From: Candidula unifasciata | Lineage: Eukaryota; Mollusca; Gastropoda; Stylommatophora; Geomitridae | Assembly: GCA_905116865.2 (NCBI GenBank) | Contig: CAJHNH020001590.1 | Coordinates: 1-64,000 of the forward strand | Length of the DNA stretch: 64,000 nt | Direction: 5' to 3' | Shown: piece by piece, positions 1-64,000 of the stretch | Numbering within the stretch: position 1 is the stretch's first letter | Layout of the letters: the number at the start of each line of letters is the position of its first letter | Notes under the pieces: generated by a model | The model's database searches: none | Seen by the model: the letters and a program-made list of their open reading frames with translations, nothing else | What the model was told of the DNA's origin: nothing | Translations under genes and position numbers: made by a program

Positions 1-470
1 CCACCCTGTTGTTACTTGTGCATGTCTTTTCTCTTCTTACTTAGTGTTTCCTGTTTGTTTTGGTCTCCCTTTGATTTGGCCCGGCGTATTTCGGAGGAAT
101 GCCAGGGTAGGGTATATTTCTTGCGAGTATATTCATTTTACTGGCTTATTTGTAAGCAGTTGGTTGTTCCTTGCCTCTCGGGTATACACACTCAGAAGGA
201 AGTCACTAATTCTTCGACTCTTACGACATACTTGCTCGGGAGGCAGCAGGTCTATTCTTGTTTTCCCCACAATGGGAACCAGGAACTCACACAGAGAAGT
301 TAGATGACTTAATTCCCTTCGAAGGCGGAATGTACTTACCAAAAGAGGCAGGACCGACAGTCTACTTACAGATAAGGCAGATCAGTAAAACATGTGCATG
401 GTGAACTCAAATTCTGGAACAAGACCAAAGTCCAGGAGTTGAAGAACAACTAAAACTCTCTATCCGAGTT
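1..470 (-). repeat. Dispersed repeat with the GTCGTAAGAGTCGA block (SINE-F type)
   Basis: On the minus strand, about 195-290 reads as a block (GGGGAAAACAAGAATAGACC, then GTATGTCGTAAGAGTCGA) that recurs in 14640-14740 and 28400-28520 (both plus) and 49675-49830 (minus). The first 110 bases also resemble 10300-10390. I see no credible gene here; the short ORFs have no recognisable domain. Element class is not established. Confidence 0.4.
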
Positions 471-719
471 TACCTGCTATCCTGTTTCGTTATATTCTCA
501 CGGTGCAGTGTGTGATGTTTGTCGGCGCAGACTCGCAGATATGCGACTAGTTGAAATATCAAAAAGGGTAACGCATCTCCCTCCATACCGTATTCTTTCT
601 GCATCACCTAGGATGCACACGACCTCATTATGTCTCCGATCATGCATGACCAACTGAGTAGGGTTAAAGCCCGACCGACTGAAGCTGACGTGCCGTGCTG
701 CTGACGTCACCGGATCAGG

Positions 720-1016
720 CTAACGATGCGTTAAAGCAGCGGCTCTCAAACTGGGTACCGTGAGCAGATGCCAGGGGTGCCGCGGCAATAATCAAGTAAA
801 GTCGGCTAACAATTGTAAAGGTAAAGGTAAAGTCCGGAGATGTAAACCAGCGTCATTGCACACAGTTATAAACCATAAGTGCTCTGCCACCAGTAGGGAC
901 AGCTGTGTCGGAAGGTATGCAGATACTTAAAAGTTAAAATTTAAGTTGTCTTCCCTGGACACTATCGAAAAAAGTGTATTTCTTGTTTGAGAACCGCTTG
1001 GTTAACGCATCGTTAG
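720..1016. mobile_element. MITE with about 32-bp terminal inverted repeats
   Basis: Bases 720-751 and 985-1016 are near-perfect inverted repeats; the outer 15 bases (CTAACGATGCGTTAA) match perfectly. The inner part, GGCTCTCAAAC against GTTTGAGAACC, resembles hAT-type ends. There is no coding capacity. A SINE fragment is nested at about 820-935. No clear target duplication was found, so the superfamily is left open. Confidence 0.55.
820..935 (-). repeat. SINE-C 3' fragment nested in MITE
   Basis: This is the reverse complement of the 3' half of the fuller copy at 3268-3590, sharing the blocks CCACCAGT, AAGTGCTCTG and TTATAAACCATAAG. It lacks the tRNA-like head. Confidence 0.5.
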
Positions 1017-1044
1017 AACGACATGGAAATCAAAAAGAGTGGCT

Positions 1045-1235
1045 TAACGGCGCTGACCCTTTACAAATTTGAAGTTAAAAATCTACCCAAAGCCTTTCAG
1101 GATTCTCGCCGGTGCTACAGAGCCTGTGCACTGTCCTGAGCTTCTTCGGACTTGGAAGAAGAAATGAGCACTTATGGGTTACTATCTGTGTGCCATGATG
1201 TTAATCTATTGTTCAAACTTCAAACCTCAAACCTG
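1045..1235 (+). repeat. SINE-B 3' part
   Basis: The block TCTCGCCGGTGCTACAGAGC, followed by TCTTCGGACTTGGAAGAAG and GTGCCATGATGTTAATC, recurs at 5090-5225 (plus) and in inverse form at 3770-3930. The copy is 5' truncated. A G-homopolymer of about 18 bases follows at 1260-1277. Confidence 0.5.
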
Positions 1236-1559
1236 GGCGTTCCTGGGTGGGGGGAGAAAGGGGGGGGGGGGGGGGGGTGGTTAAATGTGACTCACTCTAT
1301 ATCAGTATTGTTTGTGTCATCATGGATCATGATATTTTAAGAATCGTCATATATAATGTTAGTTTAAAAGCCTCGATTTTTCATTTCATGATTGCGAAAT
1401 ACTCCACGACTCAAATCCGTTTGTTGTCACATGAAAAATCTCACTGAGAACACAGTACACCTAACAATTAACTACCCTAGCAATGTAAATAACATTTAAT
1501 ACTTCGAACAAACACGCGTTGTATAATGTGAATTTAAGCAAGTCATTGTATGTAGACAG

Positions 1560-1960
1560 GTCAGAGTTCTGGTAGTAATCCTATCGAGTTTTGTGATGCC
1601 GTGATAAAGACAAACTGATACAACGCATTAGAAAGGACACACAGATGATCCTTACACCTTCTCACTCTGATCAATAGACGACTTCGCTAGATGTAATTTT
1701 AAAACAGGAAGAAGAAGAAGTAGTTATATAGAAAACTGTGACTTCGATGCTGTCTCACTGATATATTTACACGGCTTGTGACAGATGTATGTTATTTCAC
1801 TGTTCATTCAGGAAAGTCTGGGATATTTTGCTGTCAGACATACATAACCGTTTAGCTCTCTAGGAACAAGTGGTCAGTTTGTAGATATTTGATTTAAACG
1901 TTCAAGGCCACTGGTCAGTAGCTTATACTGTACGTACGATTTTGTGATATGGTTATCAGG
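1560..1960 (+). promoter_or_regulatory. Conserved non-coding block upstream of receptor 1
   Basis: This block is closely similar to 9740-10075 plus 10615-10750 upstream of receptor 2, and more weakly to 18440-18870 upstream of receptor 3. A nearly identical core, ATATATTTACACGGCTTGTG, lies at 1760 and again near 10006. It contains no long ORF. It may hold the promoter or a 5' non-coding exon of the receptor unit; that role is inferred only from its repeated linkage to receptors. Confidence 0.4.
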
Positions 1961-1984
1961 TTTTTTTTTGGCGTCCCTTGACAC

Positions 1985-2183
1985 CATTGGTTCTTAACCT
2001 TCCAAATGCCACCACCCTTTAATACAGTTCTCATGTTGTGAAGATCTGCCCCAAGCAGACAATTATTTTCGTCGCTACTTCAGAACTTCAATGAGTATTT
2101 ATTTTGCGATGGTCTTCGGCGACCCATGTGAAAGGGTCGTTCAAAATTAAAAAAGGGTCAGACCCATAGTTTCAGAACCACTG
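1985..2183. mobile_element. SPIN-like hAT MITE
   Basis: The 199-bp element has inverted ends (CATTGGTTCTTAACC and GTTTCAGAACCACTG). Its interior (CCTTTAATACAGTTCTCATG, then TTATTTTCGTCGCTACTTCA, then GTGAAAGGGTCGTTC) matches my knowledge of non-autonomous SPIN hAT elements. Flanks CTTGACAC and CTTTACAT agree at 6 of 8 bases, as expected for an aged hAT 8-bp target duplication. A second, expanded copy lies at 16566-18033. Confidence 0.7.
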
Positions 2184-2349
2184 CTTTACATAAATTGGTA
2201 ATATGTTTTTGAAATATGATTTCAAACAAGTTTAATGTATCACAATATTTTAACTTACAAAGCGGCCAATCGCGAAATTTATATATTATATTTATTAGAT
2301 ATAACGACGTTTTTGTTAACTTTATACCATCTTCTTCAGGCACGCATTA

Positions 2350-3120
2350 ATTAAAGCATTCATCAGCGGATGTTTTACCGAATATCCCTCTCGTCATGGC
2401 ACGCTTGGAAGTCTTTTACTCTAGCCAGTTCTACAGCCCTTTGTGCTTTCATAGCTAATGCACCTTCAATGCCTTGCATCCATCTCGGAGGCGTGAATCT
2501 GCCTTGCGTTCTGGAATCACTACCGTCCATTACCCTTCTCTCCAGACCTCCATGATGTTTAACATGGCAAAACAAGTCAGCTTTTCTTTTGCGCAGGATG
2601 CTGTTTGTGAGCCAATTCTCCTCGATGCCCACACGTAGTGATGTCGCTGTTTTTTCTCATCTTGGTCCATGCTTTTCTGAAAATGGTTCAGTAGAATTTC
2701 AGTTCAAAAGTTCCGATTTGTTTCTTCTGTGTCTGAGAAAGAATCCGTAACTCACATCCACAAGTTGCCACGGGAAAAATCATCAATATCCAGTGCCTTG
2801 CCAGCTGACGTAGGCGTTCATGCATCTATACAGATCTCGGTCTTTGGTGTTCTGGATCAGTTCCACTGATGATATTCTTCCATGCAACTGTCTTGAACCA
2901 TCCACCATCGTTTCTTTTGGTCTGCCTTTTCCTCTTCTACCAGTGATCTTTCCAGTCGTCCCGATATTTCCAGTGCCCTTGTTCTCATAACATGGCACAA
3001 GAACATTTTCGGTTTCCTTTTCATTGTTGTATATACTTTTCTACTTTCATTAGCAATTTTCAGGCAATCATTGTTATTTATTCTGGCAGTCCAAGGTATT
3101 CGCAACATTCTTCACAACAG
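2350..3120 (-). pseudogene. RTE-type LINE reverse transcriptase C-terminus, decayed
   Basis: Minus-strand translation gives the typical tail of RTE or BovB-like polyproteins in several frames. At about 3108 to 2860 it reads MLRIPWTARINNND, then a KPKMFLCHVMR stretch; at about 2998 to 2783 it reads GKITGRRGKGRPKETMVDG and a final MNAYVSWQGTGY. A second fragment of the same class runs from 2632 to 2375 (NWLTNSILRKRKADLF). Frames are broken repeatedly. It is a dead 3' piece, not a host gene. Confidence 0.65.
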
Positions 3121-3267
3121 CCACATTTATGTTGCCTCCAACTCTTCTTAATTATGTGAAAGATGCATTATCTGAAAATGTTTTACTTTTAGCCGCTTGT
3201 AAGTGTAGTGCCATAAGTTCTGCAAACATTTTTAGTGATATAGCTAACGAAACGCATATTGTTTCTG

Positions 3268-3590
3268 CTAGAGGCCCGTTCCATCAACACGTGCTGCTTT
3301 AGCGCAGTCGATAAACGCCTCGCTTTCAAATAAAGCTGCGACTCGCTGCAGCCCACGGTCGGTGTTCGAAACCGGGCAGTTCCCAGGGTTCACACAGCCT
3401 CTAGGAAATGGGTACCAGAGTTGACACTCTGGGGTAAGCGGAGGAACGTCGCTGTAGCTACAGAGTTAAGTGCGAACGGCGACACAGGCGGACAATTCTT
3501 ATCAGCTGTCCGTACTGGTGGCAGAGCACTTATGGTTTATAACCGTGTGCAATGACGCCGGTTCACATCTCCCGACTTTACCTCTTTTTC
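3268..3590 (+). repeat. SINE-C, tRNA-derived, full-length-like
   Basis: A tRNA-like head carries an A box (TTAGCGCAGTCG) near 3299 and a B-box-like TGTTCGAAACC near 3363. The body ends in the conserved tail AGAGCACTTATGGTTTATAA, followed by a TTTACCTCTTTTT end. The fragment at 820-935 is the same family inverted. Confidence 0.55.
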
Positions 3591-3764
3591 CATCCACACC
3601 TTTCAGACTAAACAGAGAAGCTACAAACTTTCCAGGGTGAACACCTGGACTTTGTAATCTTTATCAGCTGGACTGCTAAAGTATTCAGTATTTTATCCTA
3701 TACCTTCAAAGTTTTCTCCCTCTCTCAGAATTTTATCTTAAACGCTTTAATTTCACGGTTTTTT

Positions 3765-4145
3765 GACATTCGTCACCGGACCGATGGTCTCAAGATGTGT
3801 CCGGTTTTGAGATTTTAAGATTTTGAACAACGGATCCACATAAGTGCTTCGTTCTTCTTCAAACTCAAGTCTGAGTCTTGAGAAGCTCAGCACAGTGCAT
3901 AAACTCTGTTGCACCGGCGAGGATCCTGAAATACCGTTAGGCATCTCTTTTCGATTTCCAACTAGCAACTCATTTTTTAAGTGTGCAACAATGCACACGG
4001 GCGTCCGATCTGATTACACAGAGACCAGGAAGTATTACTACAAGTCCAAGTTCACGTGAAAAGATCTCAGCCCTTACCGGGGATTGAAATCTGAACCTCT
4101 AGCACTCGAGGCGGACACTATAACTCGAGACCACGAAGCTCCCCT
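3765..4145 (-). repeat. SINE-B, minus orientation
   Basis: Reverse complement of the family at 4850-5230. It holds TCGGACGCCCGTGTGCATTG, TTGGAAATCGAAAAGAG and ATCCTCGCCGGTGCAACAG. A tRNA-like head with a degenerate B box lies at its high-coordinate end, about 4075-4140. Confidence 0.5.
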
Positions 4146-4200
4146 AGAAGAGATGTCTCAGTAACGTAACAAGCGTCTAGTCTTGACAACGGGAATAAAT

Positions 4201-4479
4201 ACAAGTAAAATGAAGGACCTTTTCACGCCTTCATCCGTAGTAGGCACACAGGGTTAAACCTAAATTGTATAGACCAGTCGGTGCTTGGTGGATGATGTGG
4301 CAGCAGTACGCCCGCTACCTTTACTTCTTAGGACTGCAACCCATTCCCACTCAAGGCTGGGTCAACATGAAAACCAAGGTGATTTTTGAAAACAAGTGAG
4401 GGTTTTTTAGGACCCGACCCCACGACCTTCTGATCCTCAGGCTAGAGTCTAGTCGCTACACCATGACGACTCCTACACA
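4201..4479 (-). repeat. SINE-A with 10-bp target duplication
   Basis: The element lies in minus orientation between perfect GGGAATAAAT direct repeats (4191-4200 and 4480-4489). Its 5' head (high coordinates) is tRNA-like, with ATGGTGTAGCGACTAG as A-box region and GGTCGTGGGGTCGGGTCC near the B box. The body holds GTTGACCCAGCCTTGAGTGG. The tail holds CACGCCTTCATCC in window orientation. At least ten copies occur in this window. Confidence 0.8.
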
Positions 4480-4529
4480 GGGAATAAATCGTAAAAATAA
4501 AAGAGGATCAGTATTTCACAAATAAAGGC

Positions 4530-4740
4530 TAGGCAGGTCTACTGGCTAGAGCGCTGCACACTCACGTGGGAGACCCAGATTTGATTCCATTTAAGGTATA
4601 AAGAATTTATCGTTAAAAAAAAGAAGGTAAAAGACCCTTTCCACGCCTTTAAGTGTATTATGTATATAGGACTACAGCTATACTTTATAGACCAAAGATA
4701 ATTTATCCACGACCGCAACGGCATTGCCAAACACACTTTA
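4530..4740. repeat. Composite of a tRNA-like SINE head and a SINE-A tail
   Basis: At 4530-4590 there is a plus-strand tRNA-like segment (CTGGCTAGAGCG, then AGATTTGATTCC). From about 4610 to 4700 there is a minus-strand SINE-A tail (CCACGCCTTTAAGTG, TTATAGACC). The join suggests nested or recombined insertions. Confidence 0.4.
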
Positions 4741-4849
4741 ACAGTATGCGATGGTCGGGTGATTAAAGGTCAACCAATCAGAAGTGAGCTAGTGTGTAAC
4801 GTGGGGAGATTATCGTAAAACTTACTCATCAGTAATTTTAAAGGCAGGA

Positions 4850-5230
4850 AGAAAGGGGGGGGGGGGGAACTAAGTGGTCCACCTCGAGTACTGAAGGTCC
4901 CGGATTCAGGCTGGAATTTTTCACCTGGACTCCAAGCAATTTCCTTTGATCTCTTGGTTGGAAGATCAGACGTCCGTGTGTAAAGCTGTGCACATAAAAA
5001 ATCACTTGGCAGTTGTAAATCGAAAAGAATAGCCTAATGGGGCTGCCCGGGCGATATTTGGAGTTAAAATTCTACCCAAAGTATTTTAGAATCCTCGCCG
5101 GTGCTACGGAGCTCCGCATTGGGCTGAGATTCTTCGGACCTAGACTTTAGTTAGAAGTAGAAAAAAGCACTTATAGGCTACTACCCTTGTGTCATGATGT
5201 TGATTCGTCGTTTAAACCTAAAATGTCATC
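4850..5230 (+). repeat. SINE-B, plus orientation
   Basis: A tRNA-like head (AAGTGGTCCACCTCGAGTAC, then GGTCCCGGATTCAGGC) lies behind a G-run at 4856-4868. The body has AAATCGAAAAGAATAGCC, ATCCTCGCCGGTGCTACGG and a tail at TGTCATGATGTTGATTCG. This is the most complete copy of the family in the window. Confidence 0.55.
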
Positions 5231-5309
5231 TAGCCCCTTTGTTATTTTAAAGCCCCAATCCTGCTATAGTCGATGTGCCCTAATATAACGTTTGACTAGG
5301 GTTTCTTGA

Positions 5310-5400
5310 ACTTGCGTTTAAGTGATTCTCATCCGAATGGTGGTACTTTGTGTCACCGGGTGCTAATCGCTCGTTGTACGGTGTTGGTGGGGTTGAACTT
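5310..5400 (+). repeat. Dispersed repeat DR1, 3' fragment
   Basis: The segment CGAATGGTGGTACTTTGTGT followed by CACCGGGTG and a GTTGGTGGGG end belongs to a repeat also found at 8930-9110 and 25125-25345 (plus) and at 9480-9625 and 21000-21205 (minus). I cannot assign a class. Confidence 0.5.
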
Positions 5401-5500
5401 CATTCATTCATTCGTAACTGCCACCCTAAAAGGTGCATCACATTAAGTAAAAACAGCTCTAGTAACTCTTAAAGTTCTACACCGAGAATAAAAGACAGAA

Positions 5501-5576
5501 CTTGTTTTCTTACAGACACAGAAACAATTTGTTCTAGAAAATAGCTGACCGTGAACGTTTATTTCAGACTGAAAAT
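5501..5576 (+). promoter_or_regulatory. Putative 3' splice site and leader of receptor 1
   Basis: A pyrimidine tract ends in CTTGTTTTCTTACAG at 5501-5515, and the same tract precedes receptor 2 at 11447-11461. Paired alignment of the leaders shows that the receptor 2 start codon (ATG at 11487) corresponds to ATA here, so translation of receptor 1 presumably begins at 5577. A second acceptor-like TTTATTTCAG lies just upstream of that ATG. Confidence 0.45.
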
Positions 5577-6506
5577 ATGAAAATTAATTTCACATCCGCT
5601 TGTGCAGATGATGTTAATGAACTTGCAATTAATATTTCCTGGATTATTTTAAGCATGCTGGTCATAGTTCAAAGCTTACTAATAATATTTATCATCTGGC
5701 GAAGTCCAAAACTCCACACAAACACAAACATGCTTATTGTGTCAGTAAGTGCAGGCGATATATTTTTTGCTGTTTCTTGCGAAATCAATGCGACACTGGG
5801 CTTACTGTTTTCCAGTAACATCGTAGCCGAGCTAGTCTTGATGGATACGTTTATGATGGGAGCGTTGTTCTCTACACTGATGTTGTCCATGAACCAGATG
5901 GGAGTTATCGCCGCTGATCGCTACATCAACATTGTCCACCCGTTTTTCTACATCAAACATGTAACCAAGAGGCGTGTTCTGTTAAACATTATTTGTTACT
6001 GGATTCTGGCACTTGTTTATGGAGCAATCCCCTTATTTGTGTACAGAAATACCCGCAACCACGCACTTTGTATCAGCACCCATCCACCCACAGCATACTT
6101 TCTTGTAATAGCGATAGTGTACTCTGTGAATCTCTTGCTAATATTAATTATGTACATCAAAATTGCTATTTTAGCTTACAGACGCAAGAAAGCGGCGCAA
6201 GGAAGACAGTTTTCAAATCCTTTAGCCGATTACACTTACAGAAACTATGGAACACCAGCGTGGAAAAGTGTAAAGTTTTGTGCAATAATGTGTGGTGTTT
6301 ACGTACTGTGTACTTGTCCTTCAGTGATTGCAATTGCAGTTAATTTAAAGTACACTGTTCCAATGTACATTTATAGTCCTTTACAGCAAATGTTTCTTGT
6401 TCATTCCTTAATGAATTTCTTTGTATATATAAATATGAACACACATTTTAAAGCCGCTGTGAGAGAAACGTTTGTAGATATGAAACGGAAGTGTTTTTGT
6501 AAGTAA
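5577..6506 (+). CDS. Receptor A1: rhodopsin-like seven-TM GPCR, candidate chemosensory receptor
   Basis: The 309-residue single-exon ORF has seven hydrophobic helices, a short extracellular N-terminus with an N-glycosylation site (Asn4-Phe-Thr) and Cys9, and a short tail. Class A landmarks are the TM2 Asp (residue 61), AADRYINI with DRY at 114-116, an ECL2 Cys at 165 and a TM6 CTCP (245-248). NFFVY (280-284) stands where NPxxY is expected, and FKAAV forms the start of helix 8. The TM3 Cys, the TM6 Trp and the TM7 Pro are missing, as in all relatives here. The start is the first in-frame ATG; the paralogue's upstream ATG is ATA here. The ORF ends two codons later than receptor 2 (TGT where that gene has TGA). 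It should act at the plasma membrane, coupling an unknown ligand to G proteins. The chemosensory role is inferred from clustered single-exon expansion. Confidence 0.88.
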   Translation: MKINFTSACADDVNELAINISWIILSMLVIVQSLLIIFIIWRSPKLHTNTNMLIVSVSAGDIFFAVSCEINATLGLLFSSNIVAELVLMDTFMMGALFSTLMLSMNQMGVIAADRYINIVHPFFYIKHVTKRRVLLNIICYWILALVYGAIPLFVYRNTRNHALCISTHPPTAYFLVIAIVYSVNLLLILIMYIKIAILAYRRKKAAQGRQFSNPLADYTYRNYGTPAWKSVKFCAIMCGVYVLCTCPSVIAIAVNLKYTVPMYIYSPLQQMFLVHSLMNFFVYINMNTHFKAAVRETFVDMKRKCFCK

Positions 6507-6509
6507 CAT

Positions 6510-6775
6510 AAAGCACCTGTCCCACGCCTTTAGGCGCATTGGGCAAATAGCTCTAGAACTATATTTGTTTAGTCCAATTGGTATTTAGTTGGTGACTTGG
6601 TTAACATTAAACTGATTGCTTTTACTTCCCATGACTTTTTCTGGTGCCATTTAAGGCTGGGTCAACATGGAAGGCAAATCATTTTGAAAAAAAAAAAAAA
6701 ACCTATTAGGATCTGAACCTTTTCAGTTCGGATCCGCAGGCCAGCGTTAGCTGGTACACCACGGCGGTTCCGTCT
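6510..6775 (-). repeat. SINE-A immediately 3' of receptor 1
   Basis: The insertion begins three bases after the TAA stop. The same element sits at the same place after receptor 2 (12435-12685), where the 9-bp target duplication AAGTAATAT is still visible. The left copy here reads AAGTAACAT (6501-6509) and contains the stop codon; the right copy is eroded to AAGTT. Confidence 0.75.
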
Positions 6776-7140
6776 AAGTTAGGACGTGAACATGGCTGAG
6801 TTCTCAGATCTCATGGTGGAAGTTTCCATAGATTTAAAAAGACTATACAGGTTCCCGTCAAGTCTCCCTATATTTGAACAGCATTGTCTGCCGTAGGAAA
6901 GTGACTCCTGTTTCCCTTTCAAAACGTTGACCTTAATAAATGTTTGTTGAAAGATTCGTGCCATGTTCCATTGTCTCATTCACTGTCATGTCAATTGTAT
7001 CACCAATAACCCCCCAAAAAAACTATCAGTTTAAACGAGCACAAATCCTCTGCTTCCCATTATCCCAGTCATAAAAATAAAAATTAACGTTGCGGCTATA
7101 AAGTCTTTAACAACATAAATGGACAATGATAAAATAACAA
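6776..7140. repeat. Downstream flank shared by receptors 1 and 2
   Basis: This stretch aligns with 12690-13060 across blocks such as GTGACTCCTGTTTCCCTT and TCATGGTGGAAGTTT. It marks the 3' side of the tandem duplication unit. I see no gene in it. Confidence 0.6.
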
Positions 7141-7389
7141 ATAAAAACTACACAAAATCACTTGTCTCTAAGATAAGGGTCTGTCATAAAAATATTCATA
7201 AAACGTCTAATCATGTGCTGTAAAACCACTTACTCATCGTCCTGTTAGTTCTCATCCACGTCATCTAACAGGAACGGTACTGTTTGTTCACAGTTCTCAG
7301 AAAAGTTGAGACACAATGTGCCAGGAATGGGCTGTAAGGTGAGCTGAGTAAAGTTCAGTTATGCACCGACATCACATAGCTCGGTACAT

Positions 7390-7660
7390 TCACACATATG
7401 CCCCATCGCTATCTTCAGCAGCTAACCCATAATTCCAATTCCTACTTTACCAGTAAAAGTTTGTCGTGTATTATTGACTGGATGCTGCAGAACCAACGCC
7501 AGCACATTTTTAGCTGTTTTGGTTTTTCTAGGCACATTTTTACGTTCAGTAGTTTGCCCTTCTTTCTGAACGGCCAGATTTCGGTACCACTGTCAAAACG
7601 AACACAAGACAAATCGTCCACAGCTGGGATAAAATCTTTTTAAAGTTACGATACCAGTAG
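7390..7660. repeat. SINE-E body fragment
   Basis: The region near 7530-7630 (TTTACGTTCAGTAGTTTGCC, ACAAGACAAATCGTCCACAG) matches 22960-23070 and part of 24190-24250. The tRNA-like head seen there is absent. From 7660 to 8150 I recognise nothing. Confidence 0.4.
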
Positions 7661-8149
7661 CAGTTTGATTATACATCTGCTTTGCCTTCCGACTGTTGAA
7701 TGTTGGTCATTCCCCTTAGCACAGTTCCCTTCCAGGTCGTGATGCTCCTCTGCTCGTCACTTGCCACCAAATGATTTGACCACATTAGCTGGTCATGAAA
7801 CAGCTCAAAATACAATGGAACAGAACCGGCAAATCTTTCTGTTCATTTCTCAGGCCACATGATAGACGTGAATAGAAACCCAGAGTACACTAAGAGCCTG
7901 GAACCTCTGAAGTGATACTTGTCACTCTGCATAGAGCATGCCCGTCTCATCCTTTCTCATCAAGCTTTATGAGCTTGTTACAAGCAAATGTGAGGTCAGT
8001 TAGTTCTTAAGTGAGAAGAAAGCTGTGTTGATTATATTCACGTCAATACGTAAACTAGATATGATAACATATGTTAGGCTTTGCTGTAACAAACGTAGTC
8101 CATTCGATAAGCAATGAGCCACCAGAGGTACCTTCTACCTCTCAACACA

Positions 8150-8360
8150 CTCATATTCATATATATATATATATATGTGTGTATATGTAAGAAGATTAAC
8201 GAGGAAGATGCAGACCCAGGGTTGGATGATGACGGATGGATTGCGACGGTAGCTCGGGAAGATATCGGTAGAAATGATCCAGAGGACTATGGACCAAGAT
8301 CTCTAAAGACGCATGAACGCCTATGCTAATCGGCAAGGCACATGATGATGGTCAAAAAGA
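8150..8360 (+). pseudogene. RTE LINE 3' tail behind a short (AT)n/(GT)n tract
   Basis: After ATATATATAT at 8158-8175 comes a decayed RTE-type C-terminus. It ends in CGCATGAACGCCTATGC and a GCACATGATGATGG tail, nearly the same ending as the LINE fragments at 26060-26120 and 52280-52330. No long frame survives. Confidence 0.5.
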
Positions 8361-8929
8361 AGGAAGGAATGCGAAAATCGTCATTTATGATTCCGCAGTA
8401 CTCGCTGGCTGCGCAGTGACTACTAGGCCCAATGGGATGTTATCTTTAATTCACACACGGAGTCTCTTTTATGCCACGCTCTAAACAGACGACCCAATGC
8501 ACTCGTCCCCTTGTGGAACGCCATTTATCGGGTTCTTAATACGTTAGTCTCCGTACGAATGTAGGTCGACTCCATTAAAACGTTTTTTAGACTAGTCTAC
8601 CGTAATCGAGGTTATAGGTGTCGCGGTCTCTAGTTGACTTGCATTTACGTTTTTATTCCGAGAAAGAGACCGCCTGTGACATAGGTTTTGTCACTGTCTA
8701 GTGAGGTTGTGTGTTAGACCCAGTATCTACATGTTTTTGTTGTGTTAAAAGCTCTGTCATCGTGAAATCTACAACACGCAATATCAGCGCCAATGCGAAA
8801 TAGCCCCGTTACCTTGTGTGAAAGTCGGATTGCTCGAGGCCGACCTATCAGAGGTGAGTTAGACTAGAGGTCGACCAATCAGAAGCGAGCTCGTGTATAC
8901 CGGTGTGAATGGGGAGACCGACGTAATAA

Positions 8930-9110
8930 TAACCCTTTTTCGTTATTTTGAGACCTCACCCTGGCTGTTGCCGGGGACCGTAAAATAACTTAACGGTTAA
9001 ACGGGGTTTCCATGACCTCACCCGCATGGTGGCACTTCGTGTCACTGGGTGTTTTTTGCTCTGTGTGATGTCCTGGTATGGTAAAACTAACCTACTTACT
9101 ACTTACCCAA
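8930..9110 (+). repeat. Dispersed repeat DR1
   Basis: The stretch CGTTATTTTGAGACCTCACC, then GGTGGCACTTCGTGTCACTG, then TGTGATGTCCTGGTATGG matches 25140-25330. Similar pieces may extend back to about 8500 (CCCCTTGTGGAACGCCATTT). There is no coding potential. Confidence 0.5.
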
Positions 9111-9189
9111 TACATTGCGGAGATACATTGAGCCACATTTAATCAAACCTGATGCAGTAACATACTCTCTCACTGTTAGGCCTTTGTAT

Positions 9190-9450
9190 AAATTTTATTT
9201 GTTCGTAAAGTAGTTAAAATCCTAACGGAGCTGGATTTATAAAATAAATAAACAAACACACAAAGAACTTGGTTTCCATGTCGACCCAACCTACAATGAG
9301 TGCAAGGCGAAGTCCTGGATAATAAAAACATCTAGAGTGTGGCTGACCACATCATCTTACAAGAGCCGATAGCTCTTTAAAATATCGGTCTAGCCCTATA
9401 TGCCCACTACACTCGAAGGAGACAAAGAGGGTCATTTTTACTTTGCTTTC
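9190..9450 (+). repeat. SINE-A, plus orientation, diverged
   Basis: The body carries AACTTGGTTTCCATGTCGAC, then GTGGCTGACCACATCATCTT, and the tail TCGGTCTAGCCCTATATGCC. The head is reduced to ATCCTAACGGAGCTGG. Confidence 0.55.
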
Positions 9451-9479
9451 AGAAAGAAAGGTTTTAAAAAATGCTTTCT

Positions 9480-9625
9480 ACAAGAATAGATGATGATGGC
9501 GTTTAACGCCCCTAGGACATCACACCGAGCGATAAACACCTTGTGACACAAAGTGCCAGCATACGGATGAGGATTATCCAGGGACAGGTTCCAGGGATCA
9601 AGTTCCGTCTCCACAATGAAGATTG
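9480..9625 (-). repeat. Dispersed repeat DR1, inverted
   Basis: CCTAGGACATCACACCGAGC, then TTGTGACACAAAGTGCCAGC, is the reverse complement of the DR1 3' half. Confidence 0.5.
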
Positions 9626-9739
9626 GCTTTAATTGACCTATGGGCTGAAAATAACCTTTAGTGCTTCAAATAAACGCATGTTGACTAATGTAAAAAAAAA
9701 AAAATAAAGCAAGTTGTTTGTTGAGAAGGGAGTTAAAAG

Positions 9740-10750
9740 CCTGCCACTGATCCCATCGATCTTTTTGATGACATGATACAATGAAGACAAACTTATACAC
9801 CGCATTCGAAACGGTACACAGACGATCATTGCACCTTCGCACTCCAATAGAGGTTACTTTAAAAGAAGAAGAACATAATGTTAAATACGTTACTGCAAAA
9901 TGTATATCTGGTCTCTGAGAATGGTAGACGATACACCAAACACAGTGCATTCTTTAGTATTTACCTAGTATTACAGAAAACTGAGAGTTCTGTATTGTGT
10001 CAGTGATATATTTACACGGCTTGTGACAGATTTATGTTATTTCAATTCCAATTCAGGAAAGAATGGGATATTTTCCGATTGCGATTCCTTTTAAGAGAAA
10101 GAAAAAAAAAATTAAAAAGTTCCACCACTTTCAGACTGCTGCTAGCTAGCCGAGGCTGCTAACGGTCTCCGTGTAGTTTATTTCCGTCACTTTCACGACT
10201 AAAGTTTTAGTATTTGCGCCGTTTCTGGGCTTGATGCTTCCTTCCTTCGAGGTAGACCGCTCGTTCTCTACCGTGTTGTTAGCTGTGCACTTCTTGTTTT
10301 TTTTTTCTTCCAGGTATTTCCTTCTTGGTTTTAGCTCCCTCTGATTTGGCAGGCGTAGTTCGTAGGAGAGCGAGCTTCTATACATAACATCCTTTGGACC
10401 ACCATTTCTAGTTTTCAAATTTTGAGTATTTTACTTTGCTAAAAAGTACTGAAAACAGTATTTGGCTTTGAATAGATCCAAAATGTGAAAGTTTTCCTCC
10501 TGCGACCATAGTGGTGTTTGAATTGTCTTCCTGCAATAAGAACACATTGGGCATGTCGTGGATATGTGTGTAAAATATTAGGTGGAGCCTCACAATTATT
10601 CTATTTGTCATTTTTGCTTCCAGACAGAAATTAATGTTTAGCTTTTTGGGAACGAGTGGTCGGTTTATAGCCTTTTATTTCAACGTTGAAAGAAATTAGT
10701 TAATATTCAACTCCGGTAACCTATACTATACGTATTTATACTTGACAGGC
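9740..10750 (+). promoter_or_regulatory. Conserved non-coding block upstream of receptor 2, split by an insertion
   Basis: Bases 9740-10075 and 10615-10750 together align with 1560-1960. The middle (about 10090-10610) is extra and resembles the repeat at the start of the window near 10300-10390. The block lies 0.7 to 1.7 kb ahead of receptor 2. Its regulatory role is inferred from linkage only. Confidence 0.4.
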
Positions 10751-10849
10751 TAGAATAGATCGAAAATACAGAAGTACAGTTTAGTTTTCAGGTGAGGAAT
10801 TTCTGTTCAGAAAGAAACATTTGAAAATAATGTATGTTTCATAAATTAG

Positions 10850-10935
10850 GAAGCAGCTGGCCAACTGGATAGAGCACTGAGCTCACATGTTGGAGATCCG
10901 AATGTGATCCCCTCTAAGGTTTTGGGAATCTTACC
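10850..10935 (+). repeat. tRNA-like SINE head
   Basis: The segment GCTGGCCAACTGGATAGAGC followed by AGATCCGAATGTGATCCCC has the spacing of an A box and a B box but does not fold into a credible tRNA. It is similar to the head at 4530-4590. Confidence 0.35.
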
Positions 10936-11446
10936 ACCAGGACGTAAATTTTACAACATTCTAAACTTCACAGTTCTCGTCGACTGCCCTAATCATTAAA
11001 ACTTAAATTCACTGAAATTCCATCTATCCCCTTCTCCCCTCCTTTTCTACCCTAATATCTCCTATTTTATTTAATATAACTGAGTTACGGCCCTTTTGGC
11101 GGACCCATTTTTCTGGCTAGTATATTTAATTTCTGTGGCCACACACGTGTCAGATATTCTACTTGCCTGACAGAAACGTGACATTTATCTGATACGTGTA
11201 TATTAAGTGATTTTGTGTATTCTTTTTCACACATGTATATTGTAAATGTAAGTAATTTACCAATGAAGGTTCTCTAGTCGCAGAGTTTAGTGGTGGTTTG
11301 TGTTTGCGATCTAATGATTCTTGCTGCTTTTACTTTTGGTTAGGTTCGATATATACATTCACGATGTCATACTAAAAGTGGCACTAAAACACGCAATGGC
11401 AGCTCTTGTAATTTTAAAAGTGCCACACGGAGAATAAAAGACACAA
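10936..11446. other. AT-rich sequence upstream of receptor 2, nothing recognised
   Basis: No ORF or repeat family is recognised. If receptor 2 has a 5' non-coding exon at 9.7-10.7 kb, this is its intron. Confidence 0.3.
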
Positions 11447-11486
11447 ATTGTTTTCTTACAGACACTGAAAGAATTATTTTCAGAAA
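11447..11486 (+). promoter_or_regulatory. Putative 3' splice site and leader of receptor 2
   Basis: AATTGTTTTCTTACAG ends at 11461, 26 bases before the ATG. The tract is conserved with receptor 1 at 5501-5515, and the surrounding leader is conserved as well. Confidence 0.45.
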
Positions 11487-12425
11487 ATGACTGACAGCGA
11501 ACTTTTGTTTCAGACCGAAAACCGGTCAAGTAATTTCACATCCGCTTGTGCAGAGGATGTTCAGGAAATTAATTTTAGTTTTTCCTGGATTATTTTAAGC
11601 ATGCTGGTCATCGTTAAAAGTTTATTAATAATTTGTATCATCTGGCGAAGTCCAAAACTCCACACAAACACAAACATGCTTATTGTTTCAGTTAGTGCAG
11701 GCGATATATTTTTTGCTATTTCTTGCGAAATCGATGCAACACTGGACATACTGTTTTCAAGCAATATAGTCGCCGACAAAATCTTTATGGACACGTTCAT
11801 AATGGGAGCATTGTTGTCCTCAATGATGTTATCCGTGAACCAGATGGGAGTTATCGCCGCTGATCGCTACATCAACATTGTTTATCCGTTTTTCTACATC
11901 AAACATGTAACCAAGAGGCGTGTTATGTTAAACATTATTTGTTACTGGATTCTGGCATTTGTTTATGGAGCAGTCTCATTACTTGTGTACAAAAATACCA
12001 GCTACCACACACTTTGTATCAGCAGCCATCCACCCATAGCATATTTCCTTGTAATAGCGATAGTGTACTCTGTGAATCTCTTGCTAATATTAGGCATGTA
12101 CATTAAAATTGCCGTTTTGGCTTATAGACGCAAGAAATCTGCGCAAGAAAGACAGTTATCAAATCCTTTAGCCGGAACACCAGCGTGGAAAAGTGTGAAG
12201 TTTTGTGCAATAATGTGTGGTGTTTACGTACTGTGTACTTGTCCTTCAGTGATTGTGATTGCAGTTAATTTAAAGTATACAGTTCCAATGTACATTTATA
12301 TTCCTTTACAGCAAATGTTTCTTGTTCATTCCTTAATGAATTTCTTTGTATATATAAATATGAACACACATTTTAAAGCCGCTGTGAGTCAAACGTTTGA
12401 AGATATGAAACGAAAGTGCTTTTGA
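11487..12425 (+). CDS. Receptor A2: rhodopsin-like seven-TM GPCR, tandem paralogue of A1
   Basis: The 312-residue ORF is highly similar to receptor 1 over its full length. The N-terminus is 12 residues longer because the upstream ATG is intact. It keeps Asn16-Phe-Thr, the N-terminal Cys, the TM2 Asp, AADRYINI with DRY at about 126-128, the ECL2 Cys, CTCP and NFFVY. Seven residues (the DYTYRNY segment) are missing from the third intracellular loop, so SNPLA runs directly into GTPAW; that loop normally contacts the G protein. The gene, its leader, its 3' SINE and at least 370 bases of downstream flank are duplicated from, or with, receptor 1. Membrane location and ligand-gated G-protein signalling are inferred from the family; the ligand is unknown. 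Confidence 0.88.
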   Translation: MTDSELLFQTENRSSNFTSACAEDVQEINFSFSWIILSMLVIVKSLLIICIIWRSPKLHTNTNMLIVSVSAGDIFFAISCEIDATLDILFSSNIVADKIFMDTFIMGALLSSMMLSVNQMGVIAADRYINIVYPFFYIKHVTKRRVMLNIICYWILAFVYGAVSLLVYKNTSYHTLCISSHPPIAYFLVIAIVYSVNLLLILGMYIKIAVLAYRRKKSAQERQLSNPLAGTPAWKSVKFCAIMCGVYVLCTCPSVIVIAVNLKYTVPMYIYIPLQQMFLVHSLMNFFVYINMNTHFKAAVSQTFEDMKRKCF

Positions 12426-12434
12426 AAGTAATAT

Positions 12435-12685
12435 AAAGCACTCCCACGCCTTTTGGGGCACTGGGAAATAGCTCTTAAACTAAATTTGTTTAGTCCAATC
12501 GGCATTTAGTTGGTGACGCGATTAACAATAAACTGATTGCTTTTACTTCCCAGGACTTTTTCTGGTGCCATTTAAGGCTGGGTCAACATGGAAGCCAGGT
12601 CATTAAACAGCCCAATAGGATCTGAACTCACGAAGTTCGGATATGCAGGCCAGCGTTAGCTGCTACACCACGGCGGTTACGTCGT
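12435..12685 (-). repeat. SINE-A immediately 3' of receptor 2
   Basis: Flanked by AAGTAATAT at 12426-12434 and 12686-12694. It shares its insertion site with the SINE after receptor 1, so it was inserted before the tandem duplication. Confidence 0.8.
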
Positions 12686-13705
12686 AAGTAATATGTTAGG
12701 ACTTGAACATGGTTGAGTTCTCTGATCTTATGGTGGAAGTTTGCAGACTGGCTTTGAAAAGACCATATAGGTTCCCGTCGAGTCGCCATCTATTTAAGCT
12801 GCATCATCTACTGTAGGAAAGTGACTCCTGTTTCCCTTGCAGAACTTTGACCTCAATAATGGTTTGTCGAAAAAGTAGGGCTATGATCGGTTGTCTTTGT
12901 CTTTTTCATGTAAATTATTTCAACATAAACTCGAAAAAAAAAAAAAAAAAATCAGTTGAAACGAGCAGAACTATTAGCTTCCCATTATAACAGTCATGAA
13001 CATTAACATGAACGTTGAGGAGATAAAGCCTTCATCAGTATACAAGACAAATGGACACATTTGTTACATTTTAAACGTATGTAGTGATTTCCTCACATTT
13101 TAATAGCATGCAAAGACATGTCTTACATGTGAAACGTATGTAAAGACCTTTCTTACATTTCAAACGTGTTTAAAGAACTTTTTTACAATTTAAACGTATG
13201 TCAAGACATTTTTTATATTTATAACATATGTAAAGACATTTCTTATATTTTGAAAGTCTGTTTCCATTTTTAACGTCTGCAAAGACATTTCTTATAATTC
13301 AAATGTATGTAAAGACCTTTCTTACATTTTAAATGTTTGTAGAGACATTTATTAGATTTCAAACGAAAGTCATTTGTTACATTTTAAACCTTTGTAAAGA
13401 CATTTCTTATTTGTAAAAGCATGTAGAAACTTTTTTTACATTTCAATCGTATGAAGAGTCATTTCTTACATTTTAATCGTTTGTAGAGACATTTTCACAT
13501 TGTAAAAGTATGCAAAGAAATTTCTTACATTTTCAAAGTATGTAGAGACATTTCTTACATTTTAAATGTATGCAAAGACATTTCTTACATTTTAATTGTA
13601 TGTAAAGACCTTTCTTACATTTCAAACGTGTTTAAAGAACTTTATTACAATTTAAACGCATGTGAAGCCATTTGTTACATTTTAAACATATGTAAAGACA
13701 TTTCT

Positions 13706-13983
13706 GGGAGTTGCCGTGGCAGAGCGGCTAGACGCTCGCAGCGGATCGGACGGTCGTGGGTTTACTCCCTGGCGGAGCCGGACTTTTTTGAAAAATGACT
13801 TTGGCTACCTTGTCGATCCAGCCTTGAATGGGTACCGGGTGCAGTGTCGGGAAGTAGAGGCGGCCGGCGTGATGTTGACCACGTCACCCATCTTGTTTCT
13901 ATTGGTCTTTTAAATATAGATCTAGCCCTTTATGCCCTATACGCCTAAAGGCGTGAAAAAGGGGCTTTTACTTTACTTTACTT
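13706..13983 (+). repeat. SINE-A, full-length, inserted into the minisatellite
   Basis: Flanked by ACATTTCT at 13698-13705 and 13984-13991. The head GGGAGTTGCCGTGGCAGAGC has a good A box (TGGCAGAGCGG); the B box is degenerate. The body carries GATGTTGACCACGTCACCC and the tail TAGATCTAGCCCTTTATGCC, then CTAAAGGCGTGAAAAAGGGG, ending in a TTTACTTTACTT run. This copy best defines the family, about 278 bp. Confidence 0.85.
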
Positions 13984-14471
13984 ACATTTCTTATATGTTG
14001 AGCGTCTGTAAAGACATTGCTTCCTTTTTAAACGTGTGTAAAGACATCTCTTATAATTTAAATTTTTGTAAAGACATTTCTTACATTTTAAATGTTAGTA
14101 GAGACATTGCTTAGATTTCAAACGAAAGACATTTGTTACATTTTAAACGTATGTAAAGACATTTCTTACATTATAAATTTTTTAGATACATTTCTTTTTT
14201 TAAAAAGCATGTATAGACATTTGTATCATTTTAAACGTACGTAGAGACATTTCTTACATTTTAAAAGTATAGACGGATTTTTTACATTTTAAACGGTTGT
14301 AAAGCCATTTCTTACACTTGAAACGAATTTAAAGACATTTCTTACATTTAAACTATGTAGAGACATGTCTTACTTTTCAAACCCTTGCACAGAAAATACA
14401 TTTCAAATGTATGCAAAGACATTTCTTACATTTTAAGGTTTGTAACGACATTTTTTTTACATTTTTAAACG

Positions 14472-14513
<42 letters not shown>

Positions 14514-14639
14514 TTACTTTTTAAACGTATGTAGAGACATTGATTACATTTTAAACATGTGTAGAAACATTTCTTACATTTTAAGTGCATGTTAAGACAT
14601 TTCTTCCATTTTTAACGTATGTAGAGACATTTATTTCAT

Positions 14640-15062
14640 TGTTAACATTCTTCGTGTATGTCCTGGGGCCAAGCATGGGGAAAACAAGAATAGACCCACT
14701 GCTTTCCCTACAAGCATGTCGTAAGAGTCGACTAATTTTTTTTTTAAAATCTGAGTGTATCTGCTTAGAACAAATAGTCTGCATACAGAAACGTCAGATC
14801 TCTAAAACGGATGTGCACGCAACAGTTAGTTTCTGGAACAAGAATAAAGTCTAGAAGTGAATCATACTTTCCGCCGAAATTTACAGCCGGTGAACGCGAA
14901 GAAGAAGAAGAAGAAGAAGAAGAAGAAGAAGAAGAAGAAGAAGAAGAAGAAGAAGAAGAAGAAGAAGAAGAAGAAGAAGAAGAAGAAGAAGAAGGAGAAG
15001 AAGAAGAAGAAGAAGAAGAAGAGAAGAAGAAGAAGAAGAAGAAGAAGAAGAAGAAGAAGAAG
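14640..15062 (+). repeat. Retroposon with long (GAA)n tail (SINE-F type)
   Basis: The body contains GGGGAAAACAAGAATAGACC and GCATGTCGTAAGAGTCGACT, shared with three other places. It ends in GGTGAACGCGAAGAAGAAG, running into about 160 bases of GAA repeats (14898-15062). Reading frames through the tail give only poly-Glu, poly-Lys or poly-Ser and are not genes. Confidence 0.55.
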
Positions 15063-15255
15063 ATTTTAAACACTGTAAAGGCATTTCTTACATTTTAAAC
15101 GTATATATATATATATACATAGACATTTAATACATTTAAAACTTATGTAGAGACATTTCTTACATTTTAAACGTGTGTAAATACATTTCCGACATTTTAA
15201 ACATTGCAGTTCGACGTATGGAACACATGGCTTGTTTACTTATGGATATCGCAGT

Positions 15256-15390
15256 TCTTTTCAGCAAGTAACCGAAATTGATCTTTTTTTAAAGACCCTA
15301 AACATACAATCTAATTTCCTATCCACTTGTGCAAATGACTTTTACACTGTTACCTTCAGTATTTCCTGGATTACTGTGAGCGTGTGACTT
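15256..15390 (+). pseudogene. Receptor relic: leader and N-terminus of a subfamily A GPCR
   Basis: Translation from about 15302 gives a peptide with STCAND and FSISWITVSV, then a stop. It matches the N-terminus and TM1 start of receptors 1 to 3 (TSACADD, NISWIILSM; VPFGISWITLS). Similarity extends upstream through an acceptor-like GTTCTTTTCAG (15254-15264) and the leader. The rest of the receptor is not found downstream. The position equivalent to the receptor 2 ATG is GTA. It lies about 4.5 kb ahead of receptor 3. Confidence 0.6.
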
Positions 15391-16560
15391 TTTTTCAATT
15401 TCAGTGCCTCTTGGGCAGATTCTATCGCATTTAAGACTTTCCATTTCTTACCGGTCTTTAGAGAGGGCTTAACAGCTGCCACCGTGGGTCTAAAGATGTC
15501 TAAAGCCTCATCGCGAGTCTTACTTTGTCGCCTTCAGACTTTGGTTAAAGACTTGAACCAGCTTAGTCTGCTTACAATACAGTACCACATCGGTCAGACA
15601 AGGCAGTGCCCCAAAAACAGAGTCAGTCGGTATTTGGCTGTTGTGTTACCTTATTGTGTTATTGGCAATCCATTTGTGTGTTATGTATTGCTGTAGCGAA
15701 AGTGGTTCCGCGCAAAGTTTAGTATGGTTAGTTGATGAGGTCTGTGTACTTACACCAGCTGTGTGCTACCACAGTAGTCCTAATTTGAGGTGCAGGAGCT
15801 TCGGAAATAACTTGTAAAGGGAACTTTGGTTCAGACCCGTATTGTAGTCTAAAGGCCGCGAGGGGTAGCTGTACGCCCCTACCTCCTCGCCACCCATACA
15901 TTTTTTGGGGGTGGGGGGGGGGGAATAGATGTGAGGTGGCGGGGAGGGAGGGGTGTTATGACCCTCAATAAATCTAAAAGTTGAAAAAAAAAAAACAGAA
16001 AAAAAAAAAAAAACAGACTGACACCAGGAATGAGACAACTTTGAAATATTAGAAGGATTGGCTTAGCGCTTTCATTACTGAGAAGGCTGAACGGCTTCCA
16101 GGGAGCTGACGAAACTATACCATACGCCAGGTAGTTAATAATACCATTTTTCAAAAAACAGTAATATTAGTCTTGGAATAGTAATGATTGTATAAGTAGA
16201 TACCTGTAAAGAATGTAATGTCATGGGGTGAGAGAGAGAGAGAGTCCTTTCAGGTCCTACACAATTATAGGGGTAAAAAAGGAGGGGGAATGCTAAGCGA
16301 GTCTGGGCAACTCACCTCCTTCATCTTTCCATTTGGGAAGGAGGGAGGGCGTGTTGCGCTTCGAGAAGCCTAACCTCCCTGCCCCTTTGTTGTCAAGACA
16401 ATATTAGTGCAAGGAGATGGAAAAAAGAGTGGGGTGGGGTGGGGGGTGGGGGGGGGGGGGGGGGGGAAGAGAATACTCCCTGTCTCACCCGTAAAAATCT
16501 GGGTGAGGGGAGGTCAAGATGACCGAAGCCCCAGGTCTGGCAACCCTGGAATATGTTTCT
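15391..16560. other. Unassigned sequence with homopolymer runs
   Basis: No gene is recognised. Contents include a G-rich run near 15907-15923, poly-A near 15982-16013, a short GAGA run near 16233 and a G-run of about 30 at 16440-16467. The ORFs are short and low-complexity. Confidence 0.3.
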
Positions 16561-16565
16561 CTTTA

Positions 16566-18033
16566 CAGTGGTTCTCCAACTTCCTAATACCGCGACACTT
16601 TAATACAGATTCTCGTGTCGTGGCTACCATCTAATACAGTTTCTCGTGTTGTGGCTACCCTTTAATACAGTTTCTCGTGTTGTGGCTACCGTTTAATACA
16701 GTTTCTCGTGTTGTGGCTACCCTTTAATACAGATTCTCGTGTTGTGGCTACCCTCTAATACAGTTTCTCGTGTTGTGGCTACCCTTTAATACAGATTCTC
16801 GTGTTGTGGCTACCCTCTAATACAGTTTCTCGTGTTGTGGCTAACCTTTAATACAGTTTCTCGTGTTGTGGCTACCCTTTAATACAGTTTCTCGTGTTGT
16901 GGCAACCCTTTAATACAGTTTCTCGTGTTGTGGCTACCCTCTAATACAGTTTCTCGTGTTGTGGCTAACCTTTAATACAGTTTCTCGTGTTGTGGCTACC
17001 CATTAATACAGTTTCTCGTGTTGTGGCTACCCTTTAATACAGTTTCTCGTGTTGTGGCTACCCTTTAATACAGTTTCTCGTGTTGTGGCTACCCTCTAAT
17101 ACAGTTTCTCGTGTTGTGGCTACCCTTTAATACAGTTTCTCGTGTTGTTGCTGCCCTTTAAAACAGTTTCTCGTGTTGTGGCTACCCTTTAATACAGTTT
17201 CTCGTGTTGTGGCTACCCTTTAATACAGTTTCTCGTTTTGTGGCTATCATTTAATAAACTTTTTCATGTTGTGGCGACCCTTTAATACAGTTTCTCGTGT
17301 TGTGGCTACCCTTTAATACAGTTTTTCGTGTTGTGGCTACCATTTAATAAACTTTTTCAGGTTGTGGCCACCCTTTAATACAGTTTCACTTGTTGTGGCT
17401 ACCATTCAATAAACTTTTTCAGGTTGCGGCGACCCTTTAATAAAGTTTCTCGTGTTGGGGCTACCCTTTCATAAACTTTTTTATGTTGTAGCTACCCTTT
17501 AATACAGTTTCTCGTGTTCTGGCTACCCTTTAACTCAGTTTCTCGTGTTGTGGCTACCCTTTAATAAAGTTTTTCATGTTGTGGCGACCCTTTAATACAG
17601 TTTTACGCTTTGTGGCTACCCTTTAATAAACTGTATCATGTTGTGGCGACCCTTTAATACAGTTTCTCGTGTTGTGGCCATCCTTTAATAAACTTTTACA
17701 TTTTGTGGCTACCCTTTAATGCAGTTTCTCGTGTTAGGGCAACTCTTTAATACAGTTTCTCGTGTTGTAGCTACCCTTTATACAGTTTTACGTGTTGTGG
17801 CTACCTTTAATACAGTTTCTCGTGTTGTGGCTACCCTTTAATTAATTGTTGCATGTTGTGGCGACCCTTTAATACAGTTTCTCATGTTGCGGCGATCACC
17901 AGACGCACACTTATTCTCGTTGCTACATCATAGCTTCAACGAATATTTGTTTTCCGGTGGTCTATGACGATCCCTGTGACAGGTTCGTTCGACCTAAAAA
18001 AAAGGGACGTGACCCACAGGCTGAGAACCGCTG
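16566..18033. mobile_element. SPIN-like hAT MITE expanded internally into a minisatellite
   Basis: The left end CAGTGGTTCTCCAACTTCC and the right end (CCACAGGCTGAGAACCGCTG, ending at 18033) are hAT-type inverted termini like those of 1985-2183. The right arm (TTCTCGTTGCTACATCATAG, then GGTGGTCTATGACGATCCC) matches the same MITE. Between them the segment that is single-copy at 2010-2045 has been amplified about 40 times. Flanking bases CTCTTTA and CTCTAGA are only weakly alike. Confidence 0.65.
16590..17895. repeat. 31-bp tandem array
   Basis: The unit is about TTTAATACAGTTTCTCGTGT followed by TGTGGCTACCC. The left two-thirds is nearly homogeneous. The right third has variant units (AATAAACTTTTTCATGTTG, GGCGACCC). 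Copies are contiguous, without spacers. Confidence 0.9.
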
Positions 18034-18064
18034 CTCTAGAGGGAGGATTCTTCTGTGTAATAAA

Positions 18065-18335
18065 TCTGATCATAATCATCATCATGTAGCAGGTCCTTTG
18101 CAGAACGTCACTCTCATCATGGTCTGATTGTAAGAAACGCAGTCTCTTGCCCGCTTTCCCGCCTCATGTAATTTCATAATCAAGGAGTCACTTATATCCT
18201 GTGCCCACCTTCGTGTTGGTCGGTCCCTGCCCTCCTTCCTGGTACCATGCCTTCTGCTATAATTTGTTCCAATCCGTCGTGGCGCTTGATAATAAATCTG
18301 ACAGGGAACGCAAAACAAACACAAGGAATCTGCGA
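18065..18335 (-). pseudogene. RTE LINE 3' fragment
   Basis: Minus-strand translation reads PRRIGTNYSRRHGTRKEG, then RPTRRWAQDISDSLIMKLHE, ending in TFCKGPAT. The same peptide occurs at 60975-61226. The 3' end is ATGATGATTATGATC-like, which fits RTE elements with short-repeat tails. Confidence 0.6.
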
Positions 18336-18439
18336 TTTGGATAATTAAACTATTCCTGAGGAATATTTGAGAACACTTAGTTCAGTAAACAAAAAACAAG
18401 CCTGTCGAATGTGATACAAATAAAGTCTCTTGTATTGAG

Positions 18440-18870
18440 ACACGCTAAAATTCTCGCACAGATCCTATTGATCTATTTTATCAAGATGTAAAATGAAGAC
18501 CAGCTTATACAACGCATTAAAAAGAGAACGCACACAGCCGGTCATTCCCTCTGCCCCCGTTACTCCGTTAGGTAAGTGGAGAAGGAGAAGAAAAAGACCA
18601 AAAAGTTACACAAGTTTCTGTAGAACAAGTTGTAATTCTGAGAGTAGTAAGCGATACAACATGGGGTACTTCTATGTGTATCTATTATTAGGTAGGAAAC
18701 TGTGACTTTGATAACGTGTGAGTCTATGCAAAATAAAGACAACTGTATGCATTTTCGCAGAATATTCAGAAAACTCGGGGATATTTCCTGCAAGATCAAA
18801 ATAAGCTGTTGTTATTTTAAGGTCAGACTGTTCAAATTGTGGACCCTTTTTTAAGTTCAAGATTATTTTC
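18440..18870 (+). promoter_or_regulatory. Conserved non-coding block upstream of receptor 3
   Basis: GATCCTATTGATCTATTTTA and AAGACCAGCTTATACAACGC align with 9745-9800 and 1590-1640. A strong donor-like AGGTAAGT occurs at 18570-18577. This block may contain a 5' non-coding exon of receptor 3; that is an inference. Confidence 0.35.
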
Positions 18871-19184
18871 CGTATTCAAGGTCAAATACTTTGTGTGTTT
18901 GTGTATATTTGTATTATAGTCATCAGTTTTGATGTTCCTTTACATAAACGGATAAGATATATCTTGGGAAAAATATGGACATTCAATTTTTACTATGCTA
19001 TAAATGTACAGGGAAGATGCAAAAACCTAATATGTTATGTAATAGACAATAGGATGTTCTACCATCGTCACCGCACATTTTAAGCAGTTCAGTTACATTG
19101 AGTTTGATTCTGAGCTTTAATCTCACCATTTTTCATGAGAGTATGCGTCAGAATTCTGATCCATGCTGAACAGAAAACTGGGAA

Positions 19185-19500
19185 CATCTTCCTCGTCAAA
19201 CATTTTTATCTAACATATCGTCTAAAAATGTTACTAACATCGCTATTGCCCAGTCATGAAACACACAGAATAGATAGTATTTAAAAAGAAAGAAGAAGAC
19301 ATAACAACCAGCAAAGACTGCAGGCGACGGCGTTTCTTTTCAGAAAGGGATACCCAGACGTTAACATCTTCCTCATCGAGCATATGAACAAGCCTAATGG
19401 CACTAACATTGATAACCACGCAGAAAAGATACACCATTTAGAAAACGTGACAAGCAGCAAAAACAGCGATCACCAGCGTTTCTTTTCAGAAAGGGATCAG
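19185..19500. repeat. Two-copy direct repeat upstream of receptor 3
   Basis: The blocks ACATCTTCCTCGTC and GGCGTTTCTTTTCAGAAAGG (near 19330) recur as ACATCTTCCTCATC and CAGCGTTTCTTTTCAGAAAG (near 19474). The unit is about 150-175 bp. Its function is unknown. Confidence 0.5.
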
Positions 19501-19748
19501 GAAGTTGACAATGTGTCACAAACAATGAATTAAATACATGACGGATACAGCAGTCTCGCAAAATCAACCCCACAAACATGGCGACTCTCCAGAAAAGGAA
19601 TGCCAGGCATGTTTCTGAAGTTAGGAATGTCATACAGAGAGTGAGTTCATAACTATAACAGATTGAGCGGGTTTTTTTTTTTTCTGGAGGCAACACAAAT
19701 AATAATATTGGAGAATTACAACCATTTGAATTGTTTCAAACTCTAACA

Positions 19749-20681
19749 ATGTCGCGTAATATAACATCCGCTTGTATAGATCAAGCTAAAGATTACAATG
19801 TTCCGTTTGGCATTTCTTGGATTACTCTAAGCACGTTAGTCATCGCTCAAAGTGTACTCATACTTTTTATAATCTGGCGTACTCCAAACCTCCACACGAA
19901 CACAAATATCTTCATTGTATCCGTCACAGTAGCTGACATATTGTACGCTGCTTCCTGTGGAATCAATGCGATATTAAACAGAGTGTTTTTCCAACACATC
20001 GTCACCGACGGTATCTTAATGGATACATTCACAATGGGAGTTACTTATTCCACTCTGATGTTATCCATAAACCAGATGGGAGTTATCGCCGCTGATCGTT
20101 ATATCAACATTATCTATCCGTTTTTCTACATCAAACATGTAACCAGAAGGCGTGTTGTGGTGCTAATTATTTGTTACTGGATTCTGACATTTGTTTATGG
20201 GGCAATACCATTGATTGTATATAGAAATACCCAATATCATAAACTTTGTATCATCAACCATCCACCCATTGAATACTTTCTGGTGATGGTAATAGCTTAT
20301 ATTGCTAATTTCTTTCTAATAATAATTTTGTATATCAAAATAGCTGTTTTGGCTTACAGGCGCAACAAATCTGCACAAGACAGACAGTTATCAAATCCTT
20401 TAACTTTATTAGTTGCCTGCAGAAACTACGGAACGCCAGCTTGGAAAAGTGTGAAGTTTTGTGCAGTAGTGTGTGGAAATTACGTTTTGTGTACTTGTCC
20501 TTCAGGGATAGCTTCTGTAGTTTATTTAAAATATGCAATCCCAATGCTAATTTTTACTCTTTTACAGCAAATGTTTCTCATTCATTCTTTACTAAATTTC
20601 ATAGTATACATCAATATGAACACTAATTTTAAAGCGGCTGTCAGAAAAACATTCGTAGACATAAAAAAACAGTTTATATGA
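19749..20681 (+). CDS. Receptor A3: rhodopsin-like seven-TM GPCR
   Basis: The 310-residue single-exon ORF begins at the first ATG (MSRNITSAC). It has an N-glycosylation site and the conserved N-terminal Cys, seven hydrophobic helices, a VADILYA TM2 motif with Asp, AADRYINI, an ECL2 HKLCIINHPP with Cys, a TM6 CTCP and a TM7 NFIVY. It is clearly subfamily A but more diverged than the receptor 1 and 2 pair. The third intracellular loop carries a short insert (LTLLVACRNY) relative to receptor 1. It has no SINE directly after the stop. Expression and ligand cannot be read from the sequence; a chemosensory role is inferred from the cluster. Confidence 0.87.
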   Translation: MSRNITSACIDQAKDYNVPFGISWITLSTLVIAQSVLILFIIWRTPNLHTNTNIFIVSVTVADILYAASCGINAILNRVFFQHIVTDGILMDTFTMGVTYSTLMLSINQMGVIAADRYINIIYPFFYIKHVTRRRVVVLIICYWILTFVYGAIPLIVYRNTQYHKLCIINHPPIEYFLVMVIAYIANFFLIIILYIKIAVLAYRRNKSAQDRQLSNPLTLLVACRNYGTPAWKSVKFCAVVCGNYVLCTCPSGIASVVYLKYAIPMLIFTLLQQMFLIHSLLNFIVYINMNTNFKAAVRKTFVDIKKQFI

Positions 20682-20999
20682 ATTTGAAAACCACGATTTA
20701 TGCATGTTTTAAGTGCTGAGAGTGTCGCACGAAGCATGAACTCCTATAGTCCAGTGACGATCCCCCAGGAATCTATGTAAAAGATGCAGTATCAAACTGA
20801 AGAAACAAACAATCCTACGTCCCTTAAATTTTGTCAAAAACAGTTTGACCCCGTTGCAACGAAAACTTAAAGAATGCAACAGAACATGATAATCGCCCTT
20901 CCTTGCATGGGACCTCAAGTTAGGCCTGGTTCTTGTAGCCGTTACGCATATCTTAGTTAAAACTTCCTTGGAGACCAAGCGGGCTATTTGGTACCTAGT

Positions 21000-21205
21000 T
21001 GTAGTAGTAGATTTTACCCCACTAGGACATCACACAAGCGACAAAAACCAAATGACACAAAATGCCACCATGTAAATGAGGATCACTCGTGGAGACGTCT
21101 CAGCAATTAGGTCATATTTATGGTCGGGCTATATTGTGGACCCTGGCAATAGCCAAGGTGGGGCTTCAAAATAACGAAAAATTGCACCCCACAAGGGGAT
21201 GACTA
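21000..21205 (-). repeat. Dispersed repeat DR1, most complete inverted copy
   Basis: The sequence runs from TTGTAGTAGTAGATTTTACC through TTATGGTCGGGCTATATTG to ACCCCACAAGGGGATGAC. It is the reverse complement of 25125-25345, giving a unit of about 210 bp. Confidence 0.6.
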
Positions 21206-21860
21206 TTTATATAACATTTGGGACCTGCCATCTTGGTCTGAGTCCAGACGAAAATTTTGTAGGCTCAAGGTGGCATGGTAACACTTTAGGTAGCAACCCG
21301 GATGGAACAAATCAGCCAGTCATTCCAAAGTTGAACGTGCCTAACCTGCTGAAGAATATTGCCATCATTTGTATGGTCATCGAAGTTTCAGACGTAGGGA
21401 CTGCTCCATACTGAACTCCAGAGATTGCAACCCGTGATGACTGGGGAAGCCCACAATAAGAATGTGAGGTTATGCAGTCATATTATGGACGTTACGATTC
21501 CTTGTGTATACCCAGGACCAAAGCGTCATGTGTCGGCTCTGCATTTATCGAATCCTCCTTGGATGGCTGGGATTGCCTATGATCTGCCCCTTCCTTACCT
21601 TAAAGACTCACCAGTCTACACACGGTTGCCCTGGATGGGTTCTCATGGTGGGGGTATTGGAGACACCTGTAGATAAAGGTACAAAGAGGACGAAACACAA
21701 ATAAGGCTAAGTCATGATCAACGAAAGCCACTGGTAAGACTAATCCGGTGAACACATATCTGATGAAGTTGGCGGTGTCGTTTAAAATAGGCAGATATCG
21801 CAGCTATGCTGTAAACAGCAATTAGGTCCATCCGGAAGAATGACGACGAAGAAGAAGAAT
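21206..21860 (+). other. Possible LINE remnant ending in a short GAA tail
   Basis: Several short frames occur, none recognisable. The segment ends in GAATGACGACGAAGAAGAAG, a tail style shared with other retroposons here. I assign it only tentatively. Confidence 0.25.
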
Positions 21861-21979
21861 CAATCAATCAACAGTAATCTGCGATAATGGTAATTTAACT
21901 ACTCTATATTTGATGACATTTACTACTTTAAACACAGGATCAGCAGACTAATGTAAAAATAAAACAAGTAATTTGTGCA

Positions 21980-22870
21980 GCAGCAAGCAAGAACTTTGCT
22001 ATTCATCCAATCGATCTCTTTTCACGACGTGCTAAAATGTTACACATATTTCTGTAGAATGTATTTAGCCTCCGATATAAGTCGGGGATATAAAATAGAG
22101 TATTTGTCTCTGAGTGTACAGGAAAATTTGAGTTCAATATCGCGTATATAATGTTGATCTTTGCATCACCTTTCTGTCTGTCCAGGGGACAGTGTTGTTT
22201 TGTGCTACACTGAGGCATGAGTATTTAACTCCTGTCAATAACACAAAGCCTAGCCTGTTTTGTAGAGAACATGATTAGCCAATAAAGCTTACGGTTTATC
22301 ACCATTTACGGATTGTGTCATATTTATTTATGTTACATGTGACTCTGTCGAGTAGAGTTTATGCTTTTCATGATTCTTGATGGACCAGCGGTAGATTTTC
22401 AGGATCTTTAGAACAAGATTGTTTTCCCTTACTTTCACACATTGGCATCAGAGTTTTAATGTGGTTAGGACCGAGGAAAAGCCGCAGATTATTCACAGTG
22501 ACAACACTGGATGGATACACCCATCTCTGCCAGTGTCTGTTGTGGATACAAGTTTTAAAAAAAATTGAAAAGAAAAGTAAAAGAACATTTTCCACAATCT
22601 CTCGGGAAATGTTGACACATAGGGCTAGAGCCATATTTCAATGATCTACCAGTACTCGGTGGGTACTGACTATTGGACACAAGACTATTATTCAAATAAC
22701 TATTTCACTGGGGACCGTGGACAACACTAGATATTCTGCTGTAATTTCCGATACCTTGTTCCCTTCTAATGACCAAGTGGTCAGTTTTTTTAAAGGCTTA
22801 AACCATTCAGGTTTTTACTCTGTAGGTTTAAAATCGTAGGGATAATAATTAAACAGGTGGAAATCCTCGA
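21980..22870 (+). other. Orphan copy of the receptor-upstream block
   Basis: CCAATCGATCTCTTTTCACG near 22017 and CTTCTAATGACCAAGTGGTC near 22765 resemble parts of the blocks upstream of receptors 1 to 3. No receptor ORF follows within 15 kb on the plus strand. It may be the remnant of a duplicated unit whose receptor was lost. Confidence 0.3.
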
Positions 22871-22939
22871 AGACCCCTTCAACCAACAGTCATAAAAGTT
22901 ATTTGCGTATCCTTTACAGGACGTTGCAGAACTAGCCGA

Positions 22940-23130
22940 GGTGTCTTAAGGCTGTTGTAGATTTCCTAGGCAAATTTTACTGTCAGTAGTTTGCCATTGC
23001 TACTGGAAGGTCAACTCTCGGTATCCTCTGTCGAAACCAACGCAAGACAAATAGTCCGCAGCTGGGATCGAACCCGGTACCCCGTCATTTCTAAGCGCTT
23101 TTACAAGGCCTAAGCCATAGACGCCCTACA
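22940..23130 (-). repeat. SINE-E, tRNA-derived
   Basis: On the minus strand, GGGCGTCTATGGCTTAGGCC (A-box region) and GGTACCGGGTTCGATCCCAG (good B box) form a tRNA-like head. The body continues into the block shared with 7530-7630. It starts inside the duplicated segment and extends left of its boundary. Confidence 0.55.
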
Positions 23131-23445
23131 GCAGAGTTATATAAGGGCACCACAAACGTTTATGAAGTAGCTTCTAGTCAAGTGTGGGTGGGTATTGGGT
23201 AATGCAGCAACGAAATGTTCGGTCCTTGGTGTTGATTACCAAACGTTCAAAATATGTACCCAGTTTTCAAGGCGAATAATTCACTGGTTTTAGTTAACAA
23301 TATTTATGTCCCCATACATTAATTAATTAATGACCTGTATGTAACAGTACAATAATAATTTTTTTTAAATGTATCTTTAAAGAAAAACTAGCATGCACAA
23401 AACAAGTAGAACATTTCTCGTTTTCTTTCGGACATAGTACGAGGT
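22998..23445. repeat. Segmental duplication, copy 1 (448 bp)
   Basis: Nearly identical to 24184-24640. The only sizeable difference is a 9-bp insertion in copy 2 (within GGTTTCACTTGTTTTAG). Copy 1 contains an uninterrupted SINE-E crossing its left edge, so it is probably the source. Confidence 0.85.
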
Positions 23446-23816
23446 TCGTTGGAAATTCCTACCATCTACAGCAGGAACTCATTAATCAGCAAATACATTT
23501 TAGAGTATCTAATTAATCCAAAGTTAAGAATAGCATCTGCATTTTTTTGTCACGTACTATCGTTAAAGGTCAGGCTAACTGACAAAGGCGATGATGTTCC
23601 CCTGTAAACAACTGTCTTTTGTGACCTTTATCAGCTGGACAGCCGTTATCAAGTTGCGATAATTATTATTTATCATTGAGAATAGGCGGACGCCGTTAGC
23701 ATCGTCGTACTTGTAACTGATAGTTTTCACACGTTACAGTTTCTGCATGAGTAAAGTGAGCATAAAGCGAACGTTCCGTTCGCTATGTTTAAGACAAGTG
23801 GTGTTTTGTAATAAAT

Positions 23817-24061
23817 TACAAGAAATGTAAAAGCCCCTTTTCCACACATTTAGGCGTATTGGGCATACATGACTAGACGTATATGTTATAGACCGATGGG
23901 CACTAAGTAAGTGACATGGTCAGAATCACAATAGCCGCCTTTTCTTTCTATGACTTCACCTGGTACCAGTTTTAAAGCCTGGGTCGACGTGAAAGTCAAG
24001 ATCATTTAAAAAAAAGGTCCATAACTCATTACCTTCTAGTCATTAAACCACGTCGGCTCCC
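23817..24061 (-). repeat. SINE-A with imperfect target duplication
   Basis: Flanked by TTGTAATAAAT (23806-23816) and TTGTTATAAAT (24062-24072), 10 of 11 matching. Family blocks are CACATTTAGGCGTATTGGGC, TTATAGACCGATGGGCACTA and CCACGTCGGCTCCC. Confidence 0.75.
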
Positions 24062-24183
24062 TTGTTATAAATAGCTACTGTAATATCAAACAGTAAAGCC
24101 CTTTGGGAACAGGCAACGGAATCAGTAGAGAAACAAGATTATTGTGGCCTGGAGAGAATGAGCCACCTGGGTGTAACCAAGGG

Positions 24184-24640
24184 TGCTACTGGAAGGTCAA
24201 CTCTCGGTATCCTCTGTCGAAACCAACGCAAGACAAATCGTCCGCAGCTGGGATCGAACCCGGTACCCCGTCATTTCTAAGCGCTTTTACAAGGCCTAAG
24301 CCATAGACGCCCTACAGCAGAGTTATATAAGGGCACCACAAACGTTTATGAAGTAGCTTCTAGTCAAGTGTGGGTGGGTATTGGGTAATGTAGCAACGAA
24401 ATGTTCGGTCCTTGGTGTCGATTACCAAACGTTCAAAATATGTACCCAGTGTTCAAGGCGAATAATTCACTGGTTTCACTTGTTTTAGTTAACAATATTT
24501 ATGCCCCCATACATTAATTAATTATTGACCTGTATGTAACAGTACAGTAATAATTTTTTTTTAATGTATCGTTAAAGAAAAACTATCATGCACACAACAA
24601 GTAGAACATTTCTTGTTTTCTTTGGGACTAAGTACGAGGT
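24184..24640. repeat. Segmental duplication, copy 2 (457 bp)
   Basis: Direct repeat of 22998-23445 about 1.2 kb downstream. Its left edge cuts a SINE-E head and its right edge joins RTE LINE sequence, so it is probably the derived copy. ORFs within it are SINE-derived. Confidence 0.85.
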
Positions 24641-24900
24641 ACCCATCTTTGTGCTAGTCTGCCCCTGCCCCTCCTTGCTGGTACCATGCCTTCTGATAAC
24701 ATTTTTTTTCCAATTTATTCGTGGCGCTTGATATGACCGAAATATTTCAGCTTTAGTGACAAGATGCTGTTTATTAGCCAATCTTCTATGATGTTTTGAT
24801 CCTTTCCAATGTCAGTTTTTCTTGTATTCTTCGCCAACTACATTCTCAGAATCTTTCTATAGCATTTCAGCTTAAAAGCACCCATTCTCGTTCTCAAGGA
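24640..24900 (-). pseudogene. RTE LINE 3' fragment
   Basis: Minus-strand peptides ANKQHLVTKAEIF, SYQAPRI and RRHGTSKEGQGQ match the same protein region at 60975-61226. It is frameshifted and truncated. Confidence 0.55.
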
Positions 24901-25124
24901 CTGGGACATAGTCTATGACACACATTCACATACGGCTACAATGAAAATCCATTCCCTTGCATTCGTCATTTTCGTGCATCTGTCTTCGTTGATACCTTGT
25001 ACTCGTCATTTTGGTTGTTCCTAGAGTTTAAAGTTCATAATGGATTGGTTTGCAGAGTGTCAACAGTGTGGGCAGAGACGCACTAAAAGCGCTGACAAGA
25101 GATTGAAGCTAGCAGTATCTAGTC

Positions 25125-25345
25125 ATCCCCTTGTGGGATGCAATTTTTCGTTATTCTGAAACCCCACCCTGACTCTTGCCAGGGGCCGCAATATAGCCCG
25201 GCCATAAATATGGTCTAATGGCTGAACGCGATTTCTGGGACCTCTCCACGGCCGATCGTCATCCACATGGTGGCATTTTGTGTCATCGGATGTTTATCGC
25301 TTGTGTAATGTCCTGGTGGGGTAAAATCTTCTACTGCTACAACCA
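25125..25345 (+). repeat. Dispersed repeat DR1, complete plus copy
   Basis: Runs from CATCCCCTTGTGGGATGC through GCAATATAGCCCGGCCATAA to GTAATGTCCTGGTGGGG and ACTGCTACAAC. With 21000-21205 it defines a repeat of about 210-220 bp. No tRNA boxes are obvious. Confidence 0.6.
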
Positions 25346-25410
25346 ATTGCAGCTAACAGAAATTGTAAAACAAGCAGCTTGGGTGCTTCTGTAGACCCGA
25401 TATGTGCCAA

Positions 25411-25413
<3 letters not shown>

Positions 25414-25500
<87 letters not shown>
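25414..25500. repeat. (GA)n microsatellite
   Basis: 87 uninterrupted bases of GA, followed by a short GT-rich stretch. Confidence 0.97.
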
Positions 25501-25502
<2 letters not shown>

Positions 25503-25899
25503 GTGTGTGTGTCTGTGTTTAGTAACTAAAGGCTGCTGCTCGATGAAAGAGGAAGCCACACAATATACTGACGGGAAAGTCCGCACGCATAAAAACAAAA
25601 CAATCAATGACCTGAATACGAAAGAACTGTCAATTGATTAACTGAACCATAATGTATATTTGCATACAATTTCAATGATTAAATTACATTTTTTTATGTC
25701 AGTATTATAGCCATGTATATTATTTAAATTAGATATGCCTTTTTCCTGATTTGAATATTGTATGTGTGTGTGTGACTTAACAGCAATTGAAAACATTATA
25801 ACGTCCTGTGTAGCTGACATTTGATATAGGTGATGGTGCTAACAAAATCCATGATGTTGCTAGAGATAGCGTTTTTTTTATGTGTGTTTTCTATGTGAT

Positions 25900-26140
25900 T
25901 TTTGTTTTAGTTAGAAAACATGGTGACAACTGGGAAGATTAGAGAAAAGAAGGGTAGAGGCGAACCAAGAGAGATGATGCTGGATTGGCTGAAACGATGG
26001 CATGGAGGGATATCATCAAGAGAGCTGTTCCAGGCAACCAGGGATTGTGATCTGTGGCGATGCATGAGCGCCTACGCCAGTTGGCAGGGCACAGGATGAT
26101 AGTGATGATGATGATGGTGATGATAATGATGATGAAAGAA
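25900..26140 (+). pseudogene. RTE LINE 3' end with ATG-type repeat tail
   Basis: Translation gives GKIREKKGRGEPREMMLDWL, KRWHGGISSRELFQATRD and a final CMSAYASWQGTG, then stop codons and a GATGATGATGATGG-like tail. It is nearly the same peptide as at 40700-40880. Confidence 0.65.
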
Positions 26141-26249
26141 GATGTCGACAGAATGGGATCTAAGTGAATGTTTTGTTTTGCCGAGAAAATCTCTCCTGAG
26201 ATGATTTTTTTTTTTTTAATTTGTGTGCCAGATCACTCTGGGAAAGAAG

Positions 26250-26525
26250 GAACGACCGTACTGTATCGGTTAGAAGCCTTCCTGTAGAATTAAAGGTCGT
26301 GTGTTCAAATCCTAACGGCGCTGGACTTTCTATCACACATGACTTTGGTTTCCAGGTCAACACAGCCTTAACTTGGTACCAGTAACGTCTGAGGAAGAAA
26401 AGACGGAGGATTTGATGATTACCAAATCACCGCCCAAGTGCTGAAAGGTCTACAAACTGCAGGTCTAGCCCTATTTGCACAGTGCGCCTTAAGGCGTGGA
26501 TAAGGGCCCCTGCCTTAACTTTTCA
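26250..26525 (+). repeat. SINE-A, plus orientation
   Basis: The head has TATCGGTTAGAAG and AGGTCGTGTGTTCAAATCC (B box). The body contains GACTTTGGTTTCCAGGTCAA. The tail is GGTCTAGCCCTATTTGCAC, then CGCCTTAAGGCGTGGATAAG. Confidence 0.65.
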
Positions 26526-26941
26526 CTCAGGCCTAAAAAGAAAAGAACGAGCGGATTGGCTTGCTGGCAGGGCCAGGATTTGTACGGGAAAAGCAATAGA
26601 CCCGACCAACATTCTTCTTGGTTTCAAAGAGGCAGGAAGAATACGTGATTAAGTAGACGACTGTCCGTCGACAACGTTCAAAAGCCTACTGTAGATCAAA
26701 AGAAGTGTCGCCAGACATGTAGAATATTCCGGCAGCGAAAGAAGAATCGTAAACCAACGCAGAACTGGTGTTTTCGGTAGCCACACTTTCAGGGTTGCCA
26801 TACTGGCATTTAGTATGCCAGATACCACAAATCTGGCATATTTGAAATTGAACTGGTATAAGATAATGAACTGGCATATTTTGGCATATTTGGGTTTTTC
26901 CTGGCAATGTAAACCTACAGTTAACATCTTTATTTCAGTTT

Positions 26942-27163
26942 GGCCGGGATCTCTAGCGTAGTTGGCTAAACTGGATTGCGCGGTGACCGGGTGACGAACT
27001 CCTTGTGGTCCGGGTTCACTCCCGGGGGTAGGCAGAAAAGCCACATTTATCCCAGATTTACGGTATTTACAATGGAATCAAGGCCGAAAGGTTGCGATAT
27101 CCACAATACCGAGCCTAAGGGTTAACAACTCATTGCTTCTGGATACTAAAACAAACAACAAAC
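26942..27163 (+). repeat. SINE-D inserted in the hAT element
   Basis: Perfect 10-bp target duplication ATTTCAGTTT at 26932-26941 and 27164-27173. The tRNA-like head has A box TAGCGTAGTTGG and B box GGTTCACTCCC. This family differs from SINE-A in head and body. Confidence 0.8.
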
Positions 27164-27345
27164 ATTTCAGTTTTACTTTGTTGTGATGTCCTGGTACTGA
27201 CTAATGGAGATTCGAACCATTTCTTATTGTATTTGTTGTCTTCCTAAACGGATGGTGACTTCGATAAACCAAGGCCCTCAGTAAGTTATGTTAATCTACT
27301 AAAATAAATGCGGGATATAAAACCAAAACCCACCACTGATATAAA

Positions 27346-28080
27346 ATGATTCAGACTGTTCGGAAACTATCCAAGGACAGAAAAAAGGAGGATATAGACC
27401 TAGTTCTATCTGTGATAGATTTTATTACTTTTACCAATGGCCACGTCATCCAAAAATGGAAAGCATCTTGTGACATCGCAGGTATAGTAGTAACTGGAGT
27501 TTCTTCATACCCACAGCTCAAAAGATCTTCAGACGGATCAGAGGCAGCATATTGCAAACTGTGTCATTGCACTGTTGTACCGAGAATTAGTAGCATATCA
27601 AATCATGAAAAAAAAAAAAAAAAAACACACGATGAAAACTCCGTAAAAAAGCCAGTCACAGCTTATTACAACAATGACTCCTAGGCAAACAAATGATAAA
27701 GTTAGAGGCAGTAGAGTTGCAACTTGCTGTAGGCATGACCTGCCATTGTGCAATACTCACAGATGATCATCTAAGTGAAATCATGAGAGCGCATGGTTGA
27801 GGGGGTACATTGAAGCTCATACAGTTGCAGAGAACTAAATGTTCATTCCCAATAAAAAAAAAAAAAAAAAAAAATACTATATCGCCTGCTCTTAAGGATG
27901 ATCTTATTGATGATTTTCGGAACAAGAAATATGCCATCATTATAGATGATTTGCAAAAACTTCATCCCATCTGAGAAAATGCTTAAAGATTTTACATTCA
28001 AAAAGGTTTACGCTGTGTCTTCCCCTTGTGCCAGTGAGGATGACAGTAAAGAATTCAATCTAGCGCTTTTGATGTGAAGG
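27346..28080 (+). pseudogene. hAT transposase N-terminal remnants
   Basis: The frame at 27346-27684 contains a BED-finger-like stretch (AYCKLCHCTVVPRISSISNH) just before a poly-A interruption. Downstream frames give LQLAVGMTCHCAILTDDHL, SEIMRAHG, and later ALKDDLIDDFRNKKYAIIID. These resemble the segment after the zinc finger of hAT transposases. Stops, frameshifts and A-runs break it, and the catalytic and dimerisation regions are absent. It is not a functional transposase. Confidence 0.6.
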
Positions 28081-28369
28081 GGATACAATGTCACACTTTA
28101 TTTGGCATATTTCTGGCATATTTTGGGTAATGGCTTGGCATAAAATGAAGTTTTTTTATCTGGCAACCCTGCACACCATGAGGTATATACCGAAGATGGG
28201 ATGCGAGCGATTATGGACTTGTTTGACGTGCAATGAAGATAATCTGTTGATAAAGTTAAGTAACTATATCTGACATTCTTTATGTTTTTTGTATTATTTA
28301 TGTTGAGAGGCTGAGGTTTACTGCAGTGACTTCTTTTCGACTAAACACCAGTAGAGTTAACACAGATAT

Positions 28370-28520
28370 CTGAAATTACCAACTATTGCCTTGTGTGTTT
28401 GGGTTCCAGGTCCCCATTGTGGGGGGGGGGGGGGGGGGGGGGGAGGGGGAGGGTAACAAGAATAGACCCACTGCCTCCACACAAGCATGTCGTAGAAGTC
28501 GACTAATTGTGGACTTCCTT
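28370..28520 (+). repeat. SINE-F-type block with G-homopolymer
   Basis: TAACAAGAATAGACCCACTG, then AAGCATGTCGTAGAAGTCGA, is shared with 14680-14735. A G-run of about 25 bases interrupts it at 28420-28443. Confidence 0.45.
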
Positions 28521-28626
28521 TGAAGTCAAGTCGGGGGGTCTCAATGGCGAAGTGGTCAAGTGGTCCTTCGACACCTGAAGCGTTAAAAGAAGAAGTGAAG
28601 CAGAAGAGGAATCCACACTCGGTGGA

Positions 28627-29115
28627 TGTAATGATGTTATAAATAGGGATAATGTCAGGGGATGATTGGCATAATTGGGGAAGTCCCTGAGAGCATGGGT
28701 TTGAGAATCAGGCGGTCATTCGGTGACTGGGCCCCAGAGAGAAAGGATGGAAAATGAAGCTGTGAAGATGAATGGAGAATGACTAGAGCATGTGGATCTG
28801 AATCGGCGAGGAATGAATGATCGAGAAGGCCAGCTGTGATGGTACCCTGTTTGATTGTCAAAGCCAGCTGTGAATATGTCAGCGTCTATTGTCCGAATGC
28901 TGTAAGTGTATTCACCTGTGATTTGTGTATTGAGCTAACGTGTAAATAAACTCGTGAAATGTGCCGCTGGTGTTAACCGTTGTTAGACGTTGTGTGACCG
29001 TGAAGAGGATCATGTCTGCTTTGATTGAGTTGTGAACCTCTAGACATCAGAGCCAGTGTTAACTCTGCACCACAGATAGCCAGTGTGGAGGAGACACAGA
29101 AGGGCAGTCATTACA
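28627..29115 (+). repeat. 5' LTR (489 bp)
   Basis: Begins TGTAATGATG and ends GTCATTACA. It carries a polyadenylation signal at 28945-28950 and a TATAAATA at 28638-28645. Relative to the 3' LTR it has one 65-bp deletion (after GAGCATGGGTTT) and six substitutions by my count. Confidence 0.93.
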
Positions 29116-30727
29116 TTGGGGAACCCGTCCTAAGTGCGAATACATTGTAAGTTATAAGTATGAGTTACAGTGCAGGCTTGTTCTAACTATGCCAGTACAT
29201 TAGACGTAGTGTTTTTGTGGACAGAAGTAAAATTTAGGCAAATACCGGCAGCCGTAAGTTTTGAGTGACTATGTGTGTTGGAAGATAGAGTTTAAAGAAA
29301 TGTCGGGGTATTATGTAAGACCAGGACATGCTGTCAAGGGCATTAAGTAAAACCGGGACAACTGAATTCCAGACTCTAGTCATTCTGAAACAAACAAGCT
29401 AGCCTGAGAAAAATTGGCAGAAACACGGCGAAATAATACTGGGTAATGTATTCACTTCACGTGTGAAAAAAATTGCACAAGTTTCATCCCGCGACGTGGG
29501 AACGCTTGTTCGTCGCTGGAAGAGACTGTGTAAGCTGAACTTTTGACCCTTGTGGTGGGTAATCCACGACGGAAAATTGTCAGCAGCAGTATCCCTGTGA
29601 TCGTTGTTTAACGTGGGTTTTGTTCGTCAAACAAGAGGTCATAAACCAGAGATACTAATTTCGGACTAGATTTCACCGCAAGAACACTGCATTGCCAGGG
29701 GCCAAGACGGCACTCAGTTACAGCGAGCAAGGTCATCGGCAACGGTCAAGTACAACACAGTAGCAGATAAAACGTCATCAGCGACAGCTAACTCGAGGCA
29801 AACGTACAGCACACCGGCCACAAGTGAATGCCTCAGGTCAAAAATACTTGTCAATAAAAAGAACGGGGTCCAGTCTGTACCAGAAGTAGTACTTTTACTA
29901 CTAAATGTTTGTAATACGTCCGTATAGGTGAGTTCAAGTGTTTATTGTGTAGGCAAGGAAGGAGTGGTGTTTATCAACATTAATTACGTCACGAAATGTT
30001 TACAATTTATAATGGATAGACAGTAAAAACAGTGATTAATGTGATAGACTATGACTGTTCAGGTTGTAGGGTAAAACTACATAAATTCTCTGTAAGAAAA
30101 GTATTTCAGTGAGAACCTAACATTTATCAACAGTTTGTGGTGACAATTAAAGTGAAATTAATATGCGCTAACTGTGAACATTTAGTGATCTGTGCCAACT
30201 GATCAACTTCAGTGTAGATTGTTAAACTACATGGTATAAAGACTTTTGGACATATTTGAATTATTGAATGAGCATAAACTAATGGTAGTCTTTTAAGATC
30301 ATCTGCAGACTTAGACCACGACAGAAGACAAGAGCAGTGTCCTACAAAGATCAGAAGAGCGTGTCCAGAGACAGTAAAGACGTGCAGGGGAGCATCAAGG
30401 GCCACAAACCTAATCCAGTCCATTCCAACAGCAGAAGAGCAAGGGAGCCATCACCAGGACCAAGGAAAAAGAATCAACTCATTACATTGTTACATGCTTT
30501 CTTTGTTCTATCTTCAGGTTCTTTGATTGTGATATTCTATTATTCTATTTAAGTAAAATAGATAATATTTTTTTATTTATTAGTTGAGTATAAAAATTTG
30601 TTAAGGGATATAATTAAATTTAAAATCTCAATTATTTAGTTAAAGAAGGGTATAAATTGAATAATACGGGATTTATCTTAAATTTAAACAGTTTCAAAAG
30701 TAATAAATTACAGTAATCAGTTCTAAA
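29116..30727 (+). other. Long untranslated leader of the LTR element
   Basis: About 1.6 kb between the LTR and the first gag ATG contains no substantial plus-strand ORF. Such long leaders occur in some invertebrate gypsy-type elements. Short ORFs here have no domain. Confidence 0.6.
29117..29134 (+). other. Candidate primer binding site
   Basis: TGGGGAACCCGTCC starts two bases after the LTR, the expected place and TGG start for a tRNA primer site. I could not identify the tRNA. Confidence 0.45.
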
Positions 30728-32469
30728 ATGTCAAACCTAGCAGAATACATAAATCTGGGAAAACAGGGTTATCAGGAGAGGGGTTAAGAAAATTTTGTGA
30801 AGGAAGAGAACAGGAAGATAAAGAAGCACAAAGGGTCCAACAACAATTGGATCGAGAAGAAACAGCCGCAGCACGCGCCCACGAGGCAGAACTGAGAGAA
30901 AAACAGTTACAACATGAAGCAGCAATGAAACAACAGCAATTAGACCATGAGAAAGAAATCAAATTGCAAGAGTTAAAACTTGAACAAGAGCGGTTGGCAG
31001 CACAAATAGATGCAGACAGACAAAAGGTTGAAGCATAGATAAGAACAAAAGAAATGGATAATGAATCCAAAGCAGAACTGGCAGCACAATGGGAAAGAGC
31101 TAAAGAAGAAGAACATAAATTTACAAAATACAAAGGATTAATAAAGAATTTTGGTGAAAAGGATGACATTGGATCATGGATTTCAGCATTTTTACTACAA
31201 GTTCGGTTTCATAAAATTCCAAAAGAAGATTGGGCAATACTGTTCCAAAGACACCTTGGAGGAGAACCGTTAAAAATACTGGAGACAGTGCCAGAAAATT
31301 TACGACTTGATATTGATTACATTAAAGACCGGATAATGAGGCACTATAACCTACAAGAAGCAGGATACAGATTGCAATTCATTGATTTAAAACCAAAATC
31401 AACTCAAACATTTGTTGATTATATGTCCGAAGTTCAGACAACTTTTCAAAAATGGGTGGATTCAGACAAAATTAACAACGACTATGATCTGTTAGTTGAT
31501 TTACTATTAAGAAGTAAATTGCTAGAATCATTACCAAAACCTATGACCACATTTCTGAAGGAACACAAACCTACTTCGTTAAAACATCTTGAACAATTAG
31601 GAGAAAATTTTTATGCAGCACATCGTGATATTTTTCTCATACCACAAAACACTGATATATACTCAGGAGCCAGTGCCGAAGGACAAAAGTCATATGAAAC
31701 AGGATATAATAGATCAGCATATCCGTCCAGAAGAAGATTTAATGGAGGAAGGAAAATAACAATAATAGATTGTGACATATGCAAAAAAAGGCATGGTAAT
31801 GAAACCATATGCGATGCCAATCAATTGTATGAACAAGAAGTCAGAAAGAAAATTGAAAACAGGAGGAAAAAGGTAAAGAGATATGATAGTACAAGTAAAT
31901 GCTGGGCTTGTGGATTTTACGGGCACACGCGTCAATTTTGTAAATATACAAAAGAATTTAAAGCAGCAGCAGTATGTGAAACATCAGACTCCGAGTCAGA
32001 AAGTGATATATCAGAAACAAATGCAGCAGTGCTACTAAAAGAAGATAAATGCACAATATGTGAAACGTTTCAAGAATATGGAGACTTACCGTGTGGACAT
32101 AAGATACCGGTGCATAATGCAAATTCTGTGAAAGACTGTGGGAAATTAAACCTACATAAAGGAATAGTTGGTAATCGAATCGTCTCAATTTTAAGAGATA
32201 CAGGGGCGACGATCTCAGGTATACATAAGTCATTAGTGAAACCAGAGGATATTACTGATAAAGTTGTTAGATACAGAACATTCGGAGGTAGAATAGAAAA
32301 ATCCAGAAAAACATCAGTATGGGTCAAAACGCCATATACCACTAAGAAGATGGACATGGCTGTATTAAGTTCACCGTGTGCAGAACTTATCATTGGTAAC
32401 CAACCAGGGCTGAAAGAGATGACAGATCATGAAATAAAACAGTGGGAAAAGAAAACATACCTGAGATGA
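30728..32469 (+). pseudogene. gag: gag and aspartic protease region, disrupted
   Basis: The first ATG (30728) is followed by a stop after 19 codons; the reading continues in another frame with a Gln- and Glu-rich coiled coil, marking a frameshift near 30780. An in-frame TAG lies at 31036-31038, after which the frame is open to 32469. The long part (31039-32469) has a capsid-like helical region, then a CCHC zinc knuckle (CWACGFYGHTRQFC, near 31900-31940). A retropepsin motif (LRDTGATISGI, near 32190-32220) follows. The protein would package element RNA and process the polyprotein. The TGA at 32467 overlaps the next ORF, which is in the -1 frame. Confidence 0.85.
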
Positions 32470-34139
32470 CAGAAGAGGTGATGCTAACCACGCAGAGACA
32501 AGAGACAAATGCGGTCATGGAAGATAAAAGTGACAGTGTAAATCTGCAGGAAATAGAAAATGTTGCAGCAGGCACAAGAAGTGTAACAAAAAAGCAACAA
32601 ACTCAAGAGCACTCCATAAGCATGCACAAAGAACAAATACCAATAACTACGGCAGATGAAAATACTAGGAAACAATTTTACCAGGAACAGAAAAATGATT
32701 TAACTCTAACACAATGCTTTGAAGCAACAAATCGAGAACCGAGAAAAACAAAAAATGCAGAATGGAAGTTCAAAGTAGACAAGGGAATTTTATCGAGAAT
32801 TTATTCAAAAAGAGGACGCATCACAAAACAAACAGTACTACCACTGAAATTCCGAGAAAAAGCGATATCATTGGCTCATGACTCCATATTTTCAGGACAT
32901 ATGGGAGTTACAAAAACTAAATCAAGAGTATTATCATCATTCTTTTGGCCGGGATATTCAAAAGATATCAAATCATACGTCCAATCATGTGATATCTGCT
33001 TACGAACGTCAAAAAAAGGTGAGACACCAAAGGCGCCAGTTCAAAGCGGACAGCTAGCTTCACGCCCATTTCATAAAGTGGCAGTAGATATAATAGGCCC
33101 ATTATCAGTAGTTTCTGCTAAAGGTAACAGATATATCTTTACGCTTATTGATCTTGCCAGTCGATGGCCTGAGGCTTGGCCACTAAGAACAATTACTGCT
33201 GAAGATATCCAAGAAGTGTTGCTACAGATATTTTCACGAATTGGATTTCCCGAAGTTATAATATCGGACAGGGGAACGCAATTCACATCAGTGGTAAAGA
33301 GAGCAATTACGGATTTGTTAGGGATAAAACAACAATTCACGACACGTATCATGCTCAGGCAAACGGATTAGTTGAAAATTTAAATAAAAGCATTAAGAAA
33401 ATGCTAGGCCGCATAACTTATGAACATCCGTCAACATGGGACATTTTGCTACCCGCAATATTGTTTGCATATAGAGAAGTTCCACATATAAGTACAGGAA
33501 TGTCACCTTTCGAAATTGTCTATGGGGCAAATCCAAAAGGCCCAATTTCTTCGTATAAGAAATTAATAACAGGAACAGTAGAAAACAGTGCAACTGGAAA
33601 TGATTACCAAGTTGTAATTGACTTAAGAAATAAAATAAAAGCATCATGTGAGGAAGCAAAGGCGGCACTACAAAATTCAGGAATCTGGCAAAGGAGATGA
33701 AATCTCAGTATTGTTACCAGCAAAGTCAGACAGACTATTAGTTGAATGGTCAGGTCCGTACAAGGTGACCAGAAAAATATCTGATGTGGATTACGAAATC
33801 CTAAAGAACAACAAAAAGAAAATTTTTCATCTCAATATGTTAAAGAAATACATTCGAAGGTCAGTGATAGACGAAAAAGAAGAGGTACAAGTATCAAATG
33901 CATGCAACGTAGTGGACGAAGAAATGATAGATGCAGTAGAGGACGAAATTCCTACTCTAGAACTGGAGAAAAGTAAAGATTGGAGAGACATCAAAATAAA
34001 CTCACAATTAAATGAACAAGATAAAAATGCAGTTCAAAACATCATTTCAAAATTCAAGGAGATATTCACTACAAAACCTGGACGAACAAATTTGATAGAG
34101 TATGAAATTCAGTTAAAGACAGATATCCCAGTTAGATAA
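32442..34139 (+). pseudogene. Integrase region, frameshifted
   Basis: The frame overlaps the end of the protease ORF in -1 phase; it has no ATG at its beginning, so it was probably reached by frameshift. It has an HHCC zinc site (HDSIFSGHMG, then CDIC) near 32880-33000 and core catalytic Asp residues in VAVDIIGPL and IISDRGTQF. A one-base shift near 33343 moves the third catalytic residue (Glu in ANGLVENL) to another frame. A second shift near 33680 lies before a GPY-like C-terminal module (VEWSGPYKV, near 33740-33770). The frame then runs to an in-frame TAA at 34137. Integrase joins element DNA to the chromosome; it precedes the reverse transcriptase here. Confidence 0.88.
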
Positions 34140-34166
34140 CGGAATTACACGATACCTCTGCATTAT

Positions 34167-35381
34167 TTGGACAAGGTCACAAACGAAATTAAACAACTCC
34201 AAAAAGACAAAATAATTAGAGATTCAACTTCTCCATATAGCTCACCATTGGTGATAGTAAAAAAGAAAGATCAGTCACTTAGATTATGTGTAGATTACAG
34301 GAAACTCAATAGCATCACAGAATTAGATTCAGAACCAATTCCAAGCACAGAAGATATTCTTCAGAGTTTATATAAATCCAAATTTTTTTCAAAACTTGAT
34401 TTATGTAAAGGTTACTGGCAAATACCAATGGCAGAGACATCAATACAATATACCAGCTTTCAATCACCATTAGGCTTAAAAGAATGGTTACGAGTTCCCT
34501 TTGGAATTTTAAATGCGCCAAAAATGTTCACCAAAATGATAAGAAAACTGTTAAACAACGTTGTAAACGTAGTAGCATACATGGATGATATCTGTATTCA
34601 TACTGACAATATGCCAAAACATCTCCAAACGTTAGAGAAAGTATTTCAGAGAATTCAAGAAGCAAATCTTACGGTAAATCCAACCAAAACTGAAATTGCG
34701 TTCACAACTATCGAATTTTTGGGACATAAAGTGTATGATAACAAAATACAGACAGACGATAAAATAGTATCAAAAATATTAAAGATTGAAAAACCAAAAA
34801 ATAGAAAACAACTACAGTCGTTGTTAGGTCTTATTAACTATTACGGAAAGTTTATCCCCAATCTTGCAGACCTAACCTTTCCGTTATTTGAACTGTTAAA
34901 AAAGGGACAACCAACAAAACTAAAATGGGAGCAACAACATGACGAATTGTTACAAAAAATTAAAGAAACTTTTTCCACATTCCCAATTCTCAGACAGCCA
35001 GACATATTAAAAAGATTTTATTTACAGTCTGATGCGAGTTTGCATACCATAAGTTTAATGCTAGCTCAGTTACATTCTAATGTTTTATTACCTGTATATT
35101 ATATGTCACAAAAACTCACCCAAGCGCAACAGAAATATAGTGCGTTCGAGCGAGAGGCATTAGCTATAGTGATCAGTTTGAAAAAATTTCAAAAATTCCT
35201 AATCGGCAAAGAATTTACAATCATCACAGATAATCTTGCATTGGTAAAACTGCAGAACATAGATGCTAATAAAAACGATAGAGTTTACCGCTGGGCATTG
35301 TTACTGCAACAGTTTAAATTTGACATTATGCATGTAAAAGGGGTTGACAACCACATTCCAGATATTATGTCTAGGTTATAA
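34167..35381 (+). CDS. pol: Reverse transcriptase and RNase H segment of the LTR element
   Basis: The 404-residue open frame continues in the same phase as the preceding segment after the TAA at 34137-34139, so it is really the 3' half of pol rather than a separate gene. RT landmarks are LRLCVDYRKLN, FSKLDLCKGYWQI with catalytic Asp at about residue 78, VPFGILNAPKMF and YMDD at residues 138-141. RNase H follows with SDASLH, AFEREALAI and ITDNLAL acidic residues and a typical end (VDNHIPDIMSRL). It would copy element RNA to DNA and degrade the template. Taken alone the enzyme core looks intact, but upstream lesions should prevent a complete polyprotein. Confidence 0.9.
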   Translation: MDKVTNEIKQLQKDKIIRDSTSPYSSPLVIVKKKDQSLRLCVDYRKLNSITELDSEPIPSTEDILQSLYKSKFFSKLDLCKGYWQIPMAETSIQYTSFQSPLGLKEWLRVPFGILNAPKMFTKMIRKLLNNVVNVVAYMDDICIHTDNMPKHLQTLEKVFQRIQEANLTVNPTKTEIAFTTIEFLGHKVYDNKIQTDDKIVSKILKIEKPKNRKQLQSLLGLINYYGKFIPNLADLTFPLFELLKKGQPTKLKWEQQHDELLQKIKETFSTFPILRQPDILKRFYLQSDASLHTISLMLAQLHSNVLLPVYYMSQKLTQAQQKYSAFEREALAIVISLKKFQKFLIGKEFTIITDNLALVKLQNIDANKNDRVYRWALLLQQFKFDIMHVKGVDNHIPDIMSRL

Positions 35382-36224
35382 AGATAGTAAGCAGAAATAA
35401 TCACAAGGGGATTTAAATAGAAAAGGGAGATAATTATAGGTAACAGTCTAACATTACTAACGAATGTTTAATAAACGTGTTGTTACTAACAATTAATATT
35501 CAAATAAAATAAATGTTGTATGATGTGATGATATGAAAGTTATGATGTGAAAGTGATAATGAGGAATGGTGTATCAATTTAAAAATAAAACTGAAAGATG
35601 GTGTATGAGTTTATAAAAAACCAACAGACACATTAGGTTATAATAGAAATTTTATTAACAGGCAATTACATGTGTAGCATTGAAATATCTATGATAGTGT
35701 ACAAACAGAAAATGAAATTGCCACAATGCTAAAATGAGAAAATTCTGGCAAAGTTTTGGTATAGACCATGGTGAATGACGAAGACCAACAAGGAGTAGCA
35801 ATCACTTTGAATGAACTGTCAACAGGAACTTGGTTCTATGGGGGACATACAGAACTGTGTGATTTATAAGTCTGGTTTTGGAGACATTTTTGGACTTCCG
35901 CGTTGTTGAGGAACGCTTTGGGGTGTTGTTCAGTATTCTTTAGGTAGACTGACTTCAGGACTTGATAAGTACGTCACAGAGCCTATAAGGTCATCCGCGT
36001 TGTTTGAGGAACGCTTTGGGGAGGTGATTCTGTTAGCATATTGCCAAGAACTGTCAAGGGGAGTGACAAGAGATGCTGCATATGTTGTACAAGTCAGAGA
36101 ACCGATGGTAGAATTCCAGCCAACAGTAAAAAAAAAATATATTAGTAAAATAAGGCAATATATTCTTATATGAAAATTTATATAGGTTTATGGAAAAAAA
36201 AAATATTGCATATTTTTTTTGTTT
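35382..36224 (+). other. 3' internal non-coding region of the LTR element
   Basis: No env-like or other ORF is seen. A block of about 30 bases (CGCGTTGTTGAGGAACGCTT, with one extra T in the second copy) occurs twice, near 35898 and 35996. The region is AT-rich towards its end. Confidence 0.6.
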
Positions 36225-36238
36225 AAGGGGAGGAGAGA
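36225..36238 (+). other. Polypurine tract
   Basis: AAGGGGAGGAGAGA lies directly before the TG of the 3' LTR, as expected for the plus-strand primer. Confidence 0.85.
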
Positions 36239-36792
36239 TGTAATGATGTTATAAATAGGGATAATGTCAGGGGATGATTGGCATAATTGGGGAAGTCCCT
36301 GAGAGCATGGGTTTCACGGAGATATGGTGAAACGACAGGAAAGAGTGAGTCACGTGTGAATGGGGAGATCTGGGGGATTGAGAATCAGGCGGTCATTCGG
36401 TGACTGGGCCCCAGAGAGAAAGGATGGAAAATGAAGCTGTGAAGATGAATGGAGAATGACTAGAGCATGTGGATCTGAATCGGCGAAGAATGAATGATCG
36501 AGAAGGCCAGCTGTGATGGTACCCTGTTTGATTGTCAAAGCCAGCTGTGAATATGTCAACGTCTATTGTCCGAATGCTGTAAGTGGATTCACCTGTGATT
36601 TGTGTATTGAGCTAACGTGTAAATAAACTCATGAAATGTGCCGCTGGTGTTAACCGTTGTTAGACGTTGTGTGACCGTGAAGAGGACCATGTCTGCTTTG
36701 ATTGAGTTGTGAACCTCTAGACATCAGAGCCAGTGTTAACTCTGCACCACAGATAGCCAGTGTGGAGGAGACACAAAAGGGCAGTCATTACA
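36239..36792 (+). repeat. 3' LTR (554 bp)
   Basis: Full-length version of the LTR, including the 65 bases missing from the 5' copy (CACGGAGATATGGTGAAACG onward). A polyadenylation signal lies at 36622-36627. It is followed by the target duplication GTGGA at 36793. Confidence 0.93.
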
Positions 36793-36879
36793 GTGGATGA
36801 TACGATTAACATCACGCTGGCTATTTTTTACTTTCCAGTACATTATCCGGTCAAAATTGAGACAAGGCTTGGCAGACTG

Positions 36880-37081
36880 TTTAGCTTCGGGTGATATGGT
36901 CAACATAACACCGGTGGCCTTCACTTCACAGGACTATAGCTTGTACCCACTGAAGGCTGGCTTGACCTGGGAACCAAGGTCACGTAAAAAAAAAAAAAAT
37001 TACTTTGCCTCCTTTAGGTCACGAACCCACGACTTCAGATCCGCATACGAATCTCTAAGAACTAAAGCACGCTGGCTCCCC
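36880..37081 (-). repeat. SINE-A, minus orientation
   Basis: GATATGGTCAACATAACACC, AAGGCTGGCTTGACCTGGGA and GTCACGAACCCACGACTTCA (inverse B box), ending CACGCTGGCTCCCC. The left part is diverged. Confidence 0.6.
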
Positions 37082-37862
37082 AAAGGCAAACTATTGAATC
37101 TAAAATTGTCTAGTAAAATATGATTGGCACCTTTCCGTATTTCCAGACCATTGTGTTATATTGTCCTACAAGGAAGCATGGGACTCACAGCCCATGGCGT
37201 TGGCGAGTCAGACTAGCAAGCCCCGCCCGCGTTGAGAAAAATCTTCCACAATCATAGCATGGGATTTCAGAAACGTTGTTATATTGAAACCACTAACAGC
37301 TAAAACGTTATTGTGATTGCTTCTGTAAAGAATCTGCGACCAGCTTAGGTAAGACAAGAGAAAGTTATTAAATTAGTAAATCAAATTATTAGATGAGTGT
37401 AAATTATCGGTATTTGTGTTAGATAAGGTGAACAGAATTTAGTGGCCAAAATTAGATAGCATGTTTATAAAAGAGGGCAGAGTAGGGGAATTCATAGTAG
37501 ATACAACGAATGCCTATTAATTATTCGTATTTTTAATTTAAATTATATGAAGTAAAAGTAAATTAAAGTAAATTAGAATGCTAATTGTAAATTAGAAGTT
37601 AGGTAGACAATATAAAGTAGCATACTTTAGGAGTGTTTATATATAAAGAAACAAATTCGCTTACTTCTTTCTTTGAGTGCTGAACAGTGCTACTTTCGGG
37701 AATGGACCCTCTTTGGTCAGGAGAGACATCATCAATGCCATTTGAGACACGAAACACCTTGAGGCTTTCAGTTGCGTGGAAAATGATTTGTTACTGAATA
37801 GACTAAATATCCTGGGTGTACCACGTCCGGCTTCAGATAAAAGGCCGTACAGCTAAAAAAAA
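37082..37862. other. AT-rich sequence upstream of receptor 4, nothing recognised
   Basis: No ORF or known repeat was seen. It includes TATA-like runs (TTTATATATAAAG near 37640), which cannot be assigned as a promoter from sequence alone. Confidence 0.3.
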
Positions 37863-38172
37863 GGAATTCCCGTTTTTGTGAGGCTGAAGTGGCTGGTCCA
37901 TGGTAACAATTGTTATCCGGTAGATTTATACACGAAATACAGTTTAATTAATTGTGTTAATCACATGTTTAAATAACATGTGTTATTGAATGAATTATCA
38001 TTTTGAAGATAAATAGATAGGCAATTAGAAAATATCTATCTTCAAACTGATAATTGATTCAATAACACATTTTGCAAAATAATTTTAATTGTAGTTCAAT
38101 TTGTGTACAATCTTCTCGATAACAATTGCTTCCACCGACCGGCCACGCCAGCCTCACAAAAATGGGAATTCC
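37863..38172. repeat. 310-bp foldback (long imperfect palindrome)
   Basis: The left arm starts GGAATTCCCGTTTTTGTGAG and the right arm ends CTCACAAAAATGGGAATTCC. Complementarity continues inward through TAACAATTGTTA against TAACAATTGCTT and GTGTTATTGAATGAATTATC against GATAATTGATTCAATAACAC. The loop lies around 38010-38035. It has no coding capacity; it could be a MITE or a hairpin-forming element, about 250 bases upstream of receptor 4. Confidence 0.75.
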
Positions 38173-38370
38173 CGTTTGAGCTTTAGGGCCCTATACGTGG
38201 AGCTGGGCGTGGGTGTACCAACTGCAGCCGTGAGACAGGAAAACCACACGGGGACTACGCGTCGTTACTTCGACCAGAACAGAATGGACGTTGTTATTCT
38301 AAAAATCAATTGACTATAGAATATTTATCAGTCCATGTTTTTCATCCAATTTTCTAAAATCTGTTTGTTA

Positions 38371-38423
38371 CGTGTTATTTCACAGATAGACCATTATTGC
38401 CAGTGAGTCGAAGCTATAAAAAC
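38371..38423 (+). promoter_or_regulatory. Putative 3' splice site before receptor 4
   Basis: ACGTGTTATTTCACAG ends at 38385, 38 bases before the ATG. This spacing resembles that seen before receptors 1 and 2. Confidence 0.4.
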
Positions 38424-39353
38424 ATGAAAGACAATGCAACATCTACCTGTGGATATGATGAATATCTCGGATATACAGGATTCCTCGTCAGTGTCTTGGT
38501 CATGTGTGAAAGCGTTTTGACATTAGTGACAATTTGGCGTACCCAGGAACTTCACACCAAGCAGTATATTTTTATTGCTTCTTTGGTAGTTGGTGATATA
38601 ATGTTGTCACTAAGCTTCATAGCGACAATTTGCATTCGTCTAGTCTCGACAAACTCATACCATGAAAGACTGAATATCATCAGCAACCTTGCTTATGGAA
38701 CCATGTTTTCATCTGTAATTTCTGGTAGTTTACACATGAGCATAATTGCCGTTGACCGCTATATTAGAATAGCTTATCCGTTTTATTACATAACACATAT
38801 GACCACCCAACGTACAGTTACAATACTATCCGTCACCTATGTATTATATATAACTAACGTGTGTTGTCGCGTCATTCTATACCAGGACACTAAATATAAC
38901 AAATGCTTCAATATTATTCATTTTTATCCCAATATAACTATACATATCATCTGCAGCATTGTAGTTTTCATTTGTTACTTTAAAATAGCCAGGATTTCTA
39001 TCACCCACAAGCAAGCTGCCATATCTAGGCGTCTACACACACTAGATATAGAGGGAGCTACTATTTCCAGAAGTAACAGAGATGCTGTCATGCGAAGTGT
39101 GCTCTTTTTCGTGGCCGTGTGCGGGATATTTTTCATTCTGTGTACCCCGCCCTTTGTAGTTAGCTGGATTGGATTCTATTACAATGTGCCAGACGTTTTG
39201 CTAGCTGTATTGACGAATTTTTTCCCTCTGCATTCTTTGTTGAATTTTGTAATAAGCTGCTGGTTGAATCAAGGCTTCCGGAAGGCGTTAAAAAGGATCT
39301 TTTCTGATTTGAGAACTGGCTGCATTCGTAAATGTTGTGTATCCCGATTGTGA
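38424..39353 (+). CDS. Receptor B1: rhodopsin-like seven-TM GPCR, subfamily B
   Basis: The 309-residue single-exon ORF starts at the first ATG (MKDNATSTCGY), which aligns with the MGDNST start of the other B receptors. It has an N-glycosylation site and N-terminal Cys, seven hydrophobic helices, a TM2 VVGDIMLS Asp, IAVDRYIRIAYPFYY, an ECL2 Cys in YNKCFNII, a TM6 CTPP and a TM7 NFVIS where NPxxY is expected. The C-terminal tail is Cys-rich (CIRKCC), a possible palmitoylation site. It is the only B member on the plus strand and the most diverged of the three. Ligand is unknown; plasma-membrane G-protein coupling is inferred from the family. Confidence 0.87.
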   Translation: MKDNATSTCGYDEYLGYTGFLVSVLVMCESVLTLVTIWRTQELHTKQYIFIASLVVGDIMLSLSFIATICIRLVSTNSYHERLNIISNLAYGTMFSSVISGSLHMSIIAVDRYIRIAYPFYYITHMTTQRTVTILSVTYVLYITNVCCRVILYQDTKYNKCFNIIHFYPNITIHIICSIVVFICYFKIARISITHKQAAISRRLHTLDIEGATISRSNRDAVMRSVLFFVAVCGIFFILCTPPFVVSWIGFYYNVPDVLLAVLTNFFPLHSLLNFVISCWLNQGFRKALKRIFSDLRTGCIRKCCVSRL

Positions 39354-40430
39354 TAATACTAAAGAATGTATTAGTAAATACACAAGCAACTACGAGGTAT
39401 CTTTAAATAAAAAAACTGAAATAATATCATGAAAATTGCATTAACCATTCTATTGCCTCTCAAACAGGAGTGTTAAGTGTGTGACATCACGATGCAGACA
39501 AACATGATTTAGTCATTATGACAGTTTACATATAGGCGCCTTATTTTTGACATGCACCAAAGAGGAGCAGATTTCTGTTATCTTTGGACTGAAACAAACA
39601 GGTTAGTAGAAATAACGACAGTACAAAACAACACAAGGGGGATGGAGCTAGAGAGGAAAATTAGAGAAATGAAGAGGACTTGTGAGGAACTGCATAATAT
39701 AACAAAATTGACGACTTGGCGTGAGTTGTCCATGCTCCACAAGAGAAAGAAAATGGCATAAAAGCCATCCAACTAAATTGTCGTTATATGGCTTCTAAAA
39801 AAAAAAAAAAAATTGAAACACAACAAGTAAATAGCCACTTCATACTCTCTATGAAAACAGTCATCTACAGATGTTTAGGAGAGACTGCGGATGAAAAGAG
39901 AGGGTTCTTTCGTAATATCCTACCCCTACAGGACAGTTCCACATTTCAGAGGGTGGTAAGACTGGGTTTCCGAGCTTTCTAATGCCGTTAACGACCATAA
40001 AACCTCTAGAACTTGCCCTAACACCAACCCACCTACGCCCCACTAAAGAATGCAGCCTAGGTCCCACGACTATCTACAATCCCCTGAAATATTAGACTGA
40101 CCGTGACCTGTGTATTTCACCTGTTTGTGATAGGATCTTAAGAAAGCACTAAAGAGAGGTATCGAAATAAATTTTAAAAACCTCAAAAAGTCATAACCCT
40201 ATTTTTTTTTTAAAAACTCTACTGAAGTGTACCTTCGATGACAAGAGTGCAAGAATTAGAAAAGGATACAAGTGGTAGGACAACATCAAGAGATAGAGCA
40301 ACCGTATTCTGAGACAGTGTCAAGAGATCTAGTTTGCTCAAGATAATTTTAAGACAATCTTCACATGCTAACGGCACCTGATTGAGAGATCGAATGATTG
40401 AATGATTGGACAGTAATTTTTATCTGTAGC
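39354..40430. other. Intergenic, nothing firmly recognised
   Basis: A short frame at 39552-39761 ends in TKLTTWRELSMLHKRKKMA, which vaguely recalls a LINE C-terminus. A 15-base A-run follows at 39799. No host gene is supported. Confidence 0.3.
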
Positions 40431-40890
40431 TTTGAATTAAAGAGAGTGCCAACATGTTACATAGAATCTGTTCTGATGTATGGCAGCAAATCTTGGAATG
40501 TCAGTAAGCAAATTAGGAAGAATTTGTCAGCAACGGAGATATGGTTTCTGAGACGAATGTTACGAATACCTTGGTCGGCCAGAGTAATTAACAGCGATTA
40601 TTTTTTTAAAAAGCTAATGAAAGTAGATTTCTATATACAACAATAAGAAAGAGAAAAACACTGTTCTTTGGCCACATAATGAGAAGAGAGACATTGGAGA
40701 ACATCGCGAGAACTGGAAAAATCAGTGGGAAAATGGGTAGAAGCAGACCAAGAGAGATGATGCTGGATGGGCTGAAACGATGGCATGGAGGGGTTATGAT
40801 CAAGAGAGCTGCTCCAGGCAACCAGGGATCGTGATCTGTGGAGGCGCATGAGCGCATACGCCAGTTGGTAGTGCACATGGTGATGATAAT
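40430..40890 (+). pseudogene. RTE-type LINE C-terminus, decayed
   Basis: Translation across frames gives ESVLMYGSKSWNVSKQI, EIWFLRRMLRIPWSARVINS, then RKTLFFGHIMRRETLENIA, GRSRPREMMLDGLKRWHGG and ERIRQLVVHMVMI. This is the conserved region downstream of the RT domain in RTE and BovB-like LINEs. A stop separates the two halves. The end runs into a GATGATAATGAG tail. Confidence 0.7.
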
Positions 40891-41320
40891 GAGATATGAA
40901 TTAAAATTTCCTTCAACCAGATAATTTTTTCTCTTTGAAGTGCGTTAAACCACTTGAATGAGAATTGACTGCTTTGCACGTGACAGGCTGTCAGGTATTT
41001 TAAAAAAAAAAAATAATTATTTATGAGTTCATCCTCGTCTACATGCATTATGTTTGTACAAGTATTATGTTTTTTTCCTCTTTCTCTTCATTCTCTATTT
41101 CTGTACATTTCATCATTCTTTAGCAACTCCATGTGTTTCTTTTCTTTTCTGTTAATGAAGTGATTTTATATTGTTTTTTCAGATGTTGACATTCATCATT
41201 CTGTTATTTTTAAGTCTCGCATTTTTTTACTAGTAGGGTGGGCATCTGTTATCAATACTTATTTTTCGATACATATATAACTGTGCATAAATGGGTATGT
41301 GTAAGGGCTTGTGTTTGTTT

Positions 41321-43280
41321 GTATGTATGTATGTATGTATGTATGTATGTATGTATGTATGTATGTATGTATGTATGTATGTATGTATGTATGTATGTAT
41401 GTATGTATGTATGTATGTATGTATGTATGTATGTATGTATGTATGTATGTATGTATGTATGTATGTATGTATGTATGTATGTATGTATGTATGTATGTAT
41501 GTATGTATGTATGTATGTATGTATGTATGTATGTATGTATGTATGTATGTATGTATGTATGTATGTATGTATGTATGTATGTATGTATGTATGTATGTAT
41601 GTATGTATGTATGTATGTATGTATGTATGTATGTATGTATGTATGTATGTATGTATGTATGTATGTATGTATGTATGTATGTATGTATGTATGTATGTAT
41701 GTATGTATGTATGTATGTATGTATGTATGTATGTATGTATGTATGTATGTATGTATGTATGTATGTATGTATGTATGTATGTATGTATGTATGTATGTAT
41801 GTATGTATGTATGTATGTATGTATGTATGTATGTATGTATGTATGTATGTATGTATGTATGTATGTATGTATGTATGTATGTATGTATGTATGTATGTAT
41901 GTATGTATGTATGTATGTATGTATGTATGTATGTATGTATGTATGTATGTATGTATGTATGTATGTATGTATGTATGTATGTATGTATGTATGTATGTAT
42001 GTATGTATGTATGTATGTATGTATGTATGTATGTATGTATGTATGTATGTATGTATGTATGTATGTATGTATGTATGTATGTATGTATGTATGTATGTAT
42101 GTATGTATGTATGTATGTATGTATGTATGTATGTATGTATGTATGTATGTATGTATGTATGTATGTATGTATGTATGTATGTATGTATGTATGTATGTAT
42201 GTATGTATGTATGTATGTATGTATGTATGTATGTATGTATGTATGTATGTATGTATGTATGTATGTATGTATGTATGTATGTATGTATGTATGTATGTAT
42301 GTATGTATGTATGTATGTATGTATGTATGTATGTATGTATGTATGTATGTATGTATGTATGTATGTATGTATGTATGTATGTATGTATGTATGTATGTAT
42401 GTATGTATGTATGTATGTATGTATGTATGTATGTATGTATGTATGTATGTATGTATGTATGTATGTATGTATGTATGTATGTATGTATGTATGTATGTAT
42501 GTATGTATGTATGTATGTATGTATGTATGTATGTATGTATGTATGTATGTATGTATGTATGTATGTATGTATGTATGTATGTATGTATGTATGTATGTAT
42601 GTATGTATGTATGTATGTATGTATGTATGTATGTATGTATGTATGTATGTATGTATGTATGTATGTATGTATGTATGTATGTATGTATGTATGTATGTAT
42701 GTATGTATGTATGTATGTATGTATGTATGTATGTATGTATGTATGTATGTATGTATGTATGTATGTATGTATGTATGTATGTATGTATGTATGTATGTAT
42801 GTATGTATGTATGTATGTATGTATGTATGTATGTATGTATGTATGTATGTATGTATGTATGTATGTATGTATGTATGTATGTATGTATGTATGTATGTAT
42901 GTATGTATGTATGTATGTATGTATGTATGTATGTATGTATGTATGTATGTATGTATGTATGTATGTATGTATGTATGTATGTATGTATGTATGTATGTAT
43001 GTATGTATGTATGTATGTATGTATGTATGTATGTATGTATGTATGTATGTATGTATGTATGTATGTATGTATGTATGTATGTATGTATGTATGTATGTAT
43101 GTATGTATGTATGTATGTATGTATGTATGTATGTATGTATGTATGTATGTATGTATGTATGTATGTATGTATGTATGTATGTATGTATGTATGTATGTAT
43201 GTATGTATGTATGTATGTATGTATGTATGTATGTATGTATGTATGTATGTATGTATGTATGTATGTATGTATGTATGTAT
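41321..43280. repeat. (GTAT)490 tetranucleotide microsatellite
   Basis: 1,960 bases of GTAT with no interruption that I can see. Neither strand contains a stop in any frame, so it creates false ORFs of about 680-750 codons with Met-Tyr-Val-Cys or Ile-His-Thr-Tyr periodicity. Flanks are GTGTTTGTTT and TATGCATGCATGTGTG. Confidence 0.98.
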
Positions 43281-43679
43281 TATGCATGCATGTGTGTATG
43301 TCTGTGTGCGTGTCTGTGTGTGTGAATATACAACCATGCTGTGTTGAATACTGCTTGATATTCATTTTATGTGTACTGTCATATGAACATAACATGCACA
43401 TTATAAATTTTCCCGTAGCACACAGAATTTACACGCGTCGTTCTCTTTCGTTTTTGCGTCCATCCTTGCCAGATCCACTCTTCCCCCCCCCCCCTCCCCC
43501 GTTAACACATTTTTACAGACGTTATTTCATTTAATACTGTCTTTTATCAGCTTTCGTTCATGAATGATCTTTACGATGTCTCCTTTGTCCAGTACGAGTG
43601 TTCCTGCAGCTATCGCTTTTGTAGCAACAACAACAACAACAAAGTGTGCTTTTAATTAGTATGTATATATAAATATTTA

Positions 43680-43866
43680 TTTGGCTAAACCTGACGCTTG
43701 GTTGGTGAAGTCGTCAGAATCATGCTGACCGCGTTTACTTTCCAATACTGCACTTAGTACCCACTCAGGGCTGGTCGACCTAGGAGCCAGGAAGGCATTT
43801 AAAAAAAAAAGTCTTTTATCAGGAGCTGAACCCACGACCGTCTAGCCGCTATGCCACGGCGACTAC
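43680..43866 (-). repeat. SINE-A, minus orientation
   Basis: GCTTGGTTGGTGAAGTCGTC, CAGGGCTGGTCGACCTAGGA and GAACCCACGACCGTCTAGCC, ending in CACGGCGACTACC, the inverted tRNA-like head. Confidence 0.65.
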
Positions 43867-43969
43867 CGCGTGTTTAAATGGTAGCACTTAAATGTCGATA
43901 AGAAATCGGCATTCGCTTTTTTTAAATACTTAAAAAGTAGTCAGTTCATACTTATATCACCCACAATTA

Positions 43970-44560
43970 GTTAGTTAGTCTTTCCTCTTGGACGTAGAGA
44001 GGCGCATAGGGCAGAGGTCATAGCTCTCCATGTCTGGCGGTTCGTTGTCACCTGGTTTAGATCTTGGATGTTCATTAGGCCCATGGGTAAACCTTTCCTG
44101 ATGATGATTCTGCACAGGGCTCTCTCGGTCTTTCCCGTTTTCCCCCCTTCTGGTGTTCAAACTGTGTGGGGGAGTCTTGTCTTATCCATTCTGAATGCAT
44201 GGCCGATGTAGTTCCAGGGGCCCTTTCTTATTAAACTGGATACATTATTTTGCTCAGTCTAAATCGGTCCAGTGGAGATGGAGTATTCTTCCAAGATCTT
44301 TTTTCCTAAAAAATGTCTAAAATTTTATATCTAGTGCTACCGCTGTTTTCCAACCACTAGTTAGCATTGGAACCACACACCAGTTGAAGATCTCAGGTTT
44401 TGTGTGTTTGCTGAATGTTTTGACAATTTGTTAAAGGCAAAAGATACCAGTGCGATCCACGATGATATCTCTGGCGCTGAATATCTCGTTTCTGTCAAGA
44501 TGGCGATACATGTTTTCCTCTAGCTTGGCTTCAGACTGTTTATTAACGACCCAACAAGCC
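43970..44560 (-). pseudogene. LINE C-terminus (RTE-like, second subgroup)
   Basis: On the minus strand a shifted frame reads KGPWNYIGHAFRMDKTRL, then TTNRQTWRAMTSALCASL at the 3' end (about 43975-44040). Further 5' is EENMYRHLDRNEIFSARDII. This is the IGH...TWRAM tail seen in mobile-element reverse transcriptases. Frames are broken. Confidence 0.55.
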
Positions 44561-44809
44561 GTCCATCGTAAAACATTGCTTTCGAATCAGATTTCTAGCC
44601 CTAAATACGCTCAGTTCAAACTTTTTAAATTCCAAGGACATCTGTAACATGGTTTACTGGAACGTTAGAATTATCAACTACAGTAGTAGCAATTAAACTG
44701 TTATAACGGCCTGTCTGATAACATGAAGCACGTTAATTAAACAAATAATAGGCCGACTAATGGAAACGAAATAAATTCACATGTACAGAGAGAAGCTAAA
44801 ACACTGCTA

Positions 44810-44990
44810 TTGATCTATCCATTGCTTGTGATAAAATGCTCCGCTGGTTTCTTTACACTATATCTGGCCTCCAGAAGCAGTAAAAGATGCACCATGAAGT
44901 GTGGTTTGCTGTAAATATTCAACAGAAGATGGTAAACTAAGTCATCAGTTTATTAACTAGTTTGGCACTGTTTCCTGAATTGCTGTACTC
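44810..44990 (+). promoter_or_regulatory. Possible receptor-upstream block before the pseudogene
   Basis: CTGCTATTGATCTATCCATTG and GATAAAATG resemble the start of the 18440 block. Similarity is weak and short. Confidence 0.25.
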
Positions 44991-45204
44991 TCACAATTTT
45001 GAATTGGAACGCATGTGTATCAGAATAATTTAAGTGAGTTCAAAGTTCATACGGAGTCACAGCAGAGTATGTCTCAGTTATGTGGTTGTATAGGATCCCA
45101 TCAGTTCAGTTTCGTTTGTTGGTTGAAACTGTGCGGATTGTGAAATGTTTACAAGACGACGGCTCCCGACTGTCACTGGACACTGAGTTGAAATGCAAAT
45201 CATG

Positions 45205-46001
45205 TCGGATAACTTCACATCTGTGTGTGTAAAAGATTTCAAACATTACGCTGTTCCGTTCAGCATTTCTTGGACTACTCTAAGCGTGTTAGTCATCGCT
45301 CAAATTTACTAATAACATTCATCATCTGGGTCGCCAACGCAGTTATGTTGGATACATTCCTAATGGGAGCTTGCTACTCGTCTCTCATGATGTCCATGAA
45401 TCAGTTAGGAGTTATCGCCGCTGATCGCTACATCAACATTGTTCATCCCTTCTTCTACATCAAACACATTACCAGGAGGCGAGTTGTGACAATAATTATT
45501 TGTTACTGGATTCTAGCTATTGTTTATGGAGCAATCCCACTACTTGTTTACGGCGATACTAAGTATCATAAACTTTGTATCATCAGCAACCCACCCCCGA
45601 ATATGTCAGTAGTTTACATTGTGAACTTATTTTTGATATTAACTCTCTATATAAAAATTGCTGTTTTGGCTTACAGACGTAAGACAGCTGCGCAAGACAG
45701 ACAGTTATCAAATTCTCTAACCAATAACGTTAGGAGAAACTACGGAACCCCAGCTTGAAAAAGTGTGAAGTTTTGTGCTATAATGTGTGGCATTCACGTT
45801 CTGTGTACATGTCCTTCTGCGATTATGGCTTTAGTTAATGTAAAATATACATTTCCATTTTACGTTTATGGTCCTTTACAGCAATTGTATCTTGTTCATT
45901 CTTTATTAAATTTCTTTGCATATATAAACATCAACACTAATTTTAAAGCAGCTGTGAGAAAAACGTTTGTAGACTTGAAAAATCGGTTCCATTCAGACTA
46001 A
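45205..46001 (+). pseudogene. Receptor A pseudogene: subfamily A seven-TM GPCR with three lesions
   Basis: The ATG (MSDNFTSVC) opens a frame matching the N-terminus of receptors 1 to 3. A one-base deletion near 45305 in TM1 shifts it to a stop (45311). In the other frame, FIIW joins directly to VANAVMLDTF, so about 41 residues (loop 1, all of TM2 and extracellular loop 1) are deleted in frame near 45331. Downstream it keeps GVIAADRYINIV, the ECL2 Cys, the TM5 region and RRNYGTPA. The conserved Trp codon of GTPAW is TGA (45756-45758). TM6 and TM7 follow intact to TAA at 45999. Outside these lesions similarity is high, so inactivation may be recent. Confidence 0.88.
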
Positions 46002-46003
46002 AA

Positions 46004-46033
46004 TCTCTTTCTCTCTCTCTCGCGCGCGCGCGC

Positions 46034-46081
<48 letters not shown>
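46004..46081. repeat. Compound (TC)n(GC)n(GT)n microsatellite
   Basis: Starts within a few bases of the pseudogene stop. It has about 28 bases of CG dinucleotides followed by about 33 bases of GT dinucleotides, an alternating purine-pyrimidine stretch capable of forming Z-DNA. Confidence 0.95.
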
Positions 46082-46082
<1 letters not shown>

Positions 46083-46089
46083 GATGTGG

Positions 46090-46740
46090 AATTATAATAC
46101 TTAACGTAGTAATTGATGCCTATAAAAAGTTGGAGGCCAACAGATCGTTTCCGTGAACATTTTATTGCCATCCACAGAGCCGCTTTCTCCATTTTCATCA
46201 ATCCGATCGCCATAATACAACTGACATTTCCATCCTTCGAGGAAAGCTGGCCTCACTAAATTCATATAAATAAATATAGGGGAAACCCTTGGGGTCGTGG
46301 AAATAATATATTTGAACATAATATACCAGCAAAAGGATTATTCGTTGCGAGTCCGACTCGTAATTCCAACGTACCGCGATCGAAATTCACTGCTGGCTGC
46401 GTGGATTTTTATCATGGTGTGATGTGACGCGTAGTTTAAATGTTTATGTTGTTGAGTAGGGATCTTCCTTTCAACACATTCTCTCCACTAGATAAACTGA
46501 ACTAAAATCTGAGCTATGTTGCTCTCAGACAAAGTCCTGGGTATCCAAGAAAACAGCCATATTGGCTCGTTAAGTATATTAACATTAGCTGAACTTGGTA
46601 CCCACAAGAGAAAGCAAGGAATTTTAGATGTCTATCATACTAAATGAATTATTAGACAGGGCAAGTGATTCCTCCGTCATCTACCTTCTCCCGGTGTTAT
46701 TATTAATAATTAAAGAATTATTATCATATTATTTGAGCCC
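46090..46740. other. Intergenic, nothing recognised
   Basis: No ORF with a domain and no repeat family shared with the rest of the window was seen. Confidence 0.3.
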
Positions 46741-46748
46741 CCACCAAA

Positions 46749-47548
46749 TGTTATTCTATCCTAACAGTTTAATTAAACATGTAAGAACAGACATTTGGAA
46801 TTTAACAAACTATGTAGTTTAAAACTTGACATACAGCTTTATTTACTACAATGAAATTCCCAGTTTGTTGATTTACACAAACAGTGACTGGTTAATGAAA
46901 GGGATACGCTTCAGCGAGACAAACAGCTCGGGGTTTAGAGTGGTATGATAATGATGATAAAAGGTTAACATAAAGGGGTTAACTCAACTTATAAGCCTCT
47001 GACAGCCGTGAGGAACTGTCAAGCTTGTCCAACTCTTCCTTGCCTGTTGTCTGCCTGTTTCAGCTTATTCTCCACTTCATCCCCACCTCGTTCTCCACCT
47101 CGTTCTCCACCTCGTTCCCAGCTGGCCGAGTCTAACACAATGTAGGCTACTTCATGGACTGATCGTCACATGGGCGCTGTAATCATGGAAACAAAACACA
47201 TACGTGTAGTATCTTGACTTACACTAAGAATACATGTATTAATTAATACAACATATAATAATAAAATATATCCCATCACTCCTCCTCATATTCCACATCC
47301 TCTCCAGTCTAGTCTGAAGGTCTTTTGTCTTACATGGGCGTCACATATCCTGCCTTCCCTCTTCATGCTATGTCATGATAGTTGACTTTCTAAGTCGGTT
47401 GTCCGTCATCACTCAGACTTCCAACAACTGGCTGACATAGATTTGACATACACATGTGGCGCAGGTTATGTGCTGAAAACGCAAACAATTTATATGTGCA
47501 CGCTGTCCTGAATATTATCTTTCAGTGACAGTAAATACTGTACACCCA
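46749..47548 (-). repeat. Possible LTR or LTR fragment, minus strand
   Basis: Read on the minus strand it starts TGGGTGTACAG after a purine tract (CCAGGGGGAGAATGA) and ends GAATAACA. It has a TATA-like CTTATAAGTTG and a later AATAAA in plausible order, and the next bases (TTTGGTGGGGGCTC) look like a primer site. No matching second LTR or coding region was found, so this stays tentative. Confidence 0.3.
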
Positions 47549-48690
47549 TCATTCTCCCCCTGGGGTTATAAATCCCCTGTTTAGGTGAACACCTTAAGTG
47601 AGCACATGGTGGGCACACAAAACGTAACAGCATCCCTGCACATATGGGCATCATGGAAACAATATAATTACATTTCATTATATCAAATGTCATTGTTCAC
47701 ATCTTATTTTCAACACATGAAAACATACACTGAAAAACATGTGACACAAACATACAAGAAATAGGAATAGTTTAGCAGTTCCCTAACTGAGATACTGAAT
47801 TCTCACAAAGAACTATTTCAAGCAGAATGTGCAGACAAATTAGGAAAAGGTAGTATAGACTAAGCTTAACTCCCTAACCTATGTATACAAGATTAAAATT
47901 AATATTTTCTCTTACCTGGGAACTTTCCATTAATCGCCAAAACAGAATGCGACCGTAAAATTTACCTTTTAGGTCGATCTGTGTTGTTTGCCGGCAGGCT
48001 GCGATTAATGACGGAAATTCCACAGGCTCGAAGTATAAGTATCAATCTATTGTCCAAATTAAACTCCTCCCTTTCCTTAGTTTTTACCCAACCCTCAAGA
48101 TGATGGCCTAAGCACCGCCCCTGAGGTAACTATCAGATCACTTGGCTAACCAGTGACCTGTCACTCAATTCTGGACTGACATCCCTAGAGCAAACATTCT
48201 TAAGTGACCCAATCTAGTTTACAACGAATCTAACTGGCAGGTGTTAAAAGACGTTCAGTGAAGCCATTGTGTTTCCTACTTGACCCAGATCAAACAGTCC
48301 TAATTGCCACACAACTGTTCTCCCCCGAATTACACTGACGTGTGAAACTCTGACCTCTGGGCTCCACAATGTCTAGCGTCCACTCAATTTACCTGGTCAA
48401 AAGGGCCCCCCTCAGTCTCTACAGTCTGGTCAGGAGATAACATTCTGACACTGGCGTGAGAATGCAATCTAACATCCCTAGTCTGAACCAGCGGGCTATA
48501 TTACGTAGTGTTGGGTAATTTTAAACAAAGCGCAGTGGCTTGTCTCGAAGAAGGACTGGTAACAATTTAAATCCGTGCGGTTTAAAGCAATATTAGGATA
48601 AAGCGCAGAGTAAATATAATTCTGTCTCTTTAGAACCAGAAGAACTTATTACAAGTACTAACTTCTGGAATCACTGAGATCGTCTCGTGA
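47549..48690. other. Intergenic, nothing firmly recognised
   Basis: Possibly the 3' internal part of the element suggested at 46749-47548, but no coding frame supports that. Confidence 0.25.
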
Positions 48691-48860
48691 CACATGGTAT
48701 GGGGCGTCGCAGGTCGACCCAACCTAAAATGAGTACCAGGATTTACGTCCTGGAAAGGTAAAGGCGGCTGGCGTTATTCTGACCACATCACCCATCTTGT
48801 GCCGATTGGTGTGTAAAAATATTAGATGCTCTTCCCATATGCCCAAAACACCTTAAACAA
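48690..48860 (+). repeat. SINE-A, 5' truncated
   Basis: GGTCGACCCAACCTAAAATG, GGCGTTATTCTGACCACATC and the tail GATGCTCTTCCCATATGCCC resemble the 3' two-thirds of 13706-13983. Confidence 0.6.
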
Positions 48861-49590
48861 TGTTTTGATTGGCACTCATCGAAAGAAGTGGAAGGACACA
48901 CTAGACAACATGAAAATTGAAAGATATAGTTACCGTCCAGTAAAACAAACCTGTCACCTCCGAATAGTGTATGCGCCTCGCTATGGAAACAAGTGTACTA
49001 AGAACATGAATGGTGTCTGTAAAGGCTGACGGAAAGTCTCCCAGGCAGTTCCATTGCTTAATGTATTTTCATGTCAACTGATTCTCTAAAGCCTCGTATT
49101 TCTGTCGTTTTGGTCGTTTCTTTGTTTTTTTCCCTTCTATCTGATTGTTTATTTGCGTTCACTGGTTGTAAACTCTGGAGGACAATTATGGGTGTTCCTC
49201 CACTTCTGGACTTTGGCCATGTTTTAGAGCTTGAGTTTTGTGTGGACATCTGTTTTGTACATAATTCTTTTTTTTTTGTATGCAAGCTAGTTAATTAGTA
49301 AGTGGGCAGATTATCTTTATTGAAGATCGAACCACTCAGTCCATAACTGCTCGGATTCACTCTTTAGCAAACCCCGCACTCGGTAGCGGCTCAGGTCACC
49401 AGTTCTGTATTGATTTCCTATTCTTCTTTTGCTTTCCGCATAATTTTATTGTCTGGCCACACCCTTTTATTCTGCTGTTCTTGAAGTAGCTTTACCTGCC
49501 AGCCGATCAGCTTGCTCACGTACGTGCGTGCCTGCGTGCCCAGGCACAAATATGAAACTGATATTTGTTAACCCAAACCGCTTTAGAGAC
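48861..49590. other. Intergenic, nothing recognised
   Basis: Short frames only; no domain or repeat family is recognised. Confidence 0.3.
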
Positions 49591-49930
49591 TCCAGTCACT
49601 GTCTTCAGATCCAGCCCTTCTCAAACTTCCTAAGCATGCTCATTGAGTCACAGTTCTGTAGACTGTTCATTCCTTGTCTCTTAGACAGATGCACACAGGC
49701 ATCGAAAGAAACACCATTAATTAGGCGCTTTTTACGACAGGCTTATCATGGGTGCAGTGAAACTATTCTTACTCCACACCCCTCCCACCCCACCCCCCCT
49801 CCCCCAATTTTTTTTCGGGACAAGACGGGAATTCTTCCAGATGAAAAATGGAGAGTCACCGTGGCGAAGAATACAAGCACTTTGTCTGGAATTTGTAAGG
49901 TCGAGGGTTGTTTTCATGGGAGCATTGTCC
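49590..49930 (-). repeat. SINE-F-type block, minus orientation
   Basis: The reverse complement contains AAGCCTGTCGTAAAAAGCGC, then TCGATGCCTGTGTGC and AGAGACAAGGAATGAACAG, matching the GTCGTAAGAGTCGACT block elsewhere. A C-rich run (49780-49805) lies in the variable part. Confidence 0.45.
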
Positions 49931-50540
49931 AGTTCACGGTTGAAATGTTTGCGGAATTCTCTGCGGATGGCTGCTGGATCTATAGTTGACGTTATTTATG
50001 CGACGCTGTTGGCAGACGATAGACAGAGACTGAGCCATGTTGGATAGTTACGTAGATCAAAGCAATGTTTCCCGGTTGTGAATTTAAACAAAGAAGACAC
50101 ACACATTAGATTACACAGTTTACTGATAGTTAAGTAAACTTTCTCGACTTTAACTTTAATTTCATTTAAAAATTTTTTTCATGAAAAAAAAAACTAAAAC
50201 GTTTTTTCTCAGTTTTATCAACCACAGCTACCGTGTGGAATAAAACATTTCTTGTTTGTGCGGAACGTTTCGCTCTTTATTTGTTGCTTGTCACGCCGAC
50301 ACATTCTTTTTCTTGATTTTGTAGCTGATTTCAGTTCTATGAAAGTTATATTTCAATAATTGATTTCTACAAAATGTCTGTGATGCGTCAAATTCGGTTC
50401 ATAAAGAAATTTAACGAAACGGATACCAGTAATAATATATAATTGACACGATGTGTTTACAATAACATTTATTTTAAGAGAATAAATAAAGCGATATCCT
50501 AGACATTTCTTGAGAAGAAAAAGTAACGAGTCACCAAAAA
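49931..50540. other. AT-rich intergenic, nothing recognised
   Basis: No feature is supported. Confidence 0.3.
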
Positions 50541-50544
50541 AGCT

Positions 50545-50775
50545 CTGAGTGAATGAGTGAGTGAGTGTGTGAGCGTTTGTATGTGTGTGTGTGCGAGCGA
50601 GTAAGTGAATCAGTAAGTGAGTGAATGAGTGAGTGATTGAGTGAGGGTGTGTATGTGTGAGTGAATCCGTTAGTGAGGGAGTGAGTGAATGAAAGAGTTT
50701 TCGAGTCAGTGAGTGTGTGTGTGTGAGAGAGAGTGAGTGACTGAGTGAGTGAGTGAATACGTAAGTAAGTGTCGT
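50545..50775. repeat. Imperfect (GAGT)n repeat
   Basis: GTGAGTGAGTGAATGAG-like units with GTGT inserts over about 230 bases. The Ser-Leu-Thr-His frames on the minus strand are repeat artefacts. Confidence 0.9.
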
Positions 50776-50959
50776 TTGACCACACGATAACAGCACAACG
50801 AGCAATTAACACCTGCTGACACAAATACCACCATTCGGATGATTGTCATCCAGTTGAAACCCAGTTAAGAATCGCTGCATTACCATTTCGTTAGCCTGAT
50901 TTGGTGACGCCAGCAGCATGGTTCATCAGATGGAGCCGGTCTTGATACAGCATTGCAGT

Positions 50960-51450
50960 ATTATATCAACAGACTTTTCACAGATTGTCTGTGATTTATC
51001 AACATATTATTCAGACTATATTCACAGAAATTTAACAGTGACTATCAAACATCAACATAAAACTCACACATGTTGCGATAAATTTATGATCTATCAACGG
51101 ATATTTCACACATTTTCTGAGAGATTGCACAACGTCTCAGCGATTTATTGACACATAATTCAAATGTTGTGTGAGACATTTCAAAAAAATATTTTTTTTA
51201 ATCAATCGATAATTCACAAACATCTGCGCTAATTTAGAAAGTTTCTTTATTAAACAACATATAATTCACACATATTCTGAGAGATTTAACAAAATGTCTG
51301 TGATTTATTCTTCATAAAGTGTTTGTGATTTATCAACAGAAAATTCGCAAAAATTCGGAGAGATTTCACAATGTGTCTGTAATTTTTCAACACATAATTC
51401 ACACATATTCAGAGATATTTCACAATTCATAATCGACGCAGAATGTCAGT
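50960..51450. repeat. Degenerate tandem repeat of roughly 60-70 bp
   Basis: Recurring blocks are ATAATTCACACATATTCTGA, GAGATTTCACAA and GTCTGTGATTTATCAACA, at least five times with indels. Confidence 0.65.
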
Positions 51451-51554
51451 GATTTGTAAACCAGCAATGAATAATCTGTATCAGTTATTTCTTAAAAGCT
51501 TATAATCGTAATACAGAATTTAAGGACACTCTAGTTAACACGTTACTGGTTAAA

Positions 51555-51766
51555 ACAAGTCATACGGCACGACAAGTCATACGGCACGACAAGTCATACG
51601 GCACGACAAGTCATACGGCACGACAAGTCATACGGCACGACAAGTCATACGGCACGACAAGTCATACAGCACGACAAGTTATACGGCACGACAAGTCATA
51701 CGGCACGACAAGTCATACGGCACGACAAGTCATACGGCACGACAAGTCATACGGCACGACAAGTCA
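51555..51766. repeat. 17-bp tandem array (about 12.5 copies)
   Basis: The unit ACAAGTCATACGGCACG is nearly perfect, with one CATACAGCACG and one AAGTTATACGG variant. Copies are head-to-tail without spacers. Confidence 0.95.
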
Positions 51767-51889
51767 ATACAAAATCGCCAAATGTGGGTGCAATCGCACC
51801 CTCATTAAGCATCAGATGAACAAGTACTGAAACGTTACATCTAGCCTGTCATTGAGCCTGTCATCGAGTCTGTCATCGAGCCTGTCATC

Positions 51890-52330
51890 GAGCCTCTCTT
51901 CGAGCCCGTTCTGTTGTATGGCAGTGAATCTTGGAAAGTGAGCAAAAAAATTATGAAGAATTTGGAAGCATTTGAGATGTGATTCTTGAGAATAATGTGG
52001 TAAATATATTGGACTAACAGAATAACTAGTGATTATTACCTGGAAATAGATAATGATAGAAGAACATTAAATACAACAATAAGCAAGGAGACAAACAAAG
52101 TGCTTTGGTCTTGTGGTGAGAAAAGGAGAACTGCAAAATATTCTGACGACTGGAAAGATCACTGGTAGAAGAGACAGAGGCAGACCAAGAGAAATTATGG
52201 TGGACGGGTTAAGACAGTGGCATGGAGAAATCGCTTTAGTGGAATTGTTTCCGAATACTAAAGACCAAAATCTGTGGAGATGCATGAACGCCTACGCCAG
52301 CTGACAGGGCACTTGATGATGACGATAATT
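51890..52330 (+). pseudogene. RTE-type LINE C-terminus, decayed
   Basis: Frames give EPVLLYGSESWKVSKKIMKN, then GKITGRRDRGRPREIMVDGL and MNAYAS, then GCACTTGATGATGACG. Same family as 40430-40890, with several stops. Confidence 0.65.
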
Positions 52331-52347
52331 ATAATATGTCCCTCTCT

Positions 52348-52348
<1 letters not shown>

Positions 52349-52410
<62 letters not shown>

Positions 52411-52435
52411 AACACATACACACACACACACACAA
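52349..52435. repeat. (TC)n(AC)n compound microsatellite
   Basis: About 45 bases of TC followed by about 45 bases of AC with two short interruptions. Confidence 0.95.
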
Positions 52436-52609
52436 AGCAACAGATGGAAGAGAGTCGTCGATTACGCCATAAATTTTAGGTAAAATATTATGAGCTTTTG
52501 AACTAAAATGGGACAGATAGACTCTTAGAATATAATTTGCTAATGAAGAAAAAGAAATTGCTGGTATCATTAAATCGATCAGGAAACCACAAGCCACAGC
52601 ACAAGACGA

Positions 52610-52924
52610 CTATTTTATTATGGACAGACCAGAACAAGTCATTATCCTCCGCCTGAAAACAGTGCACAACCTTTTACTTAACCACATGTACACAACATTC
52701 AATATATGTGCATCAGCAATGTATACCTGTGGAAAGGTGCCCCCAGACAGCAGAGCATGTACTCCAGGACTGCACCGGATTCGACTCATTATGGAAAACC
52801 TTTTGACTAGAAAGAACAACAGTGGACCGCAAACTCTATGGGCCACTAAATGAACTAACAACGACAGGGAAATTTATACCAGAGACAAAATTTCTGGTAT
52901 AGACAGCTTATTTGTGGCGAGCGA
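52610..52924 (+). pseudogene. LINE C-terminus (RNase H/zinc-finger-like tail)
   Basis: The frame at 52620-52853 reads QVIILRLKTVHNLLLNHMYT, then FNICASAMYTCGKVP and a later frame RACTPGLHRI. This resembles the RLRTGHN...CPCG...EHLLQDC tail common in jockey- and I-like LINE ORF2 proteins. It leads straight into a GAA tail, so it is the 3' end of an insertion. Confidence 0.55.
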
Positions 52925-52953
52925 AAGAAGAAGAAGAAGAAGAAGAAGAAGAA

Positions 52954-52984
<31 letters not shown>

Positions 52985-53158
52985 AAGAAGAAGAAGAAGA
53001 AGAAGAAGAAGAAGAAGAAGAAGAAGAAGAAGAAGAAGAAGAAGAAGAAGAAGAAGAAGAAGAAGAAGAAGAAGAAGAAGAAGAAGAAGAAGAAGAAGAA
53101 GAAGAAGAAGAAGAAGAAGAAGAAGAAGAAGAAGAAGAAATAAAAATAAAAATAAAAA

Positions 53159-53189
<31 letters not shown>

Positions 53190-53290
53190 AAGAAGAAGAA
53201 GAAGAAGAAGAAGAAGAAGAAGAAGAAGAAGAAGAAGAAGAAGAAGAAGAAGAAGAAGAAGAAGAAGAAGAAGAAGAAGAAGAAGAAGAA
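52925..53290. repeat. (GAA)n microsatellite, 0.37 kb
   Basis: Long GAA run interrupted by one TAA near 52952 and a block of four ATAAAA units near 53139-53160. It follows GCGAGCGAAAGAAG, the 3' end of the LINE remnant. Poly-Arg, poly-Lys and poly-Leu frames are artefacts. Confidence 0.95.
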
Positions 53291-53444
53291 TGGCATTCTA
53301 GAAAAAAAACTGAACATCACAGAAAATTCGCTTGTAGATATACTCCTTTCTCGAAAACTGTGGTCTTTTGTTCAGTAATAACAATGATGATGATGTTAAT
53401 GAAAATGCTGATGATAAGGATGATGATGCTATGCATAACTAAAC

Positions 53445-54374
53445 TCAATAGCATCTGGTGAAGCAGCAAGTTTTCAAATCAACAAAAGTCTTCTTTAACG
53501 CCTTAAAGAAAGATTGGTTCATACCGCAGCAAATGATAAAATTCAGTATGGAATGTAATGGGTAGCAATGGGTAGCAATGACTTTAATTACATCTGAAAC
53601 CATGTTTGTGAGAGCAAAAGTTGTGATCACAAACGGTGTTAATGTCAAAATGAAAAATACCCCAAACATAGCCAAAAAGAATTTAACACTTTTCATCACC
53701 ATCATACGATTATTCCTGTTTATTGTATCGCTCTCCATGTCTCCTATTTGTTGACGTCTGGATGTGGCAGCTTGTTTGTGTCTGATGGCAATCCACGCAA
53801 TTTTAGAATAGCACAAAAATGCAACAATTAAATCGACGGCAAAAACTGACAAATTTGAGTAATAATATACCTCTGGCTCATTAGTGTTAATACAGTGTTT
53901 ATATTTACTGTCTCGGTAGAGTATAGGTGGAATACAGGTATCGATGAGACACAGAATGTATGTAACAGAAAGTATTTTGATTACCCGTTGTTGCGTCATA
54001 TTTCTTATATAATAAAACGGATGAGCTATGCGTATGTAACGGTCGATAGCAATGATACTCATGTGTAACATATCCAAGAGTACACAAGAAAACATCATCC
54101 CATATAAAAAATTGTTTATAATTATCATGTCTTCAACAATGGAGTTTAACCCCGTTATATGGATAATTGCTGTGGCAAAAAAGCTAATAGACAGAAATAT
54201 GTCGGCGATAGCCAGGGACAGGATGAAAATGTACTGGTTGGTGTGTAGTTCCCGGGTCCGGCAGATGGTCACAATTGTCAGCACACTATTGCAGATCACA
54301 ATCAGACACAGCGACACTCCAGTATATCCCATAGGGATGTTATACCCGCAAGAGGATGTCGAATTATCTCCCAT
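53445..54374 (-). CDS. Receptor B2: rhodopsin-like seven-TM GPCR, subfamily B
   Basis: The 309-residue ORF begins at the first ATG (MGDNSTSSCGYN). It has an N-glycosylation site and N-terminal Cys, seven helices, a TM2 AIADIFLS Asp, IAIDRYIRIAHPFYY, an ECL2 Cys in YKHCINTNEP, a third loop with AIRHKQAA, a TM6 LTLTP and a TM7 NFIIC. The C-terminal tail is Cys-rich (TCCFTRCY), suggesting lipidation. It is very similar to receptor B3, with flanks duplicated as well. It lies on the minus strand, 53 bases past the shared end of the duplication near a GATGAT-rich stretch. Role in sensing is inferred; ligand unknown. Confidence 0.88.
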   Translation of the reverse strand: MGDNSTSSCGYNIPMGYTGVSLCLIVICNSVLTIVTICRTRELHTNQYIFILSLAIADIFLSISFFATAIIHITGLNSIVEDMIIINNFLYGMMFSCVLLDMLHMSIIAIDRYIRIAHPFYYIRNMTQQRVIKILSVTYILCLIDTCIPPILYRDSKYKHCINTNEPEVYYYSNLSVFAVDLIVAFLCYSKIAWIAIRHKQAATSRRQQIGDMESDTINRNNRMMVMKSVKFFLAMFGVFFILTLTPFVITTFALTNMVSDVIKVIATHCYPLHSILNFIICCGMNQSFFKALKKTFVDLKTCCFTRCY

Positions 54375-54429
54375 GGCGTCGGAATGGATAAATATGATAT
54401 TTATGGTTTTTGTGGAGAATTCCAAGACA

Positions 54430-54767
54430 TAAAGAAGTCTATGATGGTTAACCAGATGGATACACTCTCAGCCTGTTCCTGGTGCTATCGGAAGGGAACT
54501 CTGCACTTGCTGGTGAAGATGGTGACGAAGCACTTTTGGGAGTGTCCTGAGTGCTATGATGTCGATTCCTAATTCAACGTTTAAAATTAAAATATTGAAA
54601 ATCTCACATCAAAGTCTGCGTCTGTAGCTTAATGGCTACGTAATTCTACAGGTGGTTTGGAACCAGACCGCATTCCGTTCATTTCGACAGTCAATGGTTT
54701 AGAGCCTTGACCGTTCAGTGCAATGACAAACTAATAAACGTAATACTCCCTACTAAAATCACAAACA

Positions 54768-54798
<31 letters not shown>

Positions 54799-54990
54799 AG
54801 GAAATGTTGGGTTTTCTCTATGCAACGGCCTGTAATAAATGTACAGCTAACTAACAAGTCAAATTAAGAAACAGAAAAAAAAAATATAATCCCAGTTTGA
54901 AATAAAATGTAGATGTTATCCCTGTTAACCTGTTAATAGTACCAGTCCAATGTTGATGACAAGACATCTCATCGGTGGCTGTGACTTAGG
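54430..54990. repeat. 5' flank of receptor B2, duplicated at B3
   Basis: Blocks GGGAGTGTCCTGAGTGCTAT, TCAATGGTTTAGAGC, ACTAATAAACGTAATA and GCTAACTAACAAGTCAAAT align with 63460-63960. A poly-A run lies at 54774-54799. The duplicated flank may include the B-type promoter. Confidence 0.65.
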
Positions 54991-55300
54991 GAAAACCGGC
55001 TCCTGTTTACTGAAGCATTTTAAGTGCGCCTAGCTAAAATATAAAGTAAACATATCGATTCTGACAATGATAAGGGAGAACTGTTCTGGTAATCAGGAAA
55101 ACTCCAACGTCATTCTGATCACACAGTTGTGGTTAGTCAGCTGATACACAACTGCTGGATTTGTCACAATGTATATGTATGCTGCATTGAGCAGTAACAC
55201 GGATAACAACTAGGGCAATTAATAACAAACTACACACATTCATTAACTGCTGCCTGCGCAGAATAGAAGGAGTTTAATGGTATGATAGCGTCACTCACTA
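54991..55300. other. Intergenic, nothing recognised
   Basis: No supported feature. Confidence 0.3.
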
Positions 55301-56200
55301 ATGTTGAGTTTTGGGAGAGGACTAAACAAGTTCCAGTAGATCAAGGAAATGATGCAGGTGTTGGATAGGACACACGCTGAGAAAACCGTAGAACAACATA
55401 CCAATGTTTTTGTGCTGGCATCCATGGGAACTACATTTACCGAAGATGGGAAATTGGATAAAGAAATTAACATTAGATGCAGTAAAGCGAACCAAGTATT
55501 GGGACAGCTAGCCCCCCCCCCCCCCTTTACAGCATAACACAATCCCAATCAGCCCAAAGAGACATCTTATTCAAAGCATATTTATTCCAACTCTGTGCTA
55601 TCAGTGCCAGACAACAAACCATAAAAGAAAATTAGTAACCATAGAAATGAGATGTCTGAGAAGGGCTCTAGGAGTGACAATAAGAGATAAGATCAGGAAT
55701 GAGATCAAAAGAGAAAAAGTCGGCACAGAACCAATTCTAAATCACATACAAAGACAGCAAGTGCAATGGTTTGCCCACTTAGAGAGAATGCCTTGTGACA
55801 CCATACCATACAAAGCATACATGGAAAGAGAAGAAGGTCGTAGAGCAAGAGGTAGACCAAGAACAAGATGGAAGGATAACATCAGAGAAGCTCTACAGAG
55901 AAGCCTACGGTCGAGGCGGCCAGAAGAGCCAGAAACAGAACCTTATATCTCCCTCGACACCCACAGTGGTAAAAGAAGAAGTGATGAAGAAGAAGAAGAA
56001 GAATCGATGGCTGCAATGGAATTAAGGCAGAACAAAGGATACGGAGAAGGGAGCTGCTAGAGAGTGCAGATAAACAGATGGGGAAGACATGGGGTGAACT
56101 GCGTGCGATAGTGAATTATAGAACGACATGGCATGAGTTAGTTGAAGGCCGATGCTCCATTGGAGGTTAAAGGCAGAAGAATAACAATTATCAAGTCTCG
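55300..56200 (+). pseudogene. LINE reverse transcriptase C-terminus, frameshifted
   Basis: An upstream frame carries DRTHAEKTVEQHTNVFVLAS and INIRCSKANQVLGQLA. The longest frame (55647-56060, 137 codons) starts MRCLRRALGVTIRDKIRN and carries QVQWFAHLERMPCDTIPYKA and RRARGRPRTRWKDNIREALQ. A final piece reads RTTWHELVEGRCSIGG. This is the conserved order of LINE ORF2 C-termini. Poly-C at 55511-55525 and frameshifts disable it. Confidence 0.7.
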
Positions 56201-56760
56201 CTAGACGTGTTGAAGAGACATGATTCTCCAGACCATTTCTGTAGGAAATAGAATAAGCACATAATACCGATTCATTGTTTGATTCGTTAAGTACTGCTTA
56301 AAAATATATAAACAGCCAATTTCAAATTGTAACGTTCGTTGATGCGCTCTTTCAAAAGAACTATTAAGACTGATGTTTAATACTGTAAGGCTGTTCCTAA
56401 TGCAATCACTTCATATTTTCCAAGGTCTTCAGCTGGCTCTAAACACGTTGTAACGTTTCAGTGTGGCTCGCTGTGACAAATAGTACAAGGGCATTCTTGT
56501 TAGGTGTCCAAATCCCTTCATTCGTTGTACTTTGATGACCTGTAAGAATGAAATTATTCCTAACATTTGTCTGATTTCATGATTTCGTATTCAGTCTTTC
56601 CTTGAAATTCCGGCAGCTATTCTAAAGCATTTCATCTCTGTTGTCACAATTTTACGTTCATTCGAGGATGTAAGAGTCCACGTTTGGCACTGATAGAATA
56701 TTTCTAATAATTCTTATACTTTAACATTATTTTTCTCCCCTAATGTTATCACTTGTTCTT
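56201..56760. other. Intergenic, nothing recognised
   Basis: No supported gene or repeat. Confidence 0.3.
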
Positions 56761-56877
56761 CTTTTTTGCCCAATCCACATATACTGATTGGCCCTACCCT
56801 GGTCTTAACCTTCTGCTGGCCTCTATTTTCCCCATCGGCGGGCAGCAGCTTCGGCTCCACCTTATCAGCCAATCATC

Positions 56878-57110
56878 AGATAGTATTGATACCTGCACAA
56901 TACTGTATATGCTGGTCCCTTGGAGGATAGGCAGAGCGAGAGGACTTCTCCGCAATTGTCATCAGATATTGATACCTGCACAATACAGTACCTGCTGGTC
57001 CCTTTGAGGATAGGCAGAGCGAGAGGACTTCTCCGCAATTATCACCAGATAGGACTGAAACTCACATAACACAATACAAAGTATTTGCCAGAGCGAGAGG
57101 CCTTCTCCGC
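56878..57110 (+). repeat. Tandem 5' UTR units of the non-LTR element
   Basis: Two copies of about 85 bp contain ATTGATACCTGCACAATAC, GGATAGGCAGAGCGAGAGG and ACTTCTCCGCAATT. A third partial unit (CAGAGCGAGAGGCCTTCTCC) runs into the start codon. Tandem promoter-bearing units are known from other non-LTR elements. Confidence 0.7.
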
Positions 57111-57117
57111 AAGCACC

Positions 57118-58858
57118 ATGTCTCGGAGAAACAAACCTAACGGAAAGCGCAACGGACAGAGGAAACAGCCCACTGACAGATCCACTCGATCTAACTCGGA
57201 GGCCAGGAAGACGCAGACAGATACTACCGAACCACAGGAAGACGCCCCTACTACCAGTGAGGCCCTGAGTGACGTCCCAGCGTCACCTGAACCAACACAG
57301 CCAAGTCCACAGACATCTCCAGATCGACGAAAGACAGGCAGCTATGAATTTCCTGCCACAATATTTCTACGACAGACCAACTCGGGCCGGACAGCAATCA
57401 CTACACTGGCAACGCTAACATTGATCAATATGCTGGAGATCATGTTAGGCAAGAGGGCAGTCGCAAAGATTAGGAGAACTCGAGAAGGAGTGATAGCTTC
57501 ACTAAACAGAACCAACCGCACCTCAGACATGCTGGATGACATCCAACACGACGGCAAGAAAGAACTCCGACTATCCGAGGAGATAACTGTGACGGCCACC
57601 ATCTTCCAGAATGTAAGACGCTGGGTGATCCGAAGAGTCAACCTGCAATGGAGCAACGAAGAAATTCTGCAACAAATAAGGAAAGAAAACCCAAATGTCA
57701 ACATCAACCAAGCAGAGAGACTGGGCTCAAAACGGCATCCATTGCCAGTGGCGGTGATAACATCGGAAGGAGAAAAACATCCCGGATAAAGTCTACCTAG
57801 ATCAAAGAATGCAAAGACCAGAGCAATACGTGCCACAGGTGATCCAGTGCTCTCGTTGTCAAAAAGCATGGCACTCCCGGGCCACTTGTGTGAGCGAACA
57901 TGAAGTATGCCGATACTGTTCACAACACCATGCCTTCAACAATTGCCCGCTGGCAAAGCTGGACACAGACTTTAAGTCACCCAATACGAACAGAAAGTGC
58001 GCCAACTGCTACGGCCAGCACAGCACCAGGTACCTGGGGTGCCCCTATCTGCAACAATGTAGAGAAATTGCAACCACGGCCATACGGGATAAGATTCCAT
58101 ACCATGAGGCCCGCAGAAGACACGAAGCAACCCAAGGCATAACCGCAGCCATTACCACCAAATTGAGCAACGAGGTGGCTCAACTCAAAAGTGACATCCA
58201 AGCTCTCAGAGACGAGAAAGACGCATCCAAAACCCAACGAGATGAAGACAGAGATGAAATAACAGGCCTGAGAGCTATAATGCAGGCGACTCTTGACACC
58301 CAGAAACGGATGACAGCAGAGATGACGAAATTCAAGGAGGACATCATGAATGCACTGGCCACTATCCAGACACAAAAGGAACAACCAACTAAGGCAAGGG
58401 AAGACGAGGCGGGCATCAATGATCTGCGGGTTAACCAACAACTTCTCGCGAAAGAAATCGCAATGATCAAGAAGGCACTGGCTGAAACAGAGGAAAAGTT
58501 ACGAAGAGCATACGAAGAAAACAACAGACTTAACAAGGAACTGCAAGCAACCAACAGAGTGATGGAAGAAAGAGAGAAAGCACGGAAAGAGGCAACAAGA
58601 AGGCAGCAAATACAGGGAGCCGAGACCCAGAAAAAGCCGCATCAAACACCACATAAGAAAACTCAGGCATCGCTGATGAAACAGTTTCCGTTGGCAACAA
58701 TTGACCAAATTAACCAACGCATCATGGAGATGGAGGACCCGAACTTCTATAACTCAGAACTGCAGGATGATGATGTTTTTTGGTCATCACCAGAGGAACC
58801 ACATCGACAGCCAAAATTTGAAGTCAAACGAGGTCGACATCGTTACCCCAAACACTAA
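57118..58858 (+). pseudogene. ORF1 (gag-like) of the non-LTR element, one frameshift
   Basis: It starts at the ATG of MSRRNKPNGKRNGQRK. The first 220 codons have a basic, Ser/Thr/Pro-rich N-terminus and an RRM-like middle (SYEFPATIFLRQ, PLPVAVITSEGE). A one-base shift in an A-run near 57774-57779 moves the frame; the second part (from about 57778 to 58858) has three zinc knuckles: CSRCQKAWHSRATC, CRYCSQHHAFNNC and CANCYGQHSTRYLGC. A coiled coil of about 150 residues and a basic tail follow. This is the jockey/I-type ORF1 plan. The protein would bind element RNA. Apart from the shift it is open, so it is fairly young. Confidence 0.85.
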
Positions 58859-59489
58859 TACCAGATACGACACAACCAAAGCCAAATTACCGAAACCCTA
58901 TGTAGGAGCAGTACTTTACAACAAGGATACGAGAAAATCGCCAAATAATACCAGACCTCAGCAGTATAGCCATCAGTACCTGCCCAAGTCAATCGACCGC
59001 CGGTCCTTATTAGGATAGGCAATCTACTTTCACCGGAAACAACAAACAGCCAAGGAATACGACAATAAATCGATCCAACATCCAATCATCTTGAGCGCAG
59101 CACAGGGCCAGCCAGATTACAAAAACAACAGCAAGAGCGGAAACCACAACAAACAGAAAGTGACAACATTAAACACAATCCAGAATCAAATAAGATCGCG
59201 ACCAGAAAACGTCACCACAAATATAGCTGAAAGGAAAGTGAGCAGAAATGTGAACGGACCTAGCTGAAAGTGGTCAAAGAAAGAGAATTTGAATTTGAAT
59301 CTATTTTCCCTATTTCTGAAACATCTCTCATTTTCATCTTGAGCATTTCTGTTTGAACCGCCGTATCCTCCCCCGACTTGCCGGGCCTGTCGTGATTTAA
59401 TCTTCAACTGAACGCCTTAACTAAACTGACATATTTAGCATACATTTCCAGGTATAATCACATCTTTCGGTCACATTTTTCGGCGAATG

Positions 59490-59860
59490 TTTTTTGCGCT
59501 ACCTAAATCTAAAAAAATATTTGGTAATCGGATCCCTTGTAGAGCTTTGGGAGAGAACTGAACAGGCTCCAGTGGACCAAGAGGTGAGAAAAAGACGATG
59601 GCGTTTGATAGGTCACACACAGAGAAAACAGGAGAACAGCATAACTAGAATGTCTTTGCATTGGAACCCACAGGGAAATAGAAATAAATGAAGGCCCCCC
59701 CCCCCTCAAAAAAAAAAAAAAAAAAAAAAACATGGAGAAGATAGCAGGAGAATGAGGCTAGAAATGTAATGTCGAATGAGAGAATGACTTGGAGTGAATT
59801 GGTTGAGAGCCTATGCTCAAGTGGGGGATAGAAAGGCAGAAGAAGAAGAATCGGATCCCA
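59490..59860 (+). pseudogene. LINE C-terminus (RTE-like) with poly-A and GAA tail
   Basis: Reads [51 protein letters not shown], then a C-run/A-run (59696-59730), then WLRAYAQVGDRKAEEEE, ending in a short GAA tail. This is the ELWERT...IGHTLRK type of RT C-terminus. Confidence 0.65.
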
Positions 59861-60036
59861 AAATAAATGTGTGTTACGTGTATTTACCTCCAACTTCAAT
59901 CAAATCTACGTGGTGTAAAGAGACAAATGTCACGTTTGAAAATAATTCCAGCGGCAAGCTTTTTGATAACATTGCTGAAATTTGCTTTTCATGTATGTGC
60001 AAGTAGTGACTAAAGCGAAGACGTGTCAGTCACATT

Positions 60037-60230
60037 ATGGAAGGAACGGGAAATAGATATGTTTGTAACTGTTACAACTTCAACCAAGTTTCAGCGAAGA
60101 TGCTTGAGCAGTGTCGACAGATGGAGAGCGACAACATGGCTGTAGCATTATGTAGGAGTGGAGAAGTTGTTATAAAATTAGGAGTCTCACACTCTGTGAT
60201 ACAAACTCTTGCCTGTTCGTTGTAATGCAG
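60037..60230 (+). pseudogene. Possible Tc1/mariner-like HTH remnant
   Basis: The 62-codon frame contains MAVALCRSGEV and LGVSHSVIQTL, which resembles the N-terminal helix-turn-helix of Tc1-like transposases. No DDE domain or inverted repeats were seen, so this is weak. Confidence 0.25.
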
Positions 60231-60357
60231 CCCGCAGTGTCGCCGAACAATGTAAGTCAGGACGAACTTGGTTAGTCGTCCTCTGATTTTTTAATTACTT
60301 TTTCTTTAGCAGTACAATTCTTTCCACGCTTTTGATAGTCTACATTTTATTAGGGCT

Positions 60358-60401
<44 letters not shown>

Positions 60402-60412
60402 TGTGTGTGTGG
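60358..60412. repeat. (TG)n microsatellite
   Basis: About 55 bases of TG with two TA interruptions. Confidence 0.95.
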
Positions 60413-60454
60413 TTCTTTTGATAATTCCTTAAGTGACAGAACTGTTCCTATTTA

Positions 60455-60660
60455 AAAAAAAAAAGTAAAGATCTTTTTTCACGCTTAAGGCGCATCGGTC
60501 AAATAGGAAGAGCACCCATATTTTTACAGACCAATCGGCACTAGTGAAAATGTAGTCAGCATTACGCCGGCCGTCTTTACTTCCCCGGAACAACCACCCT
60601 CGTACCCATTTCAGGCTGGGTCGACCTCACACGCATTTTAACCAAATTCAAAATTTTTAA
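60455..60660 (-). repeat. SINE-A, minus orientation, head missing
   Basis: TTTTCACGCTTAAGGCGCAT, TTACAGACCAATCGGCACTA, CGGCCGTCTTTACTTCCCC and TTTCAGGCTGGGTCGACC follow the family order. Confidence 0.65.
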
Positions 60661-60905
60661 GGTATGCATTTTAGCTGTGGCAACAAATGGATGTGAGTGG
60701 TGAACTACCCCCCTTGAATGTAGATAAGAAAATCGGAACTTTCAAACTGAAATGCTACAGAAAGGTTCTTACAATAAATACAACAGCACTAAAAGAGAAG
60801 ATATTTACACATTCTAAAACACCTGACAAATATTTAAACTGCTTTGCAGAACCTGTGTTGTTATTTGTATGTGAACCATGGACAACAAGCAGAGAAGCAT
60901 CTTAA
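60661..60905 (+). pseudogene. RTE LINE scrap
   Basis: The frame reads VDKKIGTFKLKCYRKVLTI, then AEPVLLFVCEPWTTSREA. The first phrase matches LKKRLGAFEQKCYRKILRI in the fragment at 60970-61380. It is rearranged and non-functional. Confidence 0.45.
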
Positions 60906-60969
60906 GGGTTTCCCCTCTGTTTATTTTTGGGAATGACGTATACATACCGGAAGCTACCAATCAAATCAT

Positions 60970-61380
60970 CATTATCATGTAGCAGGTCCTTTGCAGAATG
61001 TCGCTCTCATCACAGTCTGCCTGAACGAAACTCGGTCTTTCGCCAGTTCTCCTGCCTCATGTACTCTCATAGTCAAGGAGTCACTTATATCCTGTGCCCA
61101 TCTTCGTGTCGGTCGGCCCCTGCTTCTCCTTCCATGCACTCTGCTATAATTTTTTCCTATCCGTCGTGGCGCTTGATATAACCAAAATATTTCAGCTTCC
61201 GAGACAGGATGCTGTTTATTAACCAATCTTCCTTGATATTCAGATCTTTCAAGATGTCAGGATTTCTCCTCTTCTTTGTCCAAGATATTCTGAGAATCTT
61301 TCTATAGCATTTCTGCTCAAAAGCCCCTAATCTCTTTTTAAGTACAGAGAGATAGTCCACGACTCACATCCGTATGTAGC
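60970..61380 (-). pseudogene. RTE LINE 3' fragment
   Basis: From the high-coordinate end it reads MDYLSVLKKRLGAFEQKCYR, KILRISWTKKRRNPDILKD, NIKEDWLINSILSRKLKYFG, then (next frame) GRPTRRWAQDISDSLTMRVH and TFCKGPAT, then a CATGATAATGATG tail. It is the best-preserved member of this 3' subgroup, with one frame change. Confidence 0.7.
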
Positions 61381-61390
61381 CACAGGGAAG

Positions 61391-62215
61391 ATGCATGCTC
61401 TCGAAATTCTAATTTTTATCTCCTTGCTGTTGCTTAACCATAGACATTTAAGGCTGTACCAATCAAATACCTTTCTTAAATGTTTGTGTATTCTAGACAA
61501 ATCATTAGGGTCTACTGTGTTCGAAAATTGTTATTCAACATATGCTTCGTTAATACAAATTTCTGTAATCTATGGTGTCATTTCAATGATTTGAAATGAA
61601 TTCTGTCCGTATTTACAGTAACTATAGCTTTCGATTTTTTTTTGTCTGATTGTGTTTTTCTATCTTTCCACTTCTTTCTATGAGTGCCGATTAATGCATT
61701 TTCTGTTCCTTTATTACTAAATAATATTTAACTGCCTAAAGGGTTTCCTCTCTGTTTATGAGATCAACTGAAAAAAAAAAAATCATTAACTAGAAGCAGA
61801 GAGGTGGTTTGTGAGAAGAACTCAAAGAATATAATGGAGTGATAGAAAAAAAAAAAACACACACACGAAACAGTCATCATCGGGAAGATGAAAGTAGTAC
61901 ACTTAACACAACAAAAATACGTGGACAGTGGGTATTTTGTAGACATGCTATCAAAAGGAATATATTCGAGAACTTGGTAAGAACTTCAAAGATTGATGGA
62001 CGAGAGCAAAAAAGAAGGCAAAGAGACATATACCTGAATGACTTTGTCACATTTGTGAGGCGTGACCAGAACATTGACTTAATCAGTGATTTCTGGTGTT
62101 CTGAGAGGTGGTGAAACATGGCAGCTTACGCACATGACTGTGGCGACGATAAGACCTAAACATGAAAGGAAATTAGTTTATAAAGATCTCGGCAACTTTT
62201 CACAGTAATTACGAT
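61391..62215. other. Intergenic, nothing recognised
   Basis: Short frames only. A-runs at 61770 and 61847 may mark old retroposon ends. Confidence 0.3.
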
Positions 62216-62269
62216 TACGATGATAGTGATGATGATGAAGATGATGTTGATGATGACGACGATACATAT

Positions 62270-63205
62270 TTATTCTTGATAGCATGCAGTGAAGCAGCAA
62301 GTTTGCAGATCAACAAGAGTCTTCTTTAAAGCTTTGAAGAAAGATTGGCTCATGCTGCAGCAAATGATGAAATTCAGCACAGAATGGAGCGGAAAACAAT
62401 AGGTAGCAATTACTTTAAGTACATCTGAGACAATACTGGAGGCAGCAAGGTTTGTAATAACAAATGGGGGCAATGATAACATGAAAAATACCCCAAACAT
62501 GGCCAAAAAGAATTTCACACTTTTCATCACCATCATACGGTTGTTTCTGTTGATTATATTGCTCTCGGTGTCCCGTGTTTGTTGTCGCCTGAACATGGCG
62601 GCTTGTTTGTGTCTGATGGCAATCCACGCAATCTTCGAATAGCACAAAAACGCAACAATTGTATTGATGGAAAGAATGGATGTATTTGAATAGTAGTATT
62701 CCGTTGGCTCGTTGGTATTAAGACAGCGTTTATATGTGTCGTCCTGATACGCTATGGCCGGAATAAAGGTGTCGATGAAACACAGAACATATGCAACAGA
62801 AAGTATTTTAACGGTACGTTGCTTTGTCATATATTTTATATAGTAAAATGGATGCGCAATATGTATGTATCGGTCAACGGCAATTATGCTCATATGTAAC
62901 ATATCCAGGACTACACAAGAGAACAACATCCCGTATAACAGTTTGTTTATAATTCCGAAGTCTTCAACAATGGAATTTAACCCGGTTAGGTGGATAATTG
63001 CTGTGGCAAAAAAGCTTAAAGCCATCAGTATGTCAGCGATCGAAAGGGATACAATGAAAATATACTGGTTAGTGTGTAGTTCACGAGTCCGGCAAATGGT
63101 CACAATTGTCAACACGCTATTGCTGATCACAATCATGCACAGAGATATTCCTGTATATCCAACAAGGACATTATACCCACAGGAGAATGTCGAATTATCT
63201 CCCAT
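62270..63205 (-). CDS. Receptor B3: rhodopsin-like seven-TM GPCR, subfamily B
   Basis: The 311-residue ORF begins at the first ATG (MGDNSTFSCGYN), matching B2. It has an N-glycosylation site, N-terminal Cys, seven helices, a TM2 SIADILMA Asp, IAVDRYIHIAHPFYY, an ECL2 Cys in YKRCLNTNEP, the AIRHKQAA loop, a TM6 SLPP and a TM7 NFIIC. The tail is TCCFTACYQE. Differences from B2 are scattered substitutions, several in ECL2 and TM4-TM5, regions that often shape ligand binding. A GATGATGATG-rich stretch lies just beyond its 3' end, as for B2, so both flanks are part of the duplication. Ligand and tissue are unknown. Confidence 0.88.
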   Translation of the reverse strand: MGDNSTFSCGYNVLVGYTGISLCMIVISNSVLTIVTICRTRELHTNQYIFIVSLSIADILMALSFFATAIIHLTGLNSIVEDFGIINKLLYGMLFSCVVLDMLHMSIIAVDRYIHIAHPFYYIKYMTKQRTVKILSVAYVLCFIDTFIPAIAYQDDTYKRCLNTNEPTEYYYSNTSILSINTIVAFLCYSKIAWIAIRHKQAAMFRRQQTRDTESNIINRNNRMMVMKSVKFFLAMFGVFFMLSLPPFVITNLAASSIVSDVLKVIATYCFPLHSVLNFIICCSMSQSFFKALKKTLVDLQTCCFTACYQE

Positions 63206-63379
63206 ATCGTAAAAATTTTTTTTCACCTTCTGCTTCTTCTTTGTGTTCACCGGCTATAAACGGAAAGCTTTGGTTGTTCGTCCACCTATGGACTCTAGTC
63301 CTTTCCAGAAACTCAGTGTTAGAATTGACGACCAGGATAGTGATTGTTTTCCTAGGGTATTTCTGTGAATGCTTAACCA

Positions 63380-64000
63380 AAGTCTTAAAACACTTGGAGA
63401 GATGGATATACTGTTATTGGCGCCATCAGCATTGGCCCTCTGCGTTTGCTGCAGAAGATAAGGACTAATCGATTTTGGGAATACCCCGAGTGCTGTGATA
63501 TCGCTTTTTAATTTAATACTCCACATTCAAATACCGAAATCTCATAGTCTTAGTCCTAATCGAGGTTACAACAGCACTGCATACGGGTTCCCGATATTTG
63601 TTCTGTTCCTATGCCAGTTTAAAGAAAATGATATATATGTAATCTCACGTCACAGCCCGCGACTGTGGTATAGTCGATGCCAGCGACTGTGGTATAGTCG
63701 ATGCCAGCGAGCTCTGTAATTCTAAAACTCTTGGTTTGATTAAAGCTGCCAGCGATTTTGCATCAAATCTCTTTCCATTCATCTCGACAATGGTTTAGAG
63801 CATCGATCGTTCAGTGCAGTGACTAACTAATAAACGTGATATTCTCTGTAAAATGGTGGTGTTCGTTCTGCATCGGCCTTTGAAAGATGCACAACTAACT
63901 AACAAGTCAAATCAAAAACGTAATAAAATATGATCCCAGTTCGAAAGAAAATAAACATGTTGTCACTGTTGAGCTGTTAACAGTATCAGCTCAAAGATGT
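63380..64000. repeat. 5' flank of receptor B3, duplicated at B2
   Basis: Aligns with 54430-54990 through the end of the window. A short tandem (GCGACTGTGGTATAGTCGAT) occurs twice at 63659-63705, in B3 only. Confidence 0.65.

What the first reader, a model, noticed from the sequence alone, without database searches (positions are those of the whole stretch)
5577..63205. Cluster of six intact single-exon GPCRs in two subfamilies, with a pseudogene and a relic
Seen: six ORFs of 309-312 residues with seven hydrophobic helices and DRY, an A group and a B group, plus two dead A members. Known: molluscs carry lineage-specific expansions of uninterrupted rhodopsin-like receptors expressed in sensory organs. 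Inference: a birth-and-death chemosensory receptor locus. The family identity may be undescribed.
Basis: partly seen in the sequence, partly recalled or inferred. Interest (0 to 1): 0.8.

Follow-up and report, generated by a model that had tools for sequence, protein, structure and literature searches.

The report
Land-snail smell-receptor-like gene cluster
A stretch of land-snail DNA carries a row of closely related cell-surface receptor genes, part of a larger family that is probably used to sense chemicals and keeps gaining and losing copies; the kind is familiar from other snails, but this particular family looks undescribed.

Summary
In detail: six uninterrupted ORFs (309-312 aa) match Pfam 7tm_1, with one A-type pseudogene and one A-type relic. 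[quoted passage not shown] The cluster continues past the window with three more long ORFs, two of a third subfamily, plus fragments. A and B are not sisters but two of several subfamilies in a clade of at least 59 long ORFs of this genome, found with one query. The clade excludes eight other receptors of the snail, three of them checked as amine-type. It lacks Asp3.32 and several class-A hallmark residues, and mostly has an N-terminal plus an ECL2 cysteine. Thirteen of 13 pairs tested show dN/dS below 1. A chemosensory birth-and-death family is the best reading; expression and ligand are untested. The kind is known from Aplysia and Biomphalaria; I saw no description of this family in the listings searched.

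The parts
5577..6506 (+). A1, intact 7TM receptor ORF, 309 aa
   Evidence: 84% identical to A2; duplicate block with A2 runs 5454-7125 / 11400-13057 at 83.5%
11487..12425 (+). A2, intact 7TM receptor ORF, 312 aa; the ATG that A1 uses is changed and an upstream ATG gives the start
15268..15384 (+). Relic of an A-type gene, N-terminal 39 codons only
   Evidence: tblastn with A2, E 1.4e-4 on the whole window and 6e-7 on the stretch
19749..20681 (+). A3, intact 7TM receptor ORF, 310 aa
   Evidence: model pLDDT 80.3; its counterpart on scaffold C4208 has a longest ORF of 120 aa in the fetched stretch
38424..39353 (+). B1, intact 7TM receptor ORF, 309 aa; pairs with P0004, a database protein of unnamed source, 57% identical
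   Evidence: Pfam scan on a form one codon longer
45202..45989 (+). A-type pseudogene: TM1-TM2 stretch missing with a change of frame, one in-frame stop; an intact counterpart is the 314-aa ORF at C659:5806-6750
53445..54374 (-). B2, intact 7TM receptor ORF, 309 aa; counterpart on C659 96.8% identical in protein
   Evidence: Pfam scan on a form without the first codon
62270..63205 (-). B3, intact 7TM receptor ORF, 311 aa; counterpart on C6752 91.6% identical in protein

Best explanation
The window holds the first part of an array of single-exon class-A G-protein-coupled receptors in the land snail Candidula unifasciata. They belong to one large receptor family, distinct from the amine receptors and other GPCRs compared here, which grows by DNA-level local and segmental duplication and loses copies by mutation. 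Shown here: the genes, the family clade, the scaffold clusters, dN/dS below 1, the pseudogenes, and the absence of Asp3.32 and other class-A hallmarks. Inferred: each receptor sits in the membrane of sensory cells of tentacles, lips or skin, its variable outer half binds an external small molecule or mucus-borne cue, and its conserved DRY / second-loop inner half couples to a G protein. Inferred too: a disulfide between the N-terminal cysteine (A1 C9) and the ECL2 cysteine (A1 C165) closes the outer pocket in place of the usual TM3-ECL2 bond.
For: Six of six window proteins match 7tm_1. Tree of 87 rows: 71 core rows in one clade at SH-aLRT 98, 59 of them Candidula ORFs of 286-378 aa. A tree of 38 rows that includes eight other receptors of the same genome keeps a sample of 20 core rows as one clade at 97/97. 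Three of those eight were searched against the PDB and match amine receptors at 3e-83 to 9e-114, while A1 reaches 7e-14 and B3 4e-17. Of 71 rows: Asp3.32 0, Pro5.50 0, Trp6.48 0, Pro7.50 0, Cys3.25 0, Arg3.50 65. Both cysteines in 62, neither in 6, one only in 3 of 71, Fisher p 1.3e-6. dN/dS 0.15-0.52 in 13 of 13 pairs, every bootstrap upper bound below 1. TM outer halves vary more than inner halves, 2.50 against 1.87 bits, with TM ends set by hand. Duplicated blocks include flanking DNA, so copying was at DNA level. Gastropod precedents with expression in sensory organs: Aplysia (PMC2700072, passages) and Biomphalaria, one gene (PMC5440852, passages).
Against: No expression, localisation or ligand data. 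Counts are lower bounds from one query protein; further genome searches did not complete. In the tree the insect receptor P0035 joins the family and its two neighbour groups at 96/93, on a long branch, so a remote tie to such receptors is open. Cysteine co-loss is not independent: of five independent pairs that differ in the N-terminal cysteine, two go the same way, none opposite, three do not differ, which cannot reach significance; one of the rows lacking it starts inside TM1 and says nothing. 12 of 71 rows have a cysteine in 3.22-3.28, at 3.26, next to the canonical place. Six of 59 Candidula rows lack Arg3.50. The 13 pairs share members and are not independent; B1 is not among them, and its own pairs are saturated at synonymous sites. 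Conserved inner halves are usual for GPCRs (recalled), so that contrast is weak.
Confidence: 0.67

Rival explanations
1. They are receptors for internal signals (amines, peptides or lipids) that have multiplied in land snails, not sensors of the outside.
For: The best PDB sequence and fold matches are amine, adenosine, cannabinoid and similar receptors. Planarian GPCRs have been tied to germline development (PMC4862687, title and start of abstract only).
Against: Asp3.32 absent in 71 of 71; matches to solved amine receptors are weak compared with the snail's own amine-type receptors; dozens of clustered copies with short or broken ones among them would be unusual for internal receptors (recalled).
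Confidence: 0.2
2. A special case of the best explanation: pheromone or mucus-cue receptors, used in mating or trail following.
For: Pheromone sensing was suggested for the Aplysia rhinophore receptors (PMC2700072, abstract passage); the land snail Euglandina follows mucus trails (PMC3937710, search listing only).
Against: Nothing in the sequence points to a ligand class.
Confidence: 0.2
3. Members of the described Aplysia AcCRa-c chemoreceptor subfamilies.
For: Similar architecture: mostly single-exon, clustered, rhodopsin-like genes of 300-odd codons (PMC2700072).
Against: Most members of Aplysia subfamilies a and b carry an ERC signature (PMC2700072, passages); at that place the 59 Candidula rows read D or E, then R in 53, then Y or F.
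Confidence: 0.07
4. Part of the apparent expansion is an assembly artefact (uncollapsed haplotypes).
For: C659, C4208 and C6752 carry counterparts of window genes.
Against: Window and C659 agree piece by piece at 69-90%, coding DNA included, over the 9 kb of C659 that I could read, against about 1.09% heterozygosity in PMC8496239 (passage). Genes on one scaffold cannot be alleles of each other.
Confidence: 0.08

Closest known systems
Aplysia californica candidate chemosensory receptors AcCRa, b, c (PMC2700072, passages)
   Same: Clustered, mostly single-exon rhodopsin-like receptors; a retrotransposon between two genes of one pair
   Different: Most members of a and b have an ERC signature after TM3; lengths 319-368 aa in a and b and up to 433 in c; AcCRa has one intron. 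The snail family mostly has DRY and a median of 314 aa
Biomphalaria glabrata candidate chemosensory receptors, 241 genes in 14 subfamilies (PMC5440852, passages)
   Same: Clustered seven-TM receptor genes, truncated members among them, one shown in tentacle
Biogenic amine receptors, including the snail's own
   Same: Class A fold, DRY, best solved-structure matches
   Different: No Asp3.32 in 71 of 71; outside the family clade in the tree
Vertebrate odorant receptors (recalled)
   Same: Single coding exon of about 310 aa, tandem clusters, birth and death, short N-terminus with a glycosylation site
   Different: No sequence kinship beyond class A tested; different conserved motifs
Class-A receptors without the TM3-ECL2 disulfide, such as melanocortin, S1P and LPA receptors (recalled)
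   Same: Canonical Cys3.25 absent; an alternative extracellular cysteine link is plausible
   Different: No specific sequence kinship shown

Membership tests
Class A (rhodopsin-like) GPCR | Pfam 7tm_1 over cut-off | tested here: met
   six of six window ORFs, 60 to 86 bits against cut-off 30.5; of three further ORFs on the scaffold two are over it and one (C1, 28.2 bits) is under
Class A (rhodopsin-like) GPCR | Seven-helix class-A fold | tested here: met
   models of A3 and B2; Foldseek of A3 gives query TM-scores 0.67-0.79 in the 50 listed rows
Class A (rhodopsin-like) GPCR | Hallmark residues N1.50, D2.50, R3.50, W4.50, P5.50, W6.48, P6.50, P7.50 | tested here: inconclusive
   of 71 rows: N1.50 12, D2.50 62, R3.50 65, W4.50 63, P5.50 0, W6.48 0, P6.50 60, P7.50 0; positions set by hand from A1 landmarks, numbering recalled
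Biogenic amine receptors | Asp3.32 | tested here: not met
   0 of 71
Biogenic amine receptors | Falls inside the amine clade in a tree | tested here: not met
   three of its eight own-genome receptors were checked as amine-type, the other five not
Opsins | Retinal-binding Lys7.43 | tested here: not met
   no K at 7.43 in 70 rows, one further row has a gap
Neuropeptide receptors | Falls inside a named neuropeptide-receptor clade | tested here: inconclusive
   few such rows in the trees; the long-branch insect receptor P0035, not identified here, joins the wider group at 96/93
Aplysia AcCR subfamilies | ERC signature at the end of TM3 | tested here: not met
   residue 3.51 is Y or F in 59 of 59 Candidula rows and Y in 11 of 12 others, the twelfth (P0012) reading DRC; three rows hold the letters ERC somewhere, in the two whose place I saw it is ECL2
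Aplysia AcCR subfamilies | Tree placement with AcCR sequences | not testable with these tools
   AcCR sequences were not at hand
Biomphalaria candidate chemosensory receptors | Sequence kinship to the 14 subfamilies | not testable with these tools
Chemosensory receptors (functional) | Expression in sensory epithelium | not testable with these tools
   no expression data
Chemosensory receptors (functional) | Clustered, multi-copy, single-exon family with broken copies | tested here: met
   restriction to one lineage is not settled

The most novel reading that the evidence does not exclude
This is a previously undescribed major odorant-receptor family of land snails, which replaced the usual TM3-ECL2 disulfide by an N-terminus-ECL2 one and the Trp6.48 / NPxxY activation parts by Thr6.48 / NFxxY, and which grew during the move to land.
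Probability: 0.3. Interest if true: 0.65.

Novelty: new variant of a known kind. Interest (0 to 1): 0.48.

Why it matters
I saw no land-snail odorant-receptor family among the rows listed by the paper searches (open-licence PMC papers; several lists were capped at 8-25 of up to 861 papers). Land snails find food and mates largely by smell (recalled). A defined family with genomic coordinates makes it testable which genes do this, and whether a receptor set grew on land. The shared loss of several class-A hallmark residues also offers a natural experiment on which parts of a GPCR are dispensable.

Tried and rejected
Orthology between species: the window pseudogene is 92.5-94.1% identical to the Candidula protein P0001 in its two pieces, which first looked like an orthologue in a second species.

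A broad-profile protein search recovered only P0012 and P0001 of the relatives already known; its silence about other molluscs carries little weight.

Haplotype duplication as the source of the C659 counterparts: judged unlikely on divergence (against PMC8496239), not excluded.

Cysteine coupling as statistical proof of a disulfide: not accepted, because only two independent pairs go the same way. The models cannot show the bond, their N-termini being under pLDDT 50 over residues 1-8.

A 5' untranslated exon: splice-acceptor-like stretches lie upstream of A1, A2 and B1 but nothing tests them.

NCBIfam scan of four of the six window proteins gave nothing.

Rows dropped before the tree: 18 of 81 loci with a longest ORF under 280 aa; and of the 43 database proteins listed were used. 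Of the 25 not used, six are Candidula or window proteins (P0001, P0003, P0011, P0013, P0014, P0016) represented by their genomic ORFs; the other 19 are more distant receptors. The 81 loci are 78 places chosen's matches off the window scaffold (some places join several match rows; a weak tail was left out) plus three on the window scaffold. The smaller tree used 24 family and neighbour rows picked by hand, six of the database receptors and eight own-genome receptors.
Full report
What is there. All six match Pfam 7tm_1 well over its cut-off. Fifty single-base shuffles of the window, two long simple repeats cut out, gave no ATG-started ORF of 300 aa or more; the real sequence has ten, mobile-element ORFs included. 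An A-type pseudogene lies at 45202-45989 and an A-type relic of 39 codons at 15268-15384. The two groups are real: 66-84% identity inside A, 52-77% inside B, 27-34% between them.

Where it comes from. The window is the first 64,000 bases of a 157,928-bp scaffold of a 1.34-Gb genome. Five proteins named Candidula unifasciata came up in the searches. P0011, P0013, P0014 and P0016 occur in this genome letter for letter, and the first 164 of 187 residues of P0001 do. Scaffold lengths agree for four of the five; the fifth, C1022, reads 200,000 here against 207,057 in the database. The genome paper gives 7,180 scaffolds over 10 kb, close to the 7,176 held, but a total of 1.29 Gb (PMC8496239, passages). 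The organism is therefore Candidula unifasciata, a geomitrid land snail, with high confidence.

The cluster goes on. Past the window the same scaffold has two ORFs of a third subfamily (312 codons each, 71,732-72,670 and 83,538-84,476), a fourth B-type ORF at 92,895-93,839, broken A-type pieces at about 90.1-91.9 kb, and a fragment of another subfamily at 101.6 kb. One of the two third-subfamily ORFs falls just under the Pfam cut-off. Part of the scaffold between 123 and 153 kb reads N.

The family. One search of the genome with P0011 gave 122 scored matches out of 305 candidates. I fetched 78 places off the window scaffold and took three on it; of these 81 loci 63 have an ORF of at least 280 aa and 18 do not. 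In a tree of 87 rows, 71 form one clade (SH-aLRT 98): 59 Candidula ORFs, the six window genes among them, and 12 database proteins without a named organism. A group of seven on scaffold C7103 is the next relative; three further Candidula rows lie outside. B joins P0005, P0007, P0010 and two C7094 loci in a 13-row group (99). A joins loci on C796, C2023 and C1337 with less support (80 and 92); A with C2023 has 98/94 in the smaller tree. So A and B are two of several subfamilies and not sisters; the deepest order is unsettled. Scaffolds with most loci are C7094 (13 long ORFs, 1 short), C659 (10, 2), C7045 (5, 4) and C3136 (5, 0). All these are lower bounds from a single query.

Birth and death. 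A1 and A2 share a duplicated block of 1.7 kb at 83.5%, B2 and B3 one of 1.0 kb at 79.4%. Scaffold C659 holds a collinear copy of parts of the window's 44-55 kb, 69-90% identical piece by piece, coding DNA included (I read 9 kb of it). That is too divergent for alleles at the reported 1.09% heterozygosity. The copies have decayed differently: the window's A pseudogene has an intact counterpart on C659, whereas A3, intact in the window, has a counterpart on C4208 whose longest ORF is 120 aa. Thirteen of 13 pairs have dN/dS between 0.15 and 0.52, every bootstrap upper bound below one; the pairs share members, and B1 is not among them because its synonymous sites are saturated. The genes compared are thus under purifying selection.

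What the proteins are like. Class-A numbering was set by hand from A1 landmarks. Of 71 rows Arg3.50 is kept in 65, Asp2.50 in 62 and Trp4.50 in 63, but Pro5.50, Trp6.48, Pro7.50, Cys3.25 and Asp3.32 occur in none, and Asn1.50 in 12. Twelve rows have a cysteine at 3.26 instead. The N-terminus is short with a glycosylation sequon in 70 of 71 and mostly a cysteine; a cysteine in ECL2 goes with it: both in 62, neither in six, one in three. On the tree, two of five independent pairs go in step, none opposed, three show no difference, which is suggestive only. AlphaFold models are helical bundles with an uncertain N-terminus, so they cannot show the bond. Foldseek finds dopamine, adenosine, cannabinoid and adrenergic receptors alike, that is, class A without a closer relative.

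What they are not. A1 and B3 reach 7e-14 and 4e-17 against solved amine receptors; three of the snail's own amine-type receptors reach 3e-83 to 9e-114. A tree with eight own-genome receptors and six database GPCRs keeps a sample of 20 core rows as one clade at 97/97. Against a clean separation, the insect receptor P0035 joins the family and its neighbours there at 96/93 on a long branch, and few neuropeptide receptors were included. Most members of Aplysia subfamilies a and b carry an ERC signature (PMC2700072, passages) that the family lacks at that place. Biomphalaria's 241 receptors in 14 subfamilies (PMC5440852, passages) could not be compared by sequence.

Most likely working. External molecules bind the variable outer half, the conserved inner half activates a G protein, and each sensory cell reports one or a few receptors. 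The fold, family and evolution are shown; the site of expression, ligand and coupling are inferred by analogy with Aplysia and Biomphalaria. Six of 59 Candidula rows have lost Arg3.50, so some may be failing genes or signal otherwise.

Novelty. The kind is known in gastropods. I saw no paper on this family or on land-snail GPCR chemoreceptors among the rows listed, which cover open-licence PMC papers only and were capped lists. Hints in print: the Bulinus genome paper ties GPCR expansions to olfactory organs in general terms (PMC8861042, passages), and the genome paper of the slug Laevicaulis reports enrichment of GPCR activity among expanded genes (PMC13336835, passages). The Arion genome paper has no hit for 'receptor', 'olfact' or 'chemo' in its held main text (PMC9392753, find), nor the Candidula paper for 'receptor', 'GPCR' or 'olfact'. 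I rate it a new variant of a known kind. In this revision the confidence of the best explanation went from 0.68 to 0.67 because of the P0035 placement.

Noticed in passing
28625-36796: LTR retroelement between A3 and B1: direct repeats 28697-29119 / 36374-36796 at 98.1% and 28625-28702 / 36237-36314 at 100%, a gag/protease-like ORF, then integrase domains upstream of reverse transcriptase and RNase H, an order recalled as unusual for Gypsy-type elements (Gmr1-like). The integrase part is split over two ORFs.
   Followed up: partly
57085-58858: Two ORFs, the second with a cysteine-rich zinc-knuckle-like stretch, looking like a non-LTR element ORF1 (recalled resemblance); no Pfam match over its cut-off.
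   Followed up: no
41312-43305: Tetranucleotide array of about 499 copies (TGTA); the five longest ORFs listed all run through it and are meaningless.
   Followed up: no
16598-17893: 31-bp minisatellite of about 42 copies between the relic and A3.
   Followed up: no
about 5500-5577, 11440-11487 and 38370-38424: Splice-acceptor-like stretches (pyrimidine-rich run then CAG) upstream of A1, A2 and B1, which would fit an intron in the 5' untranslated region.
   Followed up: no
L019 733-1671 (scaffold C1589 about 71.7 kb) and L086 (C6752): C1 reads LEMY and the C6752 counterpart of B3 reads VDQY in place of the DRY motif, so Arg3.50 is lost; six of 59 Candidula rows lack it.
   Followed up: partly
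L045 (C659:5806-6750) and P0001: The public protein P0001 is 187 aa, yet the genomic ORF is 314 aa and identical for the first 164 residues: the public gene model looks wrong at its end.
   Followed up: partly
L001/L008, L003/L004, L005/L007: Six of the eight other receptors of the snail in the tree form three close pairs on different scaffolds, as would be expected from the ancient duplication at the base of Stylommatophora reported in PMC9392753 (passage).
   Followed up: no
scaffold C7103, 195-230 kb: A neighbouring cluster of seven receptor ORFs outside the core clade.
   Followed up: no
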